Positions 1-47,149 of a stretch of DNA of 47,149 nucleotides are shown here, piece after piece. The notes beneath the pieces were generated by a model that did no database searches, was not told the DNA's origin, and worked only from the letters and a program-made list of their open reading frames with translations. The stretch comes from Elusimicrobiota bacterium (GTDB taxonomy: Bacteria > Elusimicrobiota > UBA8919): assembly GCA_040757695.1 (NCBI GenBank), contig JBFLWK010000013.1, positions 1 through 47,149 on the forward strand, written 5' to 3'. The position numbers and the translations under genes were made by a program. How positions within the stretch are numbered: the first letter of the stretch is position 1; each line of letters opens with the position of its first letter.

Positions 1-62
1 GCTTTCACGTCAATTTTTTATAGGTTCCTTTATAATATGTCTCAGCATTTATTAGCAAGCGT

Positions 63-105
63 GTCTGATGAATCAGACCACCCTATTTCTCATTAGAGAA
101 ATGGG
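63..105. repeat. Two small inverted repeats at the 3' end of the RhuM/Fic gene
   Basis: Positions 63-68 and 73-78 (GTCTGA/TCAGAC) form a 6-bp hairpin. Positions 81-91 and 96-105 form a 10-bp stem with one bulged T and the loop ATTA. The loop of the second hairpin contains the stop codon of the minus-strand gene (93-95). No U-tract follows on either strand, so it is not a clear rho-independent terminator. Confidence 0.5.
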
Positions 106-1010
106 AAATTTGCCAAACTACAGTAATTATTTTTATCAAGAAAATAAATGAAAAGAAATGAAGCGATACGCTTATTTCCGTCTGTAAACGGATGGTCTTT
201 AATCGTTAAATATAGCAGATGCGCAGCTTTTTCTTCAACACTTTTGTATAATTCCTTACCGTCAAATGTTTGATATAAGTTTTTTGTAATACTCTCTAAT
301 TTTTTCCCAACCTCTTGTCCGAAAAGTTCGCTTGCCTGTTTTTTGGATATAAGCTCTGCCTTAATACTGGAAATAATTTCAACGCAGTTTTCATATCTTA
401 AAACAAATGATGGTTTTTTCCCTTTGATAAGAGTTAATTTATTAGTATCGTATTGTTCTAAAATAGAAATTGATTTTGCATATTCCGATAATAAATTCAA
501 AATCTCTTGTGCCTTGCTTTGTAAAAGTTGATGTCCTGATTTTTCCTGAAGAAATTTAATAGTATTTTGCAATTCTTTAAGTTTTTCAGATTGTAAAAAT
601 AACCTTTTTTGATTAATGGTATATCCTTTTACAATATGCTCTTTTAAAACTTTGGTTGCCCATATACGAAATCGGGTTCCCTGTTGAGATTTAACTCTAT
701 ATCCCACAGAAATAATTACATCCAAATTATAGAAATTTGTCTCGTAAGTTTTACCGTCGCTGGCAGTTATTCGGAATTTCCGAATAACTGAATCCTCAAC
801 CAGTTCTCTCTCCTTGAATATATTTTTTATATGTTCGTTGATTGTAGGAATACCTTTCTGGAATAATACCGACATCTGTTTCTGTGTAAGCCAAACAGTA
901 TCTTTCTCCAATTTCACTTCAAGTTGAATCTGGTTACTTTTTGTTTTATAAATAACGATGTTGCCCTTACCGGATTTATTTTCGCCGATTTTAGTTTCTG
1001 TTGTCTTCAT
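93..1010 (-). CDS. RhuM family protein with C-terminal Fic/Doc domain
   Basis: The 305-residue protein combines a RhuM-type N-terminal half (residues about 17-180, including WLTQKQMSVLF, VIRKFRITASDGK and YNLDVIISVGYRV) with a C-terminal Fic/Doc fold. The signature HPFTDGNKR at residues 273-281 matches the Doc-like form of the Fic loop (HxFxDGNKR). Family knowledge: Fic/Doc enzymes transfer AMP or phosphate to protein targets, and RhuM/Fic fusions are a known but functionally unclear group, often in accessory DNA. The protein is cytoplasmic, with no signal peptide. It lies 18 bp downstream of the unknown gene at 1029-1514 and is probably cotranscribed. Odd point: after DKNNY the C-terminus is short and seems to diverge from the longer tail expected for the family, and the stop codon lies in a hairpin loop, suggesting 3' truncation. 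Confidence 0.85.
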   Translation of the reverse strand: MKTTETKIGENKSGKGNIVIYKTKSNQIQLEVKLEKDTVWLTQKQMSVLFQKGIPTINEHIKNIFKERELVEDSVIRKFRITASDGKTYETNFYNLDVIISVGYRVKSQQGTRFRIWATKVLKEHIVKGYTINQKRLFLQSEKLKELQNTIKFLQEKSGHQLLQSKAQEILNLLSEYAKSISILEQYDTNKLTLIKGKKPSFVLRYENCVEIISSIKAELISKKQASELFGQEVGKKLESITKNLYQTFDGKELYKSVEEKAAHLLYLTIKDHPFTDGNKRIASFLFIYFLDKNNYCSLANFPFL

Positions 1011-1028
1011 AATTATTTTACTTAAATT

Positions 1029-1514
1029 TCAATTACACTGGCATTTAGGACCCCAAATCAAATAAACTTCATACTTTCTCTTTAAATCTTTTTTTAACTT
1101 TTTCAAATTAGCCGTTAATGTTTTGTCAATTGGTTCTTCCTTCCAATTCCATAACGCCACAATTGGTTGTCTTTTATGACAACGCTTAACTCTACGTGAA
1201 CTTTTTTTAAGTTTAGAAGATAACTTTTCTATTTTTTTTGCAAAAGTACTAAAACCTGTATGATATTTTGGTTTCATTAATCTTATTTCAACCAATAAAC
1301 GATCATTAATATTCATATCTATATAACATTTTTTCTTCCCTACGTTTATTGTATCTTCAGTCCATATTTTAATGGGTTGTATTCCATCATTAAGCAAAAC
1401 ATGATATAAATAGCAGGTTATATCATTTTCCTGTTGAGGTTTTATTTTGCCTTTAGAATAACATTGCTCAAGTTTTTCCCAAACTATTCTGAATTTCTTA
1501 TTGTAAATTCCCAT
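1029..1514 (-). CDS. Hypothetical basic protein, possible nuclease fold
   Basis: A 161-residue lysine-rich soluble protein I do not recognise. It has no signal peptide or membrane helix. The segment CYIDMNI followed about 9 residues later by LLVEIRL has the D...ExK/R spacing of PD-(D/E)XK nucleases, with an upstream PQQENDITCYLYH helix that could supply the first acidic residue. This is pattern matching only. It is followed after 18 bp by the RhuM/Fic gene and lies 57 bp downstream of gatB on the same strand, so it may be read through from gatB. A two-gene accessory or defence-like module is an inference. Confidence 0.6.
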   Translation of the reverse strand: MGIYNKKFRIVWEKLEQCYSKGKIKPQQENDITCYLYHVLLNDGIQPIKIWTEDTINVGKKKCYIDMNINDRLLVEIRLMKPKYHTGFSTFAKKIEKLSSKLKKSSRRVKRCHKRQPIVALWNWKEEPIDKTLTANLKKLKKDLKRKYEVYLIWGPKCQCN

Positions 1515-1571
1515 ACTGTTTTGAATCTTTCTCTTTACTAAAAATTTTGGAATGATATTATTCTCAAAGTT

Positions 1572-3032
1572 TTATACCAGTTTCTTCTTCAATATCTCGT
1601 TGACCAGTTTCGGGTTGGCTTTGCCTTTGGATTTTTTCATAACCGCGCCAACAAGTGCGCCTATTGCCTGCTGTTTGCCTAACTTAAATTCAGCGACTGC
1701 TTTCTGGTTTTCTGAAATCGCTTCGTCAACCATTTTTTCTATTTCTTTTTCGTCTGATATTTGAACAAGTGCTTGTTCTTTAACTATTTCGGAGGCAGTT
1801 TTTTTATTTTTGAACATTTGTTCAAAAACGGTTTTTGCGATTTTACCTGATATAGTACCGTTCGCAATAAGTTTAACAAGTTCTGCGAGGTTTTCGGCAG
1901 AAACGGGTGAGGCAGAAATATCCTTATTTTCAGCATTGAGTTTGCCCAGCAGTTCTGTTGTTATCCAGTTGGATAATTGCTTTGCAATGGATTGGAGATT
2001 GGAGATTGGAGATTGGAGATTGGAAAGGCAATCCTCAAAATAGTCAGCAAGCGCCTTTTCAGAGATTAAAACACTTGCATCATACTCTGAAAGTCCAAAC
2101 GATTCTACAAATCTCTTTTTACGCGTATTTGGTAGTTCAACAAGATTTTTTTTGACCTCATTTAAAAATTTGTCGTCAATTTCAACAGGTGCTAAATCAG
2201 GCTCTGGAAAATATCTGTAATCGTGTGCCTGTTCTTTTGAACGCATAGAAATTGTTGTGCCTGTTTCTTCATTCCAAAGCCGTGTCTCTTGGACAATTTT
2301 TTCGCCGTTATTTAATACTTTCTTTTGTCTTTCTACTTCATAATTTAACGCATCACGAACTGCCTTAAACGAGTTCATATTTTTTAGTTCTACTTTTACG
2401 CCGAGTTTTTTTTCGCTGACATGCCTCAACGAGATATTAGCATCGCACCGCAGCGACCCTTTTTCCATATCACAATCAGAAACACCGATATATCTTAAGA
2501 TGGCTTTCAAATTGGTGAGATATTGATATGCTTCTTCAGGTGATGAAATATCCGGCTCGGATACGATTTCCAGAAGTGGGATTCCAGTTCTGTTATAATC
2601 AACAAGCGAATAGCCCAGTTCTGTAGAACCAATTGCGTGTAAAAGTTTTCCAGCATCTTCTTCAAGATGTATTCTTGTGATACCTATTTTTTTTGTTTTA
2701 CTGCCAACATCTATTGTTAAAAAACCATTTTTACAAAGTGGCAGTTCGTATTGCGAGATTTGATAATTTTTCGGTAAATCTGGATAGAAATAATTTTTCC
2801 GTGCAAAAACAGAATATTTTGCGATTTCACAGTTAAGTGCGAACCCTGTAAGAACCGCAAACTCAACTGCTTTTTTGTTTAACACAGGCAGCACACCCGG
2901 CTGTCCTGTGCAGACCGGGCAGATGTTTGAATTCGGTTCGGCACCAAATTCAGTTGAACACCCACAGAACAGTTTTGAGTTTGTTTTTAAATGAACATGC
3001 ACTTCTAATCCAATAACAGTTTCGTAATCCAT
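1572..3032 (-). CDS. gatB: Asp-tRNA(Asn)/Glu-tRNA(Gln) amidotransferase subunit B
   Basis: The 486-residue protein begins [23 protein letters not shown] and has the GatB hallmarks: [58 protein letters not shown] and [12 protein letters not shown] YqeY-like helical C-terminal domain follows. GatB binds the misacylated tRNA and phosphorylates it inside GatCAB, converting Glu-tRNA(Gln) or Asp-tRNA(Asn) to the amide form. gatA and gatC are not in this window. Length is slightly above the usual 475-480 because residues 337-348 ([12 protein letters not shown]) are an in-frame insert encoded by a tandem heptamer. The start codon lies about 8 bases downstream of the predicted transcription start, so the mRNA has almost no leader. 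Confidence 0.97.
1991..2025. repeat. ATTGGAG heptamer x5 inside gatB
   Basis: Five head-to-tail copies of ATTGGAG (last copy ATTGGAA). On the minus strand they encode [12 protein letters not shown] in the linker before the C-terminal helical region of GatB, where related proteins have no such stretch. Confidence 0.9.
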
Positions 3033-3046
3033 AAAATATCAGTTTT

Positions 3047-3075
3047 ATTATACAAAATTATTGTTATTAAATCAA
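3047..3075 (-). promoter_or_regulatory. Sigma-70-type promoter for gatB
   Basis: Reading the minus strand, TTGATT (3075-3070), a 17-bp spacer ending in TG (extended -10), and a perfect TATAAT (3052-3047). The expected transcription start near 3040 is about 8 bases before the gatB ATG. Confidence 0.7.
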
Positions 3076-3095
3076 TTGACTTTTTACTGTAAGTT

Positions 3096-3124
3096 TTGTA
3101 AAATTTAATTATTCTTGATATAAT
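3096..3124 (+). promoter_or_regulatory. Sigma-70-type promoter for moeA
   Basis: TTGTAA (3096-3101), 17-bp spacer, perfect TATAAT (3119-3124). It is divergent from the gatB promoter. A start near 3131 leaves a 32-base leader to the preferred ATG at 3163. Confidence 0.65.
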
Positions 3125-3162
3125 GTTACCTGGAATTGATGGGTATACTTTACTCAGAAAAC

Positions 3163-4386
<1,224 letters not shown>

Positions 4387-4428
4387 GGTTTAATCGTTCC
4401 CTAGTTAGCGAGAACGTGAGAACATATA

Positions 4429-5586
4429 ATGTCAATCGTATCAATTGTAAAATGTGATTCATACAATGATGTTGGACCTGCAATAATAGAATCGCTAAAA
4501 CTTCTTGGCGGAACGGAAAAATTTTTTACCAAAGGGCAGAAGGTTTTAATCAAGCCGAATATACTTTCTGCAAAAGCGCCTGAAAAGTCGGTAACGACAC
4601 ATCCCGAAATCGTAAGAGCAATTATCAGAATTGTCAGACGAGTTGGCGCGATACCATCAGTTGGTGAAAGTCCTGGCGGGGTTATTGGCGGTGCTGAAAG
4701 ATTCTGGGAAAAAAGCGGTATCAAAAAAATCTGTATTGAAGAAAATTGCGAGATGCTGTATTTTGAAAGAACAGGAACCGTTCGCGTGCAATCCAAAAAC
4801 CCAAAAAACAAAATATTAAAATATTTAGAAATCGCTAAACCTTGTTTTGAATACGATTGCATCATCTCCGTCCCGAAATTCAAAACTCACAATCTTGTTT
4901 TTTTAACAGGTGCGATAAAAAATCTTTACGGCTGTATCCCAGGATTACGAAAATCAATGTATCATAAATTTGCACCACATCCTGACGAGTTCTCCGAAAT
5001 ACTTGTAGATATACTCGCAATTGTAAAACCTAAACTTTCTATTATGGATGCTGTGGTCGGGATGGAAGGCGAAGGTCCCGCAGCAGGCAGTCCACGAAAT
5101 ATCGGCTTGATTATGGCGTCTGATGATGCCGTTGCAATTGATACAGTGATGTGCCAAATTGCTGATTTTGATATAACGAAAGTTTATTATTTAAATTCTG
5201 CGGCTGCTTTAAAACTTGGAACAAACAAAATTGAAGAAATAAAAATTGTTGGAGCGCCTATTGAAAAGGTTGCATTAGCAAAATTCAAAGTGCCAACTAA
5301 TTTTTATCTGTATTTTATACCTAAACGGGTTGCAAAATTTTTCGGCAAATTTGTATCAGCGTTACCTGTTATGGATAAAAAAAAATGTACAAAATGTATG
5401 ACTTGTATAAAGTCGTGTCCTGTGAACGCTATAGCACTTAACGAGATACCCAATGTTGACAAATCAAAATGTATACTCTGCCTCTGTTGCAGTGAACTCT
5501 GTCCGGAAAATGCAATAAAAATAAGATACTCATTATTTGTTAGATTATTTTTTCTGTTAAGACAAATCAAACGAGCGTTAAAATAA
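4429..5586 (+). CDS. DUF362 domain protein with 2x[4Fe-4S] ferredoxin tail
   Basis: The 385-residue protein has an N-terminal DUF362 domain (residues about 1-290: VLIKPNILSAKAPEKSVTTHPE, VGESPGGVIGG, VPKFKTHNLVFLTGAIKNLYG, MDAVVGMEGEGPAAG) and a C-terminal bacterial ferredoxin module. Two CxxCxxCxxxC clusters lie at Cys320/323/326/330 and Cys348/351/354/358. This is a common architecture for iron-sulfur proteins of unknown reaction, presumed to be cytoplasmic redox proteins. It follows moeA by 42 bp on the same strand and may share its transcript, though no functional link to molybdenum cofactor is established. The ATG at 4429 has no strong Shine-Dalgarno sequence. Confidence 0.92.
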   Translation: MSIVSIVKCDSYNDVGPAIIESLKLLGGTEKFFTKGQKVLIKPNILSAKAPEKSVTTHPEIVRAIIRIVRRVGAIPSVGESPGGVIGGAERFWEKSGIKKICIEENCEMLYFERTGTVRVQSKNPKNKILKYLEIAKPCFEYDCIISVPKFKTHNLVFLTGAIKNLYGCIPGLRKSMYHKFAPHPDEFSEILVDILAIVKPKLSIMDAVVGMEGEGPAAGSPRNIGLIMASDDAVAIDTVMCQIADFDITKVYYLNSAAALKLGTNKIEEIKIVGAPIEKVALAKFKVPTNFYLYFIPKRVAKFFGKFVSALPVMDKKKCTKCMTCIKSCPVNAIALNEIPNVDKSKCILCLCCSELCPENAIKIRYSLFVRLFFLLRQIKRALK

Positions 5587-5591
5587 AACAC

Positions 5592-5620
5592 TTGACAAAA
5601 TCAAAAAAAAGTGTTATACT
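5592..5620 (+). promoter_or_regulatory. Strong sigma-70-type promoter before the pilin cluster
   Basis: TTGACA (5592-5597), 17-bp spacer, TATACT (5615-5620), preceded by an A-rich stretch. It would give a leader of about 210 bases to the HAMP-protein gene at 5840. Confidence 0.8.
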
Positions 5621-5839
5621 AATAGTGTTGAAAAATCCCAACAATCTTTGACTCCAACGATAAAAACACAGATTACGGAGATAAGTGATTCTTCGGTAAT
5701 CGCTGTAATCGTTCTTTTCAGCAAGAGGCTGATCTGCTTTCGGCATGACAATCAATGACCACGAAAACACGGAGTCACGGAATAGATTCCCGATACAGAC
5801 ATTCGGGAATGACATTACTTGTAATGGAGGACGACTAAA
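5621..5839 (+). other. Repeat-containing 5' leader of the pilin cluster
   Basis: The stretch holds no gene. It contains a potential hairpin (AACGAT near 5658 with ATCGTT near 5707, supported inside by CAG-ATTAC/GTAAT-CTG), phrases of the CACAGATTACGGAG and CACGGAGTCACGG repeat type, one copy of the 36-base palindromic element (5780-5815) and a GGAGG Shine-Dalgarno at 5826-5830. I see no match to a c-di-GMP riboswitch consensus. Confidence 0.5.
5780..5815 (-). repeat. 36-base palindromic element, copy 1
   Basis: On the minus strand it starts ATGTCATTCCCGAATG and ends CGGGAATCTATTC. The arms ATTCCCGA and TCGGGAAT form a stem. It is nearly identical to the copies at 31065-31100 and 35837-35872, differing only in the loop. 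Confidence 0.85.
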
Positions 5840-6436
5840 ATGGAAGAAAAAAAGGGGGGGAAGTTTCAGCGAAAACAGATTCTGATTAACAAAAAATTTC
5901 AGTTCAAATTTGCGGCAGTAATTTTGGTAACATTATTTGTTATGCTTGGTTTGGTAGAATGGGATATTTTTTATACAATGAAAACGATTCTGCCAAAGGT
6001 TTTTTTTATGGAAGAAATCAGGCAGGACCTCACTGCATTTCATTTATTACTTGCTGTAAAATCGCTTGTCTTTATGGTGCTGGTTGCATTTATCTCAGTA
6101 TATTTTTCGCATCGGATTGCAGGACCCATTTACCGACTTGAAAAAGACCTTTTCAGAATGATTGAAGAAAGTGATTTAACAAGACAGTTTCGACTCAGAG
6201 AAAAAGACGAACTGAAAGAACTGGCAGATGCATTAAATACAATGACTGCAAATTTAAGAACAAAACTGTTGGCAGATGAGCAGTTTCGTGAAGAAACAAG
6301 AGCGCAGATAGATGAGATACAAAAAATATTGAAAGAAAACGAGACGATCACATCAGACAACAGAAACCTGATTCTCTCAAAAATAGAAGCAATCTCAAAT
6401 GCATCCACAGTTTCACCGGTAAGTTTTAAGATATAA
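5840..6436 (+). CDS. HAMP-domain membrane protein
   Basis: A 198-residue inner-membrane protein with two transmembrane helices (about residues 24-44 and 68-92) flanking a short periplasmic loop. A HAMP linker follows (SHRIAGPIYRLEKDLFRMIEE..., about 90-142), and then a coiled-coil tail. It lacks the methyl-accepting or kinase output domain that normally follows a HAMP, so it is either a signalling adaptor or a structural coiled-coil partner. Similar HAMP-only proteins are known next to minor pilin genes in other phyla. The start is supported by GGAGG at 5826-5830. It is the first gene downstream of the promoter at 5592-5620 and 16 bp upstream of a prepilin gene, suggesting a pilus-related role (inference). 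Confidence 0.85.
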   Translation: MEEKKGGKFQRKQILINKKFQFKFAAVILVTLFVMLGLVEWDIFYTMKTILPKVFFMEEIRQDLTAFHLLLAVKSLVFMVLVAFISVYFSHRIAGPIYRLEKDLFRMIEESDLTRQFRLREKDELKELADALNTMTANLRTKLLADEQFREETRAQIDEIQKILKENETITSDNRNLILSKIEAISNASTVSPVSFKI

Positions 6437-6437
6437 A

Positions 6438-6481
6438 ACGCAGATTACGCAGATGAAAAACGCAGATTACGCAGATGAAAA
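6438..6481. repeat. 22-base direct repeat x2 over a start codon
   Basis: The unit ACGCAGATTACGCAGATG plus four A occurs twice in tandem (6438-6459, 6460-6481), and each unit is itself an imperfect duplication of ACGCAGAT. The first copy contains the ATG of the downstream prepilin gene; the ATG in the second copy (6475) is out of frame. Confidence 0.9.
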
Positions 6482-7079
6482 ACTTACTCGCTTAATTGCT
6501 CAATCGCTTAATCGCATCCGTGCTTACACGCTTGTTGAGATAATGATAGCGGTGGTGGTTTTAGTGCTTGGTTTGATTCCACTGGTGAAACTGATTGGCG
6601 ATGCATTGGTTTCTACAAGCGATTTGGGTTCAAGGAGTGTTGCGAACGAACTTGCACAGGATTTGATGGAAGAGATAAAGCAGCGGAAATGGGATGAAAC
6701 ATCTGTGCTTACTAGTTCTACAACAACACCTTCAGAAATCGGAATTACAGCAGCTGAAGCAGCGCAGGGTGAAACTGCTACCAACAAAACAACTTTTGAT
6801 GATATTGATGACTACAATGTTTTGCAAGACGCAAATGCTGAACACCCGCCAAGAGATGCTTCAAACAACACTCTCTCGCAGTACAGCAAATTTACAAGAA
6901 GTGTCACGGTAAGATATATGACATATACAGATTTGGGTGGAGGAACTGGTAGATTTGATCCAGCAGGTGGCACTACCAATTACAAACAGATTGAAGTACG
7001 GGTCAGTTGGACCTCCGGCGGTGGAAAAACACGAGAAGTAGTACACCAAACAATAATGGCGAACATTGCCAGAAGATAA
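6453..7079 (+). CDS. PilV-like prepilin
   Basis: A 208-residue type IV prepilin-like protein. The class III leader ends at Ala24 in RIRAYTLVEIM, with the conserved Glu at +5 (Glu29) and the hydrophobic helix IMIAVVVLVLGLIPLVKL. The -1 residue is Ala rather than the usual Gly, which prepilin peptidases can tolerate. The following LAQDLMEEIKQRKWDE and the pilus-exposed C-terminal half resemble minor pilins of the PilV/GspI type. The whole leader MKNADYADEKLTRLIAQSLN is encoded by repeats: the 22-base unit, then an octamer YGCTYAAT x3 at 6489-6512. The assignment to PilV rather than another pseudopilin is tentative. Confidence 0.85.
   Translation: MKNADYADEKLTRLIAQSLNRIRAYTLVEIMIAVVVLVLGLIPLVKLIGDALVSTSDLGSRSVANELAQDLMEEIKQRKWDETSVLTSSTTTPSEIGITAAEAAQGETATNKTTFDDIDDYNVLQDANAEHPPRDASNNTLSQYSKFTRSVTVRYMTYTDLGGGTGRFDPAGGTTNYKQIEVRVSWTSGGGKTREVVHQTIMANIARR
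6489..6512. repeat. YGCTYAAT octamer x3 in a prepilin leader
   Basis: CGCTTAAT, TGCTCAAT, CGCTTAAT in tandem. It encodes RLIAQSLN just before the prepilin peptidase site. Confidence 0.75.
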
Positions 7080-7126
7080 GCAAGTACTAAAAAGTGGTTA
7101 TGTTATTAGTGGTTAAGTGATTAGTT

Positions 7127-7495
7127 ATGGGTAAAGTGAAAAACTATACTGATTTATTGGTGTGGCAGAAAAGTATTGAATTAGTAAAGGAAGTGTATAT
7201 TATTACCAAAAGTTTTCCAAAAGAAGAAATTTACGGATTAACAAGTCAAATGCGAAGAGCGGCAGTATCAATACCATCAAACATAGCAGAAGGTTTTCTA
7301 CGCCAACACAAACCAGAAATAATTCAATTTCTATATATTTCACTTAGTTCTTGCGGTGAATTGCATACCCAATTTCTCATTGCTAAAGAATTAAAGTTTG
7401 TAAGTGATGAACAACTTAATCACTTATTCACTAATCACTTGTTTTTTATAGTCAGGATGTTGCAAAATTTAATTAAAAGTTTGAAAAATAAATGA
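7127..7495 (+). CDS. Four-helix-bundle protein (23S rRNA intervening-sequence family)
   Basis: A 122-residue soluble protein with the family signature: LLVWQKSIELVKEVY, FPKEEIYGLTSQMRRAAVSIPSNIAEGF and a C-terminal pair of helices. Members occur inside 23S rRNA intervening sequences or as free-standing genes in repeat-rich genomes; the biochemical role is unknown. Its 3' end overlaps the next prepilin gene by ATGA (7492-7495), implying translational coupling. Both the segment before the gene (7090-7126) and positions 7415-7437 inside it carry the same CTTAATCA-type octamer motif that also forms the next gene's leader. Its position suggests insertion together with the repeats. Confidence 0.9.
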   Translation: MGKVKNYTDLLVWQKSIELVKEVYIITKSFPKEEIYGLTSQMRRAAVSIPSNIAEGFLRQHKPEIIQFLYISLSSCGELHTQFLIAKELKFVSDEQLNHLFTNHLFFIVRMLQNLIKSLKNK

Positions 7496-8622
7496 AATAC
7501 AAAAACTTAACCACTTATCCACTTAACCACTTATTCACTTTTTCTAACGGCGTGACCCTTGTAGAACTGATGGTTGTTGTTGCATTACTTGCAATAATTT
7601 TCTTCCCACTGGTACAGGTTTTTAAGTCATTTTCAAACGCATGGTGGGCTGGTAAGGCACGAATGTCAGTCCAATCAGATGCACGGGATGCAATGTACTG
7701 GTTTGTAAAAGATTTAAAATCCGCATACAGACATTCTGTTGGGAATCTGGTCTCAAACGGCAGGCTTGATTCACCGGGTAGTTTAACTACAAACCCGGAT
7801 AATTGGGATACCTTAGCAGCCGGTGTGGTAGTAGAAAATTCAACATCAACCCGAGGTGTCTGTATTGGTGTTTCCCAAGGAGTTACATATTCTTCAACAT
7901 ATACATTCCAACTTGTAAACGGGGTTAGATATCTCCTATCAGGTAAGATAAGAAATACTGACGCGCCACTTGGAAAGGGAAGAATTGAGGTTATAAATAT
8001 AAGCGGGATACCAGTATATGCTTCAACAGAAACAGACCATACATCCTGGTGGGAAATAGTCACAGCCGATGGAAGTAGTGATGGCACATTCCTAATGGCT
8101 ACAACAGATACTGATTGCATTATCCGATTGTCTAATACTGGTGCTGTGGGCAGTGTAGCATACTTTGAAGATATTTCAGTCGCTCCTAAAAAAGCAGTGC
8201 TGGTTGAAGACCCTGATAAACCTGCTGAAACATGGGCGTGGAAAATCCCATATACAGGCGAGATGACAACTGGAACAGGTTATACATTTTTAACACAACA
8301 GGAAACAGGTGGTAGCGCACCAAGTTTGGCACGCTTTAGAATCCAGTACACAACCGATAGCTCAGGTAAAGAGCGAAAAAGAATCTGGCGACAACAGGGT
8401 AACGAGTTGAACCCATCAACAGGCTGGGAATCTATTGACTACAATCATATTGCGGAGTACTGCACCAAACTTGAAATCGGGTATGAGGTGTCTGATGATT
8501 TACTCAAAGAAAATGGCGCTGATAATGGTATCAGTATACATCTTGAATTCAAACGTTCTGCAGGTGGCTCAAAACTACAGCCATACAGTATGAAAACTTT
8601 TATATATCCACAGAGCCCATGA
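7492..8622 (+). CDS. PilW/GspJ-like prepilin with a large carbohydrate-binding-like insert
   Basis: A 376-residue prepilin-like protein. The peptidase site is Gly20|Val21 in NGVTLVELMVV with Glu25 at +5, followed by the hydrophobic helix VVVALLAIIFFPLVQVF. Residues about 36-75 (WAGKARMSVQSDARDAMYWFVKDLKSAYRHS) and the C-terminal part resemble PilW or GspJ. Between them, residues about 80-242 form a beta-rich block (LVNGVRYLLSGKIRN, GSVAYFEDISVAPK) that resembles CBM4/9-type jelly rolls. This is well above the usual length for minor pilins. The leader NLTTYPLNHLFTF is encoded by octamer repeats at 7506-7537. Start codon overlaps the preceding stop. Confidence 0.8.
   Translation: MKYKNLTTYPLNHLFTFSNGVTLVELMVVVALLAIIFFPLVQVFKSFSNAWWAGKARMSVQSDARDAMYWFVKDLKSAYRHSVGNLVSNGRLDSPGSLTTNPDNWDTLAAGVVVENSTSTRGVCIGVSQGVTYSSTYTFQLVNGVRYLLSGKIRNTDAPLGKGRIEVINISGIPVYASTETDHTSWWEIVTADGSSDGTFLMATTDTDCIIRLSNTGAVGSVAYFEDISVAPKKAVLVEDPDKPAETWAWKIPYTGEMTTGTGYTFLTQQETGGSAPSLARFRIQYTTDSSGKERKRIWRQQGNELNPSTGWESIDYNHIAEYCTKLEIGYEVSDDLLKENGADNGISIHLEFKRSAGGSKLQPYSMKTFIYPQSP
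7506..7537. repeat. CTTAWYCA octamer x4 in a prepilin leader
   Basis: CTTAACCA, CTTATCCA, CTTAACCA, CTTATTCA in tandem, beginning 14 bases after the start codon and ending just before the TTTCTAACGGC that encodes the cleavage site. Confidence 0.85.
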
Positions 8623-8635
8623 GAGGCAATTAAAA

Positions 8636-9196
8636 ATGAAAAATGACGCTTCGCTAAAATTAAAAATTAAAAAACTTTTACCAAGTCGCCAAGTCGCTAA
8701 GTCGCTAAGTCGCTACAGTTCAGGTTTCACACTGATTGAACTGATGATTGTGGTTGCAATTGTAGGACTTTTGATTGCGATAGTTGTGCCTAAATTCGCA
8801 GGTATAAAACAAAAAGCAACCGAAGGCGCAACAAAAGGCGCACTCGGTACAATCCGCGCTAATATCGCTGTCTATCGTGGTGAAAATATGAATACAGCAC
8901 CGGTTCTTATTACAAATGCACCTGCAGTAAATAACTGGGATAATACGATGCACCCTGATTTCAGAAACTTCTGGAAAGGCGATGATACACAACTACCTGA
9001 AAATCAGGTTGGCACACCAATTGCGCCGAGAACTCGCAGATGCTGCTACAATTCTAATATATATGTTTCAACAAGTGATATAACAACGAATGTTAATTTT
9101 GGTCAAGGTGGCTGGTTTTATGGAAATGCGGATGGTGAGATTCTTGTAAATACACCCAATACAGATTTGAAAGGCGAGCACTATACAAACTGGTAG
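8636..9196 (+). CDS. Type IV pilin / GspG-like major pseudopilin
   Basis: A 186-residue protein with a canonical peptidase site Gly30|Phe31 in SSGFTLIELMIVVAIVGLLIAIVVPKF and Glu35 at +5. A spine of KQKATEGATKGALGTIRANIAVYRGENM, typical of GspG and short type IV pilins, follows. The C-terminal globular part has a Cys-Cys pair (RRCCYNS). This is the best major-pilin candidate in the window. The Shine-Dalgarno GAGAGG lies 8-9 bases upstream. The unusually long 30-residue basic leader includes SRQVAKSLSR, encoded by an octamer repeat at 8682-8713. Confidence 0.9.
   Translation: MKNDASLKLKIKKLLPSRQVAKSLSRYSSGFTLIELMIVVAIVGLLIAIVVPKFAGIKQKATEGATKGALGTIRANIAVYRGENMNTAPVLITNAPAVNNWDNTMHPDFRNFWKGDDTQLPENQVGTPIAPRTRRCCYNSNIYVSTSDITTNVNFGQGGWFYGNADGEILVNTPNTDLKGEHYTNW
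8682..8713. repeat. YAAGTCGC octamer x4 in the pilin leader
   Basis: CAAGTCGC twice then TAAGTCGC twice, in tandem. It encodes the basic SRQVAKSLSR part of the leader immediately before the cleavage site. Confidence 0.9.
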
Positions 9197-9421
9197 AAAA
9201 AAGGCAGGTTAAAGGCAGGTAAACGACAGGTTAAAGGTTAAAGGTTAAAATTAAAAACAAAAAAGGACCTGACAGGATTTACAGGATTAAAAGACAGCCA
9301 TAGAAATACACAGAATAACACTGAAAGCACCTGTCTGCCGTCAGGCATGGAAAACCTAACAGAATATTCTGTGATTTTCTGTGAAATTCAGGCTAAAAAT
9401 AAAATTCTGTTAATCATGTCA

Positions 9422-9445
9422 AAATGTAAGCAAATGCTTACATTT
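9422..9445. repeat. 24-base CAAATG-centred palindrome
   Basis: Arms AAATGTAAGCA and TGCTTACATTT pair perfectly around a central AA. Confidence 0.85.
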
Positions 9446-9479
9446 GAATTTTGCTCGTCGGTAAATTTTGGTTTTTCAA

Positions 9480-9497
9480 TTAGGACAAATGTCCTAA
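9480..9497. repeat. 18-base CAAATG-centred palindrome
   Basis: Arms TTAGGACA and TGTCCTAA pair perfectly around a central AA. It is preceded by TTTTCAAT, as is the copy at 30161-30182. Confidence 0.85.
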
Positions 9498-9582
9498 ACC
9501 TGTTCTGAAAAGTGATTCTTTAGGATTAGTTTTTTCTTAATCTCTTACTTTTTACTTGCCGTTAACAGGGAGGCAATTAAAT

Positions 9583-9912
9583 ATGAAAAACCTCAAAAAA
9601 CTATTCACTATTCACTATTCACTATTCACTGCCTCTAACGGTTCTGCACTTGTATTCGCAATGGTAGCGATTCTGTTTTTAGCAGGTGTTGGCTTAACAT
9701 TTATTTTCTGGCTTTCGTCAGAATCACGGCAAACCGGTAAACGACAGGCGGTAACAAAAGATTATTATATTGCAGAAGCAGGCACAGAAAAAGCACTGCT
9801 TGATGTAAAAAATACAGGATATACCTGGCAAAAAGGAACTTCAACACAACAAACTTATATAATCAACGGCGAAAGCGTAACTGTTACAGTTACAAATGTA
9901 GGTGAAGAATAA
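9583..9912 (+). CDS. PilX-like minor pilin
   Basis: A 109-residue protein starting at the ATG preceded by GGGAGGCAA (about 9569-9576). It has a basic start, a hydrophobic helix (GSALVFAMVAILFLAGVGLTFIFWL, residues 20-44) and the motif DYYIAEAGTEKALLD, which matches the AEAG-x-x-x-A region of PilX/GspK-type minor pilins. It lacks the classic Glu at +5. The N-terminal LFTIHYSLFTAS is encoded by four ATTCACT heptamers (9603-9630). It is much shorter than most PilX proteins, so it may be a minimal tip or assembly factor. Confidence 0.75.
   Translation: MKNLKKLFTIHYSLFTASNGSALVFAMVAILFLAGVGLTFIFWLSSESRQTGKRQAVTKDYYIAEAGTEKALLDVKNTGYTWQKGTSTQQTYIINGESVTVTVTNVGEE
9603..9630. repeat. ATTCACT heptamer x4 at a minor-pilin N-terminus
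   Basis: Four perfect tandem copies from codon 7 onward, encoding LFTIHYSLFTA. Confidence 0.95.
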
Positions 9913-9930
9913 TAAAAGAGGCAGATTAAA

Positions 9931-9951
9931 GGTTAAAGGTTAAAGGTTAAA
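9931..9951. repeat. GGTTAAA heptamer x3 (intergenic)
   Basis: Three perfect copies just after a pilin gene. The same trimer occurs at 9229-9249, 24221-24241 and 30009-30029, in each case in spacer DNA downstream of a gene and on the same strand. Confidence 0.95.
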
Positions 9952-9964
9952 AAATAGAGCAGGG

Positions 9965-10741
9965 ATGAAAAAAATCTTAATTGCAGTTGCTGCGGTTATT
10001 ATCGTTGTGGTTGGATTTCTTATTCTTTCAAGACCTAAACTTGATGAAACTGATGCATTCAGGATTTTAGAATCTGCGAGAGCAAATTATAGTCGCGATA
10101 ATCTTGGTGGCGCATTAGAACAATTCAGATTGCTGCTCAAAAAATATCCGAAATCAAAATATGCGGAAGAATCTCAACGGTTTGTAATTTATATCTATGA
10201 AAAGAAACAGGATATTACTGGTCTGGTGGCTGAATACGAAAGATATTTAAAAAAATTCAGGAATACACCATATACTGCAGAATTCTCGTATAAAACTGGC
10301 TATATACTTTACAAATTTTTATCAAAAGAAAAGCCAGCACGGGTTGTTTTAATACGGGTAGTTAAAGAATATCCGGATAGCGAGTGGACAAAAAAATCAA
10401 AACAACTGATAACAGAGATTTACAAGGCAAAAGGAAAAAATGATGAAATCATAAAACTGGCACAGGAATATCCGGAAAAAGATACTGATAATATTCCTTT
10501 CAATATCTCACAAATGGAAGCATACTGGCGAGAAGGCAAACATGACGAAGCATACAATATAGCCAAAAAAATTCCTAAAAAAACCAGTCAAATTCAGGAA
10601 CATACAATCTACTGGCAACTTCTGGTTAAATACGAGCCAAGCCGTGAAAACTATTCAGGACTCGCAACTGCGTATCAAAAACTCGGCTTTCCTGAAAGAG
10701 CACAGGAATACAGAAAAAAAGCGGCACAAATAAAAAAGTAA
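9965..10741 (+). CDS. Membrane-anchored TPR protein
   Basis: A 258-residue protein with an N-terminal signal anchor (ILIAVAAVIIVVVGFLIL, residues 4-21) and then TPR-like helical repeats (LGGALEQFRLLLKKYPKSKYAEESQ, and a later GFPERAQEYRKKA). There is no lipobox Cys, so it is probably tethered to the inner membrane facing the periplasm. BamD-like or tol-pal-type TPR proteins are the nearest class, but neither role is shown. The ATG follows GCAGGG very closely, so initiation may be weak. Followed after 10 bp by a second anchored TPR gene. Confidence 0.75.
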   Translation: MKKILIAVAAVIIVVVGFLILSRPKLDETDAFRILESARANYSRDNLGGALEQFRLLLKKYPKSKYAEESQRFVIYIYEKKQDITGLVAEYERYLKKFRNTPYTAEFSYKTGYILYKFLSKEKPARVVLIRVVKEYPDSEWTKKSKQLITEIYKAKGKNDEIIKLAQEYPEKDTDNIPFNISQMEAYWREGKHDEAYNIAKKIPKKTSQIQEHTIYWQLLVKYEPSRENYSGLATAYQKLGFPERAQEYRKKAAQIKK

Positions 10742-10751
10742 AAAGTGAAAA

Positions 10752-11237
10752 GTGAAAAGATATATTTTTCTAATAATTTTGGTAGGGTTGATTGGCAGTT
10801 TTTTTTTATATCAGAATACAGCAGAACAAAAATCACAACGATTCTTGAACAAAGGCAACAAATTATTCAAACAAGGTAAATATATAGAAGCGATTTTATC
10901 GTATCAGAAAGTACTAGAAAAAGGGGGAGGAGGAGGCGGATTGGGGGGTACTACAACATCTAAAAAAATAGCCGCAGAAGCGCACTACCAACTTGCAACC
11001 TCTTGTTTGGCATTAGCGCAGTATTCATCTGCAATCACAGAATATAAAAAGGTAGTAAACGACTACAAGGACTCGCCGTTTGCTGAGGATGCACAGTTTA
11101 TAGTTGCAACAATTTTTGATGAACGGCTTGGTAATAGCGAAAGAGCGAAACAGGAGTTCAAATTTTATTTAGATAATTTCCCAAATGCAAAATATCGGTT
11201 TGAAGCAAAACGCAAACTTTTTAAAAAAAATACTTGA
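10752..11237 (+). CDS. Small membrane-anchored TPR protein
   Basis: A 161-residue protein starting with GTG, which lies in an AAAAGTG heptamer duplication. It has an N-terminal anchor (YIFLIILVGLIGSFFLY), and TPR helices FLNKGNKLFKQGKYIEAILSYQKVLEK and AEAHYQLATSCLALAQYSSAITEYKKVVNDY, resembling Outer_Lipo/YbgF-type TPR segments. A Gly-rich insert (GGGGGGLGG, residues 58-66) breaks the first repeat; it is encoded by a G-rich tract at 10923-10948, conspicuous in such AT-rich DNA. Probably a partner of the preceding gene. Confidence 0.75.
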   Translation: MKRYIFLIILVGLIGSFFLYQNTAEQKSQRFLNKGNKLFKQGKYIEAILSYQKVLEKGGGGGGLGGTTTSKKIAAEAHYQLATSCLALAQYSSAITEYKKVVNDYKDSPFAEDAQFIVATIFDERLGNSERAKQEFKFYLDNFPNAKYRFEAKRKLFKKNT

Positions 11238-11262
11238 CAAATTCATAAAAATTCTTTATAAT
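11234..11262 (+). promoter_or_regulatory. Strong sigma-70-type promoter
   Basis: TTGACA (11234-11239), 17-bp spacer, perfect TATAAT (11257-11262). The -35 box sits over the last codons and stop of the preceding TPR gene. The leader to the next gene is about 135 bases and contains GGAATTT-type heptamer phrases and a TCTGATA/TATCAGA hairpin. Confidence 0.85.
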
Positions 11263-11402
11263 TATAGTGCCAAGTCGATGTAATTGGCGATGCGCTTAAT
11301 TATATCGCTTCTGATATAATTCTATATTAGAGGCTGGTTGTATCAGAAATTTGGAATTTGGTGCTTGGAATTTGAAATTTGCCGTTATATCAGGGGGGAA
11401 TT

Positions 11403-11990
11403 ATGGTTAAAAAATTGATTTCAGGCTTGTGTGGGTTGGGATTGATAATGGTTTTATCAGCCAGTTTGCAATCAGCAGGGCAGCATCTCGGCGAGCAGAA
11501 TATGCTGGATGTCCAAATCATTTTTTCTAATTCTTACGGCACTACAATCACAAACGCTGCGGGAACTTATTACAATTTCTTCGGCTATACATTCTATGAG
11601 AATAAGGTCTACCCGTCTCAGTACTGGGGTAGTTTCCCGCTCTATTTTTTTGGCACACAGGTTGGAGTAACAGTAAAAGTCACCAATAAAGGTCCTCGTG
11701 CAAAATCTAAAATAAGAGTCAAGTCAGAATCGTATGCTCTATTAACAAACGGTTCTTCAGGTGTTGCATTGACTGACCCGAAAAGTATTGATGTAGCAGT
11801 AAACAAAGGCGAGACAAAAACAATAGATGCATCGTTTGTAGCAGAATACAGAGAAGGCGCTGATTCAGGATTAGACCGCTTTGTTGTTAAGGTTCTACAT
11901 ATAAATGAAGGTGGTGGACCGGGTAATTCAGAACCTGCTTTAATTATGCAAAAAGAAGGTATCTTCTGCCCACCAAAATATAAAAAGTAA
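11403..11990 (+). CDS. Secreted protein of unknown function, beta-sandwich-like
   Basis: 195 residues from the ATG preceded by AGGGGGGAA. It has a clear signal peptide (MVKKLISGLCGLGLIMVLSASLQSA, cleavage near residue 26). The mature part is rich in beta strands, with a VGVTVKVTNKGPRAKSKIRVKSES core followed by VNKGETKTIDASFVAEYREG, which looks like an immunoglobulin-like or CARDB-type fold. I do not recognise the family. It has its own strong promoter and a strong Shine-Dalgarno, so it is likely abundant. An upstream in-frame start at 11379 would add only MPLYQGGI and lacks a ribosome-binding site. Confidence 0.75.
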   Translation: MVKKLISGLCGLGLIMVLSASLQSAGQHLGEQNMLDVQIIFSNSYGTTITNAAGTYYNFFGYTFYENKVYPSQYWGSFPLYFFGTQVGVTVKVTNKGPRAKSKIRVKSESYALLTNGSSGVALTDPKSIDVAVNKGETKTIDASFVAEYREGADSGLDRFVVKVLHINEGGGPGNSEPALIMQKEGIFCPPKYKK

Positions 11991-12072
11991 ATAATATATT
12001 TTATGCAGTTATTCGGGTCAATTCGTGATGTGTACCTTTATTCGTAAATAATTCGCGATATAAAAAAAGTAC

Positions 12073-12101
12073 TTGACAAATTGTAGATTTTGTGTTATAC
12101 T
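12073..12101 (+). promoter_or_regulatory. Strong sigma-70-type promoter
   Basis: TTGACA (12073-12078), 17-bp spacer, TATACT (12096-12101), preceded by AAAAAAAGTAC. The expected start near 12108 lies about 9 bases before the ATG at 12117. Confidence 0.8.
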
Positions 12102-12116
12102 AAAAGTGTAGAGAAG

Positions 12117-12374
12117 ATGAAAAACAATGGTTTTGAGAAAAAATTTGCAGAATTAGATAAGAAATTTGAGCAATATGATAATCTTTTTAAACGCGAAGAT
12201 ATACTGAAGCGGATGGCATTACTATTGTTGAAAGAGCATGAAAAGAATTTGAAAGAACATAAGAAATTGTGGGAAGAGCATGAAAAAAATATGAAAGAAC
12301 ATGAAAAATGGTTAAGAGACCATAATGTAAGATTTGGATTGCATTGGCAAGAGATTCATCGGCAACACAAATAA
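12117..12374 (+). CDS. Small soluble coiled-coil protein
   Basis: An 85-residue, highly charged helical protein with heptad-like repeats (FEKKFAELDKKFEQYD; KEHEKNLKEHKKLWEEHEKN) and a conserved-looking end (WLRDHNVRFGLHWQEI). It resembles the protein at 31764-31988, which has EWLKNHEVRLKTIE in the same position. No signal peptide. The start is taken at the ATG just downstream of the promoter; a longer TTG start would overlap the -10 box. Confidence 0.65.
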   Translation: MKNNGFEKKFAELDKKFEQYDNLFKREDILKRMALLLLKEHEKNLKEHKKLWEEHEKNMKEHEKWLRDHNVRFGLHWQEIHRQHK

Positions 12375-12379
12375 ACAAA

Positions 12380-12775
12380 ATGTTGAGCATAGCGAAATCC
12401 CGATACATATCGGGAAAAAAAATACTGATTATTATTGCTGTTTTTGGTGTTTTGTTTTTTGTCTTAAACGACAACTGTGCGGCTTTTGTTTCGCCTGATG
12501 AACTTTTACAGATAGCACAACTCACAGAACAAAACCAACTTACTGTTTCAGATATCTTAAAAAAAGCAACTGCGGATAAAACCACGATTTCCTCGCAACC
12601 GCTAAAAATTGAAAACATTTCAACACAAAAAACATTAAATCTGAAAAATACATTTCTGGGTAGATGGCAAAGGGAACCGCTAAACTATGCACTAACAGTG
12701 CGATGCCTGAGGGCAACGGATGACCTAATTGTCTTCTGCCCGTGTCATCATTATATATTAGAGTTGCGACTATAA
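12380..12775 (+). CDS. Exported protein of unknown function
   Basis: 131 residues from the ATG 5 bp after the preceding stop. It has a basic start and a hydrophobic segment (ILIIIAVFGVLFFVLNDNCAAF, about residues 16-37), consistent with a signal peptide or anchor, then a polar region. The C-terminus contains Cys residues (VRCLRATDDLIVFCPCHHY). The first codons contain an 18-base palindrome (12398-12415) encoding SRYISGK. Family not recognised. Confidence 0.55.
   Translation: MLSIAKSRYISGKKILIIIAVFGVLFFVLNDNCAAFVSPDELLQIAQLTEQNQLTVSDILKKATADKTTISSQPLKIENISTQKTLNLKNTFLGRWQREPLNYALTVRCLRATDDLIVFCPCHHYILELRL
12398..12415. repeat. 18-base palindrome in an N-terminal coding region
   Basis: Arms TCCCGATA and TATCGGGA around CA. 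The arm resembles the TTCCCGA stem of the 36-base element. It is translated as part of SRYISGK. Confidence 0.8.
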
Positions 12776-12788
12776 TTTTTTGTATCAG

Positions 12789-12878
12789 TGCAGGTTTTGC
12801 CCCGCATCTTAAAAAATTTTGCGACTAGATCGCTTATTAAATTTGGTGCGGGGCTATACCTGCATTTTTATTTTTACG
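12789..12878 (+). terminator. Long hairpin, terminator or attenuator candidate
   Basis: TGCAGGT (12789-12795) pairs with ACCTGCA (12858-12864). After a symmetrical 3-base internal loop, GCCCCGCA (12799-12806) pairs with TGCGGGGC (12847-12854), leaving a 40-base loop. A T-rich run (TTTTTATTTTTA) follows from 12865. It lies between the exported-protein gene and the coiled-coil gene that precedes the giant ORF. It could terminate, attenuate, or be a miniature element with 18-base terminal inverted repeats. Confidence 0.5.
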
Positions 12879-12894
12879 AAAAGGAGAAATTGAT

Positions 12895-13272
12895 ATGGGG
12901 ATTGATTATGGTTTATGGAGTATAGTTTTAGCGATACTTGGTGTCTATTATGCGGTTGATTCTAACCGCAGAACAAACAAAACAATAAAAGAATTTCGGG
13001 AAAGCACACAAGCGTTAATAAAGAGTGAAGATGAACGTGCAAAACAGATTTTAGAAAAAATTGAAAAACATATTGACGAAGGAAACAAACGCACACAACA
13101 GATGATTGATGAAGGTAACAAACGACTTGAAGAAGGCAATAAACGACTTGAAGAAGGTGACAGAAGACTTGAAAAAATTTTAGCACATATTTCTGATAGT
13201 TTTGCGAAAGCAATAGAAAAATCGGAAGTAGCAGGTGCTGGCTATTTAAGAGATAAACAATCAGATAAGTAG
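12895..13272 (+). CDS. Small membrane-anchored coiled-coil protein
   Basis: 125 residues. An N-terminal hydrophobic helix (LWSIVLAILGVYYAV, residues 7-21) is followed by a long charged coiled coil containing near-identical units (DEGNKRTQQMI, DEGNKRLEEGNKRLEEGDRRLE). The same topology, membrane helix then RxxNKxIKE and a coiled coil, is seen in the genes at 26271-26567 and 34494-34814. The start is supported by AAGGAG at 12881-12886. It is followed immediately by the giant exported protein gene. Function unknown; membrane-tethered scaffold is an inference. Confidence 0.75.
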   Translation: MGIDYGLWSIVLAILGVYYAVDSNRRTNKTIKEFRESTQALIKSEDERAKQILEKIEKHIDEGNKRTQQMIDEGNKRLEEGNKRLEEGDRRLEKILAHISDSFAKAIEKSEVAGAGYLRDKQSDK

Positions 13273-13294
13273 ACGGCACTTAAATGCCGTCTAC
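13269..13294. repeat. 26-base palindrome over a stop codon (CGGCA family)
   Basis: Arms GTAGACGGCACTT and AAATGCCGTCTAC, with one mismatch next to the centre. It contains the TAG stop of the upstream gene and ends two bases before the AGGAGGAG Shine-Dalgarno of the giant gene. Related copies are at 13342-13367 and 24266-24293. Confidence 0.9.
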
Positions 13295-13307
13295 CAGGAG
13301 GAGCAAA

Positions 13308-16300
13308 ATGGCTAAATTTTACAGGTTTATTGACGAACAAGGTAAACGGCACTTAAGTGCCGTTTACAAAACGGACAAAACAGACAAAACGGGAAACAAA
13401 GTCATAAAAAAATGGTTTACTGGGCTTTTACTTTCTCACTTTCTCACTTTCTCACTTTCTCACTTTCTTTTCAGTGCACCCTGGTGGGACCTGCGTTTCA
13501 CCGATGGGAACAACGGCACATATGATACCTCAATTGAAAACATGCTGGAAAGTTACATCTTGGGCTCATCGTCAATGGTATATCTGGCAAACTATTCTAT
13601 ACCATCGGTTGATACGAAAATTACAACCTCTATGAATAACCGTGATAGTGCAGACCTTGATGTAAAATATGTTGGTGATGGTGATGAGGGAAATTATACC
13701 GGTTTACAGGCAGGTATTCCAGCTGTGCTTGAACCTGCAGGCAGTCCTATCATGCATAACAAATTCTTAATTATTGACCCGAACTCATCAACTAAAAGAA
13801 AATTAGTAACTGGAACCGGAAATTACACTTCCGGTGGATGGGGAACACAGGATAACGCATGGCTGACTATCACAGATACCAATATAATAAACAAATATGT
13901 CGCTGAATATAACGAACTATTTGGTGGAACTTTTCACGGTGGGAGTGCAACATCTAATCCGATTACCACTGCAAACGGTATTACGGTTCATACGCTTTTT
14001 TCATCTGAAGACGGTCCGTGGCTTGTTAACAATATTGTTGACACCACAATCCGTGCAGCAACCGAGAGCGTATTTTTTGAGACAACCAGTCATGATCCAA
14101 CAGATACGGGCACGCTTGATTTTGATGAAGCAATCTGGTCTGTTTTAGACGATGCTGAAAAACCAAACTTTTTCTGTGAAGGTGTTGTTAATTCTATGGG
14201 TGGCAATCAACCAACTTTCTCAGGAACCGCACTTACCAATTACAATAATAAAGGTGGTTATATCCGTCAGTCAGCAGAGACATCATATGACAAACACCAC
14301 TTAAAATATGTTGTTATTGATATGGACTGGATCGGTGTTGGCTCTATGAATGCAAACAAATCATCTTCCGAATATATCGGTGCATCAGGCAACGATGAGA
14401 ACCACATTTTTATAAACGATTTCCGTCTTGCAAGAGCGTTTATGAAAGAGTTCTCAAGACATTATAAATTAGATAATACAGTCGGTTCTGTTGACAATTC
14501 TGATGTCACCGAGCCACACGATTGGACAGCACCTGCAGATCCTACAGGGCTATCTGTTACACCTACTGCGAATTCATTTGATGTTACCTGGACAGCACCT
14601 GCAGATCCCGGCGATTTCTCAAGATACTATATTTTTATCTCAACATTAAATACAATCGCAACCGCAAAAAATGAAATTACAGAAGCAGATGGTTCCTTCC
14701 GTGCATCAGTTTTAAGACCTGAAATGCAGAAAAAAGGGCTTACTACAACCTCCGCAACACTCACAACCTATAATGAAGGCGATACACTTGTTTCCGGAAA
14801 AAACTATTATATCGGCGTTGTCTCTGTAGATAAATTCGGGAATGAATCATCAGCACTCACTGGCGGGCCTTATCAACTTGGCGGCAATCAGCCGCCAAAC
14901 AATCCGGCATCAATGGGACAGTATAAATCAGATGGTATAACAGTAATTACAGAAGGCGGGACAACTGATGAATCAACAGTAAATTTCAAAGCAACTATTT
15001 CAGACCCTGATGCCGGGAATGTAAAATTACAGGTAGAAGTGAAACCGACAGCGAGCGCATTTGATGGTACTGGTTTATTAGATTCCGGCTTTGTTGCAAG
15101 TGGCTCTGTTGTAACTTTATCAAGCACTTCTATGCCAAACGATAATTATCACTGGCGGGCAGTAGTTATTGATACCTGTTCTGCAAGTTCTTCATGGCTG
15201 GAATTCGGTACTGCAGGAAACACTGATTTTACTGTGAATGTTACAGGACCCAACAATCCACCAAATGCACCCACAGGTGGAACAACCACGCCTGATGGCT
15301 CTGTTAACTGGATAAATGATAATACTCCACAATTTTCATGGACTTTTTCAGACCCTGATACAGGCGATACACAGTCTGCATACCAACTCACAACCTCAGT
15401 TGGCTACGATACACTCAAAACAGCATCAGCAAGCTCGTCACATACGCCAGCTTCAGCACTTGCAGATGGAAATTATACCTGGAATGTAATGGTCTGGGAT
15501 AATAACGATGCAGTAAGTCCTGTAAGTTCAACTTGGACCGTAAAAATTGATGCCACATCACCTACAACTCCAGCTGGGTTTGATGCCGGATATAATGGCA
15601 CTTCTTCCACACTTACCTGGAGTGCAGCATCAGATGCAACTTCTGGTATAAAAAATTACAAAATTTACAGAGCAACTGTTACCATAACAGATGCAAACAG
15701 AGCAGGTTATTTTTTAGCAAATGATGATGCAACACCGGGCTACACTGACTCAACGGTTCAACTTGGTAAAACATATTATTATGTTGTAACAACTCTGGAT
15801 AATGCCGAAAATGAGAGTTCTGTTTCAAATAATAGACAGGTTATCTGTGGAGTAGCACCAAATCCAGATGACATTGTAATAAACGAGGTATTTCCAGACC
15901 CACCCGGTGCGGATGGTGCTGCTGAACTTGTTGAATTGTACAATAAAGGTAATACATCAGTAAATATAAACGGCTGGCTTTTTGCAGAACGCGGTGAAGC
16001 AGGTGATGGTATCTCTGATTACACCGGTGCACATGATAAAGGACAGGCAGGAACTACTCTTCAACCTGGCTGGTATGCTTTAATTGTTGATAGTGATTAT
16101 GATGGTTCTTACACAACCTGTATAAATGCGCATGCTAATACATCAAACCTGATAATGGTAACAATGTCTGGTTCTTTTGGACTTGCCAACGGTGGCGATA
16201 CTGTTTGGATTTCTACAAAAGATGCGTCAAACAATACCATCATTACCAGTTCGTTCACTTGGTTAAGTTCAACCGCTGGTAAATCCTGGGAGAAAATATA

Positions 16301-19300
16301 TTCAACAGGGACTGCAATTGACAGGTCTGATTCAGGCAACTGGGATTATTCAACACATGTCCATTTTTCAACTTATTGCACACCGGGATTTGCAAACAGT
16401 GTCTCACCGGTTCCTGATACATTTGCACCCGGGAAGGTTGGGCTTGTAACACCTGTAAATAATGCGGTAAATGTTGCAACCACAACTGCACTCACTGTAA
16501 ATGTTTCAACTGATGCAACGCCAGATATCTATTATTATATTGAATTAGCACTGGATAGTGGGTTCACAACCGGGTTACAAAACTCCGGCTGGATTACTTC
16601 AACAAGTTGGAATCCGACACTTGGATATGATACAATTTACTACTGGCGGGTTAAAGCGAAGGACTCAGCACCAACTCCAAATGAGACGACTTTTAAGGGG
16701 CATACACTTGATGCAGCCGGCTACGGAACTTTTACAACTGTTGCACCTAATAATCCACCAAATGCACCAACAGGTGGAACAACTACACCCGACGGCTCTA
16801 CAAGTTGGATAAACAATAATAAGCCAGAATTCGCATGGACTTTTTCAGACCCTGATGCAGGTAATACACAATCTGCATACCAATTAACAACTTCCGTTGG
16901 TTATGATACACTCAAAACTGCTTCTGCAACCTCTTCACATACACCTGCGTCTGCACTTCCAGATGGTGAGTATACCTGGAATGTTAAAGTCTGGGATAAT
17001 AACGATGCAGTCAGCCCAACAAGTGTTAACTGGACTGTTAAAATAGATGCGAGTATTGACAACCCAAGCGCACTGGATGTCGGCTATAATCTTACCTCTG
17101 CAACACTTACCTGGACCGCCGCAGATACAACACCGTCGGGCTTGAAAACTTACAAAATCTATCGTGCAACATATTCGTTTTCAGCAACTACAGACCCGAA
17201 TGTAACAGACCTGAATGGTGCTACTTTAGTAACTGTCTCAACTTATACTGATTCAACTGTTTCTACGAATAAAACATATTATTACGGTGTCACCGCGGTT
17301 GATAACGCTACAAACATATCTTTACTCTCAAATATAAAATCAGTCACCACTACAAATTTTGCTAAAAATCCAAAAGATGGTACTGATGCCGACTGGCTAG
17401 GTACACCACCAACACAGTACAATTCCGCTACCATCTCTAATAATGAATGGATTTGGAAAGATAGCATAAATGATAACCGTAAATATGTTATTGCGGAAGA
17501 CCCGAATTGGGATATAACAGAATTCCGTGTTACCGCAGATGCAGAAAAGATATACTTTCTTGTCCGATTGAATGATATCACAGCACTCGCTCAGCCACAT
17601 ATAAATATCGCATTAGATAATGATATTGATGGTACTGGTGTTGACTGGCTTGGTAATTTGGCAGCTACAACTTTAGGTGCTGATTACCATTTAACCGCAG
17701 CAGACCATTATGCAGAACGACAAATTTGTATCCATCAACCAACCGGTTTTCTCGGCAAAATAGAACTCTATGCAGAATCAGGAAACTGGTATGCGCCACC
17801 AACAAACTTAGATGGTGATGGTAATGGTGACGATTACAATGATGTGAATGTAACAAATAATTATATTGAGTTCGGTGTTGACCGAACTGATTTAGGTATA
17901 GATGGTGATAAGACAATCCGGCTTACAGTTGCTGCGTTTCGGAATGATGAGGCTGTAGGCTGGAATAACAATGGCGACACCACCGTTGATAATTCCGGCT
18001 CTGATGCTAATGATGTTGTCGGTATACCAAAATACGGATTGAATGACCTTAATAATGATTACGGTACATATGCAAGTGAAGTTGATGACGGTGATATAGA
18101 TTTCTGGGTCCAGTTAAAAATAGCTGCAAACGGCGCTATCACAAACACGATACCAAATACAGTTGTCAATTTGCAACCACTTGATAACGGAACAACAACC
18201 TCTACAACACCTACACTCTCCTGGAACACTTCAACCGACCCTGATACAGGTGATGCTGTCACTTCATATCTGTTAGAATTTAATAATTCAGATAGTCTTG
18301 ATGGTACCGTAATGTATCGGCTGAATATGACAAGCACATCTTATACAATCCCATCGGCATTAACTGTTGGCACAACATACTACTGGCGGGTCTCTGCAAG
18401 AGATAGCTGCGGAACACTTTCTACACAGCCAACCCAGAAGTTTCAGGTAGTAGCAGCAAATAATCCACCAAATGCACCAACAGGTGGCAAAACCACACCT
18501 GATGGTTCTACAAGCTGGATAAACAATAATAAACCAGAATTCGCATGGACTTTTTCAGACCCTGATGCAGGTGATGACCAGTCTGCATTTCAGTTAATAA
18601 CAACAGGTGGCTATGATTCCGGCAAAATTAGCTCATCTACTAAATCACATACACCTCCGTCCCCACTTTCAGATGGCGAGTATACCTGGAATGTTAAGGT
18701 CTGGGATAATAAGGATGCTGTAAGCCCTGTAAGTTCCAACTGGACCGTAAAAATTGATGTAACAGACCCGCCGGAACCAGCTTCGTTTGATGCAGGCTAC
18801 AACGGCACTTCTTCAACACTTACATGGTCTGCTTCAACAGATGCAACTTCCGGCTTGAAAAATTACCGGATTTACAGAGGACCTGTTGCAATAGATGATA
18901 CCAATAAATCCAGTTATCTTTTGGCAGATGACGATGCAACACCCGGCTATACTGATACAAGCGTCTCTGCAGGACAGACATATTATTATGCAGTAACAGC
19001 ACTGGATTATGCTGGAAACGAATCCGTCCCATCAGTCAACAAAACAGTGTCTATACCAATCGCTAATTTACTCCCATCCGCAACAGGGCAGTGGCATTTC
19101 GGGTTTGAAGCAGATGGTGCAACACTGGATTCTCCACTCTGCTGGCAGGAACCCGGAACGGGCTCGGCATCCGTTGACAATTTCGGAGCCGCATCGCCAC
19201 ATGAAGGCAGCCGCGTCTGCCGGTTTGATAACCTTACATCAGCGTACGGAGCAAGAACAATTATATCGGCAACCTGCACGGTAACTGCAGGGAACAGTTA

Positions 19301-22300
19301 TAACGTAGGCATCTGGGCATATGTACCCGCACTTGCAGGTGCTATTACCGATGTTAAATTCAAAATAGGAATAAAATGGTACGATGCAAGCGGCTCATTC
19401 TTAATTGAAAATTCTACAGCTGATATTACTCTTGCTGCATATGATACCTGGCAAAAATTAACATATACTAATGTAACTGCACCATCAGGTGCAACTGGCG
19501 GCCGATTGTTCGCAGATGCATATGAATCAAACGCACTGGATTACGACCCGTATCTTGATGATGCTGAATTTATACTCGGCGCTGCAGCAGATACTTCTGC
19601 ACCGGGTAAAGTTGGGCTTGTAACACCTGCAAATAATGCGGTAAATGTATCAACTACTGCTACACTTACTGTGAATACTTCTACCGATACTACTACACCT
19701 GTATATTACTGGATACAAATTGCGCTTGATTCTGCATTCACAACAGGATTGAAAGAAACCGGCTGGCAAACATCAACATCTACTTCGCCAGTATTGGCTA
19801 ATGATACTACATACTACTGGCGGGTGAAAGCGAAGGATTCCACAACAACTCCGAATGAGACAACTTACAAAGGGCATACACTGGATGCTGATGGCTATGG
19901 TAAGTTCGTCACTGCAGCAGGTGCGGTTATCAATAATCCGCCAACCGCACCGACAAATGGCGCTACCAATCCTGATGGCTCTGTTAACTGGATAAATGAC
20001 CCTACACCACAATTTACTTGGACTTTTAACGACCCTGATGCAGGAGACAGTCAGTCCGCATTTACATGGACCGCAACAGGTCCGGCGAGTTCTGATACCG
20101 GCAAACTTTTCTCAACTTCTTCTTCTTATACACCCGGCTCTGCTTTGGCGGACGGAACATGGACCTGGCAGGTAATGTGCTGGGATTTAGCCAATTCATC
20201 CAGTCCGTGGAGCGCCTCATGGACGGTAAAAATTGATGTCGCCGCACCGACCACAATAGGAGATGTTTCCGCATCGCTTTTGGGAGGCAGCATACAACTC
20301 AACTGGTCGGCGCCGACGGATACATCGGGAGTAAAAAATTACAAAATTTGGCGTTCAACCCAAACATCCCCGACATTAGGTGCAAATCCCGTTCTAATCG
20401 CTACCGACGACGCAATTGCCGGATATATTGATTCATCACCTATATATGGCACAACCAATTATTATTATGTGTCAACCGTTGATAACGCTACAAACGAGTC
20501 GGCGCTTTCAGCACCAGTCGCATCTTGCTATATAGGTCCTGCAGGGCATATTGTAATCAGCGAGGTAGCAGTCGGCGTAGGGAGCGCTGCGGAAGAATTT
20601 GTAGAACTTTACAATCCAACTGATAGCGATATTGACCTGAAAGTACTGCCAAATGGCGGCGGGATATTACGATTAAAAACAGAAGCATCGCCTTCTAATG
20701 GTCCTACTATAACTTGGATAAACCAGATAATACGGGCGCATGGCTATTTCCTGTTCGCTTCAAGCCCGGCAGTAAATGGTGTCGCCGCGGATGCCACATA
20801 TGCTGCAGGACTGGATTCCGACAGCGGTGTTTCTATCACAACGCAATACCATGTCTGGATAGACAGCGTTGCATGGGGAACAACGCCGACAGCAAAATTT
20901 ATTGAAACAACCGCTATCGGCACCTCTCTCGGAACCGGTGATTCAATAGAAAGAAAGGCGAACGCTTCGTCAACCGCAACAACTATGAAAACCGGCGGGG
21001 TGGACGAACTGGAAGGAAACGGTTACGATACCGATAATAATTTAAACGATTTTGTGGTCCATCTGGGATTCCTTAATCCACAAAACTCCGGCTCTACAAG
21101 AGAGCCAGTAATTGGAAATATCACACTATCTAATTACGATGTCTGGCCAGATACCGATATCGCTACCGCAACATTTGATTATAAAGTAAAATATGTAAAC
21201 GCTGTCTCCAGCAATGTCGCACCGCTAATTAGCCAAGTTGTGATTGATGGCACACCATTTTCACTTACCAAACAAGGTATTGATCCATATGACAATGCGT
21301 TTTATCAGTACTCAACTACGCTTTCAACTGGAACGCATACATATCATTTCTACTTTGATGATGGTATCGGTAATACTGGCAGAGCGCCTGAAGAGGGAGA
21401 ATTTAACGGACCCGCAGTAGGTCCTGAATTAGAAAAATTATCCGCTTACGGCAACCTTACAACTAACCCGACTGATTATGCACCGGTGCCAGTCACCGCA
21501 ACCAAAACATTATATGCATATTTAGCACCGGGCTCTTACGGCTGGTCTAACTATGTTTCAAGTATCACTTACTGGACTTCAACCTCTATATCAACCAGAA
21601 CAAAAGCGATGAACTACAGCGGCACAAATGAGACCTATAACTACGATGTATTCTGGGTAGAGTTATCCAGTGGTACCGACTACAGAGCAGGTGAATGGTT
21701 TTACTTCTATGTTCGCGCAGGTGACAAGAATACACAGCCACCAACATTCAAATTCACAGACGATATGGCTGATGAAAATCTTGATTTGTGGGTTTCAATT
21801 GCAGAATCACCAAACCAAAATACTGTTAACTCAGCCCACCTGTTCTTTATTGGCACAGCCGCACCATCACCAGGAAGTTATGAAGCTAAAATCGCTAAAC
21901 GCGATGAGCCAACTATTACATCAGATGCAGAAGGTTTCCTGAATGATTTCAATTCAGAATGGATACCGGGCTGGAGATTTGGGGATGCTGTAGATGATGG
22001 CGCACCGAATAATCTTACATATAATAATTGGGATATTGCGGTAAGCGTTTCTCTGTCACCCAGCGGGCAAAAAGCAAACTGCACATTCTACTATACAACT
22101 AACGGTAATACTCCAACAACAAGCGATTGGTCGTTTTCAGGCGGTGCTTCACAATCAAATAATTCAAACTGGAATAAATACGATAATACAACTACCGGTA
22201 TGGCGGATATACGCGGCTTCTTCCCGGCTGACTTAAATGCCGCAGGCACTACTATCTGGATTTTAGCAGTCGGCTCTGATGGTTTAGGTGGGGGACCTTA

Positions 22301-24212
22301 TACTCAATACTTTAAGTACTCGGTTGGCGCGACACCCGGCACACCAGAAGGCGATAATGATAATAAAATTGTTTTAGGTAGAGGTACTGAGCTGGACGGC
22401 AGATACGGCAAATACCCAACAACCGATTTCAACAACTACTCACCATTGAGACATTCACAAAACGAGCCACTCTCATCAACTAACCAGATATGCTATTTCT
22501 CAACTGGAACTACTGCTACGCATGGCGATAATCTACAAATCAACGCCTCAAACCTGACTGTTGCTATCGCAGATGGTTTCAGAGATGTATTCTATTCAGA
22601 CCAGTTAAGGTTCTATCTAAGAACTGCGTTTTGCGATATTTCTGAGGTTAGCGTCTCAACACCAACCCAAGCGTATATCGTCTGGCAGGCAACAACAGTT
22701 GCTACACCAACTAATTGGGGTGATTGCATAGCACTACTGAAATATGATTCGTTTGGTGACGACAATCATCAGCCGCATTATCTGAAATATCACTGGCTGG
22801 TAGCAGAAAATAGTTCGTTAGAGGGCTACTCGCCTGCTAATCCATCTGACTGCACAAAAGGCGCACCGGAAGGTGCAGAAGTAAAATATGTGTTCAAAGT
22901 GCGTGATAATCAGTCAACATCTGAACTTGATTACAGATGGATTTACAAAGGTGCTGGTGGCACACAACGTATCACCAGTAACGCAGCAACCGCACAGGCG
23001 AGTCCATTCACATATAAAGTGCTACAAGACGACTACACACGACCTGTCGCATATCTGCCTTATACTATCCCAGGTGTTGGCAGTATAACTAATGGTGGTG
23101 TGCTGCCATCAACACATTCTGCACCTTCATGGCCTTCACAGGTGCTCGGCTCTACAACAACAAGCTGTGGCTCTACTATTGAGCAGGTTAGAATCTATGT
23201 CGGCTTGTTTGATACCGCAAATGGTAGATTCACAAATGCCGGTATGTCTTACGGGACTTCAATGTTTATTGATAACCCAAATTATGTCCATAATACATTC
23301 AGAGACCCACAGATTACTGATAATTCGCTTTATTATGGGAACAATGTCCCTGCAGTCAATACATTACCAACATCCCAGAACTCAGGTATTAAAGGCGGTA
23401 GAACCGAGGACGCATATGACGAAGGGCTTGAAGGCAGAACAACGATTGGTAGAAGATATGCACATGATGTCCTGTGTTATTATGTCTGGCGACGACCTGC
23501 ATCATCAGTTGCGACAAACCAGTGGTCCTGGATAGATATTGACGGCACTGTGAATGGCGCAGAAGTTGCTGACTATTCTGGAACGAACCTTGCTGATAGT
23601 ACATACCAAATGATAAGAATTGGTAATGTAGATAAGCAGGCGACTGAAGACGACAGTTATACCAGTGTAGAAAGTAGTGCGGCAACCGCGGGATATATTT
23701 CAGGAATTGTTTCAATGTCACCACTACAGGTTGATAGCGATGGGAATGGTATCTGGATGGCGAATATTCCAGCACCATCTGATTACGATATTATGTACTC
23801 ATCTGTTTGCTTCCTGTACTATCGTCTCTGGGCGTGTAATGGTGATAACGACCCGCAGGCGTATTATAATGAAGTCCACGGCGGCTGTAACCCAATCCCA
23901 ACGGTAACAGGAACCAATTATGCTGGCTCGCATCGTAATAGAATTATCTGGGGTGATTCAATAGCCGACCCTTACGAAAAAACATTTGATGATTCATCCG
24001 ATGTTTGTAGATGCGGTAGAGTACACGACCGCGATTACGGCTGGGTAGATATTACAAGATTTGCTGGCAAAATTGTATCGCCACCACGTGTGATGATAAA
24101 ATCACGAGTTACTGTTGGCGGTGTGACAAGAACAATCACAACATATCTGAAAGTAGACCCTGTAACAAAAAAGCCAACAAATATTATATCAACCCAGGTA
24201 GGAACCGATTGA
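13308..24212 (+). CDS. Giant exported phospholipase-D-like / lamin-tail / Fn3 repeat protein
   Basis: 3,634 residues from the ATG after AGGAGGAG; an upstream in-frame start at 13284 lies in the palindrome. A polar N-terminus precedes a hydrophobic export segment (residues about 39-57). Residues 60-395 form a PLD-type domain with two HKD motifs, H150-N-K152-x4-D157 and H331-L-K333-x4-D338, as in PLD-family nucleases and phospholipases. Then follow: an Fn3 domain (about 404-525); four Ig/Fn3 tandem modules (about 647-846, 1147-1345, 1718-1916, 2208-2408); lamin-tail-like domains (about 851-1035, VINEVFPDPPGADGAAELVELYN; about 2411-2601, VISEVAVGVGSAAEEFVELYN); a CBM9-like domain (about 1348-1605); and a jelly-roll domain (about 1920-2090). 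The last 1,000 residues are unrecognised. Predicted to be secreted or surface-attached, perhaps cleaving extracellular DNA or lipid while binding polymers (inference). No type IX sorting tail is visible. Confidence 0.9.
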   Translation: MAKFYRFIDEQGKRHLSAVYKTDKTDKTGNKVIKKWFTGLLLSHFLTFSLSHFLFSAPWWDLRFTDGNNGTYDTSIENMLESYILGSSSMVYLANYSIPSVDTKITTSMNNRDSADLDVKYVGDGDEGNYTGLQAGIPAVLEPAGSPIMHNKFLIIDPNSSTKRKLVTGTGNYTSGGWGTQDNAWLTITDTNIINKYVAEYNELFGGTFHGGSATSNPITTANGITVHTLFSSEDGPWLVNNIVDTTIRAATESVFFETTSHDPTDTGTLDFDEAIWSVLDDAEKPNFFCEGVVNSMGGNQPTFSGTALTNYNNKGGYIRQSAETSYDKHHLKYVVIDMDWIGVGSMNANKSSSEYIGASGNDENHIFINDFRLARAFMKEFSRHYKLDNTVGSVDNSDVTEPHDWTAPADPTGLSVTPTANSFDVTWTAPADPGDFSRYYIFISTLNTIATAKNEITEADGSFRASVLRPEMQKKGLTTTSATLTTYNEGDTLVSGKNYYIGVVSVDKFGNESSALTGGPYQLGGNQPPNNPASMGQYKSDGITVITEGGTTDESTVNFKATISDPDAGNVKLQVEVKPTASAFDGTGLLDSGFVASGSVVTLSSTSMPNDNYHWRAVVIDTCSASSSWLEFGTAGNTDFTVNVTGPNNPPNAPTGGTTTPDGSVNWINDNTPQFSWTFSDPDTGDTQSAYQLTTSVGYDTLKTASASSSHTPASALADGNYTWNVMVWDNNDAVSPVSSTWTVKIDATSPTTPAGFDAGYNGTSSTLTWSAASDATSGIKNYKIYRATVTITDANRAGYFLANDDATPGYTDSTVQLGKTYYYVVTTLDNAENESSVSNNRQVICGVAPNPDDIVINEVFPDPPGADGAAELVELYNKGNTSVNINGWLFAERGEAGDGISDYTGAHDKGQAGTTLQPGWYALIVDSDYDGSYTTCINAHANTSNLIMVTMSGSFGLANGGDTVWISTKDASNNTIITSSFTWLSSTAGKSWEKIYSTGTAIDRSDSGNWDYSTHVHFSTYCTPGFANSVSPVPDTFAPGKVGLVTPVNNAVNVATTTALTVNVSTDATPDIYYYIELALDSGFTTGLQNSGWITSTSWNPTLGYDTIYYWRVKAKDSAPTPNETTFKGHTLDAAGYGTFTTVAPNNPPNAPTGGTTTPDGSTSWINNNKPEFAWTFSDPDAGNTQSAYQLTTSVGYDTLKTASATSSHTPASALPDGEYTWNVKVWDNNDAVSPTSVNWTVKIDASIDNPSALDVGYNLTSATLTWTAADTTPSGLKTYKIYRATYSFSATTDPNVTDLNGATLVTVSTYTDSTVSTNKTYYYGVTAVDNATNISLLSNIKSVTTTNFAKNPKDGTDADWLGTPPTQYNSATISNNEWIWKDSINDNRKYVIAEDPNWDITEFRVTADAEKIYFLVRLNDITALAQPHINIALDNDIDGTGVDWLGNLAATTLGADYHLTAADHYAERQICIHQPTGFLGKIELYAESGNWYAPPTNLDGDGNGDDYNDVNVTNNYIEFGVDRTDLGIDGDKTIRLTVAAFRNDEAVGWNNNGDTTVDNSGSDANDVVGIPKYGLNDLNNDYGTYASEVDDGDIDFWVQLKIAANGAITNTIPNTVVNLQPLDNGTTTSTTPTLSWNTSTDPDTGDAVTSYLLEFNNSDSLDGTVMYRLNMTSTSYTIPSALTVGTTYYWRVSARDSCGTLSTQPTQKFQVVAANNPPNAPTGGKTTPDGSTSWINNNKPEFAWTFSDPDAGDDQSAFQLITTGGYDSGKISSSTKSHTPPSPLSDGEYTWNVKVWDNKDAVSPVSSNWTVKIDVTDPPEPASFDAGYNGTSSTLTWSASTDATSGLKNYRIYRGPVAIDDTNKSSYLLADDDATPGYTDTSVSAGQTYYYAVTALDYAGNESVPSVNKTVSIPIANLLPSATGQWHFGFEADGATLDSPLCWQEPGTGSASVDNFGAASPHEGSRVCRFDNLTSAYGARTIISATCTVTAGNSYNVGIWAYVPALAGAITDVKFKIGIKWYDASGSFLIENSTADITLAAYDTWQKLTYTNVTAPSGATGGRLFADAYESNALDYDPYLDDAEFILGAAADTSAPGKVGLVTPANNAVNVSTTATLTVNTSTDTTTPVYYWIQIALDSAFTTGLKETGWQTSTSTSPVLANDTTYYWRVKAKDSTTTPNETTYKGHTLDADGYGKFVTAAGAVINNPPTAPTNGATNPDGSVNWINDPTPQFTWTFNDPDAGDSQSAFTWTATGPASSDTGKLFSTSSSYTPGSALADGTWTWQVMCWDLANSSSPWSASWTVKIDVAAPTTIGDVSASLLGGSIQLNWSAPTDTSGVKNYKIWRSTQTSPTLGANPVLIATDDAIAGYIDSSPIYGTTNYYYVSTVDNATNESALSAPVASCYIGPAGHIVISEVAVGVGSAAEEFVELYNPTDSDIDLKVLPNGGGILRLKTEASPSNGPTITWINQIIRAHGYFLFASSPAVNGVAADATYAAGLDSDSGVSITTQYHVWIDSVAWGTTPTAKFIETTAIGTSLGTGDSIERKANASSTATTMKTGGVDELEGNGYDTDNNLNDFVVHLGFLNPQNSGSTREPVIGNITLSNYDVWPDTDIATATFDYKVKYVNAVSSNVAPLISQVVIDGTPFSLTKQGIDPYDNAFYQYSTTLSTGTHTYHFYFDDGIGNTGRAPEEGEFNGPAVGPELEKLSAYGNLTTNPTDYAPVPVTATKTLYAYLAPGSYGWSNYVSSITYWTSTSISTRTKAMNYSGTNETYNYDVFWVELSSGTDYRAGEWFYFYVRAGDKNTQPPTFKFTDDMADENLDLWVSIAESPNQNTVNSAHLFFIGTAAPSPGSYEAKIAKRDEPTITSDAEGFLNDFNSEWIPGWRFGDAVDDGAPNNLTYNNWDIAVSVSLSPSGQKANCTFYYTTNGNTPTTSDWSFSGGASQSNNSNWNKYDNTTTGMADIRGFFPADLNAAGTTIWILAVGSDGLGGGPYTQYFKYSVGATPGTPEGDNDNKIVLGRGTELDGRYGKYPTTDFNNYSPLRHSQNEPLSSTNQICYFSTGTTATHGDNLQINASNLTVAIADGFRDVFYSDQLRFYLRTAFCDISEVSVSTPTQAYIVWQATTVATPTNWGDCIALLKYDSFGDDNHQPHYLKYHWLVAENSSLEGYSPANPSDCTKGAPEGAEVKYVFKVRDNQSTSELDYRWIYKGAGGTQRITSNAATAQASPFTYKVLQDDYTRPVAYLPYTIPGVGSITNGGVLPSTHSAPSWPSQVLGSTTTSCGSTIEQVRIYVGLFDTANGRFTNAGMSYGTSMFIDNPNYVHNTFRDPQITDNSLYYGNNVPAVNTLPTSQNSGIKGGRTEDAYDEGLEGRTTIGRRYAHDVLCYYVWRRPASSVATNQWSWIDIDGTVNGAEVADYSGTNLADSTYQMIRIGNVDKQATEDDSYTSVESSAATAGYISGIVSMSPLQVDSDGNGIWMANIPAPSDYDIMYSSVCFLYYRLWACNGDNDPQAYYNEVHGGCNPIPTVTGTNYAGSHRNRIIWGDSIADPYEKTFDDSSDVCRCGRVHDRDYGWVDITRFAGKIVSPPRVMIKSRVTVGGVTRTITTYLKVDPVTKKPTNIISTQVGTD
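13342..13367. repeat. 26-base perfect palindrome inside the giant gene (CGGCA family)
   Basis: Arms GTAAACGGCACTT and AAGTGCCGTTTAC. It is translated as GKRHLSAVY within the N-terminal tail ahead of the export segment, so the element is in frame inside a coding region. Confidence 0.95.
13430..13461. repeat. ACTTTCTC octamer x4 encoding the export segment of the giant protein
   Basis: Four perfect copies and a partial fifth. Translated as LLSHFLTFSLSHFL, the hydrophobic core of the predicted signal peptide or anchor (residues about 41-55). Confidence 0.95.
15247..15845 (+). repeat. Ig/Fn3 module, copy 1 in the giant protein
   Basis: Encodes a block of about 200 residues beginning NNPPNAPTGGTTTPDGSVNW, with SWTFSDPDTGDTQSAYQLTT, then a second half beginning TTPAGFDAGYNGTSSTLTW and ending in a TYYYVVTTLDNAENES-type strand. 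Three related copies follow. Confidence 0.85.
16746..17343 (+). repeat. Ig/Fn3 module, copy 2 in the giant protein
   Basis: Same block order as copy 1. Positions 16806-16862 match 18516-18572 of copy 3 with one base difference, which indicates recent duplication or recombination between modules. Confidence 0.85.
18460..19055 (+). repeat. Ig/Fn3 module, copy 3 in the giant protein
   Basis: Closest to copy 2 in its first third and to copy 1 in its second half (GYNGTSSTLTWSASTDATSG), a mosaic pattern expected from recombination between repeats. Confidence 0.85.
19930..20530 (+). repeat. Ig/Fn3 module, copy 4 in the giant protein
   Basis: The most divergent copy (NNPPTAPTNGATNPDGSVNW). Its second half and the lamin-tail region that follows use more C/G-ending codons than copies 1-3, by eye. 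Confidence 0.75.
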
Positions 24213-24265
24213 TAACGGCAGGTTAAAGGTTAAAGGTTAAAATTAAAAGTTAAAGGCAAAAACTT

Positions 24266-24301
24266 AGTAGTCGGCATTTAAATGCCGACTACTTTTTTTT
24301 T
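24266..24301 (+). terminator. Rho-independent terminator built from a CGGCA-family palindrome
   Basis: Arms AGTAGTCGGCATTT and AAATGCCGACTACT form a perfect 28-base palindrome (24266-24293), followed by nine T (24293-24301). It ends the giant gene's transcript. The same palindrome family occurs at 13269-13294 and 13342-13367 without a T-tract. Confidence 0.9.
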
Positions 24302-24369
24302 ACCGATGATATTTCGCGTCTGTTCTGCGTATCGTTCTGCGTCTGTTCCGCGTTCTACAAAAAAAACAC

Positions 24370-24398
24370 TTGACAAAATGCTAAAAATTCTTTATAAT
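24370..24398 (+). promoter_or_regulatory. Strong sigma-70-type promoter for pilM-pilQ
   Basis: TTGACA (24370-24375), 17-bp spacer, perfect TATAAT (24393-24398). The expected start near 24405 is only about 3 bases before the pilM ATG at 24408, so the transcript should be leaderless. Confidence 0.85.
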
Positions 24399-24407
24399 TA
24401 TGTTATT

Positions 24408-25568
24408 ATGAATTTACCACCACAAATTATACAAATTGCAGAAAAATTGAAAAAAATAAAATTGCCGTTTGCTAAACCGCGAGAAGTCGTCGGTGTTGAT
24501 ATCGGTAATTATTCTGTCAAACTGGTTCAGCTGAAATTTGCTAACGGGAAATGGACGCTAGATAAATATGCATCCGCGCTCACAACCAATCCTGAACAAG
24601 CAGAAACCACACCACTTGAAAAAAAACAACTCACAGTTAATGCTATCAAACAAATTATCGCGGAGCAGAAAATTACTGCAAAAGATGCCGCAACCTCGGT
24701 ATCAGGCAATTCCGTAATAGTGCGATATGTCAAATTCCCGAAACTTACTTCCGAGCAGCTTTCTAAAACTATCCAGTTTGAAGCCGAGCCGTTTATCCCG
24801 TTCCCGATAAATGATGTAAATATCAGTTTCCAGATACTTGGCGATATCGTAGAAGAAGGCGCTACCAAAATGGAAACGATTCTTGTTGCGGCAAAAAAGG
24901 AAATTATCCAGAATAAAATAGATATCCTTCAAGAAGCGGGTTTAAGACCGATTGTGGTTGATGTAGATTCGTTTGCAATTGAAAACGCACTCGCAGTCAA
25001 TGCAACCGACGAGGAACTCCAAAGTACATATCTTGTAATAAACTGCGGCACCTCAACTACTAATATCAGTATTATTGAAAACGGGACCTCTAGGGTAATC
25101 CGCGATATTTTTATCGCATCATCATCGTTTTCTAAAGCAATCCAGCGAAACCTGCAGATTGATTGGAAACAATCCGAAGACAAAAAATTGAAATTCGGTA
25201 TCCTTGTGACACCTGACGAAAAAGAAAAAGCGCTCTCAAACGGGAATGACGAGGTATTACAACTTTCAACCATCCTGCTGTCGCCTGCAAGAGAATTGAT
25301 GGCAGAATGCCAGCGGTCTATAGATTTTTATCAGACACAATCTATAACTGAAAAGATAATCAACAAAATATATCTCTGTGGCGCAGGTGCGTTGCTGAAA
25401 GGACTTGATAAGTATATAGAATCACAGGCAAAACTGCCTGTTGAGATATTTAACCCGTTCTCAAAAATAGCCACAGAGCCGGTACTTTCGGCTAGTAATA
25501 TACAGAATTTTTCGCAGTACGCCGTAGCAGTCGGGCTTGCTACACGAACCCGAGATGATGTGAAATAA
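24408..25568 (+). CDS. pilM: Type IV pilus assembly protein PilM
   Basis: 386 residues with the actin-like PilM fold: the phosphate-1 motif VVGVDIGNYSVKLVQL (about residues 26-41), SVSGNSVIVRYVKFPKL, IQFEAEPFIPFP, VDVDSFAIENAL and YLVINCGTSTTNISIIENG, and the C-terminal YLCGAGALLKGLDKYIE. PilM binds the PilN N-terminus on the cytoplasmic face and helps couple the PilNOP alignment complex to the motor. The start is fixed by the promoter: longer in-frame starts would lie inside the -35/-10 region. It heads a pilM-N-O-P-Q series with one extra small gene between pilN and pilO. Confidence 0.95.
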   Translation: MNLPPQIIQIAEKLKKIKLPFAKPREVVGVDIGNYSVKLVQLKFANGKWTLDKYASALTTNPEQAETTPLEKKQLTVNAIKQIIAEQKITAKDAATSVSGNSVIVRYVKFPKLTSEQLSKTIQFEAEPFIPFPINDVNISFQILGDIVEEGATKMETILVAAKKEIIQNKIDILQEAGLRPIVVDVDSFAIENALAVNATDEELQSTYLVINCGTSTTNISIIENGTSRVIRDIFIASSSFSKAIQRNLQIDWKQSEDKKLKFGILVTPDEKEKALSNGNDEVLQLSTILLSPARELMAECQRSIDFYQTQSITEKIINKIYLCGAGALLKGLDKYIESQAKLPVEIFNPFSKIATEPVLSASNIQNFSQYAVAVGLATRTRDDVK

Positions 25569-25572
25569 AGGC

Positions 25573-25629
25573 AGGTTAAAATTAAAGGTTAAAGGGAAAA
25601 ATTAAAATAAAAACCAACAATTTTAACCT
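25573..25629. repeat. Inverted repeat between pilM and pilN
   Basis: AGGTTAAAATT (25573-25583) pairs with AATTTTAACCT (25619-25629). The spacer is made of GGTTAAA/ATTAAAA-type units in both orientations. The hairpin could modulate read-through into pilN. Confidence 0.6.
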
Positions 25630-25661
25630 TTGACCTTTCACTTTTAACTTGTAGTTATTAT

Positions 25662-26225
25662 ATGACTAAAATAAACCTTATCCCGAAAGAGCAGATTCCA
25701 AAAGTAGAACATCCGGAAATTAAAATTATGGCTATCGGTGCCGGCGTTGCTGTACTGGTTGTGTTGGGTTTTACATATACCTCAAAAGTAGCCCGACGGT
25801 CAAAAATCCAGAAAGAAATTATTACAGTTGACAGAGAACTCGCACAACTCCAGACAGTAATTGACCAGATAGCGCGGCTGAAATCACAGCGTGATACTGT
25901 GAATGCCAAAAAAAGCGCACTTGAACAACTCGTAAAAACACGACTTGTCTACCCAATCCTGATGGAAAATATGGCAAAAATACTACCAACAGGTTTATGG
26001 CTGCTGAACCTGGCTACAAAATCAGCCGATACAAAAACAGAACTGTCATTCAATGCAACCGCATATGATAATTATATTATCGCAGATTTGTTACAAACAC
26101 TGGAAGATTCAACAATTTTCCAGAATCCAGAAATCAGCGGAATAGTATCCGCAGTTGGTGATAAAGGTGTCCCAATAAAACAGTTCTCAATAAAAGTAGA
26201 TTATGTGAACCAGATATGGAAATAA
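25662..26225 (+). CDS. pilN: Type IV pilus assembly protein PilN
   Basis: 187 residues. The N-terminus MTKINLIPKEQIPK carries the INLIP motif that docks onto PilM. A single transmembrane helix (IKIMAIGAGVAVLVVLGFTY, about 20-39) is followed by a periplasmic coiled coil and a ferredoxin-like domain (LVYPILMENMAKILPTGLWLLNL...). It forms heterodimers with PilO in the inner-membrane alignment complex. Confidence 0.93.
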   Translation: MTKINLIPKEQIPKVEHPEIKIMAIGAGVAVLVVLGFTYTSKVARRSKIQKEIITVDRELAQLQTVIDQIARLKSQRDTVNAKKSALEQLVKTRLVYPILMENMAKILPTGLWLLNLATKSADTKTELSFNATAYDNYIIADLLQTLEDSTIFQNPEISGIVSAVGDKGVPIKQFSIKVDYVNQIWK

Positions 26226-26230
26226 CGGCA

Positions 26231-26251
26231 ATTAAAAATTAAAAATTAAAA
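26231..26251. repeat. ATTAAAA heptamer x3 (intergenic)
   Basis: Three perfect tandem copies immediately before the GGAGG Shine-Dalgarno (26257-26261) of the small coiled-coil gene. Confidence 0.9.
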
Positions 26252-26270
26252 AAAGTGGAGGTTGGTTTAT

Positions 26271-26567
26271 ATGGAAACAGGTATCGGGTTGGCGATTGTT
26301 GGGGTTTTGTTAAGTTGGGTATGGTACATTAATAACAAGAATAACAACAGGGTAATAAAAGAGATAATTAAAGAGACAACAGAACGAACAGAAAAACTTA
26401 TTAAAGAAGTTGCAGAACGAACAGAAAAACTTATAGTAGAAGAATCTAAATTAACACGAGAAATGCTTAAAGAGCTATTTGAGAAAATGGATACAAGAGC
26501 AGAACAGCGCCATGAAGAAGTTATAGAACTATTAAAGAAAGGTTTTGGTGTAGCAGGTTCACACTGA
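26271..26567 (+). CDS. Small membrane-anchored coiled-coil protein in the pil operon
   Basis: 98 residues from the ATG preceded by GGAGG. An N-terminal membrane helix (IGLAIVGVLLSWVWYI) is followed by NNKNNNRVIKEI and a charged coiled coil with repeated TERTEKLIKEVAERTEKLI, then ESKLTREMLKELFEKM. It is clearly paralogous to the gene at 34494-34814, which shares VWYxNNKxNNRVIKEI and KLTREx4ELxEK. It interrupts the canonical pilN-pilO pair; whether it belongs to the pilus or is a mobile small gene is open. Confidence 0.8.
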   Translation: METGIGLAIVGVLLSWVWYINNKNNNRVIKEIIKETTERTEKLIKEVAERTEKLIVEESKLTREMLKELFEKMDTRAEQRHEEVIELLKKGFGVAGSH

Positions 26568-26590
26568 AGTCACTGAAAACACTGAAAAAT

Positions 26591-27133
26591 ATGAGAAAAC
26601 TAACAAATCAGGAAAAAGGCGCAATCGGAGTCGTAATCCTTGTAGGTTTATGGGCGTACTGGAAATACCTGTATAAACCTATCACAGGCGAGATTACACG
26701 GCTAGAACAGGATTTAGAACAGAAACAGGCAAAACTTGATGAAACCCGCCGTGCTGCACAGGAACTTGAAGTGCTGGAAGCTGAGTTCAAAATAATAGAA
26801 ATTGAAGCGCGAGAAATGGAGAAAAAATTGCCAAAATCAAAAGAATTGCCTAACCTTATCAGAAACCTAACCAGAAGTTTGGAAAAACATAAACTGAATA
26901 TCCAGAATTTTACACCGTCAAAAGAAAATCCAAAAGCATATTATTCAGAAATACCTATTTCTATGCAGTTAACAGGCTCATATCATAATCTGGCTAATTT
27001 CCTGGCTGAAGTAGGCCAGTATGAGCGTGTATTTAATGCATTTGATATTATTCTGACACCTAAGCCACCAACTAAAGAATCGCCGGATACAATCTCAGCA
27101 TCACTGAAACTGGCTACATATATGGCAAAATAA
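26591..27133 (+). CDS. pilO: Type 4a pilus biogenesis protein PilO
   Basis: 180 residues with a single N-terminal transmembrane helix (GAIGVVILVGLWAYWKYLY), a periplasmic coiled coil (ITRLEQDLEQKQAKLDETRRAAQELEVLEAEF), the central KKLPKSKELPNLIRNLTRSLEKHKLNI segment and the ISMQLTGSYHNLANFLAEVGQYERVFN strand-helix pattern of PilO. Partner of PilN in the inner-membrane platform. Its stop overlaps the pilP start (TAATG), indicating translational coupling. Confidence 0.93.
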   Translation: MRKLTNQEKGAIGVVILVGLWAYWKYLYKPITGEITRLEQDLEQKQAKLDETRRAAQELEVLEAEFKIIEIEAREMEKKLPKSKELPNLIRNLTRSLEKHKLNIQNFTPSKENPKAYYSEIPISMQLTGSYHNLANFLAEVGQYERVFNAFDIILTPKPPTKESPDTISASLKLATYMAK

Positions 27134-27717
27134 TGAAAACAGAAATTAAGAATTCAGAGATTAAGAGATTAAGAGATTTGGAGATTAGGGAAAAAACCAA
27201 CCCTAATTCCCTAATTTCTATTTTCCTAATTTCTATTCTCTTCTCTCTATTCTCTGCTTCTTTTATTGGTTGCGGGAAGAAGTCAACACAACTGACACAG
27301 ACATCTCAGCAGATTACACCAAGACCGAAACCAAAGATTCCACAATATGTTCCACCACCACCTTTACCAAAATATACTTATACTGGCGGAAAATATCGCG
27401 ACCCGTTGATTCCTGCGGGTGGTAGTTATTCATCATCAATTATCGCAGGTGAAGGTGGCACAGTATTATCAGATGAACAACTCGCTACATTACAACTCAA
27501 AGGAATCTTTAGAGACCCAAAAATAGGCGGTATCGCGTTAATCGCAGATACATCCGGCGGGTCATATATCTTGAAAAACGGGAAATTATACGATAGAAAA
27601 AATAAAATTATACCAAAAGTAGCAGGTGTTATTGGCAAAAATATGGTTACGCTTTTTAGTGATAATACTAAACTGGAATTAAAACTAAGAAAAGGTGGGG
27701 AGGAAAAGAAAAAATGA
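27133..27717 (+). CDS. pilP: PilP-like pilus assembly lipoprotein
   Basis: 194 residues. A long repeat-derived N-terminus precedes the hydrophobic segment and a lipobox-like SFIGC (Cys about residue 49). A Pro-rich linker (RPKPKIPQYVPPPPLP) and the PilP beta domain follow (YRDPLIPAGG, LKGIFRDPKIGGIALIADTSGGSYILKNG, VTLFSDNTKLELKL). PilP links the PilNO inner-membrane platform to PilQ in the outer membrane. Residues about 9-18 are encoded by a GAGATTWR octamer x4 and the hydrophobic part by CCTAATTTCTATT-type repeats. It overlaps pilQ by ATGA. Confidence 0.88.
   Translation: MKTEIKNSEIKRLRDLEIREKTNPNSLISIFLISILFSLFSASFIGCGKKSTQLTQTSQQITPRPKPKIPQYVPPPPLPKYTYTGGKYRDPLIPAGGSYSSSIIAGEGGTVLSDEQLATLQLKGIFRDPKIGGIALIADTSGGSYILKNGKLYDRKNKIIPKVAGVIGKNMVTLFSDNTKLELKLRKGGEEKKK
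27157..27188. repeat. GAGATTWR octamer x4 at the pilP N-terminus
   Basis: GAGATTAA twice, GAGATTTG, GAGATTAG. Translated as EIKRLRDLEIR ahead of the lipoprotein signal. CCTAATTTCTATT-like units follow over about 27200-27240 and encode the hydrophobic stretch. Confidence 0.85.
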
Positions 27718-29996
27718 AAAATTCAAAATTCAAAATTCAAAATTGGTGGCAATTGATTTTACTTCTTACTTCTTGTTTCTTGCTTCTTGCTTCTTCATAT
27801 GCGTCTCAACTAAAAGACATCACTGTAAAATCTGCAGAAAACCAAGATACACTGACTGTATCGGTTTCTTCAAAAACAAAGTTCAATATATTCAGTATGT
27901 CTGAACCAAGCCGACTGGTTATAGAATTAAGCAACTGCGAATACGCAATAACCAGCAAAATAACCGCTGAGACAAGTTTCATAAAAGGAATCCGTAGCGG
28001 ACAGTATCAGGATAAACCTCGAAAAATAGCACGGATTGTTGTTGACTTAAAAAAGCCGGTGCGGTTTTCATCAAAATCAACAAATAACGAAATATCTATC
28101 ACACTTAAAGAAAAAGTTATTACAGATTCATCAGTTCGAAAATCTACTGAAACTGTAAAACCAGAAGTCGCTAAATCTACGAGTGCTGTAGTTAGCAAAC
28201 CTAAACCTAAACCTAAACCAGCGCCTAAAAAGAAAACTGCTACACCACCCCCTACAATTGCAAAATCTACAGAAACTGTAAAGCCAGAAGTCGCTAAATC
28301 TACAATTACCGTCGTTAGCAAACCTAAACCAAAAAAGAAATCTATTACTACAATTGCAAAATCTACCGAAACTGTAAAGCCAGCAGTCGCTAAATCTACA
28401 ATTACCGTCGTTAGCAAACCTAAACCAAAAAAGAAATCTACTACTACAATTGCAAAATCTACCGAAACTGTAAAGCCAGCAGTCGCGGCACCAGCACCTA
28501 CACCCACTCCTGCACCTACACCTGCTGCCAAGCCAGAGGAGATAGTAAAACCCAGCACTGCACCAATAAGTATCGCTAAAGTAACAGAACCGAAAAGGGT
28601 GGAAAAAGTAGAAATCAAACCCAATATACCTGATAAAGAACATCTGGAACTTGTGAAAGAAATAAAGGAAAAAGGAACTGTGCCAATTACACCAACAATC
28701 AGTAAAAAACAGAAAGCAAAAAAGCCAGAAGCAAAAAAACCGACCCAACAGACTCAACCAACCCAACCCACTCTCAAATCCGGTGAATTACCAAAAGACC
28801 TGGTCACACTTGATTTCACAGATGCGGATATAAAGGATGTACTTCAGGTGCTCGCAGTAAAAACCGGGATGAATATCATCTACAGCGATGATGTCACCGG
28901 CACTGTCTCACTCCATCTTGAGAATGTGCCATTTGACGAAGCGATGTCGCTTATCCTTCAAATGAAAGGATTTGTTTTGCAACAGGTTGGCACAAATATC
29001 CTTAGAATAATGACACCTGCAACACTTGCTAAAGAACGCGCAGATGCAGTCCAGGTAACACAGATTTATCAACTGAGTTATGCTAAAGCATCGGATATGA
29101 GCGCCAAACTAACAGCTATTATGACTGCTGAAAACCAGAAAATTACCGTCCAAACCGACGATAGAACCAACAGCGTAATAGTTACATCTACACCGGAAGG
29201 GCTTTTGAGAGCACAAACACTGATAAAGAAGTTAGATGTGAAGCCCGAGCAGGTCTTGATAGAAGCCAAAATTGTAGAAATACAGTTTGAAACTTCAAAA
29301 GATTTAGGTATTGAATGGAACCTTGCAAAAGGCGATATCGCAGGTGGCGATACTTCAGGAATCGGTACCTCTGATAGTGATTCTGTTGATTATGGCGCGA
29401 CTGAGGAAGACAAACGAGAACCTTCAGGTGTAGGTGTTGCAGCACCTTCAGCGAGCACTGTGGGTTCATTTACATTCGGTTATTTCAAAAGCGATATGTT
29501 ATTAACTGCACGGCTGGCTGCTGCGCAAGCCAAAGGTAATGCCAAAGTCCTGTCTCAACCACGCGTCGCAACATTGAATAATATGGAAGCAAAAATTGTC
29601 GTTGGCGACCAGATACCTATCCCGCAAACTACCGTAACAACCGCTGGTGCTACGCAATCTACCACTTACATAACAACAGGAATCCAATTAACAGTAACAC
29701 CAACAATAAATGCAGACGGCAGAATCACAATGAACGTGAAACCAGAGGTTTCTTACGCTGGTGGAGGCACACCACCGCGAATATCAACCCGGAATGCAGA
29801 AACTACAGTGCTGGTAAAAGATGGCGAAACAATAGTGATTGGCGGTATGATAACAGACCAGGAACGAAACAGTATTTCACAGGTGCCGCTGTTAGGCGAC
29901 TTGCCGGTGCTTGGCAGTTTCTTCAAGAATCAGCATAATGAAAAAACCAAAACGGAACTTCTTGTATTTGTAACACCTTACATAATGAAAGAATAA
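27714..29996 (+). CDS. pilQ: Type IV pilus secretin PilQ
   Basis: 760 residues. Order: signal peptide (about 1-31), an AMIN domain (about 34-130; KFNIFSMSEPSRLVIELSNC), a Lys/Pro-rich repetitive linker (about 140-340), secretin N0/STN (about 363-430; VTLDFTDADIKDVLQVLAVKTGMNIIYSDDVTG), an N1 domain (VTQIYQLSYAKASDMSAKL), and the secretin channel (about 595-760; GNAKVLSQPRVATLNNMEAKIVVG, GIQLTVTPTINADGRITMNVKPEVS, ETTVLVKDGETIVIGGM, VPLLGDLPVLGSFFKN). It forms the outer-membrane pore for the pilus. The signal peptide is encoded largely by two heptamer arrays (27721-27741 and 27761-27795). A single AMIN domain is present. Length is typical. Confidence 0.97.
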   Translation: MKNSKFKIQNWWQLILLLTSCFLLLASSYASQLKDITVKSAENQDTLTVSVSSKTKFNIFSMSEPSRLVIELSNCEYAITSKITAETSFIKGIRSGQYQDKPRKIARIVVDLKKPVRFSSKSTNNEISITLKEKVITDSSVRKSTETVKPEVAKSTSAVVSKPKPKPKPAPKKKTATPPPTIAKSTETVKPEVAKSTITVVSKPKPKKKSITTIAKSTETVKPAVAKSTITVVSKPKPKKKSTTTIAKSTETVKPAVAAPAPTPTPAPTPAAKPEEIVKPSTAPISIAKVTEPKRVEKVEIKPNIPDKEHLELVKEIKEKGTVPITPTISKKQKAKKPEAKKPTQQTQPTQPTLKSGELPKDLVTLDFTDADIKDVLQVLAVKTGMNIIYSDDVTGTVSLHLENVPFDEAMSLILQMKGFVLQQVGTNILRIMTPATLAKERADAVQVTQIYQLSYAKASDMSAKLTAIMTAENQKITVQTDDRTNSVIVTSTPEGLLRAQTLIKKLDVKPEQVLIEAKIVEIQFETSKDLGIEWNLAKGDIAGGDTSGIGTSDSDSVDYGATEEDKREPSGVGVAAPSASTVGSFTFGYFKSDMLLTARLAAAQAKGNAKVLSQPRVATLNNMEAKIVVGDQIPIPQTTVTTAGATQSTTYITTGIQLTVTPTINADGRITMNVKPEVSYAGGGTPPRISTRNAETTVLVKDGETIVIGGMITDQERNSISQVPLLGDLPVLGSFFKNQHNEKTKTELLVFVTPYIMKE
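27721..27741. repeat. ATTCAAA heptamer x3 at the pilQ N-terminus
   Basis: Three perfect copies starting in codon 3, translated as SKFKIQN. Confidence 0.9.
27761..27795. repeat. RYTTCTT heptamer x5 encoding the PilQ signal peptide
   Basis: ACTTCTT twice, GTTTCTT, GCTTCTT twice. Translated as LLTSCFLLLASS. The same heptamer in the same reading phase encodes the signal peptide of the PorV-like gene at 34847-34874. Confidence 0.92.
28254..28488 (+). repeat. 96-base tandem repeat in the PilQ linker
   Basis: Units at 28254-28349 and 28350-28445, with a partial unit from 28446; a longer variant precedes 28254. Each encodes about 32 residues of the type TIAKSTETVKPAVAKST then ITVVSKPKPKKK. The length, a multiple of three, keeps the frame. 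Confidence 0.9.
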
Positions 29997-30066
29997 AATA
30001 AGGTTACAGGTTAAAGGTTAAAGGTTAAAATTAAGAAAATATCTGGACTACAACAACAAGTTAATA

Positions 30067-30135
30067 GGACGCAGATTTTCGCAGAAAAAACAGATTTAAA
30101 ATTTATATTTTAAAAATCTGCGTACATCTGCGTCC
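30067..30135. repeat. 69-base inverted repeat
   Basis: GGACGCAGAT (30067-30076) pairs with ATCTGCGTCC (30126-30135). Inside, CAGATTT/AAATCTG and TTAAAA stretches offer alternative pairings. Confidence 0.75.
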
Positions 30136-30160
30136 AAAAAAGGAAATTCCTATGCTTTTC

Positions 30161-30182
30161 AATTAGTACAAATGTACTAATT
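30161..30182. repeat. 22-base CAAATG-centred palindrome
   Basis: Arms AATTAGTACA and TGTACTAATT around AA. It is preceded by TTTTC, as at 9480. Confidence 0.9.
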
Positions 30183-30262
30183 CAATTTTTGCTCAATCTT
30201 TTAATTTTTAATTACCTTTTTTAGTGTTTATTCGTGTTAATTCGTGGTTAAAAAATTTTCTT

Positions 30263-30961
30263 GTGAATAAATTTCTATTAAAACATGCTAAACTGAAACC
30301 TAAAATAGCAGTAGTTATTTCCGATAAAGAAGCTAATAATACAATAAAAAAACTATCCGGAATTGACATTTTAGAAATCAGAGTAGACCAGTTTAAGAAG
30401 TTAAATCTTGAGTATATAACAGATATTGTAAAAATCAGAAAACAAACAGGACTGCCACTGATTTTAACTGTTCGGAGTAAAGAAGAAGGTGGCGAAAAAA
30501 AAATCACTGACACAGTAAAACTTGAGATTTTCAAGAGAGCTATCAGATTGGTTGATGTTGTGGACATAGAATTAAAATCGGATATCATCTCAGCGGTTGT
30601 AAAACTTGCTAAAAAAAACAAGAAAACGGTTATTGTCTCGTTTCATAATTTTAAGAAGACACCTGTAAAAAAAGTATTAACAGGTATCGTAAAAAAAGCT
30701 AAAAAGCTAGGCGCTGATATAGTTAAAATCGCAACACAAGCAAATAAGCCAGACGATGTTGTTAACTTGATGGAGTTTACCCGAAAATATAAAGCCCAAA
30801 ATCTAATCACTATTTCGTTAGGTAAAACTGGTAATATATCCCGTTTAATTTCACCGCTGTTTGGTTCTTTGATTGTTTACTCTTACATCAACAAACCATA
30901 TGGGACAGGTCAGCTGCCATTGACTGTTTTACAAGACCATTTGCGGCTGTATTACCATTAA
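30263..30961 (+). CDS. aroD: Type I 3-dehydroquinate dehydratase
   Basis: About 233 residues from GTG 30263, or 245 from the ATG at 30224. It converts 3-dehydroquinate to 3-dehydroshikimate via a Schiff base. Visible active-site features: EIRVDQF (E/R/D of the substrate pocket), SFHNFKKTP with catalytic His (residue 128 from GTG) and ADIVKIATQ with the Schiff-base Lys (155). The C-terminal end carries INKPYGTGQLPL, which matches the substrate-loop region. The GTG is preferred because the extra MFIRVNSWLKNFL is encoded by a TTAATTCGTG-type repeat. No other shikimate genes are nearby. Confidence 0.93.
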   Translation: MNKFLLKHAKLKPKIAVVISDKEANNTIKKLSGIDILEIRVDQFKKLNLEYITDIVKIRKQTGLPLILTVRSKEEGGEKKITDTVKLEIFKRAIRLVDVVDIELKSDIISAVVKLAKKNKKTVIVSFHNFKKTPVKKVLTGIVKKAKKLGADIVKIATQANKPDDVVNLMEFTRKYKAQNLITISLGKTGNISRLISPLFGSLIVYSYINKPYGTGQLPLTVLQDHLRLYYH

Positions 30962-30991
30962 GAAAAAAAATTGTAACTATCTATTTTTTGC

Positions 30992-31019
30992 TTGACAAAA
31001 TTTATTTATTTTGTATAAT
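30992..31019 (+). promoter_or_regulatory. Sigma-70-type promoter before the small-ORF cluster
   Basis: TTGACA (30992-30997), 16-bp spacer, perfect TATAAT (31014-31019). It drives the small coiled-coil ORFs and perhaps the exported protein at 31996. Confidence 0.8.
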
Positions 31020-31064
31020 GAATAAACCAAAGTATTTACCACTGAAGCACAGAATCACGGAATA

Positions 31065-31100
31065 ATGTCATTCCCGAATGCCTCTGTCGGGAATCTATTC
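31065..31100 (+). repeat. 36-base palindromic element, copy 2
   Basis: Starts ATGTCATTCCCGAATG and ends CGGGAATCTATTC. It is nested between longer arms, ACCACTGAAGCAC on the left and GTGTTTCAGTGGT on the right, which pair with one mismatch. The apparent ORF MSFPNASVGNLF is just this element translated. Confidence 0.9.
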
Positions 31101-31127
31101 AGTGTTTCAGTGGTTAAAAGAATAAAT

Positions 31128-31253
31128 ATGTTTGAAAAAGTGGATAGCAGATTTGAACAGGTAGACAGGCAAATTACCAGTCTTTTTACCCGTTTAGCTG
31201 TTGGTTTTAGTATCATTGGTTTCCTTATCGTTTTATTTGGTTTTCTAAGATAA
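31128..31253 (+). CDS. Tiny coiled-coil/transmembrane protein
   Basis: 41 residues from the ATG downstream of the palindromic element: a short amphipathic coiled coil (MFEKVDSRFEQVDRQITSLF) then one membrane helix (LAVGFSIIGFLIVLFGFL). It resembles the ends of longer FxQVDxR coiled-coil proteins, so it may be a reduced version. No strong Shine-Dalgarno. Function unknown. Confidence 0.55.
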   Translation: MFEKVDSRFEQVDRQITSLFTRLAVGFSIIGFLIVLFGFLR

Positions 31254-31343
31254 GAATGGGGACGGAGGAAAGTAGTTGCGAGGTTTCCTCGCCTATCTTG
31301 ATATAGTGCTGATGTTTTAACCTCGTTATACTGAAAGTCCAAT
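31254..31343 (+). other. Spacer with a possible ribosome-site-masking hairpin
   Basis: GCGAGG-TTT-CCTCGC forms a 6-bp hairpin (about 31278-31292). GAGGAAA at about 31266 could instead pair with TTTCCTC. A GGAGGAAA Shine-Dalgarno-like sequence is present but no start codon follows within range. A decayed small gene is possible. Confidence 0.35.
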
Positions 31344-31583
31344 ATGATGAATACGGCAGTTGATACATTAAAGATTTTTGAACGGTTAAAAAAAGCCGAC
31401 CTTACTGAAAAAGCTGCTAAAGAAATAGCCGAAACTTTTAAAGAAACCATAGAAGACCAACTTATTACAAAGGTATATCTTGACCAAAGATTGGCAGAAC
31501 TTAAAACCGAAATAATCAAATGGGTTGCAGGTATGCTCGTAGCCCAAGCCGCAATAGTAGCCACTTTGGTAAAACTTTTATGA
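31344..31583 (+). CDS. Small DUF1640/CCDC90-like coiled-coil membrane protein
   Basis: 79 residues. The N-terminal part (DTLKIFERLKKADLTEKAAKEIAETFKE) and the tail (LAELKTEIIKWVAGMLVAQAAIVATLVKLL) match the compact bacterial DUF1640/CCDC90-like pattern of an amphipathic coiled coil ending in one membrane helix. Two adjacent ATGs (31344, 31347) are possible. Function unknown in bacteria; the topology (C-terminal anchor) is opposite to that of the paralogs at 12895, 26271 and 34494. Confidence 0.75.
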   Translation: MMNTAVDTLKIFERLKKADLTEKAAKEIAETFKETIEDQLITKVYLDQRLAELKTEIIKWVAGMLVAQAAIVATLVKLL

Positions 31584-31606
31584 ATTAAGCAGGGATAAAC
31601 CTCAAT

Positions 31607-31727
31607 ATGGCTGTAATTGCTATACCACGAATTTTACGTGAAAAACTTTCAGATGAAGGCGCTGATGCACTGGATTGGACAGTTCGCTTCCATTACCACT
31701 GTTTTGTTTTTATTCTTCAAAAGATAA
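31607..31727 (+). pseudogene. Remnant of a second small coiled-coil membrane protein with internal deletion
   Basis: From ATG 31607 the frame reads MAVIAIPRILREKLSDEGADAL, a typical start for longer coiled-coil membrane proteins of this class. From 31671 the +1 frame reads WIGQFASITTVLFLFFKR and stops at 31725-31727, which looks like the C-terminal membrane helix of the same class. The central coiled coil is missing and the two ends are out of frame, so the gene appears to have lost its middle by deletion. The undisturbed first frame would instead give a 46-residue peptide ending at 31745. Confidence 0.6.
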
Positions 31728-31763
31728 AGCATTATATCTTTAAATAACCAAATGGGGTCAGAA

Positions 31764-31988
31764 ATGGATAATACTAATAAGATTCTAAAAGAGTTAGTAA
31801 AGTTTGTGCGGGAACAGCGAAAAATGAATGTTCAGTTCCATGCTGATATGGAAAAAGCAAACATTGAACAGCATAAAATGAATATGTATATTGAAAAACG
31901 ATTACAACTACATTATACATTACTCCGTGAACAACGGGAATGGTTAAAGAATCATGAAGTAAGATTAAAAACAATAGAAGTAAAATAA
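31764..31988 (+). CDS. Small soluble coiled-coil protein
   Basis: 74 residues from the ATG preceded by GGGGT, or 78 from the ATG at 31752. A charged helical protein without a membrane segment (ILKELVKFVREQRKMNVQF...). The tail REWLKNHEVRLKTIE resembles KWLRDHNVRFGLHWQEI at the end of the 12117-12374 protein, and both have an HxKxM/L-rich middle. It lies 7 bp upstream of the exported sorting-tail protein, so it is cotranscribed with it. Confidence 0.65.
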   Translation: MDNTNKILKELVKFVREQRKMNVQFHADMEKANIEQHKMNMYIEKRLQLHYTLLREQREWLKNHEVRLKTIEVK

Positions 31989-31995
31989 AAATAAT

Positions 31996-34023
31996 ATGCG
32001 AAAAATAGGAATTGTTGCTGTTTTATTTTTGTTGTGTTTCATCACTCTAAACAAAACATTTGCTGTAAGTATTGAGCAAGGGAATGTCTCATGGTCGCCT
32101 GAGTCTTATACGAATACAATAAGTTGGTCTGATGCAGATCCGCTTTTTTCAACTTCGGTAGTATATTACCATGTATTCCGTCAGTTCGGTCAGGCAACTC
32201 CTGAATATCAGAAGTACACTATTAACGGTGCCGACAACATTTATCCCGGTTATTATGTTAATCCCTCTACTAAAAATGGTTCCATTTACCTGGGTTATAC
32301 AGATGAAACAACTTTTACAGACCAAGTTTCACCAATGTGTGATACCAATTTTGGTGCGGATTATAGGTACCTCGTGGTTGCATTAGATACTGGAACTGCT
32401 GAATGGCCACGAAATCTCGCTAAAGATCAGTCCAATATTCGTATTACTACAGAGTATTATTTTACTGCCGATGAACTTGATTTTATCCATAATATGAAAC
32501 GGGCAGATGCAGCCGGCTCACAGGATGGCTTCGGGCAGAAATGGACTTTTACATATAAACTTAAATGGGATGCCTATATAAATATGGAAATATATTCTCC
32601 AAACGGAACATTTACATATAGTTCGTCAGATGTAGACACTGTTTATGATGGTGAACGCTCTAATACTAGCCCTCAAGCCCTAATAAAAACAATAGTTGAT
32701 TATACAAACTTAACAAGCGCAGCAAGAAGTTTCCAAATGGCAGATAACAGCTATACAAATGAAGAAGTTTGGGATTGCAGGGATTCGTCAGGAAATGTCG
32801 TTCCTAACGGCGTTTATTATGTCTTATTCAAAGCATACACGCATAACCCTTATACAGGCACTCCACGGTTCGTAGGACAGTGGTTTGGCTGTATACCGGT
32901 TGATATCCTGCGAATTACAAAAATAACAACACAGGGTATTTCGGGTTCAGGTGGTACCGCTTCAATCGGCTATACTATCAATGGCGATGCTAATGTGTAT
33001 ATTTTAATATGTTCTTCAGGAACTGCGTTTACTCGCGCTACATCTGAAGGTGACTTAACATTTCTTGGTAGTAATACCTATCATTATTATACAGGGTTTC
33101 CACTGCCACTTAATGACGCAAAAACTGCAGTTGATGCGTCAAAATTGAAAAAGGTGCTTGTTTTTTATCGGAAATATGGAACATATACAGAAACATGGAA
33201 TGGCTTAGACCAAAATGGCGGCACTTTAGCAAATGGTATCTATGCTGTTTCATTTGCTGGACGGGATGGCTACGGGAATAATGCGCTTAATGCACAGGGT
33301 AATGACGGACCTATTGAAACAACTATTACTATTGATAAAACAGCGGCAGAAACAGCACAGGATTCTACAGCACCAACTATCAGTAAATGGTATGTCAATA
33401 GTAGCGAAATTTCAGCAGGTCAGACAATAGATCAGCCAATTACCTCTGTAGCAGTTGATATTGCAGATGAAACCGGTGGCTCCGGTGTGAATATCAGTGC
33501 TTGCACAATCAGTTTAACACTTACAGGTGCTACTACAACATCTGTCTCAGGCACTACTACTAACGATGGTACGGATACATTAACATTTACACCAACCCAA
33601 ACTGTAAATACAAATGGTACATATACAATCAGTATAACAGCAATTGATACAACTGGTAATTCGAAAAACTATACCCGCAGTTTCTCAGTTAGTATAACAG
33701 CCGCGGGGACTGTTACTTCGTTTGAAAATTCGGTCAAGGCATATCCAAATCCTGCAAAAAGAGTTAACTTGGCAACAATCGCATATAACATAACCGCTGC
33801 TTCAACACTTTCACTTGAGATATACAATATACTTGGTGAGTTAGTTTATACGGATGAATGGGAAGATACCTCCGCGGGTTCAAAAACAAGAACTTGGAAT
33901 TTGGTAAATGGTTCAAAAAATGTAGGCGCTAAAGTAGGTAGCGGCGTGTATATCTATAAAATAACAGCAAAAGATGGAACAAGCACATACTCAGTAACCA
34001 AAAAATTGATAGTGATACAATAA
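31996..34023 (+). CDS. Exported protein with type IX-like C-terminal sorting / FlgD-Ig-like domain
   Basis: 675 residues. A signal peptide (MRKIGIVAVLFLLCFITLNKTFA) precedes beta-rich domains, including FlgD-like 'wrapping' segments (EVWDCRDSSGNVVPNGVYYVLFKAY; ETWNGLDQNGGTLANGIYAVSFAGRDGYGN) and a bacterial Ig-like domain (about 465-565). Residues about 576-675 form the tail SVKAYPNPAKR ... SLEIYNILGELVYTDEW ... GSGVYIYKITAKDG ... VTKKLIVIQ, the consensus of type IX (Por) sorting domains, which are also found as FlgD-Ig-like tails in several candidate phyla. It is probably a surface-attached structural or adhesive protein. A PorV-like barrel is encoded 800 bp downstream, which supports outer-membrane export. 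Confidence 0.88.
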   Translation: MRKIGIVAVLFLLCFITLNKTFAVSIEQGNVSWSPESYTNTISWSDADPLFSTSVVYYHVFRQFGQATPEYQKYTINGADNIYPGYYVNPSTKNGSIYLGYTDETTFTDQVSPMCDTNFGADYRYLVVALDTGTAEWPRNLAKDQSNIRITTEYYFTADELDFIHNMKRADAAGSQDGFGQKWTFTYKLKWDAYINMEIYSPNGTFTYSSSDVDTVYDGERSNTSPQALIKTIVDYTNLTSAARSFQMADNSYTNEEVWDCRDSSGNVVPNGVYYVLFKAYTHNPYTGTPRFVGQWFGCIPVDILRITKITTQGISGSGGTASIGYTINGDANVYILICSSGTAFTRATSEGDLTFLGSNTYHYYTGFPLPLNDAKTAVDASKLKKVLVFYRKYGTYTETWNGLDQNGGTLANGIYAVSFAGRDGYGNNALNAQGNDGPIETTITIDKTAAETAQDSTAPTISKWYVNSSEISAGQTIDQPITSVAVDIADETGGSGVNISACTISLTLTGATTTSVSGTTTNDGTDTLTFTPTQTVNTNGTYTISITAIDTTGNSKNYTRSFSVSITAAGTVTSFENSVKAYPNPAKRVNLATIAYNITAASTLSLEIYNILGELVYTDEWEDTSAGSKTRTWNLVNGSKNVGAKVGSGVYIYKITAKDGTSTYSVTKKLIVIQ

Positions 34024-34051
34024 AGAAAGGCAGGTTAAAATTAAGGTAAAA

Positions 34052-34477
34052 ATGAAAATGAAAAATAAAAAATTAATAACCCAAGAAGAATACTTTAAAG
34101 AAGCAGTCAGATACTATAAAAATGCAAAAAATTTGTTAAAACAGACAAAAGTTGAATATAATAGGTATCAGGATTTAAAGCATGTTAGAGAATCCGCATC
34201 TACATGTTATTTATCTGTTCTGTTTGCTATTAATGGTTATTTGATAAAACGCGGAATCCCGGCTGACAGGATTCCAACTTCTATTACACAATACTGGGAA
34301 TTGTTGAATAAGAACCTTGTGCATAATGGCAAAATCAAAAGCGCATTCCAAACTGTATATGAAATATTACATATCACAGGATATTATCGCGGTACAGGTG
34401 ATGTAAATGCAATAAAAGGAGGTTTTGAAAAAGCAAAATTGGTTATTGAGACATTAACCGGTGAAAAAATAAAATAG
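34052..34477 (+). CDS. DUF5618-like protein
   Basis: 141 residues, mostly helical. The segments EYFKEAVRYYKNAKNLLKQ, YQDLKHVRESASTCYLSVLFAINGYLIKRGI and HNGKIKSAFQTVYEILHITGYYRGTGDVNAIKGGFEKAK match my recollection of the DUF5618 pattern, a HEPN-like four-helix arrangement. Role unknown; no nucleotidyltransferase partner is adjacent. Two ATGs (34052, 34058) are possible. Confidence 0.7.
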   Translation: MKMKNKKLITQEEYFKEAVRYYKNAKNLLKQTKVEYNRYQDLKHVRESASTCYLSVLFAINGYLIKRGIPADRIPTSITQYWELLNKNLVHNGKIKSAFQTVYEILHITGYYRGTGDVNAIKGGFEKAKLVIETLTGEKIK

Positions 34478-34493
34478 GGACGGAGCAAATTAA

Positions 34494-34814
34494 ATGGAAA
34501 TCGGGTTGAGTATTTTTGGCGTGATAATGGGTTTCGTGTGGTATCTTAATAACAAAAGCAATAACAGAGTTATTAAAGAAATTACACAAAGGACAGAAGA
34601 ACTTATTCAACAAAACCATAAAGAAACACAAAGTTTGATTCAAGAAACTCAAAGTTTGATTCAAGAAATGCGTAAAGAAACCCAAAATCTGATTAAAGAA
34701 GAAGGTAAATTAACAAGAGAATCAACAAGAGAGTTGATAGAAAAAATTTCACTTTTAATAGTGAGTGATGGTGAAAAAACAAGGGAAATCCTCAGAACAT
34801 TAAAACCCGCTTAA
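34494..34814 (+). CDS. Small membrane-anchored coiled-coil protein, paralog of 26271-26567
   Basis: 106 residues. N-terminal membrane helix IGLSIFGVIMGFVWYL, then NNKSNNRVIKEI and a Gln/Glu-rich coiled coil with tandem ETQSLIQ units (KETQSLIQETQSLIQEMRKETQNLIKEE), ending KLTRESTRELIEKISLLIVSDGEKTREIL. Alignable end to end with the pil-operon paralog. An upstream GGAG gives ribosome binding. It lies 8 bp before the PorV-like gene. Confidence 0.8.
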   Translation: MEIGLSIFGVIMGFVWYLNNKSNNRVIKEITQRTEELIQQNHKETQSLIQETQSLIQEMRKETQNLIKEEGKLTRESTRELIEKISLLIVSDGEKTREILRTLKPA

Positions 34815-34822
34815 AGGCTAAA

Positions 34823-35785
34823 ATGAAAACTGTAGAAATTATTCTTGCTTCTTGCTTCTTGTTTCTTGCTTCTTGTCTTTTTGCATCTAACGAAGGCACT
34901 GCTACCGCTACATTCCTGAAATTAGAACAGGGTGCAAAACCTATCGGGATGGGCGGCGCATTCACTGGAATCGCAAATAACGCAGACGGCATATACTATA
35001 ATCCCGCAGGGCTCGGTTCTCTTACTAAAAAAGAGGTCTCAGTTACATATTCCGCAATGTATCAGGATATGATGAGTTCATACCTGTCGTTTGCATTGCC
35101 TACATATAAATTTGGCACCTTCGGGCTTGGTATCACATATCTTACTGTAGATAAAATAGAGAAAACGAATGATGATGGAGTTTCGCTTGGTGATGCAAAA
35201 ATCTCTAATTTAGCCGGCGCGGTTTATTATGCCAAAAAATTAGATATGCTCGCTATTGGCGGCGGAGTGAAGTTTATCCAGCAGGACTACGATGCGGCAA
35301 AAGGCTCAGGACTAGCAGCGGATGTCGGCGGGCTGTTTACAATTGTCAAAGATAAACTATCACTGGGATTATCAGTGCTGAATCTCGGTCCGAAAGCAAA
35401 AATAGGCGATACAAAAAATAAACTGCCACTGATTATCCGCGGCGGTATCGGATTTACGCCAGTTCAGAAACTTACTATCGGCAGTGATTTAGAAAAACCA
35501 AACGATGCAGATATGAAACTGCATCTTGGCGGTGAGTACGCATTCAGCCCGCTAATGTCAGTCCGTATCGGCTATGAAACAATGAAAGATATCGGCGGCG
35601 GCTTAACCGCAGGCGTTGGGATAAAAAACCAACTCGGCGGTGAAGGTGGGCTGGGCGGTGGCGAGAGCTTTTTCGGTTCATCAGCATCAAAAAAAGGTGC
35701 AATAACTTTCTGTATTGATTATGCATATGTGTCATATGGCGAGTGGGAAGCCACACACAGGATTTCCGTCGGACTCCAATTTTAA
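34823..35785 (+). CDS. PorV/PorQ-family outer-membrane beta-barrel protein
   Basis: 320 residues with a signal peptide (IILASCFLFLASCLFAS) and the family signature FLKLEQGAKPIGMGGAFTGIANNADGIYYNPAGLGSL, followed by amphipathic beta strands and a C-terminal aromatic strand (THRISVGLQF). In Bacteroidetes PorV shuttles type IX cargo; relatives in other phyla accompany proteins with Por/FlgD-like tails. It is encoded near such a cargo (31996-34023). The signal peptide is encoded by four GCTTCTT-type heptamers. A Gly-rich insert (GGEGGLGGGE) sits in a loop near residue 274. Confidence 0.88.
   Translation: MKTVEIILASCFLFLASCLFASNEGTATATFLKLEQGAKPIGMGGAFTGIANNADGIYYNPAGLGSLTKKEVSVTYSAMYQDMMSSYLSFALPTYKFGTFGLGITYLTVDKIEKTNDDGVSLGDAKISNLAGAVYYAKKLDMLAIGGGVKFIQQDYDAAKGSGLAADVGGLFTIVKDKLSLGLSVLNLGPKAKIGDTKNKLPLIIRGGIGFTPVQKLTIGSDLEKPNDADMKLHLGGEYAFSPLMSVRIGYETMKDIGGGLTAGVGIKNQLGGEGGLGGGESFFGSSASKKGAITFCIDYAYVSYGEWEATHRISVGLQF
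34847..34874. repeat. GYTTCTT heptamer x4 encoding the PorV-like signal peptide
   Basis: GCTTCTT twice, GTTTCTT, GCTTCTT. Translated as LASCFLFLASC, the same phase and nearly the same peptide as in PilQ. Confidence 0.93.
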
Positions 35786-35836
35786 TAATTTAATTTTTGA
35801 TTAAAGCCACAGAATTTCACAGAAAATCACAGAAAA

Positions 35837-35872
35837 ATGTCATTCCCGAATGCCTCTGTCGGGAATCTATTC
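35837..35872 (+). repeat. 36-base palindromic element, copy 3
   Basis: Identical to copy 2 over all 36 bases, but its outer arms differ: GCCACAGA and CACAGAA upstream pair with TTCTGTG and TCTGTGGC downstream. It lies between the PorV-like gene and the TPR gene. Confidence 0.92.
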
Positions 35873-35908
35873 AGTGTTATTCTGTGTTCATCTGTGGCTG
35901 ATTATTTT

Positions 35909-36517
35909 ATGAATAACGAAGATGTACTTGTTTATATCAAACAAGGCGATGCTTACAAAATAGCAGGTAATATCACATTAGCAATTTCAGAATATCAGAA
36001 AGCATTAAAAATAGAACCAACGAATCCTACCTCACTGCTGAAACTTGGACAGGTCTATGAAACAAAAGGCGATACTGATAAAGAACAGGCGTTTTATCTG
36101 CTCGCACAAAATGTTTACGAGAAAGCACTCTTGAAAGAACCGAATAATCCGGAAATACATAATTCAATAATTTCGCTCGGTGTTAAACAGAACAGAATTG
36201 ATTTGCTCGTTAAACAGTACAAAGAAAAACTGGCAAAAGAGCCAACAAATCTTGTGCTGGTGGAAGCGGTTCGGAAACTGGCAACAATATCAATGGTGAG
36301 TATTCCACCACAGGTACAGATTGGTAGCGAAAAAAGCGGCTGTGCTAAAATTTTTATTGATTATGTTTTCCCATTCGTAGGAATTATACCATTGCTTTTA
36401 GGTGTAATGATACCAAAACTAAAAATCTTGCAAACACCGGGTATCGTAATAGTAGTTGCCTACCTTATCTATAAATTCTCAACTGCTAAAAAATCAACCA
36501 AAAGCAAACAGTGGTAA
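35909..36517 (+). CDS. TPR protein with C-terminal membrane anchor
   Basis: 202 residues from the ATG giving MNNEDVLVYIKQGDAYK; a longer frame from 35837 only translates the palindromic element. At least two TPRs (DAYKIAGNITLAISEYQKALKIEPTNPTS; NVYEKALLKEPNNPEIHNSI) are followed by a segment with Cys (GSEKSGCAKIF) and two hydrophobic helices (FVGIIPLLLGVMIP; GIVIVVAYLIYKF). Probably a membrane-bound scaffold. Its last codons overlap the GTG of the next gene. The start has no clear Shine-Dalgarno. Confidence 0.75.
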   Translation: MNNEDVLVYIKQGDAYKIAGNITLAISEYQKALKIEPTNPTSLLKLGQVYETKGDTDKEQAFYLLAQNVYEKALLKEPNNPEIHNSIISLGVKQNRIDLLVKQYKEKLAKEPTNLVLVEAVRKLATISMVSIPPQVQIGSEKSGCAKIFIDYVFPFVGIIPLLLGVMIPKLKILQTPGIVIVVAYLIYKFSTAKKSTKSKQW

Positions 36518-37929
36518 TAAATTTTTTTATTGCAACAACCCTGATAATCTCGCCGTTAATGCGTGCTTCATGGGATTTGTGGGCACAAACAATAATACAT
36601 CTGATAACACTCCTTGCAATTTTAATTTTGATTTTTAAAAAAGAAACCTTTCTACCTTTCTACCTTTCTACCTTTCTACCTTTATTCATATTCACACTTT
36701 TTTGTTTTATATCCATTTTTACTTCGTTCAATTTCTACGAATCCAGAAACGAATTTTTTAATATCTTGAATTATATCGCAATTTTTTATCTTGTAAAATA
36801 TACAGATAAAAAATATATCATACCGCCGGCTCTGATAAGCGGATTGATTCTGGCGTTTTACGGATTTTATCAGAAAATTTTTATAGGCGGAAATATCGCG
36901 TCTTTTATGAATAACCCTAATATCTTTGCCGGCTATCTTGTAGGACTTATATGTCTGACTTTTAGTTCCTTTATCTATAGACCCCAGAGCCCAACCGAAC
37001 AAATGTTCGGCACCGAACACTTGTTCGGTTACTGTTTGCTTATTATTTTTGTAGCGGCGCTTGCGTTGACCGGTTCAACAGCATCTTGGATTTCATTAAA
37101 CTTTGGATTTTTGGTTTTTTGTTATCTAATTAAAAAGCGCCTACCTAAAAAATATATCTATCTCCTTGTTGGAATATCCGTTTTTTTGATTATACTAAAA
37201 CTAAACAGCAGGGATTCGTTTAACAGAATTATATGGTGGCTTACAGCGGGAAAAATGATTTTATCAAAACCTTTTACAGGTGTTGGACTGAATGCTCTTG
37301 CAGATGCCTACCCGAAATATAAATTAAGTGGACTGAATTCTGTTTATGCGCATAATTATTTTTTACAAACTGCCGCAGAAATTGGACTCTTCGGATTTTT
37401 AGCATTCCTCTGGTTTCTTGTAGAAATTTTTAGGCAAACAAAAACTGCTGAAAATAGCTCGTTTTTTGTCGCAATCTCTGCAATGCTTATTCACGGCTTT
37501 TTTGATTATTCATTGTTGATACCGGCAAACGCAATCTTATTATGGGCTTTTTTAGGTATTTGCTCAAGAAAAGAAAAACCTGTTCCAGTAACACTTACAC
37601 AAAACCAAACAACTATTTTTAAATGGCTGGCTGTTTTTTTTGTTTCAGCCGCAATTTATTCACTGACAAAAATCTTTCTGGGTAACCGCGAAACCGCAAT
37701 GGGCAAATACCTGCTTGACCAAAAAAAATATAATACCGCACAACTGCATTTCAATAAAGCATTACAGTATGATAGAAACAACCCGCAAACATATCTCTAT
37801 CTTTCTAATGTTTATCAGGAATACTTTAAACTTACAAAATACTATACATATTTAGACGAAGCGGAAATTGAACTTAATAAAGCAGCAAAGTTGCAGAAAA
37901 AAAATTATGAAAATATCCGAAACAAATAA
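36511..37929 (+). CDS. O-antigen ligase-like (Wzy/WaaL) membrane protein with TPR tail
   Basis: 472 residues with about ten membrane helices and the Wzy_C-type core (ITSTF-like loops, GKMILSKPFTGVGLNALADAYPKYK, VYAHNYFLQTAAEIGLFGFLAFLW) expected of O-antigen ligases or polymerases. The C-terminal 75 residues are TPR-like (GKYLLDQKKYNTAQLHFNKALQYDRNNPQT). It polymerises or ligates surface glycan at the inner membrane. Start GTG overlaps the previous stop. An octamer array (36646-36685) encodes TFLPFYLSTFLPLF, a membrane helix, and two palindromes (36995-37029) add EQMFGTEHLFG in a loop. Confidence 0.87.
   Translation: MVINFFIATTLIISPLMRASWDLWAQTIIHLITLLAILILIFKKETFLPFYLSTFLPLFIFTLFCFISIFTSFNFYESRNEFFNILNYIAIFYLVKYTDKKYIIPPALISGLILAFYGFYQKIFIGGNIASFMNNPNIFAGYLVGLICLTFSSFIYRPQSPTEQMFGTEHLFGYCLLIIFVAALALTGSTASWISLNFGFLVFCYLIKKRLPKKYIYLLVGISVFLIILKLNSRDSFNRIIWWLTAGKMILSKPFTGVGLNALADAYPKYKLSGLNSVYAHNYFLQTAAEIGLFGFLAFLWFLVEIFRQTKTAENSSFFVAISAMLIHGFFDYSLLIPANAILLWAFLGICSRKEKPVPVTLTQNQTTIFKWLAVFFVSAAIYSLTKIFLGNRETAMGKYLLDQKKYNTAQLHFNKALQYDRNNPQTYLYLSNVYQEYFKLTKYYTYLDEAEIELNKAAKLQKKNYENIRNK
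36646..36685. repeat. ACCTTTCT octamer x4-5 encoding a membrane helix
   Basis: Four perfect copies and a fifth imperfect one (ACCTTTAT). Translated as the hydrophobic FLPFYLSTFLPLF near the N-terminus of the ligase. Confidence 0.95.
36995..37029. repeat. Two tandem CCGAACA palindromes inside the ligase gene
   Basis: First: CCGAACA-AA-TGTTCGG (36995-37010). Second: ACCGAACA-CT-TGTTCGGT (37012-37029). The first belongs to the CAAATG-centred family. Together they are translated as TEQMFGTEHLFG in a loop between predicted membrane helices. Confidence 0.9.
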
Positions 37930-39997
37930 ACTATTTGCTATTCACTGTTTGCTATTCGCTGTTTTTCTGCTGACACCTTTTTTTAACGGCTCAAAAGACC
38001 CAACTGCGATTTTTGTGTTTGAGACGGTTGTTTTTATCGTTTTTTTTATCACCATAAACTTTCACAAAATACAGAAAACTTTAATAGATATCCCAATTCT
38101 GTTGTTTTTGATATTCACGGTTTTTTCAACTGCAACTACTTTATACTTGAATTCTTCGGTTAATATGTTATTTCTTGTTCTTTCATATCTAATGTTTTTT
38201 TATTGTTTGATTACTGTTTATAACAAGGTATTTCGTAAATTTTTTTATGATGGGCTTGTCTTGATTTCATTCATAATTTCAGGAATTGTAATACTCCAGT
38301 TTTTTTCTGGCAAAACACCAAAGGCAACATTCCCAAACCCGAATTTAGCAGCTGGATATATTTCTGCAGGCGCATCGTTTATTCTGGCGTTTTTATTTTT
38401 TAGCGAAACCAAACTAAAAACAAAAATTGCTTTTTCTATACTGTTTCTGGCTTTCTGGATTGCAATCGCATTAACGCATTCAAGAGGCGGATTGTTTTCA
38501 TTACTCTGCGGAATTCTGACGGTTTTTTTCTTAAAGTTTAAAAAATGGGGAATATTCATTTTTACCATCGGAGTTTTGATTGTATTCATTTCGCTTCCTA
38601 AAGGAGTAATAACAAATATCGTGAAAATGGATGGCGGTGATGTATACGCTTTCAAGCGATTAGAAATATGGAATGCTGCTATAAAGATAATCAAGGAGAA
38701 TCCTGTTTTAGGAACTGGTCCCGGTAATTTTGAACTTCTATTTTACAAATACAATTTTCCTGCGAATAATCTACTCGCAAAATATGCTAAAATTACACGG
38801 TTCGCACATAACGAATTTTTGCAAATCGCAGCAGAAGGCGGGCTTTTTGCGTTTGCTGTTTTTGTGTGGATATTAATAATCATCATTAGAAGTGCATTAA
38901 AAAGTTCTAATAATTCAGTAGTTGTTTTTGCAGCAATACTCGGACATTCATTTGTTGATTTCAATCTGCATCTGCCTGCTACAATGTTTGTTTTAATTTT
39001 TGCAACCGCTGATATCCTTTACGATACACAAATTGACCCGTATAAATACGAGAACAATTTACCCCGCCCCTATAAGGAGCGGGGTTTACTGAAATTCCTA
39101 AACATTACGAATACTCGTAGATATATTATATTTCTCCTGTTAGCATTATTTGTTTTTAATACGCTAAATTTTTTCTTGAAACCAATTGATGCAGAAAAAT
39201 ACAAAAAATTGGCTGATAAATTTGTTAATACCCAGCCGGAAAAAGCAGTTGAACTTTATAAAAAAACAGTAAAATACTCACCAAACGATTTTGACTATCG
39301 ACGGCAACTTGGCGAATTGTTCTATTTAACCAATAGAAGAACTGATGCGATTGAACAGCTAAAAAAATCAGTTGAATTGAACCCGAACAGCACATTTGCT
39401 ATTATGTCGCTTGCCAAAATCTATTATGATACACAGGAATTTAATAAGGCTGAGTTTTATCTGCTTAAAGCGTTACATAACGAACCTAATTATTTAACTG
39501 CACGGTATTTTCTGGCAATGACAGCCGAAAAACAACATAGATTTCAGACCGCAGAAAAGGAATATCAAAATATTATCTCAATTTACAAATTATTTCAAGG
39601 AACAAGTTCACCATCTATCCAAACTGCCACTACCCTGTCAGGTTATGAAAAAACATTGCTTTCTATTGATATTGCAGATGTTTATAATTCACTCGGCTTC
39701 TTTTATATGAATACTGGGAAATTGCAGGATGCGATTGTTAATTACAATATCTCGTTAGAAATAAAGCCGGTAAATGCAGTTGCATACTCAAATCTGGCAT
39801 CTGTCTATTTTATTGAGAAAAAATATTCAGACGCATTACATTATGCAAACCTTGCAGCATATTACGAACCTGAAGAACCAGCACATCTGAAAAATCTTAT
39901 TTTAATATATCAAAAACTTCATAACGATAGCGAAATAAAACGGCTGAAGAATAAAATAGAGTTTTTAGAAAAGCAAAATTATGTCAAGGAGAGATAA
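37907..39997 (+). CDS. Second O-antigen ligase-like membrane protein with long TPR domain
   Basis: 696 residues from the ATG inside the end of the preceding gene (23-base overlap). The N-terminal two thirds have about twelve membrane helices with the Wzy_C core (AWNAAIKIIKENPVLGTGPGNFELLFYKY-like segment, RFAHNEFLQIAAEGGLFAF). The remainder (about 440-690) has several TPRs (PEKAVELYKKTVKYSPND; TDAIEQLKKSVELNPNS; GKLQDAIVNYNISLEIKP). It is paralogous to the upstream gene with the same ligase-TPR order. The start region KLFAIHCLLFAVF is encoded by a 14-base repeat (two 7-base half-units). Confidence 0.87.
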   Translation: MKISETNKLFAIHCLLFAVFLLTPFFNGSKDPTAIFVFETVVFIVFFITINFHKIQKTLIDIPILLFLIFTVFSTATTLYLNSSVNMLFLVLSYLMFFYCLITVYNKVFRKFFYDGLVLISFIISGIVILQFFSGKTPKATFPNPNLAAGYISAGASFILAFLFFSETKLKTKIAFSILFLAFWIAIALTHSRGGLFSLLCGILTVFFLKFKKWGIFIFTIGVLIVFISLPKGVITNIVKMDGGDVYAFKRLEIWNAAIKIIKENPVLGTGPGNFELLFYKYNFPANNLLAKYAKITRFAHNEFLQIAAEGGLFAFAVFVWILIIIIRSALKSSNNSVVVFAAILGHSFVDFNLHLPATMFVLIFATADILYDTQIDPYKYENNLPRPYKERGLLKFLNITNTRRYIIFLLLALFVFNTLNFFLKPIDAEKYKKLADKFVNTQPEKAVELYKKTVKYSPNDFDYRRQLGELFYLTNRRTDAIEQLKKSVELNPNSTFAIMSLAKIYYDTQEFNKAEFYLLKALHNEPNYLTARYFLAMTAEKQHRFQTAEKEYQNIISIYKLFQGTSSPSIQTATTLSGYEKTLLSIDIADVYNSLGFFYMNTGKLQDAIVNYNISLEIKPVNAVAYSNLASVYFIEKKYSDALHYANLAAYYEPEEPAHLKNLILIYQKLHNDSEIKRLKNKIEFLEKQNYVKER
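37934..37961. repeat. 14-base (2x7) repeat at the second ligase N-terminus
   Basis: TTTGCTATTCACTG and TTTGCTATTCGCTG in tandem, translated as the start of the first membrane helix. Confidence 0.8.
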
Positions 39998-41918
39998 ACT
40001 TTATATTATTTTTTTGTTGCTTATTGTAATCTTTCAGTATTCTGAAATTATTTTTCAGCAGAAAATATTTTTTATACGGGATTTGACTTATATCTTTCAA
40101 CCATGGAAATTTGCAGTATGTGAATCGCTGATTAACGGCAAAATGCCATTGTGGAATCCGTATTCCTACTGCGGAATGCCATTACTGGCAAATTTTCAGT
40201 CAGCTGTTTTTTATCCGTTTTCAGTATTTTTCTATATCTTCGGGTTCATACCGGGACTTAAATCTTATATTATCTGTCATACATTTCTGGCTGCATTATT
40301 TTTGTTTTTATATCTTCGTTCAAAAAAAATAAAAAGTATCGCATCATTTACTGGCAGTGTACTTTTTGCATTTGGCGGTTATTTTATTACTAAAATTGAG
40401 TTTCTGAGTATTTTAGGGGCAGCTGTCTGGTTGCCGTTAATACTGCTTTTTTTTTCAAGCAATTGCAACACTTTTATCTGCGGACTGGCAGCCGCAATTT
40501 CACTGTTCGCTGGCTATCCACCAGTTCTGTTTCTTATTTTCATATTGCTTTTTGTTGAAACAGTTGTGGAACAAAAATATAAAAGATTTCTATATGTAAT
40601 CATTTTTAGTTTACTCATATCAGCAGTCCAGATTCTGCCATCAATAGAACTTATTATAAACTCTGTAAGAAAAACCGGGCTTATACTATCAGATGCGGTT
40701 GCTTGGTCTATGAAGCCAGCCGATTTTTTAGCGCTGATATCACCTGTGTTTTTAGAAAAAAATATTACAGACAAATTCTCAGGCGAGAAATACTTCTGGA
40801 TAAAATCATTCTGGATTGGATTTGTTGCAACTATAGTTCTACTTGTTGGAGTAGTTCTATCGTTCAAAAAGAATTCTACTCTCGAAACTAAAAAGTTGGT
40901 GTTGTATTTTTTTCTGGTCGTTTTTTCACTACTTTTTGCACTCGGTACAAGAACCTGCGTTTTCCAATTTGTTTATAGTTATGTTTCCGGCTTTAATTTT
41001 ATCAGATACCCTGCACATATATTATTTATCCCGTTTTTTATATTCGTTATGCTAACTGCTACAGGAATTCACCAATTAAGAAAAATATCAGGTTTTGTCT
41101 CTTTTTTAATTTTGGTAGAACTCTTAATTTATGCCTATAGAATTCAGCCTATAATAGAATACAAGTATTATTCTGAAAAAGGACCTGTTACAAATTTTTT
41201 GCTGTCGGATAAATCAATGTTTAGATTCTTTTTAACTCCAAAGACAACCTGGTCAGCAAGAATTAAAGTGCCTGATTATGGCAATATCGGCTGGTATGTA
41301 TTAAAGGACCGCCTGCAAGGACTCTCAGCAATACCATTTCATCTCTTTGATGCAGGCGGTGTAGGAGAACCTTTGGAAATAACGGAACACTATAATTTAA
41401 TCACAGAAGCACAGAAAAAAAATAACGCAGATGAAGCAAATGAACTTTTATCAAAAATGAATGTAAAATATCTTTTGAGTGATTACCAATTCCCATCTCA
41501 TTCTCCTGTTGAGTCAACAAAATGGGAACTGGTGTTCAGGAGTCATTTATTCGTGTATAAAAATAAAAATTTTGTAGATAGAAGTTTTATAGTTGATAAT
41601 AATAATAATAATAATAAAACTGTTGAGTTCATTATCTACGAACCTGATAAAATAAAAATTGAAACAACAAATTCAGGTATGCTGATTCTATTAGATACTT
41701 TTTATCCGGGATGGCAGGCATTTGTTAATGGCAAAAAAACTGATATGGCAAAGGATACTTTTAGTTCTGTTTTTCGTTCAGTAAAATTACAAAATGCGCC
41801 AAACTATAAGATATATTTTTTGTATAATCCCGCTTTGTTCATTCTCGGGCTGTTGATTTCGTTGCTTATAATTGGTATAATAGTTAGTTGTGATATATCT
41901 ACTTTTACCGGTATTTAA
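39981..41918 (+). CDS. YfhO-like polytopic membrane protein
   Basis: 645 residues with many membrane helices and the conserved N-terminal motif FIRDLTYIFQPWKF ... LWNPYSYCGMPLLANFQSAVFYPFS, typical of the YfhO group, whose better-known members (GT-C-like fold) act in glycosylation of surface polymers. A soluble C-terminal part (about 400-615) precedes the last helix. Overlaps both neighbours (17 and 29 bases). A run of six AAT codons (41598-41615) encodes a poly-Asn tract. Paralog of the gene at 42674-44242. Confidence 0.82.
   Translation: MSRRDKLYIIFLLLIVIFQYSEIIFQQKIFFIRDLTYIFQPWKFAVCESLINGKMPLWNPYSYCGMPLLANFQSAVFYPFSVFFYIFGFIPGLKSYIICHTFLAALFLFLYLRSKKIKSIASFTGSVLFAFGGYFITKIEFLSILGAAVWLPLILLFFSSNCNTFICGLAAAISLFAGYPPVLFLIFILLFVETVVEQKYKRFLYVIIFSLLISAVQILPSIELIINSVRKTGLILSDAVAWSMKPADFLALISPVFLEKNITDKFSGEKYFWIKSFWIGFVATIVLLVGVVLSFKKNSTLETKKLVLYFFLVVFSLLFALGTRTCVFQFVYSYVSGFNFIRYPAHILFIPFFIFVMLTATGIHQLRKISGFVSFLILVELLIYAYRIQPIIEYKYYSEKGPVTNFLLSDKSMFRFFLTPKTTWSARIKVPDYGNIGWYVLKDRLQGLSAIPFHLFDAGGVGEPLEITEHYNLITEAQKKNNADEANELLSKMNVKYLLSDYQFPSHSPVESTKWELVFRSHLFVYKNKNFVDRSFIVDNNNNNNKTVEFIIYEPDKIKIETTNSGMLILLDTFYPGWQAFVNGKKTDMAKDTFSSVFRSVKLQNAPNYKIYFLYNPALFILGLLISLLIIGIIVSCDISTFTGI
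41598..41615. repeat. AAT trinucleotide x6 in the YfhO-like gene
   Basis: Six tandem AAT codons giving Asn6 between IVD and KTVEF. Because the unit is three bases, length change would alter the tract without shifting the frame, unlike the 7/8-base arrays. Confidence 0.9.
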
Positions 41919-42633
41919 TGAAGCGAATGGAATAGAAATTCTATTTAAAAGTATTGGATACCAACTTTCCAACCTGCCACATTCTGTTGTGCTCGTAAAC
42001 GATGGTTCTACCGACGAGACTGTTAATATTTTAATTAATTTCTTAAAAGGTTTACAGCAGAAACTTACCTTAAAAATTATAAATCACGAAAAAAATTTAG
42101 GGCTCGGTGCAGCAATGCGAACAGGTATAAACTATGTTTCTACCGTTATTCAGGAAAACGATATTTTGATAACTATGGATGCTGATAATACACATCCTGT
42201 TGGTTTAATCACAGAACTTGTAAAAAAAATTCAAAACGGTGCTGATGTTGTAGTTGCATCCAGATACACAGCAGGTGGAAACGAAATCGGGTTAAAAAAG
42301 TTTAGAAAAATTTTAAGCGGGTTTGCTTCGGCATTATTAAAACTCTTTTTTCCAGTAAAAAATGTCACAGATTATACAAGCGGTTACCGTGCATATTCCG
42401 GAAAAATTATCAAGAAAGCGAGAACATATTACAGCGATAATTTTGTTACTGAAACCGGTTTTACCTGTATGGCTGAAATTTTGATAAAACTTTCTAAAAT
42501 CAACGCTTCGTTTGATGAAGTCGGACTCGTTTTACGGTATGACTTAAAAAAAGGAAAAAGTAAAATAAAAATAATAAAGACAATCTTTGAATATCTATTC
42601 CTTATATTGAAACTTAAATTCTTGCGGTTATAG
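41890..42633 (+). CDS. Family 2 glycosyltransferase (DPM/DolP-mannose type)
   Basis: 247 residues starting at GTG inside the preceding gene. GT-A fold: LLLPVFNEANGIEILF, VLVNDGSTDETV, NLGLGAAMRTGINY, the DAD metal motif in ITMDADNTHPVG, VVASRYTAGGNEIG, and DYTSGYRAY. It probably transfers a sugar from a nucleotide donor to a lipid carrier for polysaccharide synthesis. The stop codon lies in a CAAATG-centred palindrome (42627-42650). Confidence 0.92.
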   Translation: MIYLLLPVFNEANGIEILFKSIGYQLSNLPHSVVLVNDGSTDETVNILINFLKGLQQKLTLKIINHEKNLGLGAAMRTGINYVSTVIQENDILITMDADNTHPVGLITELVKKIQNGADVVVASRYTAGGNEIGLKKFRKILSGFASALLKLFFPVKNVTDYTSGYRAYSGKIIKKARTYYSDNFVTETGFTCMAEILIKLSKINASFDEVGLVLRYDLKKGKSKIKIIKTIFEYLFLILKLKFLRL

Positions 42634-42650
42634 TACAAATGTACTATAAC
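42627..42650. repeat. 24-base CAAATG-centred palindrome over a stop codon
   Basis: Arms GTTATAGTACA and TGTACTATAAC around AA. It contains the TAG stop (42631-42633) of the glycosyltransferase gene. Confidence 0.92.
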
Positions 42651-42673
42651 TGCCGACTGAAAAATTGCCAAAA

Positions 42674-44242
42674 ATGAGAAAACAAGTAATTCTGTTTCTG
42701 GTTTGTACCTTGTTTTTTTTCAATGGTATAATTTTTACTAATAAGATATTTTTTTTTAGAGATATACTTAATCTTTTTATGCCTTATCGGCTTTTTGCAG
42801 CAGAGAACATTCAAAATGGAGTTCTACCATTATGGAATCCTTACACTTTTTTTGGTCAGCCGTTTCTGGCCAATCCTGAAACATCTCTGTTTTATCCTTT
42901 CACTATTTTGTTCTATATTTTTAAGTTTTCTATTGCATACAAACTTTTTATTGTTATACATTTTTTTCTCGCGGCATTACTCTTCTGGTTGATTGCTAAA
43001 TTGTTAAATGCTAAAAATTCGTTCACACTTGTTGGAGCAATTGCATGGACATTCGGTGGCTATCTTTCAACAAGAGTAGAGTTTTTAAGTATTTTAGGCA
43101 GCGCTGTATGGTTACCTGTGGGATTGTTCTTTCTTAACAAAAATAAAAAAATTTTGTTAGCACTAACTCTTGCAATACAGATATTTTCAGGTCATCCGCA
43201 AGTGTTTTTTTATACTCTTATTTTTATGCTGTTTTTCCTGAATAAGAAACGATTTGGCACTTTGCTAACTGCATTATGTTTGACATTTTTTCTGACTGCA
43301 GTACAGATAATACCATTCTGGGAGTTTGTTCAAAACTCAAACAGGACAGATGGTTTAACTTTTGAAGAAGCATCAAGTGTCTCGGTAAAGCCAACTGAAA
43401 TTTTTACAAATCTACTACCAAAGAAAAAAATTGATATCAGAGATAGTTATTGGTTGAAATCATCTTATATCAGTTTGTTTCCGTTAATTTTTGTTATTAT
43501 TTATTTTTTCCAAAAAAATACTACCAAGAATCTTATTTTTCCACTTGCAATAATAATAATTCTTGCATTAGGCCGATATACACCTGTGTATTACTATCTC
43601 TATAAATATGTTTTGCCATTTTCAAAAATACGCTATCCTGCTGCAATTATGTTCTTGTTTGTATTCATTTTAGCGTCTATGATTGCACAGGTAAAAACAG
43701 AACAATTTAATAAGTTTATCCCAATAATTTTTTTGATAACATTTTTTGATTTATATCTCAATTTCAAGAAATTTAATCCGACGATTTTTTTAGAACTGCT
43801 CAGTTTAAAAACAGAAAATATCTTTTTGTTACAAAAAATCTCTAATGGCAAAAAATACCTTGTTTTGCCGGATGCTTATTCACAAAATAAGACATATTAC
43901 GATTTCATAAATACACTTCCAACGAATATAAATATACCGCGCCACATTTATAACGCATCCGGCTATGACCCCCTAACTACAGAAGGAATAGAAACTTTCA
44001 CCGAAAAATTAAGACAAAATCCTGATGCTAAAATGTTGTCCCGATATAACATAAAATATGTAATAACAACCAAAAATATGAGTAGCGATTGGAAAAGAAT
44101 TACGAAAAATCTTTATGAAAATAAAATTACACTTCCCAAAAATGTAACTATTAACCCGCAGAGTTTTCAGCCAAAATATATTATTTTTTTAACTGGTTTA
44201 TGGCTAACTATTATTAGCAGCATTTTAATACTAACTTTATGA
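42674..44242 (+). CDS. YfhO-like polytopic membrane protein, second copy
   Basis: 523 residues from ATG; TTG 42665 is an alternative. Same opening motif as the 39981-41918 protein: FFRDILNLFMPYR ... LPLWNPYTFFGQPFLANPETSLFYPF, then FGGYLSTRVEFLSILGSAVWLPVGL. It is shorter because the soluble C-terminal part is reduced. Overlaps the next gene by ATGA. Together with the first copy it brackets the GT2 gene, suggesting duplication within a glycan operon. Confidence 0.82.
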   Translation: MRKQVILFLVCTLFFFNGIIFTNKIFFFRDILNLFMPYRLFAAENIQNGVLPLWNPYTFFGQPFLANPETSLFYPFTILFYIFKFSIAYKLFIVIHFFLAALLFWLIAKLLNAKNSFTLVGAIAWTFGGYLSTRVEFLSILGSAVWLPVGLFFLNKNKKILLALTLAIQIFSGHPQVFFYTLIFMLFFLNKKRFGTLLTALCLTFFLTAVQIIPFWEFVQNSNRTDGLTFEEASSVSVKPTEIFTNLLPKKKIDIRDSYWLKSSYISLFPLIFVIIYFFQKNTTKNLIFPLAIIIILALGRYTPVYYYLYKYVLPFSKIRYPAAIMFLFVFILASMIAQVKTEQFNKFIPIIFLITFFDLYLNFKKFNPTIFLELLSLKTENIFLLQKISNGKKYLVLPDAYSQNKTYYDFINTLPTNINIPRHIYNASGYDPLTTEGIETFTEKLRQNPDAKMLSRYNIKYVITTKNMSSDWKRITKNLYENKITLPKNVTINPQSFQPKYIIFLTGLWLTIISSILILTL

Positions 44243-45372
44243 AACTAAAAATCTGTATGCTGTTGGAAAGATTTTATCCTGTTGTCGGCGGCACTGAACT
44301 TCAGGCACAGCGATTGGCAGTCGCACTTATTAATTCCGGTAATGATGTTTTTGTTCTCACAACACGACTTAGTGGCTTTTTAAAATTTGAAGTTATAGAC
44401 GGTTTGAGTATCTATAGAAGCTTTTCGCGTGGCAAAGGGACTATTTCTTCACTTTTTTTCTTGTTTTCATCATTTTTGTTTCTTCTTAAAAATCGTCAAA
44501 AATATGATATTATCCAGGTTTATCTCGCTTCATCTCATGCATTTCCAGCGATTATTATAAAAAAATTGCTCGGGAAAAAAATTATACTGAAATTTGGCGG
44601 TGCCAGAAAAACTGGTGATATTGAGACCTCCACTGCAAAACCTTGTGGAAAACTAAAACTTAAAATTATATCTCAAAATTTTGACGCTTTTGTTGTTCCA
44701 AGCAAAGAAGTTTATCAGGAAGTTGTTTCTGCGGGATTCCCTGAAAAAAAGATTTCTATAATTGCTAATGGCGTTGACACCAGCAGATTCCAGCCGGTCA
44801 GCGATAATGAAAAAATACGATTAAGAAAGTTGTTCAACTTCCCTTCTGAAAAACTGATTTGTGTTTATACAGGAAGGATAGAAAAAGGGAAGGGGCTTGA
44901 AATTCTGCTTGAAGTATGGAAAAAAATACCCGAAAAAATTATGCTTCTAATTATTGGAGAAGGTCTATTATTGGACGAATTAAAAAAGGCATTCCCACAA
45001 AAAAATATCCATTTTTTTGGATTCCAAAAAAATGTAGCGGATTTCCTTGCTGTAAGCAATTTGTTCGTTCTGCCATCTTTCGGAGAAGGATTATCTAACG
45101 CACTTCTTGAAGCAATGAGCAGTGGACTTATTATTTTAGCGAATAACATACCAGCCAATGCAGAAGTGATAACTGATAACCATAATGGTCTTTTGATAGA
45201 TTTTAGAGACATAAATAAAGCTGGTTCTACTATTTCCGCTATATCTACAAATATAAACTCCTACCTGAAACTTGGAATTCATGCACGGCAAACCGTAATT
45301 GAAAAATTCTCACTGCCTTACATCGCTAAAAAATATTTTCAACTCTACAAAAAAGTACTTGACAAAACCTAA
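44239..45372 (+). CDS. Family 4 glycosyltransferase (GT-B)
   Basis: 377 residues. N-terminal MLLERFYPVVGGTELQAQRLAVAL (acceptor-side Rossmann), then ISIIANGVDTSRFQP, VYTGRIEKGKGLEILLEVW, and the donor-binding LPSFGEGLSNALLEAMSSGL with the E-x7-E pattern. It transfers an activated sugar onto a lipid-linked glycan on the cytoplasmic side. Last gene of the overlapping polysaccharide operon; its 3' end holds the -35 box of the next promoter. Confidence 0.93.
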   Translation: MKLKICMLLERFYPVVGGTELQAQRLAVALINSGNDVFVLTTRLSGFLKFEVIDGLSIYRSFSRGKGTISSLFFLFSSFLFLLKNRQKYDIIQVYLASSHAFPAIIIKKLLGKKIILKFGGARKTGDIETSTAKPCGKLKLKIISQNFDAFVVPSKEVYQEVVSAGFPEKKISIIANGVDTSRFQPVSDNEKIRLRKLFNFPSEKLICVYTGRIEKGKGLEILLEVWKKIPEKIMLLIIGEGLLLDELKKAFPQKNIHFFGFQKNVADFLAVSNLFVLPSFGEGLSNALLEAMSSGLIILANNIPANAEVITDNHNGLLIDFRDINKAGSTISAISTNINSYLKLGIHARQTVIEKFSLPYIAKKYFQLYKKVLDKT

Positions 45373-45387
45373 AAAATTCTTTATAAT
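45359..45387 (+). promoter_or_regulatory. Strong sigma-70-type promoter before the regulator/murJ pair
   Basis: TTGACA (45359-45364) inside the end of the GT4 gene, 17-bp spacer, perfect TATAAT (45382-45387). The leader is about 27 bases to the ATG at 45420. Confidence 0.85.
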
Positions 45388-45419
45388 ATATTTAGAACAT
45401 TTAATACATATTAAACGCT

Positions 45420-45935
45420 ATGAAAAATAATACATTCAATCAAGAGTTTATCAGAATCACTGGCGAGCTGGGTGCTGCACTGGGGCTTAACAGAAGCATC
45501 GGACAGATTTATGGACTTCTATATATGAGTGATAAGCCGCTTTCACTTGATACTATTGCCACGACACTCAAAATGAGCAAAGGCAGCGTTTCACTGAATA
45601 TCAGGGAACTTGAAAGATGGGAGGCAGTACAGAAAATATGGGTTAATGGAACAAGAAAAGATTTTTACGAGGCAAACTCCGATTTTGTAAGTGTCATCTA
45701 TAAAAGAACAAGAATGCGGATACAAAAAATTTTAAATAACTTCAGTTCTGCAATTGTTGGTTTTGAGAAAAGGAATTCATTATCTAAAATACAAAAAGAA
45801 AGATTAGTCCAAATTAAAGAGATACAGAGTCTGTTTGGAAAAATTGCTGATAATTTACCCGACGAAATTTCAGCAAAAAAATTGACAAAAATTTTGTCTA
45901 CGTTGAACGCAGTAAAATTCATCTTACAAAAATAG
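45420..45935 (+). CDS. GbsR/MarR-family transcriptional regulator
   Basis: 171 residues. Winged helix-turn-helix: GLNRSIGQIYGLLYMSDKPLSLDTIATTLKMSKGSVSLNIRELERW, then the wing VQKIWVNGTRKDFYEAN and a helical dimerisation tail. This is the GbsR-type layout, where members control osmoprotectant or export genes. It has its own strong promoter and lies 9 bp before murJ, so it may autoregulate and control the flippase (inference). Confidence 0.88.
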   Translation: MKNNTFNQEFIRITGELGAALGLNRSIGQIYGLLYMSDKPLSLDTIATTLKMSKGSVSLNIRELERWEAVQKIWVNGTRKDFYEANSDFVSVIYKRTRMRIQKILNNFSSAIVGFEKRNSLSKIQKERLVQIKEIQSLFGKIADNLPDEISAKKLTKILSTLNAVKFILQK

Positions 45936-45944
45936 AAAATTACA

Positions 45945-47149
45945 ATGTCTACAAACATAAAAATCGCTAAAGCATATTTAATACTTACTGCTGCAAGTAT
46001 TTTAGGACATATATTGAGTATGGGCAAAGAAATACTTGTAGCAAATTATTTTGGAATTACAAAAGCAATGGATGCTTTTTATACTGCATTGACAATACCC
46101 AACTGGATAACTCCTATATTTTCATCACCATTTATTCTTATTTTTATTCCGATTTTTACAAAATATAAATTAACAAATAAAGAAGAAGCAAACAGATTGG
46201 CAAGTATTCTCATAAACTACACATTCATTGTGCTTATTTTGATAACATTGTTTGTCTTTATTTTTTCTCGTGCCATCATCCAATTTGGATTTTGTGGATT
46301 GGATTCGGAAACCAGCATCACTTCTATAAAAATACTCAGGATAATTAATATAACCATCATCTTCACTGTGCTAGTAACTATAAATACTGTAATACACAAT
46401 GCAAATGAACATTTTTTATGGCCTGCAGTTTCACAAATGTTTGTTACGATATGTACAATTCTTTTCATCTTATTTTTTGCAAAAAAATGGGGAATCTTTG
46501 TATTTGCTTGGGGTTTGCTTATCGGTTTAATTATACAATCACTTTTTTTAATCCCATTTACTAAACAACAAGGGTATAAACATTATTTTGATTTTAGATG
46601 GAATCATCCAGAATTAAAAAAAATACTAAATTTAACCTTTGTTCTTATTCTTTTATCAATTATTTCTGGATTTAATGCGCCAATTAACAGGATAATGGCA
46701 TCTTGGTTACCGACGGGAAGCATTGCTGCACTCGGTTATGCTGATAAACTGGTTCAGGTGCCACTGATAGTTTTTTCAGGTTCTATTGCCACTGCAATAT
46801 ATCCTTTTATTTCCAAACAATTAGCCGAAAACAAAATTGAAGAAATGAAAGATGCTCTTGCAACCAGCATAAAAATGATGGGATTTATATTCATACCGCT
46901 TGCTGTAATTATGATTACTCTGGCAAAACCTGTAATACAACTCTTATTTCAACGGGGTGCATTTGACGCACAAGCCACAGATTTAACCTCTAAAATTTTT
47001 ATCTGCTTTACCTTCCAACTTTTCTCAAATTATGCTTTGGTAATTATGTTAAGATTAATTTTTGCATTTCAGGATTTATTTAGCATTCTTAAAGTAACCG
47101 TTATCGGTATAGTATTTACTATACTGTTAAATTATATTTTTATAAAAAC
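45945..47149 (+). CDS. murJ: MurJ/MviN-like lipid flippase (3' end outside window)
   Basis: 401 codons are present without a stop; the gene continues past the window edge. Many membrane helices and the MurJ signatures: KAYLILTAASILGHILSMGKEILVANYFG, DAFYTALTIPNW, the periplasmic-loop motif FQRGAFDAQAT (RGAFD at residues 337-341) and IMLRLIFAFQDLFSILKVT. MurJ exports lipid II; in an exopolysaccharide setting a homolog may instead flip an undecaprenyl-linked glycan. It follows the regulator closely. Confidence 0.9.
   Translation, partial: MSTNIKIAKAYLILTAASILGHILSMGKEILVANYFGITKAMDAFYTALTIPNWITPIFSSPFILIFIPIFTKYKLTNKEEANRLASILINYTFIVLILITLFVFIFSRAIIQFGFCGLDSETSITSIKILRIINITIIFTVLVTINTVIHNANEHFLWPAVSQMFVTICTILFILFFAKKWGIFVFAWGLLIGLIIQSLFLIPFTKQQGYKHYFDFRWNHPELKKILNLTFVLILLSIISGFNAPINRIMASWLPTGSIAALGYADKLVQVPLIVFSGSIATAIYPFISKQLAENKIEEMKDALATSIKMMGFIFIPLAVIMITLAKPVIQLLFQRGAFDAQATDLTSKIFICFTFQLFSNYALVIMLRLIFAFQDLFSILKVTVIGIVFTILLNYIFIK

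Follow-up and report, generated by a model that had tools for sequence, protein, structure and literature searches.

Why should tandem arrays built from units of 7 or 8 bases lie in the first codons of genes for pilus and other exported proteins? The question is raised by a stretch of 47,149 nucleotides from an Elusimicrobiota bacterium (contig JBFLWK010000013.1 of assembly GCA_040757695.1, here contig 13; hereafter, the window), for which an earlier note had offered two readings: a coordinated phase-variable surface system, or a co-opted repeat family that provides ready-made export signals. Our analyses cover 1.24 Mb of the 2.89 Mb genome (43% of genome G000, 264 contigs), one part of which was reserved as a hold-out sample, and hence describe one assembly of one uncultured species. 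Arrays were located with a tolerant detector, and genes with a home-made two-state caller that was checked on the window.

Arrays in the window and across the genome

All of the arrays listed in the earlier note are present where it had placed them, several being imperfect and that of the first prepilin weak (Table 1). Its gene calls agree with ours; all three prepilins match PF07963, although for the first the score falls slightly under cut-off, Secretin and AMIN domains match PilQ, and Wzy_C matches both ligases. It had also claimed, correctly, that the window's coding arrays are in frame. Its location of the arrays in leaders stands in so far as leaders are the commonest array site in the window; they are not the sole one, and the arrays in GatB and MoeA, together with six intergenic arrays, had been omitted. 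At the threshold chosen, the window holds nine N-terminal, six intergenic and two internal arrays, and the two internal ones are purer than most leader arrays. An Rfam search of the window produced no match.

Table 1. Tandem arrays of the window, with positions counted from its first base.
Gene or site	Position	Strand	Array	Match or copies	Remarks
Prepilin 6453-7079, leader	6483-6515	+	imperfect octamer	80% match, under array threshold	N_methyl motif
Prepilin 7492-8622, leader	7505-7540	+	octamer ACTTAACC/ACTTATCC	85-95% match	G004 and G006 orthologs without array
Prepilin 8636-9196, leader	8681-8715	+	octamer AAGTCGCT	96% match (8683-8715)	CGACTTC 7-mer in place of octamer in G006 ortholog; none in G004
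PilX-like protein 9583-9912, leader	9600-9630	+	heptamer ACTATTC	4.4 pure copies	Orthologs: ACTTCCA in G006, AAAGGTA in G004
Giant PLD/LTD/fn3 protein 13308-24212, hydrophobic core of leader	13430-13468	+	octamer ACTTTCTC	4.9 pure copies	
PilP, n-region ahead of lipoprotein-like leader	27152-27178	+	imperfect octamer	82% match (called at 27141-27187)	Other units in G004, G006 and G007 orthologs
PilQ, n-region	27710-27744	+	purine-rich heptamer AAAATTC	3.9 pure copies (27718-27744)	
PilQ, h-region	27759-27795	+	pyrimidine-rich heptamer TTCTTGC	88% match	
PorV/UPF0164-like protein, leader	34842-34875	+	heptamer TTCTTGC with TGTCTTTTTGCA tail	82% match	
First O-antigen-ligase-like protein, early membrane helix	36646-36683	+	octamer ACCTTTCT	4.8 pure copies	
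Second ligase-like protein, first membrane segment	37930-37964	+	14-mer/7-mer (GCTATTC-type)	90% match	
GatB, internal loop	1990-2024	-	heptamer TCCAATC		Cytosolic protein, outside any export signal
MoeA-like gene, interior	3501-3532	+	heptamer AAGTCCG		
Intergenic	9228-9249	+	AGGTTAA		AAAGGCAGG boundary
Intergenic	9926				
Intergenic	10733				
Intergenic, just past stop codon of giant gene	24220-24241	+	AGGTTAA		Directly behind TAACGGC
Intergenic	26230-26252	+	AATTAAA		Directly behind TAACGGC
Intergenic	30001-30029	+	AGGTTAA		4 bases past pilQ stop codon

The window arrays belong to a genome-wide phenomenon. When arrays of at least three exact copies were counted in 847 kb, 87 had period 7 and 23 had period 8, against none of either period in a third-order Markov control; other periods between 2 and 30 gave zero to four arrays each, about 16 in sum. 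The tolerant detector found 284 arrays in the 1.24 Mb. Arrays have a median of 4.6 copies, 53% being impure and 47% pure. Units are few and common to many arrays (79 distinct among 199, where 173 were expected). Array density per kb is 0.55 in spacers and 0.53 in the first 60 codons, 0.10 in gene interiors and 0.09 in the last 30 codons; short spacers (<150 bases) reach 1.25-1.67 and long ones 0.34-0.40. Cytosolic genes with internal arrays include those for RuvC and CoaE besides GatB and MoeA. Across the phylum, a TTTTACC array was found in 7 of 295 genomes, five of which belong to this family or order.

Enrichment and anatomy of array leaders

Because an array itself adds hydrophobicity, a test of N-terminal hydrophobicity is by itself circular for array leaders, and the exported label was therefore drawn from residues 61 onward only, using a home-made logistic composition model (cross-validated AUC 0.72). 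Compared in this way over the first 60 codons, as the earlier note had proposed for exported and cytosolic proteins, the two classes differ strongly: a leader array is found in 55 of 289 exported-like genes and in 16 of 413 others (Fisher p = 7.6e-11). In exported-like proteins, codons 1-60 hold 70 arrays and codons 61-120 hold none, compared with 16 and 12 in non-exported proteins, and the hold-out sample alone gives 31 arrays in exported against 4 in other proteins, again with none in codons 61-120. Within codons 1-35, array density is 2.0 per kb in exported proteins (CI 1.5-2.5) and 0.21 per kb in the remainder. Judging from the error rates of the classifier, about a quarter of soluble exported proteins would possess an array leader. 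That the arrays are 5' UTRs of mis-annotated starts was rejected for most leaders, since 67 of 72 have an in-frame ATG upstream of the array.

Some of this excess could follow from tolerance. On a neutral account, 7- and 8-base slippage expansions occur everywhere and survive in spacers, loops and leaders, the last needing only hydrophobicity, and neither an element nor co-option is involved. The genome-wide dominance of periods 7 and 8 and the occurrence of arrays in gene interiors and short spacers agree with this, as does the unit AAAGGTT (TTAACCT), which contains TAA and has 13 of its 14 arrays in spacers; an excess of heptamer repeats is reported for many bacteria, with a polymerase-slippage explanation cited (PMC4692102). 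Leader density is only modestly higher than short-spacer density, and permissiveness therefore accounts for part of the excess. Nevertheless, only 34% of intergenic-array readings are stop-free and 12% are also hydrophobic, so that arrivals filtered in this manner should be far rarer in leaders than in spacers, whereas leaders are somewhat denser in arrays than the densest non-coding DNA despite the coding filter. The restricted and shared set of units is likewise at odds with independent expansions, and local slippage leaves unexplained the boundary motif and the near-identical cassettes before unrelated genes that are described below, both of which speak against neutral tolerance as sole cause. 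We consider that account rather unlikely, while neutral slippage is a likely source of single arrays that have no boundary.

The arrays of leaders have a preferred orientation: pyrimidine-rich arrays outnumber purine-rich arrays on the coding strand by 65 to 16, the corresponding ratio for intergenic arrays on the + strand being 35 to 39. Peptides such as FYLLPFTFYLLPFTCLYA, FIFHFSFFIFHCLYA and LPFYLSTFLP are encoded. It is a matter of arithmetic that a unit of 7 or 8 bases yields one and the same periodic peptide whichever frame is read; hence, the three frames of an array are either all hydrophobic or all not, and a stop codon inside the unit precludes coding across three copies, which fits the intergenic position of AAAGGTT. 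Many pyrimidine leader arrays are preceded by a roughly inverse, purine-rich array that encodes the n-region, although most leader arrays consist of the pyrimidine arm alone. As predicted from sequence, array leaders have the features of Sec signal peptides, namely a basic n-region, a hydrophobic h-region and a small cleavage-site residue or lipobox.

A conserved boundary, TAA(A/C)GGCA, directly precedes arrays in the purine orientation and is present at one edge only. Of the 68 pyrimidine-sense leader arrays, 33 have it in the form TA..RGC (control position, 3), as have 23 of the 93 intergenic arrays (control position, 5); among 81 gene-interior arrays only 2 do (control position, 4). The motif thus marks approximately half of the arrays in leaders and between a quarter and a third of those in spacers, and is sparse beyond its own genome and that of G004; given this incomplete coverage, many arrays may arise without the element. 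On the opposite strand in exported genes the boundary becomes TGCCTYTAY, which encodes Cys-Leu-Tyr and is followed mostly by Ala, Gly or Ser, presumed to be the signal peptidase site. The pattern CL[YFH], whose wobble positions are nearly always pyrimidine, is present in 33 of the 72 array leaders and in 13 of the 461 remaining proteins with a hydrophobic N-terminus, several of these 13 being decayed arrays. Lipoprotein-like leaders (24 of 72) finish in a lipobox-like site instead.

Shared cassettes and turnover between genera

Near-identical leader DNA stands before unrelated proteins. A quasi-palindromic cassette of about 100 bp (90-108 bp) recurs at six places in the genome with 97-100% DNA identity, which begins near the start codon and stops near the cleavage site. 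Five sites (four in L063, one in L053) were checked and their mature proteins are non-homologous, comprising lamin-tail, subtilase, UPF0164/Toluene_X and TPR proteins and one with no Pfam match; the sixth precedes a LysM-like protein, a description read from the sequence only. In all, 147 of 156 leader pairs alike in DNA have mature parts that lack detectable homology, although common unit sequences could have produced part of this sharing by convergence. The cassette matches its own genome 66 times, G004 82 times and G005 59 times, many of these matches falling on both strands of a single place, and relatives also contain non-coding palindromic copies of the same layout. The LysM-like ortholog in G005 retains a decayed cassette; therefore, some leaders are also vertically inherited. 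As in MITE-like or palindromic coding repeats, the family is short and dispersed, with inverted arms and a conserved terminal sequence.

While cassettes are shared between genes, units are replaced between genera. The relatives compared belong to genera other than that of G000, and their array-free orthologs are too diverged for exact empty sites. The PilQ leader is built with TTCTTGC here, whereas G004 uses the octamer ACTTACTC and G006 uses CTACTCG; the PilQ leaders of G005, G003 and G008 are ordinary. The PorV-like leader, also TTCTTGC here, has the 8-mer ACCTTTCT in G004, CTGCTCA/CTATTCA in G002 and no array in G008. Among orthologs of the second ligase, that of G004 has a TACTACTTACCAC array and the others none; the first-ligase array is unique to G000, being absent from the orthologs in G004, G001, G005 and G003. 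The GatB loop is missing in G007 and G008 and differs in G001 and G002. Among 40 N-terminal arrays in sampled DNA from relatives, 39 fall within export-like leaders, a label that here uses N-terminal hydrophobicity and a sample that was, for G004, partly picked by pattern matches; samples from G005, G003 and G008 are nearly devoid of arrays. It appears from these sequences that 7- and 8-base repeats supply export tags in most of the related genera examined.

This turnover bears directly on the first reading of the earlier note, according to which the arrays would be contingency loci where slipped-strand mispairing shifts the frame and switches exported proteins ON or OFF, perhaps as a coordinated surface system. 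Units that are not divisible by three do sit between the start codon and the mature protein, the layout seen in opa, and the leader of L029 is clearly out of frame at its array, before an intact outer membrane efflux gene (PF02321), where slippage or assembly error has occurred at least once. The out-of-frame leader of L046 is a doubtful case, and in L015 the leader has its CLY reading out of frame while a second array carries the frame of the gene. However, about 70 of 74 leaders are in frame and one or two are out, when free switching would put two thirds out (P = 5e-32). Contingency loci usually have longer and pure arrays, whereas those found here have few copies and half of them are impure. 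Arrays of equal length are found in essential or conserved cytosolic genes, for which contingency-type rates would be a heavy load. Furthermore, units are not kept across relatives: unit identity at a locus, and even unit length, is replaced or the array is missing, as it is from the orthologous leaders in G008 and in genus g4; the genes themselves are retained where a genus lacks leader arrays. A coordinated switch is therefore rejected as the main explanation and phase variation in general appears very unlikely, although rare or slow slippage may occur.

A function in the nucleic acid itself, with inverted arrays near starts serving as mRNA hairpins or regulatory sites and the leader as a by-product, is extremely improbable: purine and pyrimidine arms fold together in two tested leaders (L052, z -4.8; L036, z -3.6) and intergenic copies often begin 4-7 bases past the stop codon of the upstream gene, but in four other tested sequences, the L063 cassette and two window leaders among them, folding does not exceed that of shuffles, which rejects a hairpin as general function, most leader arrays have the pyrimidine arm only, and enrichment tracks export class and strand, which is what an effect of the peptide would predict.

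A candidate source of signal peptides and its closest known relatives

The second reading of the earlier note, a repeat family co-opted as export signals, is supported by the leader enrichment, the shared boundary and the presence of the same leader DNA on unrelated proteins. We think it probable that a dispersed, array-built palindromic repeat has been repeatedly co-opted as a ready-made signal peptide, and that the arrays are its copies or remnants. In the complete element, a purine-rich array behind the boundary TAA(A/C)GGCA would be separated by a short spacer from a quasi-inverse pyrimidine-rich array, which the inverted boundary (T)GCCTYTA would often follow. Outside genes, most copies would reside in intergenic spacers, and those in cytosolic genes would persist only where they encode loops or termini. 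When a copy at a gene start is translated from ATG, the product would be a Sec-type signal peptide: its n-region, rich in Lys and Arg, would come from the purine arm, its Leu/Phe/Ser/Tyr h-region from the pyrimidine arm, and the Cys-Leu-Tyr-(Ala/Gly/Ser) just ahead of the presumed cleavage site from the inverted boundary. As 7 and 8 are not multiples of three, only the join to the mature protein needs to be in frame, and arrays would therefore make easy export tags. These leaders presumably work in export and are kept by selection rather than by biased insertion. Change would come both from turnover of units in place and from the copying of whole leader cassettes between genes.

We infer the manner in which the DNA spreads only tentatively. 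It is possible, if doubtful, that the repeat is a mobile signal-peptide cassette, such that a protein would be recruited to export, or given a new export tag, by insertion or gene conversion at the start of its gene, and that leaders are shuffled and rewritten with new units as lineages diverge. Y1/RAYT-like (Y1_Tnp) genes occur in the family, but those examined are flanked by neither element copies nor inverted repeats; such genes were not found in G008-G010 and G012, and G001 has seven with a single cassette match. A link between this transposase and the element is only a lead.

The source of new signal peptides, which are short and tolerant, is rarely visible; in this case a repeat family seems to be what the genome draws on. 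Since unrelated proteins carry the same leader DNA, and one protein carries different units in sister genera, the birth, exchange and turnover of targeting signals become measurable. The case also counsels caution, in that an array of non-triplet units in a leader need not be a phase-variation switch.

Several known systems share parts of this pattern. In Neisseria opa, CTCTT repeats in the leader-coding region switch at ~1e-3 per generation (PMC3960869); tandem units not divisible by three are similarly placed here, but where opa has one unit in one gene family, there are many units, in about 4-5 often impure copies, mostly in frame and replaced between genera. The heptamers of Xanthomonas and Nostoc (GGGAATC, GGGGATT) and TAACTGA of Beggiatoaceae form genome-wide arrays, many of them intergenic and near gene ends (PMC4692102; PMC4679880), as do the arrays described here. 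In those genomes one unit dominates, is under-represented on the coding strand and has prompted G-quadruplex or regulatory proposals, whereas the present units are many and have a coding role in leaders. Borg tandem repeats are genome-specific, fast-evolving and enriched in signal-peptide proteins (PMC9879509), and share the association with exported proteins; however, Borg genic repeats have units divisible by three and make disordered regions, while the units here are of 7 and 8 bases and form the leader itself. Closer still are the Rickettsia palindromic elements (RPE), dispersed sequences of ~100-150 bp found between genes and in frame within protein genes, including conserved enzymes (PMC10969869, PMC2229807). 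The present element is likewise palindromic, dispersed, and both intergenic and coding. RPE are described as in-frame inserts in unrelated metabolic genes, whereas coding copies here cluster within codons 1-35 of exported proteins and are made of 7- and 8-base tandem units that are replaced between genera. The Yersinia RU-2/YPAL element in YPO1552 concerns few loci, compared with some 72 leaders in 43% of the genome here, where near-identical cassettes stand on several unrelated proteins. The present case is best read as a genome-scale variant of coding MITE-like elements such as Rickettsia RPE and Yersinia RU-2.

A second palindromic element and other repeats in the window

A further dispersed palindromic element, distinct from the family of 7/8-base arrays, is present in the window; its core, ATGTCATTCCCGAATGCCTCTGTCGGGAATC, is flanked by inverted CACAGAA-type repeats. 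Two called reading frames take their start codon from the ATG of this element: a TPR gene (35837) and a small ORF (31065). Within proteins, the PilQ linker carries a tandem repeat whose unit is divisible by three and encodes a Pro/Lys-rich segment; 21/33-base internal repeats occur in all three small membrane-anchored coiled-coil proteins.

Repeat elements and repeat-bearing proteins of the window
Feature	Position	Strand	Detail
Second palindromic element	35808-35900
Second palindromic element	31066-31110
Second palindromic element	5800-5814	-
Tandem repeat in PilQ linker	28252-28486		96-base unit, 97% match
Small coiled-coil protein	12895-13272
Small coiled-coil protein	26271-26567
Small coiled-coil protein	34494-34814

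Arrays and homopolymer runs beyond the window

One leader of sampled stretch L015 (1222-1303, minus strand) does not have its Cys-Leu-Tyr reading in frame; the array that lies in the frame of the gene is a second one, further downstream, an arrangement that looks like a rewritten frame. Near 8506 of another stretch, L042, the 3' end of the 16S rRNA is followed directly by a TAACGGC boundary and an AATTAAA array. Long homopolymers were absent from an 847 kb sample of the genome containing the window (G000), with 0 runs above threshold vs 103 in a third-order Markov control.

Gene families in the genome and its relatives

Six Y1_Tnp (RAYT/IS200-like) transposase genes are found in G000, on contigs C2 (three), C20, C92 and C133; the same search recovered such genes in relatives G001-G007 and G011, and none in G008-G010 or G012. 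The PorV/UPF0164-like family is strongly expanded in G001-G008, with 10 to 53 matches per genome.
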